From Henricia sp. BOLD:AAB3569 (lineage: Eukaryota; Echinodermata; Asteroidea; Spinulosida; Echinasteridae): a stretch of 64,000 nt of DNA. The position numbers and the translations under genes are program-made. Location of the stretch: contig JBBELK010000162.1 of NCBI GenBank assembly GCA_037783545.1, forward strand, positions 2,542,001-2,606,000, written 5' to 3'. The notes below the pieces were generated by a model that saw only the letters and a program-made list of their open reading frames with translations, did no database searches and was not told where the DNA came from. Below, one piece after another: positions 1 through 64,000 of the stretch; the first letter of the stretch is position 1; the number at the start of each line of letters is the position of its first letter.

Positions 1-108
1 GGAGTTTTTGCTAGATTCGACGATAACTCGGTCGGTTTAAACGGGAAATTGCTGAAATTTGCAGAATACGTTTGGGATAGGCTATAGAGTTGTTTAAGCA
101 GGCACAAT
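1..108 (+). repeat. Partial monomer at left edge, +5 class
   Basis: The window opens inside a monomer at about monomer position 103 (GGAGTTTTTGC). It carries the 5-bp AGGCT insertion at 79-83 (GGGAT-AGGCT-ATAGAG) and the linked AATACG and ACAATT variants seen in other +5 units. The array therefore continues to the left of the window. Confidence 0.95.
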
Positions 109-360
109 TTGAAGTTTGTCTGGAAATTCCTTCAGTTCCAAAATAGCGACCACTTCAGACGCAATGTTTACCGAAAGCGGCGTCTGCTTGTGCGAAAACT
201 GTGCCGGCAGGGAGTTTTTGCTAGTTTCGACGATAATTCGGTCGGTTTAAACGGAAAATTGCTGAAATTTGCAGAACACGTTTGGGATATAGAGTTGTTT
301 AAGCAGGCAAAATTTGAAGTTTGTCTGGAAATTCCTTCAGTTCCAAAATAGCGACCACTT

Positions 361-391
361 CAGACGCAATGTTTCCCGAAAGCGGCGTCTG
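361..391 (+). repeat. Conserved dyad inside the monomer (CAGACGC / GCGTCTG)
   Basis: Two perfect 7-bp inverted arms lie at 361-367 and 385-391, separated by 17 nt that contain TTTCCCGAAA, itself a small dyad. The structure recurs in most monomers. Arms are broken in identifiable classes: CAGGCGC (near 10,047, 10,459, 18,917, 19,329, 24,455), CGGACGC (frequent in domain 2), GGGTCTG (near 6,637, 9,109, 15,505, 17,980), CATACGC (43,405) and CAGACGT (38,536). Either strand could form a hairpin; a protein-binding role is only a possibility. Confidence 0.7.
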
Positions 392-449
392 CTTGTGCGA
401 AAACTGTTCCGGCAGGGAGTTTTTGCTAGATTCGACGATAACTCGGTCG

Positions 450-457
450 GTTTAAAC
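450..457 (+). other. GTTTAAAC palindrome, one per monomer
   Basis: The 8-bp palindrome GTTTAAAC (a PmeI recognition site) sits in GGTCGGTTTAAACGG of almost every monomer. Losses noticed: extra T near 17,841, TTTATAC near 37,806, TTTCAAC near 39,728 and 40,827, ATTTAAAC near 44,109 and TTTAGAC near 61,410. It is one of the least variable segments of the unit. The position given is one example. Confidence 0.85.
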
Positions 458-518
458 GGGAAATTGCTGAAATTTGCAGAACACGTTTGGGATATAGAGT
501 TGTTTAAGCAGGCAAAAT

Positions 519-724
519 TTGAAGTTTGTCTGGAAATTCCTTCAGTTCCAAAATAACGACCACGTCAGACGCATTGTTTCCCGAAAGCGGCGTCTGCTTG
601 TGCGAAAACTGTTCCGGCAGGGAGTTTTTGCTAGATTCGACGATAACTCGGTCGGTTTAAACGGGAAATTTGCTGAAATTTGCAGAACACGTTTGGGATA
701 TAGAGTTGTTTAAGCAGGCAAAAT
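519..724 (+). repeat. Representative 206-bp monomer (+T class)
   Basis: One extra T in GGGAAATTTGCTG makes this class 206 bp and completes a direct repeat, GAAATTTGCT then GAAATTTGCA. The class is frequent in both domains, and most or all fused dimers appear to be built on it. Confidence 0.9.
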
Positions 725-1340
725 TTGAAGTTTGTCTGGAAATTTCTTCAGTTCCAAAATAGCGACCACTTCAGACGCAATGTTTCCCTAAAGCGGCGTC
801 TGCTTGTGCGAAAACTGTGCCGGCAGCGAGTTTTTGCTAGATTCGACGATAATTCGGTCGGTTTAAACGGAAAATTGCTGAAATTTGCAGAACACGTTTG
901 GGATATAGAGTTGTTTAAGCAGGCAAAATTTGAAGTTTGTCTGGAAATTCCTTCAGTTCCAAAATAGCGACCACTTCAGACGCAATGTTTCCCGAAAGCG
1001 GCGTCTGCTTGTGCGAAAACTGTTCTGGCAGGGATTTTTTGCTAGATTCGACGATAACTCGGTCGGTTTAAACGGGAAATTGCTGAAATTTGCAGAACAC
1101 GTTTGGGATATAGAGTTGTTTAAGCAGGCAAAATTTGAAGTTTGTCTGGAAATTCCTTCAGTTCCAAAATAACGACCACGTCAGACGCATTGTTTCCCGA
1201 AAGCGGCGTCTGCTTGTGCGAAAACTGTTCCGGCAGGGAGTTTTTGCTAGATTCGACGATAACTCGGTCGGTTTAAACGGGAAATTTGCTGAAATTTGCA
1301 GAACACGTTTGGGATATAGAGTTGTTTAAGCAGGCAAAAT

Positions 1341-1684
1341 TTGAAGTTTGTCTGGAAATTCCTTCAGTTCCAAAACAGCGACCAGTTCAGACGCATTGTT
1401 TCCCGAAAGCGGCGTCTGCTTGTGCGAAAACTGTTCCGGCAGGGAGTTTTTGCTAGATTCGACGAAACTCGGTCGGTTTAAACGGGAAATTTGCTGAAAT
1501 TTGCAGTTCCAAAATAGCGACCACGTCAGACGCATTGTTTGCCGAAAGCGGCGTCTGCTTGTGCGAAAACTGTTCCGGCACGGAGTTTTTGCTAGATTCG
1601 ACGATAACTCGGTCGGTTTAAACGGGAAATTGCTGAAATTTGCAGAATACGTTTGGGATATAGAGTTGTTTAAGCAGGCACAAT
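1341..1684 (+). repeat. Fused dimer, G-type, junction 1506/1507
   Basis: Two monomers joined by loss of 66 bp between TTTGCAG and TTCCAAAA; CAG ends both the retained and the deleted segment. The first half has CCAGTTCAG and a lost T in GACGAAACTC; the second half has GTTTGCCG. Total 344 bp. Confidence 0.92.
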
Positions 1685-3265
1685 TTGAAGTTTGTCTGGA
1701 AATTCCTTCAGTTCCAAAATAGCGACCACTTCAGACGCAATGTTTACCGAAAGCGGCGTCTGCTTGTGCGAAAACTGTGCCGGCAGGGAGTTTTTGCTAG
1801 TTTCGACGATAATTCGGTCGGTTTAAACAGAAAATTGCTGAAATTTGCAGAACACGTTTGGGATATAGAGTTGTTTAAGCAGGCAAAATTTGAAGTTTGT
1901 CTGGAAATTCCTTCAGTTCCAAAATAGCGACCACTTCAGACGCAATGTTTCCCGAAAGCGGCGTCTGCTTGTGCGAAAACTGTTCCGGCAGGGAGTTTTT
2001 GCTAGATTCGACGATAACTCGGTCGGTTTAAACGGGAAATTGCTGAAATTTGCAGAACACGTTTGGGATATAGAGTTGTTTAAGCAGGCAAAATTTGAAG
2101 TTTGTCTGGAAATTCCTTCAGTTCCAAAATAACGACCACGTCAGACGCATTGTTTCCCGAAAGCGGCGTCTGCTTGTGCGAAAACTGTTCCGGCAGGGAG
2201 TTTTTGCTAGATTCGACGATAACTCGGTCGGTTTAAACGGGAAATTTGCTGAAATTTGCAGAACACGTTTGGGATATAGAGTTGTTTAAGCAGGCAAAAT
2301 TTGAAGTTTGTCTGGAAATTCCTTCAGTTCCAAAATAGCGACCACTTCAGACGCAATGTTTCCCTAAAGCGGCGTCTGCTTGTGCGAAAACTGTGCCGGC
2401 AGCGAGTTTTTGCTAGATTCGACGATAATTCGGTCGGTTTAAACGGAAAATTGCTGAAATTTGCAGAACACGTTTGGGATATAGAGTTGTTTAAGCAGGC
2501 AAAATTTGAAGTTTGTCTGGAAATTCCTTCAGTTCCAAAATAGCGACCACTTCAGACGCAATGTTTCCCGAAAGCGGCGTCTGCTTGTGCGAAAACTGTT
2601 CTGGCAGGGATTTTTTGCTAGATTCGACGATAACTCGGTCGGTTTAAACGGGAAATTGCTGAAATTTGCAGAACACGTTTGGGATATAGAGTTGTTTAAG
2701 CAGGCAAAATTTGAAGTTTGTCTGGAAATTCCTTCAGTTCCAAAATAACGACCACGTCAGACGCATTGTTTCCCGAAAGCGGCGTCTGCTTGTGCGAAAA
2801 CTGTTCCGGCAGGGAGTTTTTGCTAGATTCGACGATAACTCGGTCGGTTTAAACGGGAAATTTGCTGAAATTTGCAGAACACGTTTGGGATATAGAGTTG
2901 TTTAAGCAGGCAAAATTTGAAGTTTGTCTGGAAATTCCTTCAGTTCCAAAATAGCGACCAGTTCAGACGCATTGTTTCCCGAAAGCGGCGTCTGCTTGTG
3001 CGAAAACTGTTCCGGCAGGGAGTTTTTGCTAGATTCGACGAAACTCGGTCGGTTTAAACGGGAAATTTGCTGAAATTTGCAGTTCCAAAATAGCGACCAC
3101 GTCAGACGCATTGTTTGCCGAAAGCGGCGTCTGCTTGTGCGAAAACTGTTCCGGCAGGGAGTTTTTGCTAGATTCGACGATAACTCGGTCGGTTTAAACG
3201 GGAAATTGCTGAAATTCGCAGAATCCGTTTGGGATAGGCTATAGAGTTGTTTAAGCAGGCACAAT
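1685..3265 (+). repeat. 1,576-bp HOR, copy 2 (+5 at its end)
   Basis: Monomer starts at 1685, 1890, 2095, 2301, 2506 and 2711 and the fused dimer at 2917 repeat copy 1. The copy is 1,581 bp because its last unit carries AGGCT at 3236-3240 plus private variants ATTCGC and AATCCG. From about 2,506 onward this copy is also the left end of super-repeat A. Confidence 0.9.
2917..3265 (+). repeat. Fused dimer, G-type, junction 3082/3083
   Basis: Same GACGAAACTC form as at 1,341, ending with a +5 insertion and ATTCGCAGAATCCG (349 bp). Confidence 0.92.
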
Positions 3266-4296
3266 TTGAAGTTTGTCTGGAAATTCCTTCAGTTCCAAAA
3301 GAGCGACCACTTCAGACGCAATGTTTCCCGAAAGCGGCGTCTGCTTGTGCGAAAACTGTTCTGGCAGGGATTTTTTGCTAGATTCGACGATAATTCGGTC
3401 GGTTTAAACGGGAAATTGCTGAAATTTGCAGAACACGTTTGGGATATAGAGTTGTTTAAGCAGGCAAAATTTGAAGTTTGTCTGGAAATTCCTTCAGTTC
3501 CAAAATAACGACCACGTCAGACGCATTGTTTCCCGAAAGCGGCGTCTGCTTGTGCGAAAACTGTTCCGGCAGGGAGTTTTTGCTAGATTCGACGATAACT
3601 CGGTCGGTTTAAACGGGAAATTTGCTGAAATTTGCAGAACACGTTTGGGATATAGAGTTGTTTAAGCAGGCAAAATTTGAAGTTTGTCTGGAAATTCCTT
3701 CAGTTCCAAAATAGCGACCAGTTCAGACGCATTGTTTCCCGAAAGCGGCGTCTGCTTGTGCGAAAACTGTTCCGGCAGGGAGTTTTTGCTAGATTCGACG
3801 ATAACTCGGTCGGTTTAAACGGGAAATTGCTGAAATTTGCAGAATACGTTTGGGATAGGCTATAGAGTTGTTTAAGCAGGCACAATTTGAAGTTTGTCTG
3901 GAAATTCCTTCAGTTCCAAAATAGCGACCACTTCAGACGCAATGTTTTCCGAAAGCGGCGTCTGCTTGTGCGAAAACTGTTCTGGCAGGGATTTTTTGCT
4001 AGATTCGACGATAACTCGGTCGGTTTAAACGGGAAATTGCTGAAATTTGCAGAACACGTTTGGGATATAGAGTTGTTTAAGCAGGCAAAATTTGAAGTTT
4101 GTCTGGAAATTCCTTCAGTTCCAAAATAACGACCACGTCAGACGCATTGTTTGCCGAAAGCGGCGTCTGCTTGTGCGAAAACTGTTCCGGCAGGGAGTTT
4201 TTGCTAGATTCGACGATAACTCGGTCGGTTTAAACGGGAAATTGCTGAAATTTGCAGAACACGTTTGGGATATAGAGTTGTTTAAGCAGGCAAAAT

Positions 4297-6769
4297 TTGA
4301 AGTTTGTCTGGAAATTCCTTCAGTTCCAAAATAACGACCACGTCAGACGCATTGTTTCCCGAAAGCGGCGTCTGCTTGTGCGAAAACTGTTCCGGCAGGG
4401 AGTTTTTGCTAGTTTCGACGATAATTCGGTCGGTTTAAACGGAAAATTGCTGAAATTTGCAGAACACGTTTGGGATATAGAGTTGTTTAAGCAGGCAACA
4501 TTTGAAGTTTGTCTGGAAATTCCTTCAGTTCCAAAATAGCGACCACTTCAGACGCAATGTTTCCCGAAAGCGGCGTCTGCTTGTGCGATAACTGTTCCGG
4601 CAGGGAGTTTTTGCTAGATTCGACGATAACTCGGTCGGTTTAAACGGGAAATTGCTGAAATTTGCAGAATACGTTTGGGATAGGCTATAGAGTTGTTTAA
4701 GCAGGCACAATTTGAAGTTTGTCTGGAAATTCCTTCAGTTCCAAAATAGCGACCACTTCAGACGCAATGTTTTCCGAAAGCGGCGTCTGCTTGTGCGAAA
4801 ACTGTTCTGGCAGGGATTTTTTGCTAGATTCGACGATAACTCGGTCGGTTTAAACGGGAAATTGCTGAAATTTGCAGAACACGTTTGGGATATAGAGTTG
4901 TTTAAGCAGGCAAAATTTGAAGTTTGTCTGGAAATTCCTTCAGTTCCAAAATAACGACCACGTCAGACGCATTGTTTCCCGAAAGCGGCGTCTGCTTGTG
5001 CGAAAACTGTTCCGGCAGGGAGTTTTTGCTAGATTCGACGATAACTCGGTCGGTTTAAACGGGAAATTGCTGAAATTTGCAGAACACGTTTGGGATATAG
5101 AGTTGTTTAAGCAGGCAAAATTTGAAGTTTGTCTGGAAATTCCTTCAGTTCCAAAATAACGACCACGTCAGACGCATTGTTTCCCGAAAGCGGCGTCTGC
5201 TTGTGCGAAAACTGTTCCGGCAGGGAGTTTTTGCTAGATTCGACGATAACTCGGTCGGTTTAAACGGGAAATTTGCTGAAATTTGCAGAACACGTTTGGG
5301 ATATAGAGTTGTTTAAGCAGGCAAAATTTGAAGTTTGTCTGGAAATTCCTTCAGTTCCAAAATAGCGACCAGTTCAGACGCATTGTTTCCCGAAAGCGGC
5401 GTCTGCTTGTGCGAAAACTGTTCCGGCAGGGAGTTTTTGCTAGATTCGACGATAACTCGGTCGGTTTAAACGGGAAATTGCTGAAATTTGCAGAATACGT
5501 TTGGGATAGGCTATATAGAGTTGTTTAAGCAGGCACAATTTGAAGTTTGTCTGGAAATTCCTTCAGTTCCAAAATAGCGACCACTTCAGACGCAATGTTT
5601 TCCGAAAGCGGCGTCTGCTTGTGCGAAAACTGTTCTGGCAGGGATTTTTTGCTAGATTCGACGATAACTCGGTCGGTTTAAACGGGAAATTGCTGAAATT
5701 TGCAGAACACGTTTGGGATATAGAGTTGTTTAAGCAGGCAAAATTTGAAGTTTGTCTGGAAATTCCTTCAGTTCCAAAATAACGACCACGTCAGACGCAT
5801 TGTTTGCCGAAAGCGGCGTCTGCTTGTGCGAAAACTGTTCCGGCAGGGAGTTTTTGCTAGATTCGACGATAACTCGGTCGGTTTAAACGGGAAATTGCTG
5901 AAATTTGCAGAATACGTTTGGGATATAGAGTTGTTTAAGCAGGCACAATTTGAAGTTTGTCTGGAAATTCCTTCAGTTCCAAAAGAGCGACCACTTCAGA
6001 CGCAATGTTTCCCGAAAGCGGCGTCTGCTTGTGCGAAAACTGTGCCGGCAGGGAGTTTTTGCTAGATTCGACGATAATTCGGTCGGTTTAAACGGGAAAT
6101 TGCTGAAATTTGCAGAACACGTTTGGGATATAGAGTTGTTTAAGCAGGCAAAATTTGAAGTTTGTCTGGAAATTCCTTCAGTTCCAAAATAACGACCACG
6201 TCAGACGCATTGTTTCCCGAAAGCGGCGTCTGCTTGTGCGAAAACTGTTCCGGCAGGGAGTTTTTGCTAGTTTCGACGATAATTCGGTCGGTTTAAACGG
6301 AAAATTGCTGAAATTTGCAGAACACGTTTGGGATATAGAGTTGTTTAAGCAGGCAACATTTGAAGTTTGTCTGGAAATTCCTTCAGTTCCAAAATAGCGA
6401 CCACTTCAGACGCAATGTTTCCCGAAAGCGGCGTCTGCTTGTGCGATAACTGTTCCGGCAGGGAGTTTTTGCTAGATTCGACGATAACTCGGTCGGTTTA
6501 AACGGGAAATTGCTGAAATTTGCAGAACACGTTTGGGATATAGAGTTGTTTAAGCAGGCAAAATTTGAAGTTTGTCTGGAAATTCCTTCAGTTCCAAAAT
6601 AACGACCACGTCAGACGCATTGTTTCCCGAAAGCGGGGTCTGCTTGTGCGAAAACTGTTCCGGCAGGGAGTTTTTGCTAGATTCGACGATAACTCGGTCG
6701 GTTTAAACGGGAAATTGCTGAAATTTGCAGAACACGTTTGGGATATAGAGTTGTTTAAGCAGGCAAAAT
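4297..6769 (+). repeat. 2,473-bp HOR, copy 1 (in A)
   Basis: Twelve monomers, one +T, one +5 (4682) and one +7 (5508), giving 12 x 205 + 1 + 5 + 7 = 2,473 bp. The order repeats from 6,770 with the same length variants in the same places. The AAAAGAGCG monomer at 5,950 and the GATAACTG monomer at about 6,360 are position markers. Confidence 0.9.
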
Positions 6770-9242
6770 TTGAAGTTTGTCTGGAAATTCCTTCAGTTCC
6801 AAAATAACGACCACGTCAGACGCATTGTTTCCCGAAAGCGGCGTCTGCTTGTGCGAAAACTGTTCCGGCAGGGAGTTTTTGCTAGTTTCGACGATAATTC
6901 GGTCGGTTTAAACGGAAAATTGCTGAAATTTGCAGAACACGTTTGGGATATAGAGTTGTTTAAGCAGGCAACATTTGAAGTTTGTCTGGAAATTCCTTCA
7001 GTTCCAAAATAGCGACCACTTCAGACGCAATGTTTCCCGAAAGCGGCGTCTGCTTGTGCGATAACTGTTCCGGCAGGGAGTTTTTGCTAGATTCGACGAT
7101 AACTCGGTCGGTTTAAACGGGAAATTGCTGAAATTTGCAGAATACGTTTGGGATAGGCTATAGAGTTGTTTAAGCAGGCACAATTTGAAGTTTGTCTGGA
7201 AATTCCTTCAGTTCCAAAATAGCGACCACTTCAGACGCAATGTTTTCCGAAAGCGGCGTCTGCTTGTGCGAAAACTGTTCTGGCAGGGATTTTTTGCTAG
7301 ATTCGACGATAACTCGGTCGGTTTAAACGGGAAATTGCTGAAATTTGCAGAACACGTTTGGGATATAGAGTTGTTTAAGCAGGCAAAATTTGAAGTTTGT
7401 CTGGAAATTCCTTCAGTTCCAAAATAACGACCACGTCAGACGCATTGTTTTCCGAAAGCGGCGTCTGCTTGTGCGAAAACTGTTCCGGCAGGGAGTTTTT
7501 GCTAGATTCGACGATAACTCGGTCGGTTTAAACGGGAAATTGCTGAAATTTGCAGAACACGTTTGGGATATAGAGTTGTTTAAGCAGGCAAAATTTGAAG
7601 TTTGTCTGGAAATTCCTTCAGTTCCAAAATAACGACCACGTCAGACGCATTGTTTCCCGAAAGCGGCGTCTGCTTGTGCGAAAACTGTTCCGGCAGGGAG
7701 TTTTTGCTAGATTCGACGATAACTCGGTCGGTTTAAACGGGAAATTTGCTGAAATTTGCAGAACACGTTTGGGATATAGAGTTGTTTAAGCAGGCAAAAT
7801 TTGAAGTTTGTCTGGAAATTCCTTCAGTTCCAAAATAGCGACCAGTTCAGACGCATTGTTTCCCGAAAGCGGCGTCTGCTTGTGCGAAAACTGTTCCGGC
7901 AGGGAGTTTTTGCTAGATTCGACGATAACTCGGTCGGTTTAAACGGGAAATTGCTGAAATTTGCAGAATACGTTTGGGATAGGCTATATAGAGTTGTTTA
8001 AGCAGGCACAATTTGAAGTTTGTCTGGAAATTCCTTCAGTTCCAAAATAGCGACCACTTCAGACGCAATGTTTTCCGAAAGCGGCGTCTGCTTGTGCGAA
8101 AACTGTTCTGGCAGGGATTTTTTGCTAGATTCGACGATAACTCGGTCGGTTTAAACGGGAAATTGCTGAAATTTGCAGAACACGTTTGGGATATAGAGTT
8201 GTTTAAGCAGGCAAAATTTGAAGTTTGTCTGGAAATTCCTTCAGTTCCAAAATAACGACCACGTCAGACGCATTGTTTGCCGAAAGCGGCGTCTGCTTGT
8301 GCGAAAACTGTTCCGGCAGGGAGTTTTTGCTAGATTCGACGATAACTCGGTCGGTTTAAACGGGAAATTGCTGAAATTTGCAGAATACGTTTGGGATATA
8401 GAGTTGTTTAAGCAGGCACAATTTGAAGTTTGTCTGGAAATTCCTTCAGTTCCAAAAGAGCGACCACTTCAGACGCAATGTTTCCCGAAAGCGGCGTCTG
8501 CTTGTGCGAAAACTGTGCCGGCAGGGAGTTTTTGCTAGATTCGACGATAATTCGGTCGGTTTAAACGGGAAATTGCTGAAATTTGCAGAACACGTTTGGG
8601 ATATAGAGTTGTTTAAGCAGGCAAAATTTGAAGTTTGTCTGGAAATTCCTTCAGTTCCAAAATAACGACCACGTCAGACGCATTGTTTCCCGAAAGCGGC
8701 GTCTGCTTGTGCGAAAACTGTTCCGGCAGGGAGTTTTTGCTAGTTTCGACGATAATTCGGTCGGTTTAAACGGAAAATTGCTGAAATTTGCAGAACACGT
8801 TTGGGATATAGAGTTGTTTAAGCAGGCAACATTTGAAGTTTGTCTGGAAATTCCTTCAGTTCCAAAATAGCGACCACTTCAGACGCAATGTTTCCCGAAA
8901 GCGGCGTCTGCTTGTGCGATAACTGTTCCGGCAGGGAGTTTTTGCTAGATTCGACGATAACTCGGTCGGTTTAAACGGGAAATTGCTGAAATTTGCAGAA
9001 CACGTTTGGGATATAGAGTTGTTTAAGCAGGCAAAATTTGAAGTTTGTCTGGAAATTCCTTCAGTTCCAAAATAACGACCACGTCAGACGCATTGTTTCC
9101 CGAAAGCGGGGTCTGCTTGTGCGAAAACTGTTCCGGCAGGGAGTTTTTGCTAGATTCGACGATAACTCGGTCGGTTTAAACGGGAAATTTGCTGAAATTT
9201 GCAGAACACGCTTGGGATATAGAGTTGTTTAAGCAGGCAAAA
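6770..9242 (+). repeat. 2,473-bp HOR, copy 2 (in A)
   Basis: Repeats the preceding 2,473 bp, with +5 at 7155 and +7 at 7981. The last unit (9,038) differs from 6,565 by being the 206-bp form and by leading into a fused dimer, so the homology ends inside it. In copy B the equivalent first unit is 13,576-15,638 (2,063 bp), shortened by the 410-bp loss. Confidence 0.88.
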
Positions 9243-9243
9243 T

Positions 9244-9588
9244 TTGAAGTTTGTCTGGAAATTCCTTCAGTTCCAAAATAGCGACCAGTTCAGACGCAAT
9301 GTTTCCCGAAAGCGGCGTCTGCTTGTGCGAAAACTGTTCCGGCAGGGAGTTTTTGCTAGATTCGACGATAACTCGGTCGGTTTAAACGGGAAATTTGCTG
9401 AAATTTGCAGTTCCAAAATAGCGACCACGTCAGACGCATTGTTTGCCGAAAGCGGCGTCTGCTTGTGCGAAAACTGTTCCGGCAGGGAGTTTTTGCTAGA
9501 TTCGACGATAACTCGGTCGGTTTAAACGGGAAATTGCTGAAATTTGCAGAATACGTTTGGGATATAGAGTTGTTTAAGCAGGCACAAT
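9244..9588 (+). repeat. Fused dimer, G-type, junction 9410/9411
   Basis: 345 bp in copy A, first half CCAGTTCAGACGCAATG. It opens the variable block of the super-repeat. Confidence 0.92.
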
Positions 9589-10822
9589 TTGAAGTTTGTC
9601 TGGAAATTCCTTCAGTTCCAAAATAGCGACCACTTCAGACGCAATGTTTCCGGAAAGCGGCGTCTGCTTGTGCGAAAACTGTTCCGGCAGGGAGTTTTTG
9701 CTAGATTCGACGATAACTCGGTCGGTTTAAACGGGAAATTGCTGAAATTTGCAGAATACGTTTGGGATATAGAGTTGTTTAAGCAGGCACAATTTGAAGT
9801 TTGTCTGGAAATTCCTTCAGTTCCAAAATAGCGACCACTTCAGACGCAATGTTTCCCGAAAGCGGCGTCTGCTTGTGCGAAAACTGTGCCGGCAGGGAGT
9901 TTTTGCTAGATTCGACGATAATTCGGTCGGTTTAAACGGGAAAATGCTGAAATTTGCAGAACACGTTTGGGATATAGAGTTGTTTAAGCAGGCAAAATTT
10001 GAAGTTTGTCTGGAAATTCCTTCAGTTCCAAAATAGCGACCACTTCAGGCGCAATGTTTCCCGAAAGCGGCGTCTGCTTGTGCGAAAACTGTTCCGGCAG
10101 GGAGTTTTTGCTAGATTCGACGATAACTCGGTCGGTTTAAACGGGAAAATTGCTGAAATTTGCAGAACACGTTTGGGATAAAGAGTTGTTTAAGCAGGTA
10201 CAATTTGAAGTTTGTCTGGAAATTCCTTCAGTTCCAAAATAGCGACCACTTCAGACGCAATGTTTCCCGAAAGCGGCGTCTGCTTGTGCGAAAACTGTTC
10301 CGGCAGGGAGTTTTTGCTAGATTCGACTATAATTCGGTCGGTTTAAACGGGAAATTTGCTGAAATTTGCAGAACACGTTTGGGACATAGAGTTGTTTAAG
10401 CAGGCAACATTTGAAGTTTGTCTGGAAATTCCTTCAGTTCCAAAATAGCGACCACTTCAGGCGCAATGTTTCCCGAAAGCGGCGTCTGCTTGTGCGAAAA
10501 CTGTTCCGGCAGGGAGTTTTTGCTAGATTCGACGATAACTTGGTCGGTTTAAACGGGAAAATTGCTGAAATTTGCAGAACACGTTTGGGATAAAGAGTTG
10601 TTTAAGCAGGTACAATTTGAAGTTTGTCTGGAAATTCCTTCAGTTCCAAAATAGCGACCACTTCAGACGCAATGTTTCCCGAAAGCGGCGTCTGCTTGTG
10701 CGAAAACTGTTCCGGCAGGGAGTTTTTGCTAGATTCGACGATAATTCGGTCGGTTTAAACGGGAAATTTGCTGAAATTTGCAGAACACGTTTGGGACATA
10801 GAGTTGTTTAAGCAGGCAAAAT

Positions 10823-11167
10823 TTGAAGTTTGTCTGGAAATTCCTTCAGTTCCAAAATAGCGACCACGTCAGACGCATTGTTTCCCGAAAGCGGCGTCTG
10901 CTTGTGCGAAAACTGTTCAGGCAGGGAGTTTTTGCTAGATTCGACGATAACTCGGTCGGTTTAAACGGGAAATTTGCTGAAATTTGCAGTTCCAAAATAG
11001 CGACCACGTCAGACGCATTGTTTCCCGAAAGCGGCGTCTGCTTGTGCGAAAACTGTGCCGGCAGGGAGTTTTTGCTAGATTCGACGATAATTCGGTCGGT
11101 TTAAACGGAAAATTGCTGAAATTTGCAGAACACGTTTGGGATATAGAGTTGTTTAAGCAGGCAAAAT
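10823..11167 (+). repeat. Fused dimer, C-type, junction 10989/10990
   Basis: First half has CACGTCAG and TTCAGGCAG; second half has GTTTCCCG and GTGCCGG. Precedes the TAGAGTCGACG monomer of copy A. Confidence 0.92.
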
Positions 11168-12195
11168 TTGAAGTTTGTCTGGAAATTCCTTCAGTTCCAA
11201 AATAGCGACCACTTCAGACGCAATGTTTCCCGAAAGCGGCGTCTGCTTTTGCGAAAACTGTTCTGGCAGGGAGTTTTTGCTAGAGTCGACGATAACTCGG
11301 TCGGTTTAAACGGGATATTGCTGAAATTTGCAGAACACGTTTGGGATATAGAGTTGTTTAAGCAGGCAAAATTTGAAGTTTGTCTGGAAATTCCTTCAGT
11401 TCCAAAATAACGACCACGTCAGACGCATTGTTTCCCGAAAGCGGCGTCTGCTTGTGCGAAAACTGTTCCGTCAGGGAGTTTTTGCTAGATTCGACGATAA
11501 CTCGGTCGGTTTAAACGGGAAATTTGCTGAAATTTGCAGAACACGTTTGGGATATAGAGTTGTTTAAGCAGGCAAAATTTGAAGTTTGTCTGGAAATTCC
11601 TTCAGTTCCAAAATAGCGACCAGTTCAGACGCAATGTTTCCCGAAAGCGGCGTCTGCTTGTGCGAAAACTGTTCCGGCAGGGAGTTTTTGCTAGATTCGA
11701 CGATAACTCGGTCGGTTTAAACGGGAAATTTGCTGAAATTTGCAGAACACGTTTGGGATATAGAGTTGTTTAAGCAGGCAAAATTTGAAGTTTGTCTGGA
11801 AATTCCTTCAGTTCCAAAATAGCGACCACTTCAGACGCAATGTTTCCCGAAAGCGGCGTCTGCTTGTGCGAAAACTGTTCTGGCAGGGATTTTTTGCTAG
11901 ATTCGACGATAACTCGGTCGGTTTAAACGGGAAATTGCTGAAATTTGCAGAACACGTTTGGGATATAGAGTTGTTTAAGCAGGCAAAATTTGAAGTTTGT
12001 CTGGAAATTCCTTCAGTTCCAAAATAACGACCACGTCAGACGCATTGTTTCCCGAAAGCGGCGTCTGCTTGTGCGAAAACTGTTCCGGCAGGGAGTTTTT
12101 GCTAGATTCGACGATAACTCGGTCGGTTTAAACGGGAAATTTGCTGAAATTTGCAGAACACGTTTGGGATATAGAGTTGTTTAAGCAGGCAAAAT

Positions 12196-12544
12196 TTGAA
12201 GTTTGTCTGGAAATTCCTTCAGTTCCAAAATAGCGACCAGTTCAGACGCATTGTTTCCCGAAAGCGGCGTCTGCTTGTGCGAAAACTGTTCCGGCAGGGA
12301 GTTTTTGCTAGATTCGACGAAACTCGGTCGGTTTAAACGGGAAATTTGCTGAAATTTGCAGTTCCAAAATAGCGACCACGTCAGACGCATTGTTTGCCGA
12401 AAGCGGCGTCTGCTTGTGCGAAAACTGTTCCGGCAGGGAGTTTTTGCTAGATTCGACGATAACTCGGTCGGTTTAAACGGGAAATTGCTGAAATTCGCAG
12501 AATCCGTTTGGGATAGGCTATAGAGTTGTTTAAGCAGGCACAAT
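12196..12544 (+). repeat. Fused dimer, G-type, junction 12361/12362
   Basis: Copy B counterpart of 2,917-3,265, with the same GACGAAACTC loss and +5 tail. Confidence 0.92.
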
Positions 12545-15500
12545 TTGAAGTTTGTCTGGAAATTCCTTCAGTTCCAAAAGAGCGACCACTTCAGACGCAA
12601 TGTTTCCCGAAAGCGGCGTCTGCTTGTGCGAAAACTGTTCTGGCAGGGATTTTTTGCTAGATTCGACGATAATTCGGTCGGTTTAAACGGGAAATTGCTG
12701 AAATTTGCAGAACACGTTTGGGATATAGAGTTGTTTAAGCAGGCAAAATTTGAAGTTTGTCTGGAAATTCCTTCAGTTCCAAAATAACGACCACGTCAGA
12801 CGCATTGTTTCCCGAAAGCGGCGTCTGCTTGTGCGAAAACTGTTCCGGCAGGGAGTTTTTGCTAGATTCGACGATAACTCGGTCGGTTTAAACGGGAAAT
12901 TTGCTGAAATTTGCAGAACACGTTTGGGATATAGAGTTGTTTAAGCAGGCAAAATTTGAAGTTTGTCTGGAAATTCCTTCAGTTCCAAAATAGCGACCAG
13001 TTCAGACGCATTGTTTCCCGAAAGCGGCGTCTGCTTGTGCGAAAACTGTTCCGGCAGGGAGTTTTTGCTAGATTCGACGATAACTCGGTCGGTTTAAACG
13101 GGAAATTGCTGAAATTTGCAGAATACGTTTGGGATAGGCTATAGAGTTGTTTAAGCAGGCACAATTTGAAGTTTGTCTGGAAATTCCTTCAGTTCCAAAA
13201 TAGCGACCACTTCAGACGCAATGTTTTCCGAAAGCGGCGTCTGCTTGTGCGAAAACTGTTCTGGCAGGGATTTTTTGCTAGATTCGACGATAACTCGGTC
13301 GGTTTAAACGGGAAATTGCTGAAATTTGCAGAACACGTTTGGGATATAGAGTTGTTTAAGCAGGCAAAATTTGAAGTTTGTCTGGAAATTCCTTCAGTTC
13401 CAAAATAACGACCACGTCAGACGCATTGTTTGCCGAAAGCGGCGTCTGCTTGTGCGAAAACTGTTCCGGCAGGGAGTTTTTGCTAGATTCGACGATAACT
13501 CGGTCGGTTTAAACGGGAAATTGCTGAAATTTGCAGAACACGTTTGGGATATAGAGTTGTTTAAGCAGGCAAAATTTGAAGTTTGTCTGGAAATTCCTTC
13601 AGTTCCAAAATAACGACCACGTCAGACGCATTGTTTCCCGAAAGCGGCGTCTGCTTGTGCGAAAACTGTTCCGGCAGGGAGTTTTTGCTAGTTTCGACGA
13701 TAATTCGGTCGGTTTAAACGGAAAATTGCTGAAATTTGCAGAACACGTTTGGGATATAGAGTTGTTTAAGCAGGCAACATTTGAAGTTTGTCTGGAAATT
13801 CCTTCAGTTCCAAAATAGCGACCACTTCAGACGCAATGTTTCCCGAAAGCGGCGTCTGCTTGTGCGATAACTGTTCCGGCAGGGAGTTTTTGCTAGATTC
13901 GACGATAACTCGGTCGGTTTAAACGAGAAATTGCTGAAATTTGCAGAATACGTTTGGGATAGGCTATAGAGTTGTTTAAGCAGGCACAATTTGAAGTTTG
14001 TCTGGAAATTCCTTCAGTTCCAAAATAGCGACCACTTCAGACGCAATGTTTTCCGAAAGCGGCGTCTGCTTGTGCGAAAACTGTTCTGGCAGGGATTTTT
14101 TGCTAGATTCGACGATAACTCGGTCGGTTTAAACGGGAAATTGCTGAAATTTGCAGAACACGTTTGGGATATAGAGTTGTTTAAGCAGGCAAAATTTGAA
14201 GTTTGTCTGGAAATTCCTTCAGTTCCAAAATAACGACCACGTCAGACGCATTGTTTCCCGAAAGCGGCGTCTGCTTGTGCGAAAACTGTTCCGGCAGGGA
14301 GTTTTTGCTAGATTCGACGATAACTCGGTCGGTTTAAACGGGAAATTGCTGAAATTTGCAGAACACGTTTGGGATATAGAGTTGTTTAAGCAGGCAAAAT
14401 TTGAAGTTTGTCTGGAAATTCCTTCAGTTCCAAAATAACGACCACGTCAGACGCATTGTTTCCCGAAAGCGGCGTCTGCTTGTGCGAAAACTGTTCCGGC
14501 AGGGAGTTTTTGCTAGATTCGACGATAACTCGGTCGGTTTAAACGGGAAATTTGCTGAAATTTGCAGAACACGTTTGGGATATAGAGTTGTTTAAGCAGG
14601 CAAAATTTGAAGTTTGTCTGGAAATTCCTTCAGTTCCAAAATAGCGACCAGTTCAGACGCATTGTTTCCCGAAAGCGGCGTCTGCTTGTGCGAAAACTGT
14701 TCCGGCAGGGAGTTTTTGCTAGATTTGACGATAACTCGGTCGGTTTAAACGGGAAATTGCTGAAATTTGCAGAATACGTTTGGGATAGGCTATATAGAGT
14801 TGTTTAAGCAGGCACAATTTGAAGTTTGTCTGGAAATTCCTTCAGTTCCAAAATAGCGACCACTTCAGACGCAATGTTTTCCGAAAGCGGCGTCTGCTTG
14901 TGCGAAAACTGTTCTGGCAGGGATTTTTTGCTAGATTCGACGATAACTCGGTCGGTTTAAACGGGAAATTGCTGAAATTTGCAGAACACGTTTGGGATAT
15001 AGAGTTGTTTAAGCAGGCAAAATTTGAAGTTTGTCTGGAAATTCCTTCAGTTCCAAAATAACGACCACGTCAGACGCATTGTTTGCCGAAAGCGGCGTCT
15101 GCTTGTGCGAAAACTGTTCCGGCAGGGAGTTTTTGCTAGATTCGACGATAACTCGGTCGGTTTAAACGGGAAATTGCTGAAATTTGCAGAATACGTTTGG
15201 GATATAGAGTTGTTTAAGCAGGCACAATTTGAAGTTTGTCTGGAAATTCCTTCAGTTCCAAAAGAGCGACCACTTCAGACGCAATGTTTCCCGAAAGCGG
15301 CGTCTGCTTGTGCGAAAACTGTGCCGGCAGGGAGTTTTTGCTAGATTCGACGATAATTCGGTCGGTTTAAACGGGAAATTGCTGAAATTTGCAGAACACG
15401 TTTGGGATATAGAGTTGTTTAAGCAGGCAAAATTTGAAGTTTGTCTGGAAATTCCTTCAGTTCCAAAATAACGACCACGTCAGACGCATTGTTTCCCGAA

Positions 15501-18113
15501 AGCGGGGTCTGCTTGTGCGAAAACTGTTCCGGCAGGGAGTTTTTGCTAGATTCGACGATAACTCGGTCGGTTTAAACGGGAAATTGCTGAAATTTGCAGA
15601 ACACGTTTGGGATATAGAGTTGTTTAAGCAGGCAAAATTTGAAGTTTGTCTGGAAATTCCTTCAGTTCCAAAATAACGACCACGTCAGACGCATTGTTTC
15701 CCGAAAGCGGCGTCTGCTTGTGCGAAAACTGTTCCGGCAGGGAGTTTTTGCTAGTTTCGACGATAATTCGGTCGGTTTAAACGGAAAATTGCTGAAATTT
15801 GCAGAACACGTTTGGGATATAGAGTTGTTTAAGCAGGCAACATTTGAAGTTTGTCTGGAAATTCCTTCAGTTCCAAAATAGCGACCACTTCAGACGCAAT
15901 GTTTCCCGAAAGCGGCGTCTGCTTGTGCGATAACTGTTCCGGCAGGGAGTTTTTGCTAGATTCGACGATAACTCGGTCGGTTTAAACGGGAAATTGCTGA
16001 AATTTGCAGAATACGTTTGGGATAGGCTATAGAGTTGTTTAAGCAGGCACAATTTGAAGTTTGTCTGGAAATTCCTTCAGTTCCAAAATAGCGACCACTT
16101 CAGACGCAATGTTTTCCGAAAGCGGCGTCTGCTTGTGCGAAAACTGTTCTGGCAGGGATTTTTTGCTAGATTCGACGATAACTCGGTCGGTTTAAACGGG
16201 AAATTGCTGAAATTTGCAGAACACGTTTGGGATATAGAGTTGTTTAAGCAGGCAAAATTTGAAGTTTGTCTGGAAATTCCTTCAGTTCCAAAATAACGAC
16301 CACGTCAGACGCATTGTTTCCCGAAAGCGGCGTCTGCTTGTGCGAAAACTGTTCCGGCAGGGAGTTTTTGCTAGATTCGACGATAACTCGGTCGGTTTAA
16401 ACGGGAAATTGCTGAAATTTGCAGAACACGTTTGGGATATAGAGTTGTTTAAGCAGGCAAAATTTGAAGTTTGTCTGGAAATTCCTTCAGTTCCAAAATA
16501 ACGACCACGTCAGACGCATTGTTTCCCGAAAGCGGCGTCTGCTTGTGCGAAAACTGTTCCGGCAGGGAGTTTTTGCTAGATTCGACGATAACTCGGTCGG
16601 TTTAAACGGGAAATTTGCTGAAATTTGCAGAACACGTTTGGGATATAGAGTTGTTTAAGCAGGCAAAATTTGAAGTTTGTCTGGAAATTCCTTCAGTTCC
16701 AAAATAGCGACCAGTTCAGACGCATTGTTTCCCGAAAGCGGCGTCTGCTTGTGCGAAAACTGTTCCGGCAGGGAGTTTTTGCTAGATTCGACGATAACTC
16801 GGTCGGTTTAAACGGGAAATTGCTGAAATTTGCAGAATACGTTTGGGATAGGCTATATAGAGTTGTTTAAGCAGGCACAATTTGAAGTTTGTCTGGAAAT
16901 TCCTTCAGTTCCAAAATAACGACCACTTCAGACGCAATGTTTCCCGAAAGCGGCGTCTGCTTGTGCGAAAACTGTTCCGGCAGGGAGTTTTTGCTAGATT
17001 CGACGATAACTCGGTCGGTTTAAACGGGAAATTGCTGAAATTTGCAGAACACGTTTGGGATATAGAGTTGTTTAAGCAGGCAAAATTTGAAGTTTGTCTG
17101 GAAATTCCTTCAGTTCCAAAATAACGACCACGTCAGACGCATTGTTTGCCGAAAGCGGCGTCTGCTTGTGCGAAAACTGTTCCGGCAGGGAGTTTTTGCT
17201 AGATTCGACGATAACTCGGTCGGTTTAAACGGGAAATTGCTGAAATTTGCAGAATACGTTTGGGATATAGAGTTGTTTAAGCAGGCACAATTTGAAGTTT
17301 GTCTGGAAATTCCTTCAGTTCCAAAAGAGCGACCACTTCAGACGCAATGTTTCCCGAAAGCGGCGTCTGCTTGTGCGAAAACTGTGCCGGCAGGGAGTTT
17401 TTGCTAGATTCGACGATAATTCGGTCGGTTTAAACGGGAAATTGCTGAAATTTGCAGAACACGTTTGGGATATAGAGTTGTTTAAGCAGGCAAAATTTGA
17501 AGTTTGTCTGGAAATTCCTTCAGTTCCAAAATAACGACCACGTCAGACGCATTGTTTCCCGAAAGCGGCGTCTGCTTGTGCGAAAACTGTTCCGGCAGGG
17601 AGTTTTTGCTAGTTTCGACGATAATTCGGTCGGTTTAAACGGAAAATTGCTGAAATTTGCAGAACACGTTTGGGATATAGAGTTGTTTAAGCAGGCAACA
17701 TTTGAAGTTTGTCTGGAAATTCCTTCAGTTCCAAAATAGCGACCACTTCAGACGCAATGTTTCCCGAAAGCGGCGTCTGCTTGTGCGATAACTGTTCCGG
17801 CAGGGAGTTTTTGCTAGATTCGACGATAACTCGGTCGGTTTTAAACGGGAAATTGCTGAAATTTGCAGAACACGTTTGGGATATAGAGTTGTTTAAGCAG
17901 GCAAAATTTGAAGTTTGTCTGGAAATTCCTTCAGTTCCAAAATAACGACCACGTCAGACGCATTGTTTCCCGAAAGCGGGGTCTGCTTGTGCGAAAACTG
18001 TTCCGGCAGGGAGTTTTTGCTAGATTCGACGATAACTCGGTCGGTTTAAACGGGAAATTTGCTGAAATTTGCAGAACACGTTTGGGATATAGAGTTGTTT
18101 AAGCAGGCAAAAT

Positions 18114-18458
18114 TTGAAGTTTGTCTGGAAATTCCTTCAGTTCCAAAATAGCGACCAGTTCAGACGCAATGTTTCCCGAAAGCGGCGTCTGCTTGTGCGA
18201 AAACTGTTCCGGCAGGGAGTTTTTGCTAGATTCGACGATAACTCGGTCGGTTTAAACGGGAAATTTGCTGAAATTTGCAGTTCCAAAATAGCGACCACGT
18301 CAGACGCATTGTTTGCCGAAAGCGGCGTCTGCTTGTGCGAAAACTGTTCCGGCAGGGAGTTTTTGCTAGATTCGACGATAACTCGGTCGGTTTAAACGGG
18401 AAATTGCTGAAATTTGCAGAATACGTTTGGGATATAGAGTTGTTTAAGCAGGCACAAT
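18114..18458 (+). repeat. Fused dimer, G-type, junction 18280/18281
   Basis: Copy B counterpart of 9,244-9,588. Confidence 0.92.
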
Positions 18459-19692
18459 TTGAAGTTTGTCTGGAAATTCCTTCAGTTCCAAAATAGCGAC
18501 CACTTCAGACGCAATGTTTCCGGAAAGCGGCGTCTGCTTGTGCGAAAACTGTTCCGGCAGGGAGTTTTTGCTAGATTCGACGATAACTCGGTCGGTTTAA
18601 ACGGGAAATTGCTGAAATTTGCAGAATACGTTTGGGATGTAGAGTTGTTTAAGCAGGCACAATTTGAAGTTTGTCTGGAAATTCCTTCAGTTCCAAAATA
18701 GCGACCACTTCAGACGCAATGTTTCCCGAAAGCGGCGTCTGCTTGTGCGAAAACTGTGCCGGCAGGGAGTTTTTGCTAGATTCGACGATAATTCGGTCGG
18801 TTTAAACGGGAAAATGCTGAAATTTGCAGAACACGTTTGGGATATAGAGTTGTTTAAGCAGGCAAAATTTGAAGTTTGTCTGGAAATTCCTTCAGTTCCA
18901 AAATAGCGACCACTTCAGGCGCAATGTTTCCCGAAAGCGGCGTCTGCTTGTGCGAAAACTGTTCCGGCAGGGAGTTTTTGCTAGATTCGACGATAACTCG
19001 GTCGGTTTAAACGGGAAAATTGCTGAAATTTGCAGAACACGTTTGGGATAAAGAGTTGTTTAAGCAGGTACAATTTGAAGTTTGTCTGGAAATTCCTTCA
19101 GTTCCAAAATAGCGACCACTTCAGACGCAATGTTTCCCGAAAGCGGCGTCTGCTTGTGCGAAAACTGTTCCGGCAGGGAGTTTTTGCTAGATTCGACTAT
19201 AATTCGGTCGGTTTAAACGGGAAATTTGCTGAAATTTGCAGAACACGTTTGGGACATAGAGTTGTTTAAGCAGGCAACATTTGAAGTTTGTCTGGAAATT
19301 CCTTCAGTTCCAAAATAGCGACCACTTCAGGCGCAATGTTTCCCGAAAGCGGCGTCTGCTTGTGCGAAAACTGTTCCGGCAGGGAGTTTTTGCTAGATTC
19401 GACGATAACTTGGTCGGTTTAAACGGGAAAATTGCTGAAATTTGCAGAACACGTTTGGGATAAAGAGTTGTTTAAGCAGGTACAATTTGAAGTTTGTCTG
19501 GAAATTCCTTCAGTTCCAAAATAGCGACCACTTCAGACGCAATGTTTCCCGAAAGCGGCGTCTGCTTGTGCGAAAACTGTTCCGGCAGGGAGTTTTTGCT
19601 AGATTCGACGATAATTCGGTCGGTTTAAACGGGAAATTTGCTGAAATTTGCAGAACACGTTTGGGACATAGAGTTGTTTAAGCAGGCAAAAT

Positions 19693-20037
19693 TTGAAGTT
19701 TGTCTGGAAATTCCTTCAGTTCCAAAATAGCGACCACGTCAGACGCATTGTTTCCCGAAAGCGGCGTCTGCTTGTGCGAAAACTGTTCAGGCAGGGAGTT
19801 TTTGCTAGATTCGACGATAACTCGGTCGGTTTAAACGGGAAATTTGCTGAAATTTGCAGTTCCAAAATAGCGACCACGTCAGACGCATTGTTTCCCGAAA
19901 GCGGCGTCTGCTTGTGCGAAAACTGTGCCGGCAGGGAGTTTTTGCTAGATTCGACGATAATTCGGTCGGTTTAAACGGAAAATTGCTGAAATTTGCAGAA
20001 CACGTTTGGGATATAGAGTTGTTTAAGCAGGCAAAAT
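19693..20037 (+). repeat. Fused dimer, C-type, junction 19859/19860
   Basis: Copy B counterpart of 10,823-11,167, including TTCAGGCAG. Confidence 0.92.
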
Positions 20038-20447
20038 TTGAAGTTTGTCTGGAAATTCCTTCAGTTCCAAAATAGCGACCACTTCAGACGCAATGTTTCC
20101 CGAAAGCGGCGTCTGCTTTTGCGAAAACTGTTCTGGCAGGGAGTTTTTGCTAGAGTCGACGATAACTCGGTCGGTTTAAACGGGATATTGCTGAAATTTG
20201 CAGAACACGTTTGGGATATAGAGTTGTTTAAGCAGGCAAAATTTGAAGTTTGTCTGGAAATTCCTTCAGTTCCAAAATAGCGACCACTTCAGACGCAATG
20301 TTTCCCGAAAGCGGCGTCTGCTTTTGCGAAAACTGTTCTGGCAGGGAGTTTTTGCTAGAGTCGACGATAACTCGGTCGGTTTAAACGGGATATTGCTGAA
20401 ATTTGCAGAACACGTTTGGGATATAGAGTTGTTTAAGCAGGCAAAAT
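20038..20447 (+). repeat. Identical monomer pair, TAGAGTCGACG class (copy B)
   Basis: The 205-bp monomers at 20,038 and 20,243 look identical base for base, sharing CTGCTTTTGCG, TTCTGG, TAGAGTCGACG (a GTCGAC site) and GGGATATTG. Copy A has a single such monomer (11,168). A one-monomer unequal exchange explains it. Confidence 0.9.
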
Positions 20448-20653
20448 TTGAAGTTTGTCTGGAAATTCCTTCAGTTCCAAAATAACGACCACGTCAGACG
20501 CATTGTTTCCCGAAAGCGGCGTCTGCTTGTGCGAAAACTGTTCCGTCAGGGAGTTTTTGCTAGATTCGACGATAACTCGGTCGGTTTAAACGGGAAATTT
20601 GCTGAAATTTGCAGAACACGTTTGGGATATAGAGTTGTTTAAGCAGGCAAAAT

Positions 20654-20963
20654 TTGAAGTTTGTCTGGAAATTCCTTCAGTTCCAAAATAGCGACCAGTT
20701 CAGACGCAATGTTTCCCGAAAGCGGCGTCTGCTTGTGCGAAAACTGTTCCGGCAGGGAGTTTTTGCTAGATTCGACGATAACTCGGTCGGTTTAAACGGG
20801 AAATTTGCTGAAATTTGCAGTTCCAAAATAGCGACCACGTCAGACGCATTGTTTGCCGAAAGCGGCGTCTGCTTGTGCGAAAACTGTTCGGTCGGTTTAA
20901 ACGGAAAATTGCTGAAATTTGCAGAACACGTTTGGGATATAGAGTTGTTTAAGCAGGCAACAT
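20654..20963 (+). repeat. Fused dimer, G-type, with additional 35-bp deletion
   Basis: Junction 20820/20821. The second half is cut by the 35-bp loss at 20,889/20,890, giving 310 bp. Where copy A has an ordinary 206-bp monomer (11,579), this block has switched to the 9,244 class. Confidence 0.9.
20887..20892 (+). other. 35-bp deletion junction at the B/C boundary
   Basis: The normal ACTGTTCCGGCAGG is replaced by ACTGTTC joined directly to GGTCGG. The missing 35 bp run from CGGCAGGG to AATTC of the monomer. TTC is present at both ends, so the join can be explained by 3-bp microhomology. The left side matches the G-type fused dimer class (9,244), and the right side matches A from 6,901. Confidence 0.88.
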
Positions 20964-22001
20964 TTGAAGTTTGTCTGGAAATTCCTTCAGTTCCAAAATA
21001 GCGACCACTTCAGACGCAATGTTTCCCGAAAGCGGCGTCTGCTTGTGCGATAACTGTTCCGGCAGGGAGTTTTTGCTAGATTCGACGATAACTCGGTCGG
21101 TTTAAACGGGAAATTGCTGAAATTTGCAGAATACGTTTGGGATAGGCTATAGAGTTGTTTAAGCAGGCACAATTTGAAGTTTGTCTGGAAATTCCTTCAG
21201 TTCCAAAATAGCGACCACTTCAGACGCAATGTTTTCCGAAAGCGGCGTCTGCTTGTGCGAAAACTGTTCTGGCAGGGATTTTTTGCTAGATTCGACGATA
21301 ACTCGGTCGGTTTAAACGGGAAATTGCTGAAATTTGCAGAACACGTTTGGGATATAGAGTTGTTTAAGCAGGCAAAATTTGAAGTTTGTCTGGAAATTCC
21401 TTCAGTTCCAAAATAACGACCACGTCAGACGCATTGTTTTCCGAAAGCGGCGTCTGCTTGTGCGAAAACTGTTCCGGCAGGGAGTTTTTGCTAGATTCGA
21501 CGATAACTCGGTCGGTTTAAACGGGAAATTGCTGAAATTTGCAGAACACGTTTGGGATATAGAGTTGTTTAAGCAGGCAAAATTTGAAGTTTGTCTGGAA
21601 ATTCCTTCAGTTCCAAAATAACGACCACGTCAGACGCATTGTTTCCCGAAAGCGGCGTCTGCTTGTGCGAAAACTGTTCCGGCAGGGAGTTTTTGCTAGA
21701 TTCGACGATAACTCGGTCGGTTTAAACGGGAAATTTGCTGAAATTTGCAGAACACGTTTGGGATATAGAGTTGTTTAAGCAGGCAAAATTTGAAGTTTGT
21801 CTGGAAATTCCTTCAGTTCCAAAATAGCGACCAGTTCAGACGCATTGTTTCCCGAAAGCGGCGTATGCTTGTGCGAAAACTGTTCCGGCAGGGAGTTTTT
21901 GCTAGATTCGACGATAACTCGGTCGGTTTAAACGGGAAATTGCTGAAATTTGCAGAATACGTTTGGGATAGGCTATATAGAGTTGTTTAAGCAGGCACAA
22001 T

Positions 22002-22828
22002 TTGAAGTTTGTCTGGAAATTCCTTCAGTTCCAAAATAGCGACCACTTCAGACGCAATGTTTTCCGAAAGCGGCGTCTGCTTGTGCGAAAACTGTTCTGG
22101 CAGGGATTTTTTGCTAGATTCGACGATAACTCGGTCGGTTTAAACGGGAAATTGCTGAAATTTGCAGAACACGTTTGGGATATAGAGTTGTTTAAGCAGG
22201 CAAAATTTGAAGTTTGTCTGGAAATTCCTTCAGTTCCAAAATAACGACCACGTCAGACGCATTGTTTGCCGAAAGCGGCGTCTGCTTGTGCGAAAACTGT
22301 TCCGGCAGGGAGTTTTTGCTAGATTCGACGATAACTCGGTCGGTTTAAACGGGAAATTGCTGAAATTTGCAGAATACGTTTGGGATAGGCTATATAGAGT
22401 TGTTTAAGCAGGCACAATTTGAAGTTTGTCTGGAAATTCCTTCAGTTCCAAAATAGCGACCACTTCAGACGCAATGTTTTCCGAAAGCGGCGTCTGCTTG
22501 TGCGAAAACTGTTCTGGCAGGGATTTTTTGCTAGATTCGACGATAACTCGGTCGGTTTAAACGGGAAATTGCTGAAATTTGCAGAACACGTTTGGGATAT
22601 AGAGTTGTTTAAGCAGGCAAAATTTGAAGTTTGTCTGGAAATTCCTTCAGTTCCAAAATAACGACCACGTCAGACGCATTGTTTGCCGAAAGCGGCGTCT
22701 GCTTGTGCGAAAACTGTTCCGGCAGGGAGTTTTTGCTAGATTCGACGATAACTCGGTCGGTTTAAACGGGAAATTGCTGAAATTTGCAGAATACGTTTGG
22801 GATATAGAGTTGTTTAAGCAGGCACAAT
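22002..22828 (+). repeat. 417-bp dimer tandem duplication (copy C only)
   Basis: The pair at 22,002 and 22,207 is repeated at 22,419 and 22,624. The first pair ends with a +7 unit (22387-22393) whereas the second lacks it. The exchange therefore joined a +7 tail to the next dimer. Copies A and B have a single pair here. Confidence 0.85.
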
Positions 22829-23649
22829 TTGAAGTTTGTCTGGAAATTCCTTCAGTTCCAAAAGAGCGACCACTTCAGACGCAATGTTTCCCGAAAGCGG
22901 CGTCTGCTTGTGCGAAAACTGTGCCGGCAGGGAGTTTTTGCTAGATTCGACGATAATTCGGTCGGTTTAAACGGGAAATTGCTGAAATTTGCAGAACACG
23001 TTTGGGATATAGAGTTGTTTAAGCAGGCAAAATTTGAAGTTTGTCTGGAAATTCCTTCAGTTCCAAAATAACGACCACGTCAGACGCATTGTTTCCCGAT
23101 AGCGGCGTCTGCTTGTGCGAAAACTGTTCCGGCAGGGAGTTTTTGCTAGTTTCGACGATAATTCGGTCGGTTTAAACGGAAAATTGCTGAAATTTGCAGA
23201 ACACGTTTGGGATATAGAGTTGTTTAAGCAGGCAACATTTGAAGTTTGTCTGGAAATTCCTTCAGTTCCAAAATAGCGACCACTTCAGACGCAATGTTTC
23301 CCGAAAGCGGCGTCTGCTTGTGCGATAACTGTTCCGGCAGGGAGTTTTTGCTAGATTCGACGATAACTCGGTCGGTTTAAACGGGAAATTGCTGAAATTT
23401 GCAGAACACGTTTGGGATATAGAGTTGTTTAAGCAGGCAAAATTTGAAGTTTGTCTGGAAATTCCTTCAGTTCCAAAATAACGACCACGTCAGACGCATT
23501 GTTTCCCGAAAGCGGGGTCTGCTTGTGCGAAAACTGTTCCGGCAGGGAGTTTTTGCTAGATTCGACGATAACTCGGTCGGTTTAAACGGGAAATTTGCTG
23601 AAATTTGCAGAACACGTTTGGGATATAGAGTTGTTTAAGCAGGCAAAAT

Positions 23650-23994
23650 TTGAAGTTTGTCTGGAAATTCCTTCAGTTCCAAAATAGCGACCAGTTCAGA
23701 CGCAATGTTTCCCGAAAGCGGCGTCTGCTTGTGCGAAAACTGTTCCGGCAGGGAGTTTTTGCTAGATTCGACGATAACTCGGTCGGTTTAAACGGGAAAT
23801 TTGCTGAAATTTGCAGTTCCAAAATAGCGACCACGTCAGACGCACTGTTTGCCGAAAGCGGCGTCTGCTTGTGCGAAAACTGTTCCGGCAGGGAGTTTTT
23901 GCTAGATTCGACGATAACTCGGTCGGTTTAAACGGGAAATTGCTGAAATTTGCAGAATACGTTTGGGATATAGAGTTGTTTAAGCAGGCACAAT
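23650..23994 (+). repeat. Fused dimer, G-type, junction 23816/23817
   Basis: Copy C counterpart of 9,244-9,588; private GACGCACTG near 23,842. Confidence 0.92.
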
Positions 23995-25228
23995 TTGAAG
24001 TTTGTCTGGAAATTCCTTCAGTTCCAAAATAGCGACCACTTCAGACGCAATGTTTCCGGAAAGCGGCGTCTGCTTGTGCGAAAACTGTTCCGGCAGGGAG
24101 TTTTTGCTAGATTCGACGATAACTCGGTCGGTTTAAACGGGAAATTGCTGAAATTTGCAGAATACGTTTGGGATATAGAGTTGTTTAAGCAGGCACAATT
24201 TGAAGTTTGTCTGGAAATTCCTTCAGTTCCAAAATAGCGACCACTTCAGACGCAATGTTTCCCGAAAGCGGCGTCTGCTTGTGCGAAAACTGTGCCGGCA
24301 GGGAGTTTTTGCTAGATTCGACGATAATTCGGTCGGTTTAAACGGGAAAATGCTGAAATTTGCAGAACACGTTTGGGATATAGAGTTGTTTAAGCAGGCA
24401 AAATTTGAAGTTTGTCTGGAAATTCCTTCAGTTCCAAAATAGCGACCACTTCAGGCGCAATGTTTCCCGAAAGCGGCGTCTGCTTGTGCGAAAACTGTTC
24501 CGGCAGGGAGTTTTTGCTAGATTCGACGATAACTCGGTCGGTTTAAACGGGAAAATTGCTGAAATTTGCAGAACACGTTTGGGATAAAGAGTTGTTTAAG
24601 CAGGTACAATTTGAAGTTTGTCTGGAAATTCCTTCAGTTCCAAAATAGCGACCACTTCAGACGCAATGTTTCCCGAAAGCGGCGTCTGCTTGTGCGAAAA
24701 CTGTTCCGGCAGGGAGTTTTTGCTAGATTCGACTATAATTCGGTCGGTTTAAACGGGAAATTTGCTGAAATTTGCAGAACACGTTTGGGACATAGAGTTG
24801 TTTAAGCAGGCAACATTTGAAGTTTGTCTGGAAATTCCTTCAGTTCCAAAATAGCGACCACTTCAGACGCAATGTTTCCCGAAAGCGGCGTCTGCTTGTG
24901 CGAAAACTGTTCCGGCAGGGAGTTTTTGCTAGATTCGACGATAACTTGGTCGGTTTAAACGGGAAAATTGCTGAAATTTGCAGAACACGTTTGGGATAAA
25001 GAGTTGTTTAAGCAGGTACAATTTGAAGTTTGTCTGGAAATTCCTTCAGTTCCAAAATAGCGACCACTTCAGACGCAATGTTTCCCGAAAGCGGCGTCTG
25101 CTTGTGCGAAAACTGTTCCGGCAGGGAGTTTTTGCTAGATTCGACGATAATTCGGTCGGTTTAAACGGGAAATTTGCTGAAATTTGCAGAACACGTTTGG
25201 GACATAGAGTTGTTTAAGCAGGCAAAAT

Positions 25229-25573
25229 TTGAAGTTTGTCTGGAAATTCCTTCAGTTCCAAAATAGCGACCACGTCAGACGCATTGTTTCCCGAAAGCGG
25301 CGTCTGCTTGTGCGAAAACTGTTCAGGCAGGGAGTTTTTGCTAGATTCGACGATAACTCGGTCGGTTTAAACGGGAAATTTGCTGAAATTTGCAGTTCCA
25401 AAATAGCGACCACGTCAGACGCATTGTTTCCCGAAAGCGGCGTCTGCTTGTGCGAAAACTGTGCCGGCAGGGAGTTTTTGCTAGATTCGACGATAATTCG
25501 GTCGGTTTAAACGGAAAATTGCTGAAATTTGCAGAACACGTTTGGCATATAGAGTTGTTTAAGCAGGCAAAAT
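25229..25573 (+). repeat. Fused dimer, C-type, junction 25395/25396
   Basis: Copy C counterpart of 10,823-11,167; private TTTGGCATA near 25,545. Confidence 0.92.
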
Positions 25574-25983
25574 TTGAAGTTTGTCTGGAAATTCCTTCAG
25601 TTCCAAAATAGCGACCACTTCAGACGCAATGTTTCCCGAAAGCGGCGTCTGCTTTTGCGAAAACTGTTCTGGCAGGGAGTTTTTGCTAGAGTCGACGATA
25701 ACTCGGTCGGTTTAAACGGGATATTGCTGAAATTTGCAGAACACGTTTGGGATATAGAGTTGTTTAAGCAGGCAAAATTTGAAGTTTGTCTGGAAATTCC
25801 TTCAGTTCCAAAATAGCGACCACTTCAGACGCAATGTTTCCCGAAAGCGGCGTCTGCTTTTGCGAAAACTGTTCTGGCAGGGAGTTTTTGCTAGAGTCGA
25901 CGATAACTCGGTCGGTTTAAACGGGATATTGCTGAAATTTGCAGAACACGTTTGGGATATAGAGTTGTTTAAGCAGGCAAAAT
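25574..25983 (+). repeat. Identical monomer pair, TAGAGTCGACG class (copy C)
   Basis: The same two-copy state as in copy B, at the same HOR position. Copies B, C and D therefore share the derived duplication and copy A does not. Confidence 0.88.
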
Positions 25984-26806
25984 TTGAAGTTTGTCTGGAA
26001 ATTCCTTCAGTTCCAAAATAACGACCACGTCAGACGCATTGTTTCCCGAAAGCGGCGTCTGCTTGTGCGAAAACTGTTCCGTCAGGGAGTTTTTGCTAGA
26101 TTCGACGATAACTCGGTCGGTTTAAACGGGAAATTTGCTGAAATTTGCAGAACACGTTTGGGATATAGAGTTGTTTAAGCAGGCAAAATTTGAAGTTTGT
26201 CTGGAAATTCCTTCAGTTCCAAAATAGCGACCAGTTCAGACGCAATGTTTCCCGAAAGCGGCGTCTGCTTGTGCGAAAACTGTTCCGGCAGGGAGTTTTT
26301 GCTAGATTCGACGATAACTCGGTCGGTTTAAACGGGAAATTTGCTGAAATTTGCAGAACACGTTTGGGATATAGAGTTGTTTAAGCAGGCAAAATTTGAA
26401 GTTTGTCTGGAAATTCCTTCAGTTCCAAAATAGCGACCACTTCAGACGCAATGTTTCCCGAAAGCGGCGTCTGCTTGTGCGAAAACTGTTCTGGCAGGGA
26501 TTTTTTGCTAGATTCGACGATAACTCGGTCGGTTTAAACGGGAAATTGCTGAAATTTGCAGAACACGTTTGGGATATAGAGTTGTTTAAGCAGGCAAAAT
26601 TTGAAGTTTGTCTGGAAATTCCTTCAGTTCCAAAATAACGACCACGTCAGACGCATTGTTTCCCGAAAGCGGCGTCTGCTTGTGCGAAAACTGTTCCGGC
26701 AGGGAGTTTTTGCTAGATTCGACGATAACTCGGTCGGTTTAAACGGGAAATTTGCTGAAATTTGCAGAACACGTTTGGGATATAGAGTTGTTTAAGCAGG
26801 CAAAAT

Positions 26807-27155
26807 TTGAAGTTTGTCTGGAAATTCCTTCAGTTCCAAAATAGCGACCAGTTCAGACGCATTGTTTCCCGAAAGCGGCGTCTGCTTGTGCGAAAACTGT
26901 TCCGGCAGGGAGTTTTTGCTAGATTCGACGAAACTCGGTCGGTTTAAACGGGAAATTTGCTGAAATTTGCAGTTCCAAAATAGCGACCACGTCAGACGCA
27001 TTGTTTGCCGAAAGCGGCGTCTGCTTGTGCGAAAACTGTTCCGGCAGGGAGTTTTTGCTAGATTCGACGATAACTCGGTCGGTTTAAACGGGAAATTGCT
27101 GAAATTCGCAGAATCCGTTTGGGATAGGCTATAGAGTTGTTTAAGCAGGCACAAT
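26807..27155 (+). repeat. Fused dimer, G-type, junction 26972/26973
   Basis: Copy D counterpart of 12,196-12,544, GACGAAACTC form with +5 tail. Confidence 0.92.
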
Positions 27156-29429
27156 TTGAAGTTTGTCTGGAAATTCCTTCAGTTCCAAAAGAGCGACCAC
27201 TTCAGACGCAATGTTTCCCGAAAGCGGCGTCTGCTTGTGCGAAAACTGTTCTGGCAGGGATTTTTTGCTAGATTCGACGATAATTCGGTCGGTTTAAACG
27301 GGAAATTGCTGAAATTTGCAGAACACGTTTGGGATATAGAGTTGTTTAAGCAGGCAAAATTTGAAGTTTGTCTGGAAATTCCTTCAGTTCCAAAATAACG
27401 ACCACGTCAGACGCATTGTTTCCCGAAAGCGGCGTCTGCTTGTGCGAAAACTGTTCCGGCAGGGAGTTTTTGCTAGATTCGACGATAACTCGGTCGGTTT
27501 AAACGGGAAATTTGCTGAAATTTGCAGAACACGTTTGGGATATAGAGTTGTTTAAGCAGGCAAAATTTGAAGTTTGTCTGGAAATTCCTTCAGTTCCAAA
27601 ATAGCGACCAGTTCAGACGCATTGTTTCCCGAAAGCGGCGTCTGCTTGTGCGAAAACTGTTCCGGCAGGGAGTTTTTGCTAGATTCGACGATAACTCGGT
27701 CGGTTTAAACGGGAAATTGCTGAAATTTGCAGAATACGTTTGGGATAGGCTATAGAGTTGTTTAAGCAGGCACAATTTGAAGTTTGTCTGGAAATTCCTT
27801 CAGTTCCAAAATAGCGACCACTTCAGACGCAATGTTTTCCGAAAGCGGCGTCTGCTTGTGCGAAAACTGTTCTGGCAGGGATTTTTTGCTAGATTCGACG
27901 ATAACTCGGTCGGTTTAAACGGGAAATTGCTGAAATTTGCAGAACACGTTTGGGATATAGAGTTGTTTAAGCAGGCAAAATTTGAAGTTTGTCTGGAAAT
28001 TCCTTCAGTTCCAAAATAACGACCACGTCAGACGCATTGTTTGCCGAAAGCGGCGTCTGCTTGTGCGAAAACTGTTCCGGCAGGGAGTTTTTGCTAGATT
28101 CGACGATAACTCGGTCGGTTTAAACGGGAAATTGCTGAAATTTGCAGAACACGTTTGGGATATAGAGTTGTTTAAGCAGGCAAAATTTGAAGTTTGTCTG
28201 GAAATTCCTTCAGTTCCAAAATAACGACCACGTCAGACGCATTGTTTCCCGAAAGCGGCGTCTGCTTGTGCGAAAACTGTTCCGGCAGGGAGTTTTTGCT
28301 AGTTTCGACGATAATTCGGTCGGTTTAAACGGAAAATTGCTGAAATTTGCAGAACACGTTTGGGATATAGAGTTGTTTAAGCAGGCAACATTTGAAGTTT
28401 GTCTGGAAATTCCTTCAGTTCCAAAATAGCGACCACTTCAGACGCAATGTTTCCCGAAAGCGGCGTCTGCTTGTGCGATAACTGTTCCGGCAGGGAGTTT
28501 TTGCTAGATTCGACGATAACTCGGTCGGTTTAAACGAGAAATTGCTGAAATTTGCAGAATACGTTTGGGATAGGCTATAGAGTTGTTTAAGCAGGCACAA
28601 TTTGAAGTTTGTCTGGAAATTCCTTCAGTTCCAAAATAGCGACCACTTCAGACGCAATGTTTTCCGAAAGCGGCGTCTGCTTGTGCGAAAACTGTTCTGG
28701 CAGGGATTTTTTGCTAGATTCGACGATAACTCGGTCGGTTTAAACGGGAAATTGCTGAAATTTGCAGAACACGTTTGGGATATAGAGTTGTTTAAGCAGG
28801 CAAAATTTGAAGTTTGTCTGGAAATTCCTTCAGTTCCAAAATAACGACCACGTCAGACGCATTGTTTCCCGAAAGCGGCGTCTGCTTGTGCGAAAACTGT
28901 TCCGGCAGGGAGTTTTTGCTAGATTCGACGATAACTCGGTCGGTTTAAACGGGAAATTGCTGAAATTTGCAGAACACGTTTGGGATATAGAGTTGTTTAA
29001 GCAGGCAAAATTTGAAGTTTGTCTGGAAATTCCTTCAGTTCCAAAATAACGACCACGTCAGACGCATTGTTTCCCGAAAGCGGCGTCTGCTTGTGCGAAA
29101 ACTGTTCCGGCAGGGAGTTTTTGCTAGATTCGACGATAACTCGGTCGGTTTAAACGGGAAATTTGCTGAAATTTGCAGAACACGTTTGGGATATAGAGTT
29201 GTTTAAGCAGGCAAAATCTGAAGTTTGTCTGGAAATTCCTTCAGTTCCAAAATAGCGACCAGTTCAGACGCATTGTTTCCCGAAAGCGGCGTCTGCTTGT
29301 GCGAAAACTGTTCCGGCAGGGAGTTTTTGCTAGATTTGACGATAACTCGGTCGGTTTAAACGGGAAATTGCTGAAATTTGCAGAATACGTTTGGGATAGG
29401 CTATATAGAGTTGTTTAAGCAGGCACAAT

Positions 29430-30659
29430 TTGAAGTTTGTCTGGAAATTCCTTCAGTTCCAAAATAGCGACCACTTCAGACGCAATGTTTTCCGAAAGCG
29501 GCGTCTGCTTGTGCGAAAACTGTTCTGGCAGGGATTTTTTGCTAGATTCGACGATAACTCGGTCGGTTTAAACGGGAAATTGCTGAAATTTGCAGAACAC
29601 GTTTGGGATATAGAGTTGTTTAAGCAGGCAAAATTTGAAGTTTGTCTGGAAATTCCTTCAGTTCCAAAATAACGACCACGTCAGACGCATTGTTTGCCGA
29701 AAGCGGCGTCTGCTTGTGCGAAAACTGTTCCGGCAGGGAGTTTTTGCTAGATTCGACGATAACTCGGTCGGTTTAAACGGGAAATTGCTGAAATTTGCAG
29801 AATACGTTTGGGATATAGAGTTGTTTAAGCAGGCACAATTTGAAGTTTGTCTGGAAATTCCTTCAGTTCCAAAGAGCGACCACTTCAGACGCAATGTTTC
29901 CCGAAAGCGGCGTCTGCTTGTGCGAAAACTGTGCCGGCAGGGAGTTTTTTGCTAGATTCGACGATAATTCGGTCGGTTTAAACGGGAAATTGCTGAAATT
30001 TGCAGAACACGTTTGGGATATAGAGTTGTTTAAGCAGGCAAAATTTGAAGTTTGTCTGGAAATTCCTTCAGTTCCAAAATAGCGACCACTTCAGACGCAA
30101 TGTTTTCCGAAAGCGGCGTCTGCTTGTGCGAAAACTGTTCTGGCAGGGATTTTTTGCTAGATTCGACGATAACTCGGTCGGTTTAAACGGGAAATTGCTG
30201 AAATTTGCAGAACACGTTTGGGATATAGAGTTGTTTAAGCAGGCAAAATTTGAAGTTTGTCTGGAAATTCCTTCAGTTCCAAAATAACGACCACGTCAGA
30301 CGCATTGTTTGCCGAAAGCGGCGTCTGCTTGTGCGAAAACTGTTCCGGCAGGGAGTTTTTGCTAGATTCGACGATAACTCGGTCGGTTTAAACGGGAAAT
30401 TGCTGAAATTTGCAGAATACGTTTGGGATATAGAGTTGTTTAAGCAGGCACAATTTGAAGTTTGTCTGGAAATTCCTTCAGTTCCAAAAGAGCGACCACT
30501 TCAGACGCAATGTTTCCCGAAAGCGGAGTCTGCTTGTGCGAAAACTGTGCCGGCAGGGAGTTTTTGCTAGATTCGACGATAATTCGGTCGGTTTAAACGG
30601 GAAATTGCTGAAATTTGCAGAACACGTTTGGGATATAGAGTTGTTTAAGCAGGCAAAAT
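29430..30659 (+). repeat. 615-bp trimer tandem duplication (copy D)
   Basis: Monomers 29,430, 29,635 and 29,840 are repeated at 30,045, 30,250 and 30,455. The unit at 29,840 has lost one A in CCAAAGAGCG (near 29,873) and gained one T in GAGTTTTTTGC (near 29,945), so its length is unchanged. 615 bp is the smallest whole-monomer multiple that keeps the reading frame, here probably by chance. Confidence 0.85.
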
Positions 30660-33236
30660 TTGAAGTTTGTCTGGAAATTCCTTCAGTTCCAAAATAACGA
30701 CCACGTCAGACGCATTGTTTCCCGAAAGCGGCGTCTGCTTGTGCGAAAACTGTTCCGGCAGGGAGTTTTTGCTAGTTTCGACGATAATTCGGTCGGTTTA
30801 AACGGAAAATTGCTGAAATTTGCAGAACACGTTTGGGATATAGAGTTGTTTAAGCAGGCAACATTTGAAGTTTGTCTGGAAATTCCTTCAGTTCCAAAAT
30901 AGCGACCACTTCAGACGCAATGTTTCCCGAAAGCGGCGTCTGCTTGTGCGATAACTGTTCCGGCAGGGAGTTTTTGCTAGATTCGACGATAACTCGGTCG
31001 GTTTAAACGGGAAATTGCTGAAATTTGCAGAACACGTTTGGGATATAGAGTTGTTTAAGCAGGCAAAATTTGAAGTTTGTCTGGAAATTCCTTCAGTTCC
31101 AAAATAACGACCACGTCAGACGCATTGTTTCCCGAAAGCGGGGTCTGCTTGTGCGAAAACTGTTCCGGCAGGGAGTTTTTGCTAGATTCGACGATAACTC
31201 GGTCGGTTTAAACGGGAAATTGCTGAAATTTGCAGAACACGTTTGGGATATAGAGTTGTTTAAGCAGGCAAAATTTGAAGTTTGTCTGGAAATTCCTTCA
31301 GTTCCAAAATAACGACCACGTCAGACGCATTGTTTCCCGAAAGCGGCGTCTGCTTGTGCGAAAACTGTTCCGGCAGGGAGTTTTTGCTAGTTTCGACGAT
31401 AATTCGGTCGGTTTAAACGGAAAATTGCTGAAATTTGCAGAACACGTTTGGGATATAGAGTTGTTTAAGCAGGCAACATTTGAAGTTTGTCTGGAAATTC
31501 CTTCAGTTCCAAAATAGCGACCACTTCAGACGCAATGTTTCCCGAAAGCGGCGTCTGCTTGTGCGATAACTGTTCCGGCAGGGAGTTTTTGCTAGATTCG
31601 ACGATAACTCGGTCGGTTTAAACGGGAAATTGCTGAAATTTGCAGAATACGTTTGGGATAGGCTATAGAGTTGTTTAAGCAGGCACAATTTGAAGTTTGT
31701 CTGGAAATTCCTTCAGTTCCAAAATAGCGACCACTTCAGACGCAATGTTTTCCGAAAGCGGCGTCTGCTTGTGCGAAAACTGTTCTGGCAGGGATTTTTT
31801 GCTAGATTCGACGATAACTCGGTCGGTTTAAACGGGAAATTGCTGAAATTTGCAGAACACGTTTGGGATATAGAGTTGTTTAAGCAGGCAAAATTTGAAG
31901 TTTGTCTGGAAATTCCTTCAGTTCCAAAATAACGACCACGTCAGACGCATTGTTTCCCGAAAGCGGCGTCTGCTTGTGCGAAAACTGTTCCGGCAGGGAG
32001 TTTTTGCTAGATTCGACGATAACTCGGTCGGTTTAAACGGGAAATTGCTGAAATTTGCAGAACACGTTTGGGATATAGAGTTGTTTAAGCAGGCAAAATT
32101 TGAAGTTTGTCTGGAAATTCCTTCAGTTCCAAAATAACGACCACGTCAGACGCATTGTTTCCCGAAAGCGGCGTCTGCTTGTGCGAAAACTGTTCCGGCA
32201 GGGAGTTTTTGCTAGATTCGACGATAACTCGGTCGGTTTAAACGGGAAATTTGCTGAAATTTGCAGAACACGTTTGGGATATAGAGTTGTTTAAGCAGGC
32301 AAAATTTGAAGTTTGTCTGGAAATTCCTTCAGTTCCAAAATAGCGACCAGTTCAGACGCATTGTTTCCCGAAAGCGGCGTCTGCTTGTGCGAAAACTGTT
32401 CCGGCAGGGAGTTTTTGCTAGATTCGACGATAACTCGGTCGGTTTAAACGGGAAATTGCTGAAATTTGCAGAATACGTTTGGATAGGCTATATAGAGTTG
32501 TTTAAGCAGGCACAATTTGAAGTTTGTCTGGAAATTCCTTCAGTTCCAAAATAACGACCACTTCAGACGCAATGTTTCCCGAAAGCGGCGTCTGCTTGTG
32601 CGAAAACTGTTCCGGCAGGGAGTTTTTGCTAGATTCGACGATAACTCGGTCGGTTTAAACGGGAAATTGCTGAAATTTGCAGAACACGTTTGGGATATAG
32701 AGTTGTTTAAGCAGGCAAAATTTGAAGTTTGTCTGGAAATTCCTTCAGTTCCAAAATAACGACCACGTCAGACGCATTGTTTGCCGAAAGCGGCGTCTGC
32801 TTGTGCGAAAACTGTTCCGGCAGGGAGTTTTTGCTAGATTCGACGATAACTCGGTCGGTTTAAACGGGAAATTGCTGAAATTTGCAGAATACGTTTGGGA
32901 TATAGAGTTGTTTAAGCAGGCACAATTTGAAGTTTGTCTGGAAATTCCTTCAGTTCCAAAAGAGCGACCACTTCAGACGCAATGTTTCCCGAAAGCGGCG
33001 TCTGCTTGTGCGAAAACTGTGCCGGCAGGGAGTTTTTGCTAGATTCGACGATAATTCGGTCGGTTTAAACGGGAAATTGCTGAAATTTGCAGAACACGTT
33101 TGGGATATAGAGTTGTTTAAGCAGGCAAAATTTGAAGTTTGTCTGGAAATTCCTTCAGTTCCAAAATAACGACCACGTCAGACGCATTGTTTCCCGAAAG
33201 CGGCGTCTGCTTGTGCGAAAACTGTTCCGGCAGGGA

Positions 33237-34543
33237 GTTTTTGCTAGTTTCGACGATAATTCGGTCGGTTTAAACGGAAAATTGCTGAAATTTGCAGAAC
33301 ACGTTTGGGATATAGAGTTGTTTAAGCAGGCAACATTTGAAGTTTGTCTGGAAATTCCTTCAGTTCCAAAATAGCGACCACTTCAGACGCAATGTTTCCC
33401 GAAAGCGGCGTCTGCTTGTGCGATAACTGTTCCGGCAGGGAGTTTTTGCTAGATTCGACGATAACTCGGTCGGTTTAAACGGGAAATTGCTGAAATTTGC
33501 AGAACACGTTTGGGATATAGAGTTGTTTAAGCAGGCAAAATTTGAAGTTTGTCTGGAAATTCCTTCAGTTCCAAAATAACGACCACGTCAGACGCATTGT
33601 TTCCCGAAAGCGGGGTCTGCTTGTGCGAAAACTGTTCCGGCAGGGAGTTTTTGCTAGATTCGACGATAACTCGGTCGGTTTAAACGGGAAATTTGCTGAA
33701 ATTTGCAGAACACGTTTGGGATATAGAGTTGTTTAAGCAGGCAAAATTTGAAGTTTGTCTGGAAATTCCTTCAGTTCCAAAATAGCGACCAGTTCAGACG
33801 CAATGTTTCCCGAAAGCGGCGTCTGCTTGTGCGAAAACTGTTCCGGCAGGGAGTTTTTGCTAGATTCGACGATAACTCGGTCGGTTTAAACGGGAAATTT
33901 GCTGAAATTTGCAGTTCCAAAATAGCGACCACGTCAGACGCATTGTTTGCCGAAAGCGGCGTCTGCTTGTGCGAAAACTGTTCCGGCAGGGAGTTTTTGC
34001 TAGATTCGACGATAACTCGGTCGGTTTAAACGGGAAATTGCTGAAATTTGCAGAATACGTTTGGGATATAGAGTTGTTTAAGCAGGCACAATTTGAAGTT
34101 TGTCTGGAAATTCCTTCAGTTCCAAAATAGCGACCACTTCAGACGCAATGTTTCCGGAAAGCGGCGTCTGCTTGTGCGAAAACTGTTCCGGCAGGGAGTT
34201 TTTGCTAGATTCGACGATAACTCGGTCGGTTTAAACGGGAAATTTGCTGAAATTTGCAGAACACGTTTGGGATATAGAGTTGTTTAAGCAGGCAAAATTT
34301 GAAGTTTGTCTGGAAATTCCTTCAGTTCCAAAATAGCGACCAGTTCAGACGCAATGTTTCCCGAAAGCGGCGTCTGCTTGTGCGAAAACTGTTCCGGCAG
34401 GGAGTTTTTGCTAGATTCGACGATAACTCGGTCGGTTTAAACGGGAAATTTGCTGAAATTTGCAGTTCCAAAATAGCGACCACGTCAGACGCATTGTTTG
34501 CCGAAAGCGGCGTCTGCTTGTGCGAAAACTGTTCCGGCAGGGA
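33237..34543 (+). repeat. 1,307-bp HOR, copy 1 (copy D)
   Basis: Starts near the GCTAGTTTCGACG variant and includes the GGGGTCTG monomer (33,542), a G-type fused dimer (33,748) and the TTTCCGG monomer (34,093). The same series recurs 1,307 bp downstream. Confidence 0.82.
33748..34092 (+). repeat. Fused dimer, G-type, junction 33914/33915
   Basis: Copy D counterpart of 18,114-18,458, in the first 1,307-bp unit. Confidence 0.92.
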
Positions 34544-34643
34544 GTTTTTGCTAGTTTCGACGATAATTCGGTCGGTTTAAACGGAAAATTGCTGAAATTT
34601 GCAGAACACGTTTGGGATATAGAGTTGTTTAAGCAGGCAACAT
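34299..34643 (+). repeat. Fused dimer, G-type recombinant, junction 34465/34466
   Basis: The second half changes from the GTTTGCCG class to the GCTAGTTTCGACG / GGAAAATTG / ACATTTG class, so it marks the crossover of the 1,307-bp duplication. Confidence 0.9.
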
Positions 34644-35850
34644 TTGAAGTTTGTCTGGAAATTCCTTCAGTTCCAAAATAGCGACCACTTCAGACGCAAT
34701 GTTTCCCGAAAGCGGCGTCTGCTTGTGCGATAACTGTTCCGGCAGGGAGTTTTTGCTAGATTCGACGATAACTCGGTCGGTTTAAACGGGAAATTGCTGA
34801 AATTTGCAGAACACGTTTGGGATATAGAGTTGTTTAAGCAGGCAAAATTTGAAGTTTGTCTGGAAATTCCTTCAGTTCCAAAATAACGACCACGTCAGAC
34901 GCATTGTTTCCCGAAAGCGGGGTCTGCTTGTGCGAAAACTGTTCCGGCAGGGAGTTTTTGCTAGATTCGACGATAACTCGGTCGGTTTAAACGGGAAATT
35001 TGCTGAAATTTGCAGAACACGTTTGGGATATAGAGTTGTTTAAGCAGGCAAAATTTGAAGTTTGTCTGGAAATTCCTTCAGTTCCAAAATAGCGACCAGT
35101 TCAGACGCAATGTTTCCCGAAAGCGGCGTCTGCTTGTGCGAAAACTGTTCCGGCAGGGAGTTTTTGCTAGATTCGACGATAACTCGGTCGGTTTAAACGG
35201 GAAATTTGCTGAAATTTGCAGTTCCAAAATAGCGACCACGTCAGACGCATTGTTTGCCGAAAGCGGCGTCTGCTTGTGCGAAAACTGTTCCGGCAGGGAG
35301 TTTTTGCTAGATTCGACGATAACTCGGTCGGTTTAAACGGGAAATTGCTGAAATTTGCAGAATACGTTTGGGATATAGAGTTGTTTAAGCAGGCACAATT
35401 TGAAGTTTGTCTGGAAATTCCTTCAGTTCCAAAATAGCGACCACTTCAGACGCAATGTTTCCGGAAAGCGGCGTCTGCTTGTGCGAAAACTGTTCCGGCA
35501 GGGAGTTTTTGCTAGATTCGACGATAACTCGGTCGGTTTAAACGGGAAATTTGCTGAAATTTGCAGAACACGTTTGGGATATAGAGTTGTTTAAGCAGGC
35601 AAAATTTGAAGTTTGTCTGGAAATTCCTTCAGTTCCAAAATAGCGACCAGTTCAGACGCAATGTTTCCCGAAAGCGGCGTCTGCTTGTGCGAAAACTGTT
35701 CCGGCAGGGAGTTTTTGCTAGATTCGACGATAACTCGGTCGGTTTAAACGGGAATTTGCTGAAATTTGCAGTTCCAAAATAGCGACCACGTCAGACGCAT
35801 TGTTTGCCGAAAGCGGCGTCTGCTTGTGCGAAAACTGTTCCGGCAGGGAG
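34544..35850 (+). repeat. 1,307-bp HOR, copy 2 (copy D)
   Basis: Monomers at 34,644, 34,849, 35,055, 35,400 and 35,606 repeat 33,337, 33,542, 33,748, 34,093 and 34,299. The fused dimer at 35,606 has lost one A in GGGAATTTGC, so its offset falls to 1,306. The edges are approximate to a few tens of bases. Confidence 0.8.
35055..35399 (+). repeat. Fused dimer, G-type, junction 35221/35222
   Basis: Duplicate of 33,748-34,092 in the second 1,307-bp unit. Confidence 0.92.
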
Positions 35851-35949
35851 TTTTTGCTAGATTCGACGATAACTCGGTCGGTTTAAACGGGAAATTGCTG
35901 AAATTTGCAGAATACGTTTGGGATATAGAGTTGTTTAAGCAGGCACAAT
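35606..35949 (+). repeat. Fused dimer, G-type, junction 35771/35772
   Basis: 344 bp because one A is missing in GGGAATTTGC. Confidence 0.92.
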
Positions 35950-36154
35950 TTGAAGTTTGTCTGGAAATTCCTTCAGTTCCAAAATAGCGACCACTTCAGA
36001 CGCAATGTTTCCGGAAAGCGGCGTCTGCTTGTGCGAAAACTGTTCCGGCAGGGAGTTTTTGCTAGATTCGACGATAACTCGGTCGGTTTAAACGGGAAAT
36101 TGCTGAAATTTGCAGAATACGTTTGGGATGTAGAGTTGTTTAAGCAGGCACAAT

Positions 36155-36360
36155 TTGAAGTTTGTCTGGAAATTCCTTCAGTTCCAAAATAGCGACCACT
36201 TCAGACGCAATGTTTCCCGAAAGCGGCGTCTGCTTTTGCGAAAACTGTTCCGGCAGGGAGTTTTTGCTAGATTCGACGATAATTCGGTCGGTTTAAACGG
36301 GAAATTTGCTGAAATTTGCAGAACACGTTTGGGACATAGAGTTGTTTAAGCAGGCAAAAT
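36155..36360 (+). repeat. Chimeric monomer bridging a four-monomer loss in copy D
   Basis: The monomer is preceded by the B-type GGGATGTAG tail and continues like the 18,664 class. It carries CTGCTTTTGCG from the 11,168/20,038 class and ends with the GGGACATAG tail of the 19,487 class. The block in copy B between these points is about 823 bp longer. This reads as a recombinant at a deletion point. Confidence 0.7.
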
Positions 36361-36705
36361 TTGAAGTTTGTCTGGAAATTCCTTCAGTTCCAAAATAGCG
36401 ACCACGTCAGACGCATTGTTTCCCGAAAGCGGCGTCTGCTTGTGCGAAAACTGTTCAGGCAGGGAGTTTTTGCTAGATTCGACGATAACTCGGTCGGTTT
36501 AAACGGGAAATTTGCTGAAATTTGCAGTTCCAAAATAGCGACCACGTCAGACGCATTGTTTCCCGAAAGCGGCGTCTGCTTGTGCGAAAACTGTGCCGGC
36601 AGGGAGTTTTTGCTAGATTCGACGATAATTCGGTCGGTTTAAACGGAAAATTGCTGAAATTTGCAGAACACGTTTGGGATATAGAGTTGTTTAAGCAGGC
36701 AAAAT
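36361..36705 (+). repeat. Fused dimer, C-type, junction 36527/36528
   Basis: Copy D counterpart of 19,693-20,037, with TTCAGGCAG. Confidence 0.92.
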
Positions 36706-37115
36706 TTGAAGTTTGTCTGGAAATTCCTTCAGTTCCAAAATAGCGACCACTTCAGACGCAATGTTTCCCGAAAGCGGCGTCTGCTTTTGCGAAAACTGTT
36801 CTGGCAGGGAGTTTTTGCTAGAGTCGACGATAACTCGGTCGGTTTAAACGGGATATTGCTGAAATTTGCAGAACACGTTTGGGATATAGAGTTGTTTAAG
36901 CAGGCAAAATTTGAAGTTTGTCTGGAAATTCCTTCAGTTCCAAAATAGCGACCACTTCAGACGCAATGTTTCCCGAAAGCGGCGTCTGCTTTTGCGAAAA
37001 CTGTTCTGGCAGGGAGTTTTTGCTAGAGTCGACGATAACTCGGTCGGTTTAAACGGGATATTGCTGAAATTTGCAGAACACGTTTGGGATATAGAGTTGT
37101 TTAAGCAGGCAAAAT
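36706..37115 (+). repeat. Identical monomer pair, TAGAGTCGACG class (copy D)
   Basis: Third occurrence of the duplicated monomer, followed as in B and C by a monomer with TTCCGTCAGG (37,116). Confidence 0.88.
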
Positions 37116-37321
37116 TTGAAGTTTGTCTGGAAATTCCTTCAGTTCCAAAATAACGACCACGTCAGACGCATTGTTTCCCGAAAGCGGCGTCTGCTTGTGC
37201 GAAAACTGTTCCGTCAGGGAGTTTTTGCTAGATTCGACGATAACTCGGTCGGTTTAAACGGGAAATTTGCTGAAATTTGCAGAACACGTTTGGGATATAG
37301 AGTTGTTTAAGCAGGCAAAAT

Positions 37322-37666
37322 TTGAAGTTTGTCTGGAAATTCCTTCAGTTCCAAAATAGCGACCAGTTCAGACGCAATGTTTCCCGAAAGCGGCGTCTGC
37401 TTGTGCGAAAACTGTTCCGGCAGGGAGTTTTTGCTAGATTCGACGATAACTCGGTCGGTTTAAACGGGAAATTTGCTGAAATTTGCAGTTCCAAAATAGC
37501 GACCACGTCAGACGCATTGTTTGCCGAAAGCGGCGTCTGCTTGTGCGAAAACTGTTCCGGCAGGGAGTTTTTGCTAGATTCGACGATAACTCGGTCGGTT
37601 TAAACGGGAAATTGCTGAAATATGCAGAATACGTTTGGGATATAGAGTTGTTTAAGCAGGCACAAT
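37322..37666 (+). repeat. Fused dimer, G-type, junction 37488/37489
   Basis: Last unit of copy D. Private GAAATATGCAG near 37,619. It leads into the AAAAGAG monomer that opens domain 2. Confidence 0.92.
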
Positions 37667-37871
37667 TTGAAGTTTGTCTGGAAATTCCTTCAGTTCCAAA
37701 AGAGCGACCACTTCAGACGCAATGTTTCCCGAAAGCGGCGTCTGCTTGTGCGAAAACTGTGCCGGCAGGGAGTTTTTGCTAGATTCGACGATAATTCGGT
37801 CGGTTTATACGGGAAATTGCTGAAATTTGCAGAACACGTTTGGGATATAGAGTTGTTTAAGCAGGCAAAAT

Positions 37872-38075
37872 ATGAAGTTTGTCTGGAAATTCTTTCAGTT
37901 CCAAAATAGCGACCACTTCGGACGCAATGTTTTCCGAAAGCGGCGTCTGCTTGTGCGAACTGTGCCGGCAGGGAGTTTTTTGCTAGATTCGACGATAACT
38001 CTGTCGGTTTAAACGGGAAATTGCTGAAATTTGCAGAACACGTTTGGGATATAGAGTTGTTTAAGCAGGCACAAT
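37872..38075 (+). repeat. 204-bp double-indel monomer, first copy
   Basis: Starts ATGAAG (not TTGAAG) and has TTCTTTCAG, CGGACGC and TTTTCCG. It loses AA in TGCGAACTG and gains T in GAGTTTTTTGC, for 204 bp net. Unlike the other five, it is preceded by CAGAACACG and not CCTAACACG. Private CTCTGTCGG near 38,002 and TTTATAC in the preceding unit. Confidence 0.9.
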
Positions 38076-39103
38076 TTGAAGTTTGTCTGGAAATTCCTTC
38101 AGTTCCAAAATAGCGACCACTTCAGACGCAATGTTTCCCGAAAGCGGCGTCTGCTTGTGCGAAAACTGTTCCGGCAGGGAGTTTTTGCTAGATTCGACGA
38201 TAACTCGGTTGGTTTAAACGGGAAATTTGCTGAAATTTGCAGAACACGTTTGGGATATAGAGTTGTTTAAGCAGGCAACATTTGAAGTTTGTCTGGAAAT
38301 TCCTTCAGTTCCAAAATAGCGACCACTTCAGACGCAATGTTTCCCGAAAGCGGCGTCTGCTTGTGCGAAAACTGTTCCGGCAGGGAGTTTTTGCTAGATT
38401 CGACTATAACTCGGTCGGTTTAAACGGGAAATTTGCTGAAATTTGCAGAACACGTTTGGGATATAGAGTTGTTTAAGCAGGCAAAATTTGAAGTTTGTCT
38501 GGAAATTCCTTCAGTTCCAAAATAGCGACCACTTCAGACGTAATGTTTCCGGAAAGCGGCGTCTGCTTGTGCGAAAACTGTTCCGGCAGGGAGTTTTTGC
38601 TAGATTCGACGATAACTCGGTCGGTTTAAACGGGCAATTTCTGAAATTTGCAGAATACGTTTGGGATACAGAGTTGTTTAAGCAGGCAACATTTGAAGTT
38701 TGTCTGGAAATTCCTTCAGTTCCAAAATAGCGACCACTTCGGACGCAATGTTTCCCGAAAGCGGCGTCTGCTTGTGCGAAAACTGTTCCGGCAGGGAGTT
38801 TTTGCTAGATTCGACGATAACTCGGTCGGTTTAAACGGGAAATTGCTGAAATTTGCAGAACACGTTTGGGATATAGAGTTGTTTAAGCAGGCACAATTAG
38901 AAGTTTGTCTGGAAATTCCTTCAGTTCCAAAATAGCGACCACTTCAGACGCAATGTTTCCCGAAAGCGGCGTCTGCTTGTGCGAAAACTGTTCCGGCAGG
39001 GAGTTTTTGCTAGATTCGACGATAATTCGGTCGGTTTAAACGGGAAATTTGCTGAAATTTGCAGAACACGTTTGGGACATAGAGTTGTTTAAGCAGGCAA
39101 AAT

Positions 39104-39448
39104 TTGAAGTTTGTCTGGAAATTCCTTCAGTTCCAAAATAGCGACCACGTCAGACGCATTGTTTCCCGAAAGCGGCGTCTGCTTGTGCGAAAACTGTTCC
39201 GGCAGGGAGTTTTTGCTAGATTCGACGATAACTCGGTCGGTTTAAACGGGAAATTTGCTGAAATTTGCAGTTCCAAAATAGCGACCACGTCAGACGCATT
39301 GTTTCCCGAAAGCGGCGTCTGCTTGTGCGAAAACTGTGCCGGCAGGGAGTTTTTGCTAGATTCGACGATAATTCGGTCGGTTTAAACGGAAAATTGCTGA
39401 AATTTGCAGAACACGTTTGGGATATAGAGTTGTTTAAGCAGGCAAAAT
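39104..39448 (+). repeat. Fused dimer, C-type, junction 39270/39271
   Basis: First fused dimer of domain 2; followed directly by a second one. Confidence 0.92.
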
Positions 39449-39793
39449 TTGAAGTTTGTCTGGAAATTCCTTCAGTTTCAAAATAGCGACCACGTCAGAC
39501 GCATTGTTTCCCGAAAGCGGCGTCTGCTTGTGCGAAAACTGTTCCGGCAGGGAGTTTTTGCTAGATTCGACGATAACTCGGTCGGTTTAAACGGGAAATT
39601 TGCTGAAATTTGCAGTTCCAAAATAGCGACCACGTCAGACGCATTGTTTCCCGAAAGCGGCGTCTGCTTGTGCGAAAACTGTTCCGGCAGGGAGTTTTTG
39701 CTAGATTCGACGATAACTCGGTCGGTTTCAACGGGAAATTGCTGAAATTTGCCTAACACGTTTGGGATATAGAGTTGTTTAAGCAGGCAAAAT
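39449..39793 (+). repeat. Fused dimer, C-type, junction 39615/39616
   Basis: Begins after a TTTCAAAATAG variant and ends with TTTCAAC and CCTAACACG. Confidence 0.92.
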
Positions 39794-39997
39794 ATGAAGT
39801 TTGTCTGGAAATTCTTTCAGTTCCAAAATAGCGACCACTTCGGACGCAATGTTTTCCGAAAGCGGCGTCTGCTTGTGCGAACTGTGCCGGCATGGAGTTT
39901 TTTGCTAGATTCGACGATAACTCGGTCGGTTTAAACGGGAAATTGCTGAAATTTGCAGAACACGTTTGGGATATAGAGTTGTTTAAGCAGGCACAAT
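39794..39997 (+). repeat. 204-bp double-indel monomer (1,099 HOR copy 1)
   Basis: Same double indel as at 37,872, with GGCATGGAG in place of GGCAGGGAG. The preceding monomer carries TTTCAAC and TTGCCTAACACG. Confidence 0.9.
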
Positions 39998-40202
39998 TTG
40001 AAGTTTGTCTGGAAATTCCTTCAGTTCCAAAATAGCGACCACTTCAGACGCAATGTTTCCCGAAAGCGGCGTCTGCTTGTGCGAAAACTGTTCCGGCAGG
40101 GAGTTTTTGCTAGATTCGACGATAACTCGGTTGGTTTAAACGGGAAATTGTTGAAATTTGCAGAACACGTTTGGGATATAGAGTTGTTTAAGCAGGCAAA
40201 AT

Positions 40203-40547
40203 TTGAAGTTTGTCTGGAAATTTATTCAGTTCCAAAATAGCGACCACTTCAGACGCAATGTTTCCCGAAAGCGGCGTCTGCTTGTGCGAAAACTGTTCCG
40301 GCAGGGAGTTTTTGCTAGATTCGACGATAACTCGGTCGGTTTAAACGGGAAATTTGCTGAAATTTGCAGTTCCAAAATAGCGACCACGTCAGACGCATTG
40401 TTTCCCGAAAGCGGCGTCTGCTTGTGCGAAAACTGTGCCGGCAGGGAGTTTTTGCTAGATTCGACGATAATTCGGTCGGTTTAAACGGAAAATTGCTGAA
40501 ATTTGCAGAACACGTTTGGGATATAGAGTTGTTTAAGCAGGCAAAAT
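40203..40547 (+). repeat. Fused dimer, C-type, junction 40369/40370
   Basis: First half has TTTATTCAG and CTTCAGACGCAATG, unlike its 1,099-bp partner at 39,104, so the duplication boundary lies inside it. Confidence 0.92.
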
Positions 40548-40892
40548 TTGAAGTTTGTCTGGAAATTCCTTCAGTTTCAAAATAGCGACCACGTCAGACG
40601 CATTGTTTCCCGAAAGCGGCGTCTGCTTGTGCGAAAACTGTTCCGGCAGGGAGTTTTTGCTAGATTCGACGATAACTCGGTCGGTTTAAACGGGAAATTT
40701 GCTGAAATTTGCAGTTCCAAAATAGCGACCACGTCAGACGCATTGTTTCCCGAAAGCGGCGTCTGCTTGTGCGAAAACTGTTCCGGCAGGGAGTTTTTGC
40801 TAGATTCGACGATAACTCGGTCGGTTTCAACGGGAAATTGCTGAAATTTGCCTAACACGTTTGGGATATAGAGTTGTTTAAGCAGGCAAAAT
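40548..40892 (+). repeat. Fused dimer, C-type, junction 40714/40715
   Basis: 1,099-bp duplicate of 39,449-39,793. Confidence 0.92.
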
Positions 40893-41096
40893 ATGAAGTT
40901 TGTCTGGAAATTCTTTCAGTTCCAAAATAGCGACCACTTCGGACGCAATGTTTTCCGAAAGCGGCGTCTGCTTGTGCGAACTGTGCCGGCATGGAGTTTT
41001 TTGCTAGATTCGACGATAACTCGGTCGGTTTAAACGGGAAATTGCTGAAATTTGCAGAACACGTTTGGGATATAGAGTTGTTTAAGCAGGCACAAT
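40893..41096 (+). repeat. 204-bp double-indel monomer (1,099 HOR copy 2)
   Basis: Matches the 39,794 unit including GGCATGGAG and the CCTAACACG neighbour. Confidence 0.9.
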
Positions 41097-42329
41097 TTGA
41101 AGTTTGTCTGGAAATTCCTTCAGTTCCAAAATAGCGACCACTTCAGACGCAATGTTTCCCGAAAGCGGCGTCTGCTTGTGCGAAAACTGTTCCGGCAGGG
41201 AGTTTTTGCTAGATTCGACGATAACTCGGTTGGTTTAAACGGGAAATTGTTGAAATTTGCAGAACACGTTTGGGATATAGAGTTGTTTAAGCAGGCAAAA
41301 TTTGAAGTTTGTCTGGAAATTTATTCAGTTCCAAAATAGCGACCACTTCAGACGCAATGTTTCCCGAAAGCGGCGTCTGCTTGTGCGAAAACTGTTCCGG
41401 CAGGGAGTTTTTGCTAGATTCGACGATAACTCGGTCGGTTTAAACGGGAAATTTGCTGAAATTTGCAGAACACGTTTGGGATATAGAGTTGTTTAAGCAG
41501 GCAACATTTGAAGTTTGTCTGGAAATTCCTTCAGTTCCAAAATAGCGACCACTTCAGACGCAATGTTTCCCGAAAGCGGCGTCTGCTTGTGCGAAAACTG
41601 TTCCGGCAGGGAGTTTTTGCTAGATTCGACTATAACTCGGTCGGTTTAAACGGGAAATTTGCTGAAATTTGCAGAACACGTTTGGGATATAGAGTTGTTT
41701 AAGCAGGCAAAATTTGAAGTTTGTCTGGAAATTCCTTCAGTTCCAAAATAGCGACCACGTCAGACGCATTGTTTGCCGAAAGCGGCGTCTGCTTGTGCGA
41801 AAACTGTTCCGGCAGGGAGTTTTTGCTAGATTCGACGATAACTCGGTCGGTTTAAACGGGCAATTGCTGAAATTTGCAGAATACGTTTGGGATACAGAGT
41901 TGTTTAAGCAGGCAACATTTGAAGTTTGTCTGGAAATTCCTTCAGTTCCAAAATAGCGACCACTTCGGACGCAATGTTTCCCGAAAGCGGCGTCTGCTTG
42001 TGCGAAAACTGTTCCGGCAGGGAGTTTTTGCTAGATTCGACGATAACTCGGTCGGTTTAAACGGGAAATTGCTGAAATTTGCAGAACACGTTTGGGATAT
42101 AGAGTTGTTTAAGCAGGCACAATTTGAAGTTTGTCTGGAAATTCCTTCAGTTCCAAAATAGCGACCACGTCAGACGCATTGTTTCCCGAAAGCGGCGTCT
42201 GCTTGTGCGAAAACTGTTCCGGCAGGGAGTTTTTGCTAGATTCGACTATAACTCGGTCGGTTTAAACGGGAAATTTGCTGAAATTTGCAGAACACGTTTG
42301 GGATATAGAGTTGTTTAAGCAGGCAAAAT
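41097..42329 (+). repeat. 1,233-bp HOR, copy 1
   Basis: Six monomers of 205, 206, 206, 205, 205 and 206 bp. The monomer at 41,714 carries CGTCAGACGCATTGTTTGCCG in this copy only, so part of a monomer was probably exchanged with another class. Confidence 0.85.
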
Positions 42330-43562
42330 TTGAAGTTTGTCTGGAAATTCCTTCAGTTCCAAAATAGCGACCACTTCAGACGCAATGTTTCCCGAAAGCG
42401 GCGTCTGCTTGTGCGAAAACTGTTCCGGCAGGGAGTTTTTGCTAGATTCGACGATAACTCGGTTGGTTTAAACGGGAAATTGTTGAAATTTGCAGAACAC
42501 GTTTGGGATATAGAGTTGTTTAAGCAGGCAAAATTTGAAGTTTGTCTGGAAATTTATTCAGTTCCAAAATAGCGACCACTTCAGACGCAATGTTTCCCGA
42601 AAGCGGCGTCTGCTTGTGCGAAAACTGTTCCGGCAGGGAGTTTTTGCTAGATTCGACGATAACTCGGTCGGTTTAAACGGGAAATTTGCTGAAATTTGCA
42701 GAACACGTTTGGGATATAGAGTTGTTTAAGCAGGCAACATTTGAAGTTTGTCTGGAAATTCCTTCAGTTCCAAAATAGCGACCACTTCAGACGCAATGTT
42801 TCCCGAAAGCGGCGTCTGCTTGTGCGAAAACTGTTCCGGCAGGGAGTTTTTGCTAGATTCGACTATAACTCGGTCGGTTTAAACGGGAAATTTGCTGAAA
42901 TTTGCAGAACACGTTTGGGATATAGAGTTGTTTAAGCAGGCAAAATTTGAAGTTTGTCTGGAAATTCCTTCAGTTCCAAAATAGCGACCACTTCAGACGC
43001 AATGTTTCCGGAAAGCGGCGTCTGCTTGTGCGAAAACTGTTCCGGCAGGGAGTTTTTGCTAGATTCGACGATAACTCGGTCGGTTTAAACGGGCAATTGC
43101 TGAAATTTGCAGAATACGTTTGGGATACAGAGTTGTTTAAGCAGGCAACATTTGAAGTTTGTCTGGAAATTCCTTCAGTTCCAAAATAGCGACCACTTCG
43201 GACGCAATGTTTCCCGAAAGCGGCGTCTGCTTGTGCGAAAACTGTTCCGGCAGGGAGTTTTTGCTAGATTCGACGATAACTCGGTCGGTTTAAACGGGAA
43301 ATTGCTGAAATTTGCAGAACACGTTTGGGATATAGAGTTGTTTAAGCAGGCACAATTTGAAGTTTGTCTGGAAATTCCTTCAGTTCCAAAATAGCGACCA
43401 CTTCATACGCAATGTTTCCCGAAAGCGGCGTCTGCTTGTGCGAAAACTGTTCCGGCAGGGAGTTTTTGCTAGATTCGACTATAACTCGGTCGGTTTAAAC
43501 GGGAAATTTGCTGAAATTTGCAGAACACGTTTGGGATATAGAGTTGTTTAAGCAGGCAAAAT
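42330..43562 (+). repeat. 1,233-bp HOR, copy 2
   Basis: Repeats copy 1 with CTTCAGACGCAATGTTTCCGG at 42,947 and a private CATACGC at 43,405. It overlaps a 616-bp tandem duplication. Confidence 0.85.
42741..43356 (+). repeat. 616-bp HOR (trimer), copy 1
   Basis: Monomers 42,741 (GACTATAAC), 42,947 (TTTCCGG, GGGCAATTG) and 43,152 (CGGACGC). Confidence 0.85.
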
Positions 43563-43972
43563 TTGAAGTTTGTCTGGAAATTCCTTCAGTTCCAAAATAG
43601 CGACCACTTCAGACGCAATGTTTCCGGAAAGCGGCGTCTGCTTGTGCGAAAACTGTTCCGGCAGGGAGTTTTTGCTAGATTCGACGATAACTCGGTCGGT
43701 TTAAACGGGCAATTGCTGAAATTTGCAGAATACGTTTGGGATACAGAGTTGTTTAAGCAGGCAACATTTGAAGTTTGTCTGGAAATTCCTTCAGTTCCAA
43801 AATAGCGACCACTTCGGACGCAATGTTTCCCGAAAGCGGCGTCTGCTTGTGCGAAAACTGTTCCGGCAGGGAGTTTTTGCTAGATTCGACGATAACTCGG
43901 TCGGTTTAAACGGGAAATTGCTGAAATTTGCAGAACACATTTGGGATATAGAGTTGTTTAAGCAGGCACAAT
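43357..43972 (+). repeat. 616-bp HOR (trimer), copy 2
   Basis: Repeats the preceding trimer; private AACACATTTGG near 43,939 at its right end. Confidence 0.85.
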
Positions 43973-44382
43973 TTGAAGTTTGTCTGGAAATTCCTTCAGT
44001 TCCAAAAGAGCGACCACTTCAGACGCAATGTTTCCCGAAAGCGGCGTCTGCTTGTGCGAAAACTGTGCCGGCAGGGAGTTTTTGCTAGATTCGACGATAA
44101 TTCGGTCGATTTAAACGGGAAATTGCTGAAATTTGCAGAACACGTTTGGGATATAGAGTTGTTTAAGCAGGCAAAATTTGAAGTTTGTCTGGAAATTCCT
44201 TCAGTTCCAAAATAGCGACCACTTCAGACGCAATGTTTCCCGAAAGCGGCGTCTGCTTGTGCGAAAACTGTTCCGGCAGGGAGTTTTTGCTAGATTCGAC
44301 GATAACTCGGTCGGTTTAAACGGGAAATTGCTGAAATTTGCCTAACACGTTTGGGATATAGAGTTGTTTAAGCAGGCAAAAT

Positions 44383-44586
44383 ATGAAGTTTGTCTGGAAA
44401 TTCTTTCAGTTCCAAAATAGCGACCACTTCGGACGCAATGTTTTCCGAAAGCGGCGTCTGCTTGTGCGAACTGTGCCGGCAGGGAGTTTTTTGCTAGATT
44501 CGACGATAACTCGGTCGGTTTAAACGGGAAATTGCTGAAATTTGCAGAACACGTTTGGGATATAGAGTTGTTTAAGCAGGCACAAT
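44383..44586 (+). repeat. 204-bp double-indel monomer
   Basis: Follows an AAAAGAG monomer (43,973) and a CCTAACACG monomer (44,178), the same order as at 50,763-51,376 and 61,475-62,088. Confidence 0.9.
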
Positions 44587-46024
44587 TTGAAGTTTGTCTG
44601 GAAATTCCTTCAGTTCCAAAATAGCGACCACTTCAGACGCAATGTTTCCCGAAAGCGGCGTCTGCTTGTGCGAAAACTGTTCCGGCAGGGAGTTTTTGCT
44701 AGATTCGACGATAACTCGGTTGGTTTAAACGGGAAATAGTTGAAATTTGCAGAACACGTTTGGGATATAGAGTTGTTTAAGCAGGCAAAATTTGAAGTTT
44801 GTCTGGAAATTTATTCAGTTCCAAAATAGCGACCACTTCAGACGCAATGTTTCCCGAAAGCGGCGTCTGCTTGTGCGAAAACTGTTCCGGCAGGGAGTTT
44901 TTGCTAGATTCGACGATAACTCGGTCGGTTTAAACGGGAAATTTGCTGAAATTTGCAGAACACGTTTGGGATATAGAGTTGTTTAAGCAGGCAACATTTG
45001 AAGTTTGTCTGGAAATTCCTTCAGTTCCAAAATAGCGACCACTTCAGACGCAATGTTTCCCGAAAGCGGCGTCTGCTTGTGCGAAAACTGTTCCGGCAGG
45101 GAGTTTTTGCTAGATTCGACTATAACTCGGTCGGTTTAAACGGGAAATTTGCTGAAATTTGCAGAACACGTTTGGGATATAGAGTTGTTTAAGCAGGCAA
45201 AATTTGAAGTTTGTCTGGAAATTCCTTCAGTTCCAAAATAGCGACCACTTCAGACGCAATGTTTCCGGAAAGCGGCGTCTGCTTGTGCGAAAACTGTTCC
45301 GGCAGGGAGTTTTTGCTAGATTCGACGATAACTCGGTCGGTTTAAACGGGCAATTGCTGAAATTTGCAGAATACGTTTGGGATACAGAGTTGTTTAAGCA
45401 GGCAACATTTGAAGTTTGTCTGGAAATTCCTTCAGTTCCAAAATAGCGACCACTTCGGACGCAATGTTTCCCGAAAGCGGCGTCTGCTTGTGCGAAAACT
45501 GTTCCGGCAGGGAGTTTTTGCTAGATTCGACGATAACTCGGTCGGTTTAAACGGGAAATTGCTGAAATTTGCAGAACACGTTTGGGATATAGAGTTGTTT
45601 AAGCAGGCACAATTTGAAGTTTGTCTGGAAATTCCTTCAGTTCCAAAATAGCGACCACGTCAGACGCATTGTTTCCCGAAAGCGGCGTCTGCTTGTGCGA
45701 AAACTGTTCCGGCAGGGAGTTTTTGATAGATTCGACGATAACTCGGTCGGTTTAAACGGGAAATTGCTGAAATTTGCAGAACACGTTTGGGATATAGAGT
45801 TGTTTAAGCAGGCACAATTAGAAGTTTGTCTGGAAATTCCTTCAGTTCCAAAATAGCGACCACTTCAGACGCAATGTTTCCCGAAAGCGGCGTCTGCTTG
45901 TGCGAAAACTGTTCCGGCAGGGAGTTTTTGCTAGATTCGACGATAATTCGGTCGGTTTAAACGGGAAATTTGCTGAAATTTGCAGAACACGTTTGGGACA
46001 TAGAGTTGTTTAAGCAGGCAAAAT

Positions 46025-46369
46025 TTGAAGTTTGTCTGGAAATTCCTTCAGTTCCAAAATAGCGACCACGTCAGACGCATTGTTTGCCGAAAGCGGCGTC
46101 TGCTTGTGCGAAAACTGTTCCGGCAGGGAGTTTTTGCTAGATTCGACGATAACTCGGTCGGTTTAAACGGGAAATTTGCTGAAATTTGCAGTTCCAAAAT
46201 AGCGACCACGTCAGACGCATTGTTTCCCGAAAGCGGCGTCTGCTTGTGCGAAAACTGTGCCGGCAGGGAGTTTTTGCTAGATTCGACGATAATTCGGTCG
46301 GTTTAAACGGAAAATTGCTGAAATTTGCAGAACACGTTTGGGATATAGAGTTGTTTAAGCAGGCAAAAT
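46025..46369 (+). repeat. Fused dimer, C-type, junction 46191/46192
   Basis: First half carries GTTTGCCG while the second has GTTTCCCG, the reverse of the G-type arrangement. Confidence 0.92.
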
Positions 46370-46714
46370 TTGAAGTTTGTCTGGAAATTCCTTCAGTTTC
46401 AAAATAGCGACCACGTCAGACGCATTGTTTCCCGAAAGCGGCGTCTGCTTGTGCGAAAACTGTTCCGGCAGGGAGTTTTTGCTAGATTCGACGATAACTC
46501 GGTCGGTTTAAACGGGAAATTTGCTGAAATTTGCAGTTCCAAAATAGCGACCACGTCAGACGCATTGTTTCCCGAAAGCGGCGTCTGCTTGTGCGAAAAC
46601 TGTTCCGGCAGGGAGTTTTTGCTAGATTCGACGATAACTCGGTCGGTTTAAACGGGCAATTGCTGAAATTTGCAGAATACGTTTGGGATACAGAGTTGTT
46701 TAAGCAGGCAACAT
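46370..46714 (+). repeat. Fused dimer, C-type, junction 46536/46537
   Basis: Ends in the GGGCAATTG / GATACAG class. Confidence 0.92.
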
Positions 46715-47201
46715 TTGAAGTTTGTCTGGAAATTCCTTCAGTTCCAAAATAGCGACCACTTCGGACGCAATGTTTCCCGAAAGCGGCGTCTGCTTGTGCG
46801 AAAACTGTTCCGGCAGGGAGTTTTTGCTAGATTCGACGATAACTCGGTCGGTTTAAACGGGAAATTGCTGAAATTTGCAGAACACGTTTGGGATATAGAG
46901 TTGTTTAAGCAGGCACAATTTGAAGTTTGTCTGGAAATTCCTTCAGTTCCAAAATAGCGACCACGTCAGACGCATTGTTTCCCGAAAGCGGCGTCTGCTT
47001 GTGCGAAAACTGTTCCGGCAGGGAGTTTTTGCTAGATTCGACGATAACTCGGTCGGTTTAAACGGGAAATTGCTGAAATTTGCAGAACACGTTTGGGATA
47101 TAGAGTTGTTTAAGCAGGCACAATTAGAAGTTTGTCTGGAAATTCCTTCAGTTCCAAAATAGCGACCACTTCAGACGCAATGTTTCCCGAAAGCGGCGTC
47201 T

Positions 47202-47207
47202 GCATGC
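47202..47207 (+). other. 4-bp insertion creating GCATGC (site 1)
   Basis: GTCTGCTTGTG has become GTCTGCATGCTTGTG, adding 4 bp. The host monomer is 210 bp (206+4). Confidence 0.92.
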
Positions 47208-47334
47208 TTGTGCGAAAACTGTTCCGGCAGGGAGTTTTTGCTAGATTCGACGATAATTCGGTCGGTTTAAACGGGAAATTTGCTGAAATTTGCAGAACAC
47301 GTTTGGGACATAGAGTTGTTTAAGCAGGCAAAAT

Positions 47335-47683
47335 TTGAAGTTTGTCTGGAAATTCCTTCAGTTCCAAAATAGCGACCACGTCAGACGCATTGTTTCCCGA
47401 AAGCGGCGTCTGCTTGTGCGAAAACTGTTCCGGCATGCAGGAAGTTTTTGCTAGATTCGACGATAACTCGGTCGGTTTAAACGGGAAATTTGCTGAAATT
47501 TGCAGTTCCAAAATAGCGACCACGTCAGACGCATTGTTTCCCGAAAGCGGCGTCTGCTTGTACGAAAACTGTGCCGGCAGGGAGTTTTTGCTAGATTCGA
47601 CGATAATTCGGTCGGTTTAAACGGAAAATTGCTGAAATTTGCAGAACACGTTTGGGATATAGAGTTGTTTAAGCAGGCAAAAT
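47335..47683 (+). repeat. Fused dimer, C-type, with GCATGC insertion, junction 47505/47506
   Basis: 349 bp (345+4); private CTTGTACG near 47,562. Confidence 0.92.
47433..47438 (+). other. 4-bp insertion creating GCATGC (site 2)
   Basis: CCGGCAGGGAG has become CCGGCATGCAGGAAG, adding 4 bp plus a G-to-A change. It lies about 230 bp from site 1, at a different monomer position, inside the fused dimer 47,335-47,683. Confidence 0.92.
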
Positions 47684-47868
47684 TTGAAGTTTGTCTGGAA
47701 ATTCCTTCAGTTTCAAAATAGCGACCACGTCAGACGCATTGTTTCCCGAAAGCGGCGTCTGCTTGTGCGAAAACTGTTCCGGCAGGGAGTTTTTGCTAGA
47801 TTCGACGATAACTCGGTCGGTTTAAACGGGAAATTTGCTGAAATTTGCAGTTCCAAAATAGCGACCAC
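47684..47868 (+). repeat. Fused dimer broken by rearrangement, junction 47850/47851
   Basis: Second half stops after GCGACCAC at the 47,869 breakpoint, before the site that would type it as G or C. Confidence 0.88.
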
Positions 47869-47890
47869 GTTTGTCTGGAGTTTGTCTGGA
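47869..47890 (+). other. Rearrangement breakpoint with 11-bp direct repeat
   Basis: The monomer reading GCGACCACGT breaks off after position 47,870. GTTTGTCTGGA occurs twice in succession (47,869-47,879 and 47,880-47,890), then a TTTATTCAG monomer continues. This is the only place noticed where the array leaves the monomer register completely. It coincides with the join between the two 3,083-bp copies. Confidence 0.9.
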
Positions 47891-49107
47891 AATTTATTCA
47901 GTTCCAAAATAGCGACCACTTCAGACGCAATGTTTCCCGAAAGCGGCGTCTGCTTGTGCGAAAACTGTTCCGGCAGGGAGTTTTTGCTAGATTCGACGAT
48001 AACTCGGTCGGTTTAAACGGGAAATTTGCTGAAATTTGCAGAACACGTTTGGGATATAGAGTTGTTTAAGCAGGCAACATTTGAAGTTTGTCTGGAAATT
48101 CCTTCAGTTCCAAAATAGCGACCACTTCAGACGCAATGTTTCCCGAAAGCGGCGTCTGCTTGTGCGAAAACTGTTCCGGCAGGGAGTTTTTGCTAGATTC
48201 GACTATAACTCGGTCGGTTTAAACGGGAAATTTGCTGAAATTTGCAGAACACGTTTGGGATATAGAGTTGTTTAAGCAGGCAAAATTTGAAGTTTGTCTG
48301 GAAATTCCTTCAGTTCCAAAATAGCGACCACTTCAGACGCAATGTTTCCGGAAAGCGGCGTCTGCTTGTGCGAAAACTGTTCCGGCAGGGAGTTTTTGCT
48401 AGATTCGACGATAACTCGGTCGGTTTAAACGGGCAATTGCTGAAATTTGCAGAATACGTTTGGGATACAGAGTTGTTTAAGCAGGCAACATTTGAAGTTT
48501 GTCTGGAAATTCCTTCAGTTCCAAAATAGCGACCACTTCGGACGCAATGTTTCCCGAAAGCGGCGTCTGCTTGTGCGAAAACTGTTCCGGCAGGGAGTTT
48601 TTGCTAGATTCGACGATAACTCGGTCGGTTTAAACGGGAAATTGCTGAAATTTGCAGAACACGTTTGGGATATAGAGTTGTTTAAGCAGGCACAATTTGA
48701 AGTTTGTCTGGAAATTCCTTCAGTTCCAAAATAGCGACCACGTCAGACGCATTGTTTCCCGAAAGCGGCGTCTGCTTGTGCGAAAACTGTTCCGGCAGGG
48801 AGTTTTTGATAGATTCGACGATAACTCGGTCGGTTTAAACGGGAAATTGCTGAAATTTGCAGAACACGTTTGGGATATAGAGTTGTTTAAGCAGGCACAA
48901 TTAGAAGTTTGTCTGGAAATTCCTTCAGTTCCAAAATAGCGACCACTTCAGACGCAATGTTTCCCGAAAGCGGCGTCTGCTTGTGCGAAAACTGTTCCGG
49001 CAGGGAGTTTTTGCTAGATTCGACGATAATTCGGTCGGTTTAAACGGGAAATTTGCTGAAATTTGCAGAACACGTTTGGGACATAGAGTTGTTTAAGCAG
49101 GCAAAAT

Positions 49108-49452
49108 TTGAAGTTTGTCTGGAAATTCCTTCAGTTCCAAAATAGCGACCACGTCAGACGCATTGTTTCCCGAAAGCGGCGTCTGCTTGTGCGAAAACTG
49201 TTCCGGCAGGGAGTTTTTGCTAGATTCGACGATAACTCGGTCGGTTTAAACGGGAAATTTGCTGAAATTTGCAGTTCCAAAATAGCGACCACGTCAGACG
49301 CATTGTTTCCCGAAAGCGGCGTCTGCTTGTGCGAAAACTGTGCCGGCAGGGAGTTTTTGCTAGATTCGACGATAATTCGGTCGGTTTAAACGGAAAATTG
49401 CTGAAATTTGCAGAACACGTTTGGGATATAGAGTTGTTTAAGCAGGCAAAAT
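49108..49452 (+). repeat. Fused dimer, C-type, junction 49274/49275
   Basis: 3,083-bp duplicate of 46,025-46,369, but with GTTTCCCG in the first half. Confidence 0.92.
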
Positions 49453-49797
49453 TTGAAGTTTGTCTGGAAATTCCTTCAGTTTCAAAATAGCGACCACGTC
49501 AGACGCATTGTTTCCCGAAAGCGGCGTCTGCTTGTGCGAAAACTGTTCCGGCAGGGAGTTTTTGCTAGATTCGACGATAACTCGGTCGGTTTAAACGGGA
49601 AATTTGCTGAAATTTGCAGTTCCAAAATAGCGACCACGTCAGACGCATTGTTTCCCGAAAGCGGCGTCTGCTTGTGCGAAAACTGTTCCGGCAGGGAGTT
49701 TTTGCTAGATTCGACGATAACTCGGTCGGTTTAAACGGGCAATTGCTGAAATTTGCAGAATACGTTTGGGATACAGAGTTGTTTAAGCAGGCAACAT
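49453..49797 (+). repeat. Fused dimer, C-type, junction 49619/49620
   Basis: 3,083-bp duplicate of 46,370-46,714. Confidence 0.92.
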
Positions 49798-50284
49798 TTG
49801 AAGTTTGTCTGGAAATTCCTTCAGTTCCAAAATAGCGACCACTTCGGACGCAATGTTTCCCGAAAGCGGCGTCTGCTTGTGCGAAAACTGTTCCGGCAGG
49901 GAGTTTTTGCTAGATTCGACGATAACTCGGTCGGTTTAAACGGGAAATTGCTGAAATTTGCAGAACACGTTTGGGATATAGAGTTGTTTAAGCAGGCACA
50001 ATTTGAAGTTTGTCTGGAAATTCCTTCAGTTCCAAAATAGCGACCACGTCAGACGCATTGTTTCCCGAAAGCGGCGTCTGCTTGTGCGAAAACTGTTCCG
50101 GCAGGGAGTTTTTGCTAGATTCGACGATAACTCGGTCGGTTTAAACGGGAAATTGCTGAAATTTGCAGAACACGTTTGGGATATAGAGTTGTTTAAGCAG
50201 GCACAATTAGAAGTTTGTCTGGAAATTCCTTCAGTTCCAAAATAGCGACCACTTCAGACGCAATGTTTCCCGAAAGCGGCGTCT

Positions 50285-50290
50285 GCATGC
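50285..50290 (+). other. 4-bp insertion creating GCATGC (site 1 duplicate)
   Basis: The same insertion as at 47,202, 3,083 bp downstream, consistent with duplication after the insertion arose. Confidence 0.92.
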
Positions 50291-50417
50291 TTGTGCGAAA
50301 ACTGTTCCGGCAGGGAGTTTTTGCTAGATTCGACGATAATTCGGTCGGTTTAAACGGGAAATTTGCTGAAATTTGCAGAACACGTTTGGGATATAGAGTT
50401 GTTTAAGCAGGCAAAAT

Positions 50418-50762
50418 TTGAAGTTTGTCTGGAAATTCCTTCAGTTCCAAAATAGCGACCAGTTCAGACGCAATGTTTCCCGAAAGCGGCGTCTGCTTGT
50501 GCGAAAACTGTTCCGGCAGGGAGTTTTTGCTAGATTCGACGATAACTCGGTCGGTTTAAACGGGAAATTTGCTGAAATTTGAAGTTCCAAAATAGCGACC
50601 ACGTCAGACGCATTGTTTGCCGAAAGCGGCGTCTGCTTGTGCGAAAACTGTTCCGGCAGGGAGTTTTTGCTAGATTCGACGATAACTCGGTCGGTTTAAA
50701 CGGGAAATTGCTGAAATTTGCAGAATACGTTTGGGATATAGAGTTGTTTAAGCAGGCACAAT
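50418..50762 (+). repeat. Fused dimer, G-type, junction 50584/50585
   Basis: The junction reads TTTGAAGTTCC, with the microhomology C changed to A; all other junctions keep GCAGTTCC. Confidence 0.92.
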
Positions 50763-51172
50763 TTGAAGTTTGTCTGGAAATTCCTTCAGTTCCAAAAGAG
50801 CGACCACTTCAGACGCAATGTTTCCCGAAAGCGGCGTCTGCTTGTGCGAAAACTGTGCCGGCAGGGAGTTTTTGCTAGATTCGACGATAATTCGGTCGGT
50901 TTAAACGGGAAATTGCTGAAATTTGCAGAACACGTTTGGGATATAGAGTTGTTTAAGCAGGCAAAATTTGAAGTTTGTCTGGAAATTCCTTCAGTTCCAA
51001 AATAGCGACCACTTCAGACGCAATGTTTCCCGAAAGCGGCGTCTGCTTGTGCGAAAACTGTTCCGGCAGGGAGTTTTTGCTAGATTCGACGATAACTCGG
51101 TCGGTTTAAACGGGAAATTGCTGAAATTTGCCTAACACGTTTGGGATATAGAGTTGTTTAAGCAGGCAAAAT

Positions 51173-51376
51173 ATGAAGTTTGTCTGGAAATTCTTTCAGT
51201 TCCAAAATAGCGACCACTTCGGACGCAATGTTTTCCGAAAGCGGCGTCTGCTTGTGCGAACTGTGCCGGCAGGGAATTTTTTGCTAGATTCGACGATAAC
51301 TCGGTCGGTTTAAACGGGAAATTGCTGAAATTTGCAGAACACGTTTGGGATATAGAGTTGTTTAAGCAGGCACAAT
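51173..51376 (+). repeat. 204-bp double-indel monomer
   Basis: Carries a private GGCAGGGAATTTTTTGC; the next monomer has a private GTTTATCTGG. Confidence 0.9.
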
Positions 51377-51721
51377 TTGAAGTTTATCTGGAAATTCCTT
51401 CAGTTCCAAAATAGCGACCACTTCAGACGCAATGTTTCCCGAAAGCGGCGTCTGCTTGTGCGAAAACTGTTCCGGCAGGGAGTTTTTGCTAGATTCGACG
51501 ATAACTCGGTCGGTTTAAACGGGAAATTTGCTGAAATTTGCAGTTCCAAAATAGCGACCACGTCAGACGCATTGTTTCCCGAAAGCGGCGTCTGCTTGTG
51601 CGAAAACTGTTCCGGCAGGGAGTTTTTGCTAGATTCGACGATAACTCGGTCGGTTTAAACGGGCAATTGCTGAAATTTGCAGAATACGTTTGGGATACAG
51701 AGTTGTTTAAGCAGGCAACAT
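51377..51721 (+). repeat. Fused dimer, C-type, junction 51543/51544
   Basis: First half has CTTCAGACGCAATG; private GTTTATCTGG. Confidence 0.92.
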
Positions 51722-52337
51722 TTGAAGTTTGTCTGGAAATTCCTTCAGTTCCAAAATAGCGACCACTTCGGACGCAATGTTTCCCGAAAGCGGCGTCTGC
51801 TTGTGCGAAAACTGTTCCGGCAGGGAGTTTTTGCTAGATTCGACGATAACTCGGTCGGTTTAAACGGGAAATTGCTGAAATTTGCAGAACACGTTTGGGA
51901 TATAGAGTTGTTTAAGCAGGCACAATTTGAAGTTTGTCTGGAAATTCCTTCAGTTCCAAAATAGCGACCACGTCAGACGCATTGTTTCCCGAAAGCGGCG
52001 TCTGCTTGTGCGAAAACTGTTCCGGCAGGGAGTTTTTGCTAGATTCGACGATAACTCGGTCGGTTTAAACGGGAAATTGCTGAAATTTGCAGAACACGTT
52101 TGGGATATAGAGTTGTTTAAGCAGGCACAATTAGAAGTTTGTCTGGAAATTCCTTCAGTTCCAAAATAGCGACCACTTCAGACGCAATGTTTCCCGAAAG
52201 CGGCGTCTGCTTGTGCGAAAACTGTTCCGGCAGGGAGTTTTTGCTAGATTCGACGATAATTCGGTCGGTTTAAACGGGAAATTTGCTGAAATTTGCAGAA
52301 CACGTTTGGGACATAGAGTTGTTTAAGCAGGCAAAAT

Positions 52338-52682
52338 TTGAAGTTTGTCTGGAAATTCCTTCAGTTCCAAAATAGCGACCACGTCAGACGCATTGTTTCC
52401 CGAAAGCGGCGTCTGCTTGTGCGAAAACTGTTCCGGCAGGGAGTTTTTGCTAGATTCGACGATAACTCGGTCGGTTTAAACGGGAAATTTGCTGAAATTT
52501 GCAGTTCCAAAATAGCGACCACGTCAGACGCATTGTTTCCCGAAAGCGGCGTCTGCTTGTGCGAAAACTGTGCCGGCAGGGAGTTTTTGCTAGATTCGAC
52601 GATAATTCGGTCGGTTTAAACGGAAAATTGCTGAAATTTGCAGAACACGTTTGGGATATAGAGTTGTTTAAGCAGGCAAAAT
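52338..52682 (+). repeat. Fused dimer, C-type, junction 52504/52505
   Basis: First of two consecutive fused dimers in 1,306-bp HOR copy 1. Confidence 0.92.
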
Positions 52683-53027
52683 TTGAAGTTTGTCTGGAAA
52701 TTCCTTCAGTTTCAAAATAGCGACCACGTCAGACGCATTGTTTCCCGAAAGCGGCGTCTGCTTGTGCGAAAACTGTTCCGGCAGGGAGTTTTTGCTAGAT
52801 TCGACGATAACTCGGTCGGTTTAAACGGGAAATTTGCTGAAATTTGCAGTTCCAAAATAGCGACCACGTCAGACGCATTGTTTCCCGAAAGCGGCGTCTG
52901 CTTGTGCGAAAACTGTGCCGGCAGGGAGTTTTTGCTAGATTCGACGATAATTCGGTCGGTTTAAACGGAAAATTGCTGTAATTTGCAGAACACGTTTGGG
53001 ATATAGAGTTGTTTAAGCAGGCAAAAT
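52683..53027 (+). repeat. Fused dimer, C-type, junction 52849/52850
   Basis: Second of the pair; ends with GCTGTAATTTGC. Confidence 0.92.
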
Positions 53028-53643
53028 TTGAAGTTTGTCTGGAAATTCCTTCAGTTCCAAAATAGCGACCACTTCAGACGCAATGTTTCCCGAAAGCGGC
53101 GTCTGCTTGTGCGAAAACTGTTCTGGCAGGGAATTTTTGCTAGAGTCGACGATAACTCGGTCGGTTTAAACGGGAAATTGCTGAAATTTGCAGAACACGT
53201 TTGGGATATAGAGTTGTTTAAGCAGGCAAAATTTGAAGTTTGTCTGGAAATTCCTTCAGTTCCAAAATAACGACCACGTCAGACGCATTGTTTCCCGAAA
53301 GCGGCGTCTGCTTGTGCGAAAACTGTTCCGGCAGGGAGTTTTTGCTAGATTCGACGATAACTCGGTCGGTTTAAACGGGAAATTGCTGAAATTTGCAGAA
53401 CACGTTTGGGATATAGAGTTGTTTAAGCAGGCACAATTAGAAGTTTGTCTGGAAATTCCTTCAGTTCCAAAATAGCGACCACTTCAGACGCAATGTTTCC
53501 CGAAAGCGGCGTCTGCTTGTGCGAAAACTGTTCCGGCAGGGAGTTTTTGCTAGATTCGACGATAATTCGGTCGGTTTAAACGGGAAATTTGCTGAAATTT
53601 GCAGAACACGTTTGGGACATAGAGTTGTTTAAGCAGGCAAAAT

Positions 53644-53988
53644 TTGAAGTTTGTCTGGAAATTCCTTCAGTTCCAAAATAGCGACCACGTCAGACGCATT
53701 GTTTCCCGAAAGCGGCGTCTGCTTGTGCGAAAACTGTTCCGGCAGGGAGTTTTTGCTAGATTCGACGATAACTCGGTCGGTTTAAACGGGAAATTTGCTG
53801 AAATTTGCAGTTCCAAAATAGCGACCACGTCAGACGCATTGTTTCCCGAAAGCGGCGTCTGCTTGTGCGAAAACTGTGCCGACAGGGAGTTTTTGCTAGA
53901 TTCGACGATAATTCGGTCGGTTTAAACGGAAAATTGCTGAAATTTGCAGAACACGTTTGGGATATAGAGTTGTTTAAGCAGGCAAAAT
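53644..53988 (+). repeat. Fused dimer, C-type, junction 53810/53811
   Basis: 1,306-bp HOR copy 2; carries GTGCCGACAGG. Confidence 0.92.
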
Positions 53989-54333
53989 TTGAAGTTTGTC
54001 TGGAAATTTCTTCAGTTTCAAAATAGCGACCACGTCAGACGCATTGTTTCCCGAAAGCGGCGTCTGCTTGTGCGAAAACTGTTCCGGCAGGGAGTTTTTG
54101 CTAGATTCGACGATAACTCGGTCGGTTTAAACGGGAAATTTGCTGAAATTTGCAGTTCCAAAATAGCGACCACGTCAGACGCATTGTTTCCCGAAAGCGG
54201 CGTCTGCTTGTGCGAAAACTGTGCCGGCAGGGAGTTTTTGCTAGATTCGACGATAATTCGGTCGGTTTAAACGGAAAATTGCTGTAATTTGCAGAACACG
54301 TTTGGGATATAGAGTTGTTTAAGCAGGCAAAAT
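53989..54333 (+). repeat. Fused dimer, C-type, junction 54155/54156
   Basis: Starts with AAATTTCTTCAG; ends with GCTGTAATTTGC. Confidence 0.92.
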
Positions 54334-54743
54334 TTGAAGTTTGTCTGGAAATTCCTTCAGTTCCAAAATAGCGACCACTTCAGACGCAATGTTTCCCGAA
54401 AGCGGCGTCTGCTTGTGCGAAAACTGTTCTGGCAGGGAATTTTTGCTAGAGTCGACGATAACTCGGTCGGTTTAAACGGGAAATTGCTGAAATTTGCAGA
54501 ACACGTTTGGGATATAGAGTTGTTTAAGCAGGCAAAATTTGAAGTTTGTCTGGAAATTCCTTCAGTTCCAAAATAACGACCACGTCAGACGCATTGTTTC
54601 CCGAAAGCGGCGTCTGCTTGTGCGAAAACTGTTCCGGCAGGGAGTTTTTGCTAGATTCGACGATAACTCGGTCGGTTTAAACGAGAATTTGCTGAAATTT
54701 GCAGAACACGTTTGGGATATAGAGTTGTTTAAGCAGGCAAAAT

Positions 54744-55088
54744 TTGAAGTTTGTCTGGAAATTCCTTCAGTTCCAAAATAGCGACCAGTTCAGACGCAAT
54801 GTTTCCCGAAAGCGGCGTCTGCTTGTGCGAAAACTGTTCCGGCAGGGAGTTTTTGCTAGATTCGACGATAACTCGGTCGGTTTAAACGGGAAATTTGCTG
54901 AAATTTGCAGTTCCAAAATAGCGACCACGTCAGACGCATTGTTTGCCGAAAGCGGCGTCTGCTTGTGCGAAAACTGTTCCGGCAGGGAGTTTTTGCTAGA
55001 TTCGACGATAACTCGGTCGGTTTAAACGGGAAATTGCTGAAATTTGCAGAATACGTTTGGGATATAGAGTTGTTTAAGCAGGCACAAT
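54744..55088 (+). repeat. Fused dimer, G-type, junction 54910/54911
   Basis: First half CCAGTTCAGACGCAATG; follows an AACGAGAATTTGC monomer. Confidence 0.92.
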
Positions 55089-55432
55089 TTGAAGTTTGTC
55101 TGGAAATTCCTTCAGTTCCAAAAGAGCGACCACTTCAGACGCAATGTTTCCCGAAAGCGGCGTCTGCTTGTGCGAAACTGTTCCGGCAGGGAGTTTTTGC
55201 TAGATTCGACGATAACTCGGTCGGTTTAAACGGGAAATTTGCTGAAATTTGCAGTTCCAAAATAGCGACCACGTCAGACGCATTGTTTCCCGAAAGCGGC
55301 GTCTGCTTGTGCGAAAACTGTTCCGGCAGGGAGTTTTTGCTAGATTCGACGATAACTCGGTCGGTTTAAACGGGCAATTGCTGAAATTTGCAGAATACGT
55401 TTGGGATACAGAGTTGTTTAAGCAGGCAACAT
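55089..55432 (+). repeat. Fused dimer, C-type, junction 55254/55255
   Basis: 344 bp because one A is lost in GTGCGAAACTG. Starts as the AAAAGAG class and switches to the TTCCGG class after that indel. Confidence 0.92.
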
Positions 55433-55903
55433 TTGAAGTTTGTCTGGAAATTCCTTCAGTTCCAAAATAGCGACCACTTCGGACGCAATGTTTCCCGAAA
55501 GCGGCGTCTGCTTGTGCGAAAACTGTTCCGGCAGGGAGTTTTTGCTAGATTCGACGATAACTCGGTCGGTTTAAACGGGAAATTGCTGAAATTTGCAGAA
55601 CACGTTTGGGATATAGAGTTGTTTAAGCAGGCACAATTTGAAGTTTGTCTGGAAATTCCTTCAGTTCCAAAATAGCGACCACGTCAGACGCATTGTTTCC
55701 CGAAAGCGGCGTCTGCTTGTGCGAAAACTGTTCCGGCAGGGAGTTTTTGCTAGATTCGACGATAACTCGGTCGGTTTAAACGGGAAATTGCTGAAATTTG
55801 CAGAACACGTTTGGGATATAGAGTTGTTTAAGCAGGCACAATTAGAAGTTTGTCTGGAAATTCCTTCAGTTCCAAAATAGCGACCACTTCAGACGCAATG
55901 TTT

Positions 55904-56662
55904 CCCGAAAGCGGCGTCTGCTTGTGCGAAAACTGTTCCGGCAGGGAGTTTTTGCTAGATTCGACGATAACTCGGTCGGTTTAAACGGGCAATTGCTGAA
56001 ATTTGCAGAATACGTTTGGGATACAGAGTTGTTTAAGCAGGCAACATTTGAAGTTTGTCTGGAAATTCCTTCAGTTCCAAAATAGCGACCACTTCGGACG
56101 CAATGTTTCCCGAAAGCGGCGTCTGCTTGTGCGAAAACTGTTCCGGCAGGGAGTTTTTGCTAGATTCGACGATAACTCGGTCGGTTTAAACGGGAAATTG
56201 CTGAAATTTGCAGAACACGTTTGGGATATAGAGTTGTTTAAGCAGGCAAAATTTGAAGTTTGTCTGGAAATTCCTTCAGTTCCAAAATAACGACCACGTC
56301 AGACGCATTGTTTCCCGAAAGCGGCGTCTGCTTGTGCGAAAACTGTTCCGGCAGGGAGTTTTTGCTAGATTCGACGATAACTCGGTCGGTTTAAACGGGC
56401 AATTGCTGAAATTTGCAGAATACGTTTGGGATACAGAGTTGTTTAAGCAGGCAACATTTGAAGTTTGTCTGGAAATTCCTTCAGTTCCAAAATAGCGACC
56501 ACTTCGGACGCAATGTTTCCCGAAAGCGGCGTCTGCTTGTGCGAAAACTGTTCCGGCAGGGAGTTTTTGCTAGATTCGACGATAACTCGGTCGGTTTAAA
56601 CGGGAAATTGCTGAAATTTGCAGAACACGTTTGGGATATAGAGTTGTTTAAGCAGGCAAAAT
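55904..56662 (+). repeat. 410-bp dimer HOR, nearly two copies
   Basis: The GGGCAATTG / GATACAG / ACATTTG monomer followed by a CGGACGC monomer repeats with a 410-bp period (56,003 to 56,413 and 56,253 to 56,663). Edges are approximate. Confidence 0.75.
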
Positions 56663-57007
56663 TTGAAGTTTGTCTGGAAATTCCTTCAGTTCCAAAATAG
56701 CGACCAGTTCAGACGCAATGTTTCCCGAAAGCGGCGTCTGCTTGTGCGAAAACTGTTCCGGCAGGGAGTTTTTGCTAGATTCGACGATAACTCGGTCGGT
56801 TTAAACGGGAAATTTGCTGAAATTTGCAGTTCCAAAATAGCGACCACGTCAGACGCATTGTTTGCCGAAAGCGGCGTCTGCTTGTGCGAAAACTGTTCCG
56901 GCAGGGAGTTTTTGCTAGATTCGACGATAACTCGGTCGGTTTAAACGGGAAATTGCTGAAATTTGCAGAATACGTTTGGGATATAGAGTTGTTTAAGCAG
57001 GCACAAT
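56663..57007 (+). repeat. Fused dimer, G-type, junction 56829/56830
   Basis: Repeats 54,744-55,088 at offset 1,919. Confidence 0.92.
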
Positions 57008-57352
57008 TTGAAGTTTGTCTGGAAATTCCTTCAGTTCCAAAAGAGCGACCACTTCAGACGCAATGTTTCCCGAAAGCGGCGTCTGCTTGTGCGAAAACTG
57101 TTCCGGCAGGGAGTTTTTGCTAGATTCGACGATAACTCGGTCGGTTTAAACGGGAAATTTGCTGAAATTTGCAGTTCCAAAATAGCGACCACGTCAGACG
57201 CATTGTTTCCCGAAAGCGGCGTCTGCTTGTGCGAAAACTGTTCCGGCAGGGAGTTTTTGCTAGATTCGACGATAACTCGGTCGGTTTAAACGGGCAATTG
57301 CTGAAATTTGCAGAATACGTTTGGGATACAGAGTTGTTTAAGCAGGCAACAT
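57008..57352 (+). repeat. Fused dimer, C-type, junction 57174/57175
   Basis: Like 55,089 but without the lost A; starts AAAAGAG. Confidence 0.92.
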
Positions 57353-57968
57353 TTGAAGTTTGTCTGGAAATTCCTTCAGTTCCAAAATAGCGACCACTTC
57401 GGACGCAATGTTTCCCGAAAGCGGCGTCTGCTTGTGCGAAAACTGTTCCGGCAGGGAGTTTTTGCTAGATTCGACGATAACTCGGTCGGTTTAAACGGGA
57501 AATTGCTGAAATTTGCAGAACACGTTTGGGATATAGAGTTGTTTAAGCAGGCACAATTTGAAGTTTGTCTGGAAATTCCTTCAGTTCCAAAATAGCGACC
57601 ACGTCAGACGCATTGTTTCCCGAAAGCGGCGTCTGCTTGTGCGAAAACTGTTCCGGCAGGGAGTTTTTGCTAGATTCGACGATAACTCGGTCGGTTTAAA
57701 CGGGAAATTGCTGAAATTTGCAGAACACGTTTGGGATATAGAGTTGTTTAAGCAGGCACAATTAGAAGTTTGTCTGGAAATTCCTTCAGTTCCAAAATAG
57801 CGACCACTTCAGACGCAATGTTTCCCGAAAGCGGCGTCTGCTTGTGCGAAAACTGTTCCGGCAGGGAGTTTTTGCTAGATTCGACGATAATTCGGTCGGT
57901 TTAAACGGGAAATTTGCTGAAATTTGCAGAACACGTTTGGGACATAGAGTTGTTTAAGCAGGCAAAAT

Positions 57969-58313
57969 TTGAAGTTTGTCTGGAAATTCCTTCAGTTCCA
58001 AAATAGCGACCACGTCAGACGCATTGTTTCCCGAAAGCGGCGTCTGCTTGTGCGAAAACTGTTCCGGCAGGGAGTTTTTGCTAGATTCGACGATAACTCG
58101 GTCGGTTTAAACGGGAAATTTGCTGAAATTTGCAGTTCCAAAATAGCGACCACGTCAGACGCATTGTTTCCCGAAAGCGGCGTCTGCTTGTGCGAAAACT
58201 GTGCCGGCAGGGAGTTTTTGCTAGATTCGACGATAATTCGGTCGGTTTAAACGGAAAATTGCTGAAATTTGCAGAACACGTTTGGGATATAGAGTTGTTT
58301 AAGCAGGCAAAAT
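57969..58313 (+). repeat. Fused dimer, C-type, junction 58135/58136
   Basis: 5,631-bp duplicate of 52,338-52,682. Confidence 0.92.
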
Positions 58314-58658
58314 TTGAAGTTTGTCTGGAAATTCCTTCAGTTTCAAAATAGCGACCACGTCAGACGCATTGTTTCCCGAAAGCGGCGTCTGCTTGTGCGA
58401 AAACTGTTCCGGCAGGGAGTTTTTGCTAGATTCGACGATAACTCGGTCGGTTTAAACGGGAAATTTGCTGAAATTTGCAGTTCCAAAATAGCGACCACGT
58501 CAGACGCATTGTTTCCCGAAAGCGGCGTCTGCTTGTGCGAAAACTGTGCCGGCAGGGAGTTTTTGCTAGATTCGACGATAATTCGGTCGGTTTAAACGGG
58601 AAATTGCTGTAATTTGCAGAACACGTTTGGGATATAGAGTTGTTTAAGCAGGCAAAAT
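58314..58658 (+). repeat. Fused dimer, C-type, junction 58480/58481
   Basis: 5,631-bp duplicate of 52,683-53,027, with ACGGGAAATTGCTGTAAT. Confidence 0.92.
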
Positions 58659-59274
58659 TTGAAGTTTGTCTGGAAATTCCTTCAGTTCCAAAATAGCGAC
58701 CACTTCAGACGCAATGTTTCCCGAAAGCGGCGTCTGCTTGTGCGAAAACTGTTCTGGCAGGGAATTTTTGCTAGAGTCGACGATAACTCGGTCGGTTTAA
58801 ACGGGAAATTGCTGAAATTTGCAGAACACGTTTGGGATATAGAGTTGTTTAAGCAGGCAAAATTTGAAGTTTGTCTGGAAATTCCTTCAGTTCCAAAATA
58901 ACGACCACGTCAGACGCATTGTTTCCCGAAAGCGGCGTCTGCTTGTGCGAAAACTGTTCCGGCAGGGAGTTTTTGCTAGATTCGACGATAACTCGGTCGG
59001 TTTAAACGGGAAATTGCTGAAATTTGCAGAACACGTTTGGGATATAGAGTTGTTTAAGCAGGCACAATTAGAAGTTTGTCTGGAAATTCCTTCAGTTCCA
59101 AAATAGCGACCACTTCAGACGCAATGTTTCCCGAAAGCGGCGTCTGCTTGTGCGAAAACTGTTCCGGCAGGGAGTTTTTGCTAGATTCGACGATAATTCG
59201 GTCGGTTTAAACGGGAAATTTGCTGAAATTTGCAGAACACGTTTGGGACATAGAGTTGTTTAAGCAGGCAAAAT

Positions 59275-59619
59275 TTGAAGTTTGTCTGGAAATTCCTTCA
59301 GTTCCAAAATAGCGACCACGTCAGACGCATTGTTTCCCGAAAGCGGCGTCTGCTTGTGCGAAAACTGTTCCGGCAGGGAGTTTTTGCTAGATTCGACGAT
59401 AACTCGGTCGGTTTAAACGGGAAATTTGCTGAAATTTGCAGTTCCAAAATAGCGACCACGTCAGACGCATTGTTTCCCGAAAGCGGCGTCTGCTTGTGCG
59501 AAAACTGTGCCGACAGGGAGTTTTTGCTAGATTCGACGATAATTCGGTCGGTTTAAACGGAAAATTGCTGAAATTTGCAGAACACGTTTGGGATATAGAG
59601 TTGTTTAAGCAGGCAAAAT
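59275..59619 (+). repeat. Fused dimer, C-type, junction 59441/59442
   Basis: 5,631-bp duplicate of 53,644-53,988, sharing GTGCCGACAGG. Confidence 0.92.
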
Positions 59620-59964
59620 TTGAAGTTTGTCTTGAAATTTCTTCAGTTTCAAAATAGCGACCACGTCAGACGCATTGTTTCCCGAAAGCGGCGTCTGCTT
59701 GTGCGAAAACTGTTCCGGCAGGGAGTTTTTGCTAGATTCGACGATAACTCGGTCGGTTTAAACGGGAAATTTGCTGAAATTTGCAGTTCCAAAATAGCGA
59801 CCACGTCAGACGCATTGTTTCCCGAAAGCGGCGTCTGCTTGTGCGAAAACTGTGCCGGCAGGGAGTTTTTGCTAGATTCGACGATAATTCGGTCGGTTTA
59901 AACGGAAAATTGCTGTAATTTGCAGAACACGTTTGGGATATAGAGTTGTTTAAGCAGGCAAAAT
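59620..59964 (+). repeat. Fused dimer, C-type, junction 59786/59787
   Basis: Duplicate of 53,989-54,333; private GTCTTGAAATT. Confidence 0.92.
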
Positions 59965-60225
59965 TTGAAGTTTGTCTGGAAATTCCTTCAGTTCCAAAAT
60001 AGCGACCACTTCAGACGCAATGTTTCCCGAAAGCGGCGTCTGCTTGTGCGAAAACTGTTCTGGCAGGGAATTTTTGCTAGAGTCGACGATAACTCGGTCG
60101 GTTTAAACGGGAAATTGCTGAAATTTGCAGAACACGTTTGGGATATAGAGTTGTTTAAGCAGGCAAAATTTGAAGTTTGTCTGGAAATTCCTTCAGTTCC
60201 AAAATAACGACCACGTCAGACGCAT

Positions 60226-60980
60226 TGTTTCCCGAAAGCGGCGTCTGCTTGTGCGAAAACTGTTCCGGCAGGGAGTTTTTGCTAGATTCGACGATAACTC
60301 GGTCGGTTTAAACGAGAATTTGCTGAAATTTGCAGAACACGTTTGGGATATAGAGTTGTTTAAGCAGGCAAAATTTGAAGTTTGTCTGGAAATTCCTTCA
60401 GTTCCAAAATAGCGACCAGTTCAGACGCAATGTTTCCCGAAAGCGGCGTCTGCTTGTGCGAAAACTGTTCCGGCAGGGAGTTTTTGCTAGATTCGACGAT
60501 AACTCGGTCGGTTTAAACGGGAAATTTGCTGAAATTTGCAGTTCCAAAATAGCGACCACGTCAGACGCATTGTTTGCCGAAAGCGGCGTCTGCTTGTGCG
60601 AAAACTGTTCCGGCAGGGAGTTTTTGCTAGATTCGACGATAACTCGGTCGGTTTAAACGGGAAATTGCTGAAATTTGCAGAATACGTTTGGGATATAGAG
60701 TTGTTTAAGCAGGCACAATTTGAAGTTTGTCTGGAAATTCCTTCAGTTCCAAAAGAGCGACCACTTCAGACGCAATGTTTCCCGAAAGCGGCGTCTGCTT
60801 GTGCGAAAACTGTGCCGGCAGGGAGTTTTTGCTAGATTCGACGATAATTCGGTCGGTTTAAACGGGAAATTGCTGAAATTTGCAGAACACGTTTGGGATA
60901 TAGAGTTGTTTAAGCAGGCAAAATTTGAAGTTTGTCTGGAAATTCCTTCAGTTCCAAAATAGCGACCACTTCAGACGCAA
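60226..60980 (+). repeat. 755-bp HOR, copy 1
   Basis: A monomer with AACGAGAATTTGC, a G-type fused dimer (60,375) and an AAAAGAG monomer (60,720): 205+345+205. Confidence 0.85.
60375..60719 (+). repeat. Fused dimer, G-type, junction 60541/60542
   Basis: 755-bp HOR copy 1, and 5,631-bp duplicate of 54,744-55,088. Confidence 0.92.
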
Positions 60981-61735
60981 TGTTTCCCGAAAGCGGCGTC
61001 TGCTTGTGCGAAAACTGTTCCGGCAGGGAGTTTTTGCTAGATTCGACGATAACTCGGTCGGTTTAAACGAGAATTTGCTGAAATTTGCAGAACACGTTTG
61101 GGATATAGAGTTGTTTAAGCAGGCAAAATTTGAAGTTTGTCTGGAAATTCCTTCAGTTCCAAAATAGCGACCAGTTCAGACGCAATGTTTCCCGAAAGCG
61201 GCGTCTGCTTGTGCGAAAACTGTTCCGGCAGGGAGTTTTTGCTAGATTCGACGATAACTCGGTCGGTTTAAACGGGAAATTTGCTGAAATTTGCAGTTCC
61301 AAAATAGCGACCACGTCAGACGCATTGTTTGCCGAAAGCGGCGTCTGCTTGTGCGAAAACTGTTCCGGCAGGGAGTTTTTGCTAGATTCGACGATAACTC
61401 GGTCGGTTTAGACGGGAAATTGCTGAAATTTGCAGAATACGTTTGGGATATAGAGTTGTTTAAGCAGGCACAATTTGAAGTTTGTCTGGAAATTCCTTCA
61501 GTTCCAAAAGAGCGACCACTTCAGACGCAATGTTTCCCGAAAGCGGCGTCTGCTTGTGCGAAAACTGTGCCGGCAGGGAGTTTTTGCTAGATTCGACGAT
61601 AATTCGGTCGGTTTAAACGGGAAATTGCTGAAATTTGCAGAACACGTTTGGGATATAGAGTTGTTTAAGCAGGCAAAATTTGAAGTTTGTCTGGAAATTC
61701 CTTCAGTTCCAAAATAGCGACCACTTCAGACGCAA
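60981..61735 (+). repeat. 755-bp HOR, copy 2
   Basis: Repeats copy 1, with AACGAGAATTTGC near 61,068, a fused dimer at 61,130 and an AAAAGAG monomer at 61,475. Private GGTTTAGACGG near 61,410 destroys GTTTAAAC. Confidence 0.85.
61130..61474 (+). repeat. Fused dimer, G-type, junction 61296/61297
   Basis: 755-bp HOR copy 2; carries GGTTTAGACGG. Confidence 0.92.
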
Positions 61736-61884
61736 TGTTTCCCGAAAGCGGCGTCTGCTTGTGCGAAAACTGTTCCGGCAGGGAGTTTTTGCTAGATTCG
61801 ACGATAACTCGGTCGGTTTAAACGGGAAATTGCTGAAATTTGCCTAACACGTTTGGGATATAGAGTTGTTTAAGCAGGCAAAAT

Positions 61885-62088
61885 ATGAAGTTTGTCTGGA
61901 AATTCTTTCAGTTCCAAAATAGCGACCACTTCGGACGCAATGTTTTCCGAAAGCGGCGTCTGCTTGTGCGAACTGTGCCGGCAGGGAGTTTTTTGCTAGA
62001 TTCGACGATAACTCGGTCGGTTTAAACGGGAAATTGCTGAAATTTGCAGAACACGTTTGGGATATAGAGTTGTTTAAGCAGGCACAAT
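61885..62088 (+). repeat. 204-bp double-indel monomer, last copy
   Basis: Lies at offset 10,712 from the 51,173 unit, as do the flanking monomers from 50,418 to 51,377 (61,130 to 62,089). Confidence 0.9.
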
Positions 62089-62294
62089 TTGAAGTTTGTC
62101 TGGAAATTCCTTCAGTTCCAAAATAGCGACCACTTCAGACGCAATGTTTCCCGAAAGCGGCGTCTGCTTGTGCGAAAACTGTTCCGGCAGGGAGTTTTTG
62201 CTAGATTCGACGATAACTCGGTCGGTTTAAACGGGAAATTTGCTGAAATTTGCAGAACACGTTTGGGATATAGAGTTGTTTAAGCAGGCAACAT

Positions 62295-63666
62295 TTGAAG
62301 TTTGTCTGGAAATTCCTTCAGTTCCAAAATAGCGACCACTTCAGACGCAATGTTTCCCGAAAGCGGCGTCTGCTTGTGCGAAAACTGTTCCGGCAGGGAG
62401 TTTTTGCTAGATTCGACTATAACTCGGTCGGTTTAAACGGGAAATTTGCTGAAATTTGCAGAACACGTTTGGGATATAGAGTTGTTTAAGCAGGCAAAAT
62501 TTAAAGTTTGTCTGGAAATTCCTTCAGTTCCAAAATAGCGACCACTTCAGACGCAATGTTTCCGGAAAGCGGCGTCTGCTTGTGCGAAAACTGTTCCGGC
62601 AGGGAGTTTTTGCTAGATTCGACGATAACTCGGTCGGTTTAAACGGGCAATTGCTGAAATTTGCAGAATACGTTTGGGATACAGAGTTGTTTAAGCAGGC
62701 AACCTTTGAAGTTTGTCTGGAAATTCCTTCAGTTCCAAAATAGCGACCACTTCAGACGCAATGTTTCCCGAAAGCGGCGTCTGCTTGTGCGAAAACTGTT
62801 CCGGCAGGGAGTTTTTGCTAGATTCGACGATAACTCGGTCGGTTTAAACGGGAAATTGCTGAAATTTGCAGAACACGTTTGGGATATAGAGTTGTTTAAG
62901 CAGGCACAATTTGAAGTTTGTCTGGAAATTCCTTCAGTTCCAAAATAGCGACCACGTCAGACGCATTGTTTCCCGAAAGCGGCGTCTGCTTGTGCGAAAA
63001 CTGTTCCGGCAGGGAGTTTTTGCTAGATTCGACGATAACTCGGTCGGTTTAAACGGGAAATTGCTGAAATTTGCAGAACACGTTTGGGATATAGAGTTGT
63101 TTAAGCAGGCACAATTAGAAGTTTGTCTGGAAATTCCTTCAGTTCCAAAATAGCGACCACTTCAGACGCAATGTTTCCCGAAAGCGGCGTCTGCTTGTGC
63201 GAAAACTGTTCCGGCAGGGAGTTTTTGCTAGATTCGACGATAATTCGGTCGGTTTAAACGGGAAATTTGCTGAAATTTGCAGAACACGTTTGGGACATAG
63301 AGTTGTTTAAGCAGGCAAAATTTGAAGTTTGTCTGGAAATTCCTTCAGTTCCAAAATAGCGACCACGTCAGACGCATTGTTTCCCGAAAGCGGCGTCTGC
63401 TTGTGCGAAAACTGTTCCGGCAGGGAGTTTTTGCTAGATTCGACGATAACTCGGTCGGTTTAAACGGGAAATTTGCTGAAATTTGCAGTTCCAAAATAGC
63501 GACCACGTCAGACGCATTGTTTCCCGAAAGCGGCGTCTGCTTGTGCGAAAACTGTGCCGGCAGGGAGTTTTTGCTAGATTCGACGATAATTCGGTCGGTT
63601 TAAACGGAAAATTGCTGAAATTTGCAGAACACGTTTGGGATATAGAGTTGTTTAAGCAGGCAAAAT
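62295..63666 (+). repeat. 1,372-bp HOR, copy 1
   Basis: Monomers 62,295 (GACTATAAC), 62,501 (TTTAAAGTTTG start, TTTCCGG), 62,706 (AACCTTTG), 62,911, 63,116 (ATTAGAAG) and a fused dimer at 63,322 (206+205+205+205+206+345). Confidence 0.82.
63322..63666 (+). repeat. Fused dimer, C-type, junction 63488/63489
   Basis: Last unit of the 1,372-bp HOR before its second, truncated copy begins. Confidence 0.92.
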
Positions 63667-64000
63667 TTGAAGTTTGTCTGGAAATTCCTTCAGTTCCAAA
63701 ATAGCGACCACTTCAGACGCAATGTTTCCCGAAAGCGGCGTCTGCTTGTGCGAAAACTGTTCCGGCAGGGAGTTTTTGCTAGATTCGACTATAACTCGGT
63801 CGGTTTAAACGGGAAATTTGCTGAAATTTGCAGAACACGTTTGGGATATAGAGTTGTTTAAGCAGGCAAAATTTAAAGTTTGTCTGGAAATTCCTTCAGT
63901 TCCAAAATAGCGACCACTTCAGACGCAATGTTTCCGGAAAGCGGCGTCTGCTTGTGCGAAAACTGTTCCGGCAGGGAGTTTTTGCTAGATTCGACGATAA
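63667..64000 (+). repeat. 1,372-bp HOR, copy 2, cut by window end
   Basis: Monomers 63,667 (GACTATAAC) and 63,873 (TTTAAAGTTTG, TTTCCGG) repeat 62,295 and 62,501. The final unit is truncated at the edge after GACGATAA, so the array continues to the right. Confidence 0.82.

Follow-up and report, generated by a model that had tools for sequence, protein, structure and literature searches.

The repeats within repeats in a 205-bp satellite array of the sea star Henricia sp. BOLD:AAB3569 are best explained, with good though not complete confidence, by repeated in-register duplication of blocks within the locus, with a small duplication preceding a large one. This reading is carried by four collinear copies of a unit of about 9 kb that differ from each other by 0.09-0.25%, by a graded series of smaller duplications and by joints that mostly keep the monomer register.

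The 205-bp array and its monomers

The window, i.e., the whole stretch of 64,000 nt that was analysed (contig C162, positions 2,542,001 to 2,606,000, forward strand), lies entirely inside one head-to-tail, single-strand array of 205-bp monomers. This 90.8-kb array lies at about 2534664-2625444 of C162 (window about -7336 to 83444); it and all features below are on the + strand, in window coordinates. The window holds 325 monomers, 111 of them distinct, and within the array full-length monomer pairs differ by a mean of 7.2 edits (about 3.5%), adjacent ones by 7.6. A coding repeat was rejected, as each of the six reading frames across three concatenated consensus monomers contains a stop, 205 is not divisible by 3, and the longest stop-to-stop frame in the window spans 155 aa. 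An RNA gene was likewise rejected, since tRNA and Rfam searches of the window gave no match. The long head-to-tail arrangement, the non-coding monomer and the many genomic copies (a 21-mer conserved in the family has 16,668 exact genomic matches, a lower bound for family size) identify the array as non-coding satellite DNA, which is ordinary in kind and an unusually clear example of satellite rearrangement rather than a new type of element.

At its edge, the array is adjoined by a 273-bp satellite, which is the commoner of the two by exact k-mer counts (117,306 genomic copies of a 30-mer, likewise a lower bound for the family). The 205-bp satellite is thus not the most abundant of the genome, greatest abundance being a rule-of-thumb sign of a centromeric satellite. 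The two satellites have a domain in common; a repeat on contig C132, considered as a third, unrelated satellite with this domain, proved to be related to the 273-bp one, at a length of 295 bp.

A super-repeat of about 9 kb

The earlier note had proposed that the monomer order of 2,506-11,784 recurs at three later intervals, and this was confirmed by strict monomer alignment (loose alignment joined unrelated parts), counting only aligned monomer pairs with at most 4 edits. Copy 1 (2506-11784) comprises 46 monomers and copy 2 (11785-20859) comprises 45, of which 42 match copy 1 at 0.118%. Copy 3 (20890-26395) is partial, with 26 of its 27 monomers matching copy 1 at 0.210%, while copy 4 (26396-37488) has 56 monomers, including extra ones at about 29.5-36 kb, and 41 of these match copy 2 at 0.086%. 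Divergence was 0.174% between copies 1 and 4 (40 pairs) and 0.249% between copies 2 and 3 (24 pairs). All four copies are therefore collinear at 0.09-0.25%, compared with about 3.5% for random monomers. Copy 4 also contains a local tandem duplication of 1,307 bp (7 monomers; 33156-35768), detected by monomer alignment.

Ungapped self-comparison in 200-bp windows, each with at most 2 mismatches, revealed diagonals at all five predicted offsets, with 99.6-99.9% identity and above the monomer background: 14,611 (4,173 bp, 5 mismatches), 9,279 (3,839 bp, 6 mismatches), 2,473 (2,726 bp, 5 mismatches; 518 bp, 4 mismatches), 8,870 (2,461 bp, 6 mismatches) and 15,636 (1,532 bp, 4 mismatches). Two further runs were found at 8,869 (1,661 bp, 5 mismatches; 902 bp, 4 mismatches). 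There is no full-length 9-kb diagonal because the copies gain or lose whole monomers. When gaps of whole monomers were allowed, 2530-18482 aligned with 11809-34116 at 0.084% difference, with exact matches for 65 of the 77 aligned monomers; the score of 106.6 compares with a maximum of 8.0 among 30 order shuffles under the same scoring. Furthermore, 169 of the 176 monomers in 2506-37488 sit in runs of at least 5 near-identical monomers, and 65 such runs were observed compared to none in 30 order shuffles. Together, the diagonals, the collinear copies and the shuffle control bear out the view that exchange has operated at several scales, including large segmental duplication within the satellite.

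At positions before indels, the only ones used for this comparison, one change links copy 3 to copy 1 and two link copy 2 to copy 4. Neighbours are thus not always closest relatives, and conversion is likely.

The 2.5-kb unit and the range of block sizes

Within copy 1, a 2,473-bp unit of 12 monomers (4116-6588) is followed directly by a second one (6589-9061), which 11 consecutive monomers of the first (4321-6588) match at 0.044%. The earlier note ascribed internal higher-order repeats of this length, or derivatives of it, to each copy; the 2,473-bp spacing is seen in copy 1, and copies 2 and 4 show 2,063 and 3,088 bp, respectively. The unit is a two-copy duplication rather than a reiterated higher-order repeat. 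At 4153 and 4164, each half retains its own bases in copies 1, 2 and 4, which places the 2.5-kb duplication before the 9.3-kb one; with two sites in a single monomer, this is modest evidence, and the nesting order of events can be recovered in part.

The proposed three nested periods were not upheld as discrete levels, since block sizes are graded. In total, 14 ungapped tandem duplications were identified, with lags of 3, 4, 6, 6, 7, 7, 7, 7, 8, 10, 11, 12, 17 and 30 monomers (mean of 0.15 and at most 1 in 20 shuffles), and the gapped duplication of 46 monomers comes in addition. These do not represent 14 independent events, because some were inherited as copies within larger blocks. The label of higher-order repeat fits to the extent that unit copies are far more alike (0.09-0.25%) than the monomers inside them (about 3.5%), but it does not extend to many-fold reiteration, as the 9.3-kb unit occurs four times (one partial) and the 2.47-kb unit twice in copy 1. 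Monomer types do recur inside the unit, with the 2,473-bp duplication lying within the 9,279-bp unit, as in cascading higher-order repeats.

Local homogenisation and related contigs

Similar duplications are also present outside 2506-37488. A second duplicated domain (44816-63690, extending beyond the window to about 69,860) shows offsets of 3,083, 5,631, 14,621 and 17,297, and includes a block of 20 monomers at 51401-55112 that is repeated at 57032-60743 (offset 5,631, 0.081%). With domain limits set after inspection of the data, 296 run-linked monomer pairs fall within the first domain, 189 within the second and 0 between them, no run of at least 5 monomers being common to both. Homogenisation is local along the array. 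Five run-linked pairs connect the array's far right end with the first domain, and homogenisation is lowest at the left edge.

Two variants that serve as markers are almost restricted to this array and contig C1498. A 5-bp insertion has 34 genomic copies (22 on C162, 12 on C1498), and one exact form of a 65-bp-deletion joint occurs 66 times (56 on C162, 9 on C1498 and 1 on C252). Contig C1498 has the same array boundary as C162 and many monomers in common with its array, while no stretch of more than five monomers was found in the same order on both. It is conceivable, though we would lean against it, that C1498 represents the other haplotype of the locus. Marker spacing is repeated on contig C391 as well. 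On C13 and C16, simple counts of marker offsets were not above shuffles; runs of marker spacings on C16 were equalled by 1 of 200 shuffles, and those on C13 were no more repetitive than shuffles (69 of 200 as good).

Joints and mechanism

Joints are mostly in register, with 4 of the 325 window monomers (170, 211, 144 and 51 bp) departing from the recurring length classes. The 170-bp monomer between copies 2 and 3 (20818-20987) lost 35 bp inside the monomer; its joint, read by eye, has about 2 shared bases and represents an out-of-register event. At least three monomers (170, 144 and 51 bp) contain such joints, indicating that some events relied on little homology. These joints weigh against the preferred reading, as do the changes linking non-adjacent copies, the five pairs reaching the far right end and the C13 result.

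We propose that blocks of whole monomers, about 3 to 46 (0.6-9.3 kb), would be duplicated next to themselves or lost by a homology-driven, in-register route, either unequal exchange between sister chromatids or break-induced copying with a misaligned monomer as template. Existing smaller duplications would be swept up by subsequent large ones, leaving repeats nested within repeats. We infer this pathway, and that selection need not be invoked; in sequence alone, unequal exchange, break-induced copying and the reinsertion of excised circles would be indistinguishable. Excision of blocks as extrachromosomal circles, followed by rolling-circle amplification and reinsertion as tandem copies, could account for the 9.3-kb tandem copies and the blocks 5.6 kb apart, and the joint at 20818-20987 might have arisen at a reinsertion edge. 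However, rolling-circle amplification tends to yield many uniform copies, whereas blocks here have only about two to four copies, which differ by gains and losses of whole monomers, and we consider this route unlikely. It is more improbable still that two haplotypes or misplaced reads were joined in series during assembly. While repeats like these are hard to assemble and a contig with the same boundary remained separate, the four copies carry differing monomer gains and losses as well as private substitutions, and repeated marker spacing is also found on C391. Moreover, no exact repeat in the window exceeds 3,495 bp, which would be shorter than the reads if these were of a usual long-read kind.

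Regarding possible constraint on the sequence, the CENP-B box has nine essential positions (NTTCGNNNNANNCGGGN). The 205-bp consensus contains a stretch matching 8 of these 9 (3.2% of 500 shuffles were as good) and the 273-bp consensus at best 6; as two satellites were tried, the chance of the better match is about 6%. We know of no CENP-B protein that binds such a site in sea stars. A 9/9 version occurs at 215 places in the genome, with 97 of the first 100 listed on C391. Selection for the spacing of protein-binding sites, of the sort suggested for CENP-B boxes in alpha satellite, would fit the retention of the box-like stretch in at least 395 of 459 monomers (the 51-bp monomer left out), yet block sizes are variable and the motif, being near-uniform along the array, does not mark the nested pattern, making this explanation highly improbable. 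The domain common to both satellites as a constrained box was not clearly supported either, given a variability of 2.0% in its core compared to 2.9% elsewhere (82 distinct array monomers) and a divergence from a C16 sample of 5.7% in the core and 5.8% outside.

Comparison with known satellites and implications

Cascading or super higher-order repeats of primate alpha satellite likewise consist of a large unit with monomer types recurring as sub-blocks, and copies of the orangutan 58mer are 0.25% apart, compared to 0.09-0.25% here (PMC11050224, PMC12428378). However, primates are phylogenetically far from sea stars, their units recur in tens to hundreds of copies (a 15mer in 429, the 58mer in 67), and the C162 units are present about two to four times each, with monomers only about 3.5% apart. 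Distinct domains along one array are also described for human chromosome 8, whose layered alpha-satellite array is a 2.08-Mb centromere for which CENP-A data exist (PMC8099727), while the C162 array spans 90.8 kb and has no clear symmetry. Among invertebrates, nematode satellites form simple and higher-order-like arrays, share sequence between satellites and contain a CENP-B-box-like stretch, but their higher-order repeats are composed of different satellites (PMC3694981), whereas the C162 block is built from a single family, with another appearing just at the edge of the array. Searches of a library with few subscription journals gave no description of this nested array, and none of the titles listed concerned a sea-star satellite. 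A survey with a spiny starfish among its data sets concluded that rich higher-order structure is absent in most species (PMC10153287); the present array suggests that methods aimed at many-copy units may miss irregular, low-copy nesting.

With a satellite block assembled with both edges, the sizes and, in part, the order of duplication events become readable, and a single process covering a wide range of sizes may suffice for nested patterns. Should C1498 be allelic, the haplotypes would share the boundary and rare monomer variants yet no common order longer than five, and one would have the boundary once and the other six times. The higher-order structure would then have been wholly rebuilt between alleles of one individual while the monomer set was retained, providing a direct measure of the completeness of higher-order turnover.

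Results

Self-comparison of the super-repeat of about 9.3 kb at 2506..37488, containing 2.5-kb units of 205-bp monomers, revealed runs at every offset named in the earlier note: 14,611 (4,173 bp), 9,279 (3,839 bp), 2,473 (2,726 bp), 8,870 (2,461 bp, with 1,661 and 902 bp at 8,869) and 15,636 (1,532 bp). Further strong offsets were 5,631, 14,406, 23,890, 5,536, 3,083 and 24,505. The four copies (copies 1 to 4: 2506-11784, 11785-20859, the partial 20890-26395, and 26396-37488) differ pairwise by 0.086-0.249%, as computed from monomer pairs at 4 edits or fewer, which bears out the repeated monomer order; the background is a mean of 7.2 edits between full-length monomers of the array, and adjacent monomers, averaging 7.6 edits, are not closer than other pairs. 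Furthermore, a monomer-level alignment allowing gaps matched 77 monomers between 2530-18482 and 11809-34116, 65 of them exactly, and the observed score was 106.6, compared to at most 8.0 in 30 monomer-order shuffles under the same scoring. By offset runs, copy identities and shuffles, the nested super-repeat is thus correct as an observation. That the nested copies represent an assembly error is unlikely, since the four copies differ in monomer gains and losses.

The three nested levels proposed for this block were not borne out. We identified 14 ungapped tandem duplications of many sizes, including some that duplicate others in the set, at lags of 3, 4, 6, 6, 7, 7, 7, 7, 8, 10, 11, 12, 17 and 30 monomers, whereas shuffled orders yielded at most one (20 shuffles); a gapped 46-monomer duplication is additional to these. 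Monomer-level alignment also revealed a second duplicated domain at ~44.8-69.9 kb, running past the window end. With runs defined as five or more near-identical monomers, and domain limits drawn post hoc once the runs were known, 296 monomer pairs were joined within the first domain, 189 within the second and 0 between the two (elsewhere: inter-domain part, 10; right end, 20; first domain to right end, 5). The whole array holds 460 monomers after merging of split ones, and 362 of these belong to runs (169/176 in the super-repeat, 119/149 in the remaining window and 74/135 outside it). Homogenisation is weakest at the left edge of the array, where 35% of 26 monomers recur exactly at another place in it, compared to 67-100% in the other bins.

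Within copy 1, the 2.5-kb pair comprises 4116..6588 and 6589..9061. At sites 4153 and 4164, each half holds its own state in copies 1, 2 and 4; therefore, the pair predates the 9.3-kb duplication. Changes at 4647 and 5447 are common to copies 2 and 4, and one at 4978 to copies 3 and 1, although these are few sites for an ordering, and some could have arisen by conversion. Only four of the 325 window monomers have lengths outside the recurring classes (170, 211, 144 and 51 bp), and block joints are therefore mostly in register with a few exceptions; in-register joints would be predicted by homology-driven exchange. The 170-bp monomer (20818-20987) forms the joint of copy 2 with copy 3, with 35 bp missing from its interior. 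At 47359-47898, the 144-bp and 51-bp monomers accompany a duplicated short stretch, forming a messy joint.

In the genome assembly (740.7 Mb, 2,104 contigs), the window corresponds to positions 2542001-2606000 of contig C162 and is covered end to end by the 205-bp satellite, head-to-tail on the + strand. The array is complete on C162 (~2,534,664 to 2,625,444), with DNA devoid of this satellite to its left. To its right, a 273-bp satellite begins abruptly and continues for 56.7 kb to the contig end (C162:2625445-2682105, window ~83445 onward), directly abutting the array. The 205-bp consensus contains stop codons in all frames, and the window matched no tRNA or Rfam family.

The 205-bp monomer (reverse strand) and the 273-bp monomer have ~92 bp in common (score 68 compared to a maximum of 28 in 300 shuffles), and most matches to 273-type loci are ~75% identical across 83 bp. 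This domain spans 205-bp monomer positions ~123-205 plus 1-10, inverted relative to the 273-bp satellite, and the arrays meet with it in opposite orientation. Outside it, the 273-bp unit shows weak similarity exceeding all 300 partial shuffles, while a 295-bp unit stays within shuffle range; this diverged relative of the 273-bp satellite occurs on C132, C3, C288, C422, C648 and other contigs. Within the 205-bp family, the common domain showed no clear extra conservation over the rest of the monomer. Its core is what a 65-bp deletion takes out, giving rise to a 140-bp monomer.

Homogenisation in the array is local: two of its structural variants are nearly confined to C162 and one other contig, C1498, despite 16,668 genome copies of a family-wide 21-mer. 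The deletion joint, counted as a single exact 31-base form, occurs at 66 places (56 on C162, 9 on C1498 and 1 on C252), and a 5-bp insertion at 34 (22 on C162, 12 on C1498, none on other contigs). The insertion looks like TA-GGC-TA (for example at window 3226, 3847 and 4672), which we take to be reminiscent of a Tc1/mariner-type excision footprint. With two mismatches allowed, the 205/273 boundary was found at 7 places, one on C162 and six within ~6 kb of C1498 (36875, 38441, 39393, 39972, 40924 and 42696), where the boundary itself is duplicated. The C1498 satellite array is interrupted by other sequence; of its 131 monomers, 40 have an exact match in the C162 array and 75 a match within one edit, but no collinear stretch longer than five monomers was found. 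Two readings apply to C1498: the second haplotype of the locus, or a separate block close by.

CENP-B binding sites can be scored by a nine-position pattern. The 205-bp consensus contains GGTCGGTTTAAACGGGA, which has 8 of the 9 positions needed by CENP-B, as do 3.2% of 500 shuffles in a search that tried two satellites; its first 16 bases are kept in at least 395 of 459 monomers. A 9-of-9 version occurs at 215 genome places (backward-read control: one), and 97 of the first 100 matches listed lie on C391 (9595-185917). As a CENP-B-type site, the stretch is suggestive at most.

Marker spacing also repeats on C391: for another marker, the longest equal-spacing run, based on 97 places among the matches listed, was five at a shift of 4,488 bp (reached by 0/500 shuffles), while a run of four at 33,513 bp did not exceed the best shuffled run of four. 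C16 gave a similar sign (1/200 shuffles as good), and C13 no spacing repetition beyond shuffles (69/200 as good).

On the mitochondrial contig, COX1 is followed by ND4L and then COX2 (neighbours of COX1 named by eye), while ND1 lies on the opposite strand, upstream of a gap that could accommodate a tRNA cluster; this is the sea-star arrangement. Three COX1 copies spaced 16,221 bp apart lie on C955, which suggests an assembly by-product in which the mitochondrial genome was concatenated.

Discussion

One 30-mer of the 273-bp satellite has 117,306 exact genome copies, corresponding to ~32 Mb if each represents one monomer, and this satellite is the more abundant of the two counted. As a rule of thumb, the commonest satellite is the centromeric one, and on that basis the array of 205-bp monomers would rank as a flanking block.

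The many copies of a classical higher-order repeat array are not seen in the C162 array. No earlier description of the nested pattern turned up among the papers listed in our literature searches. The interpretation in the earlier note was partly right: duplication of blocks within the satellite stands, three discrete levels do not. In kind, the nested pattern is the usual evolution of a satellite through duplication of blocks, seen here with unusual clarity.
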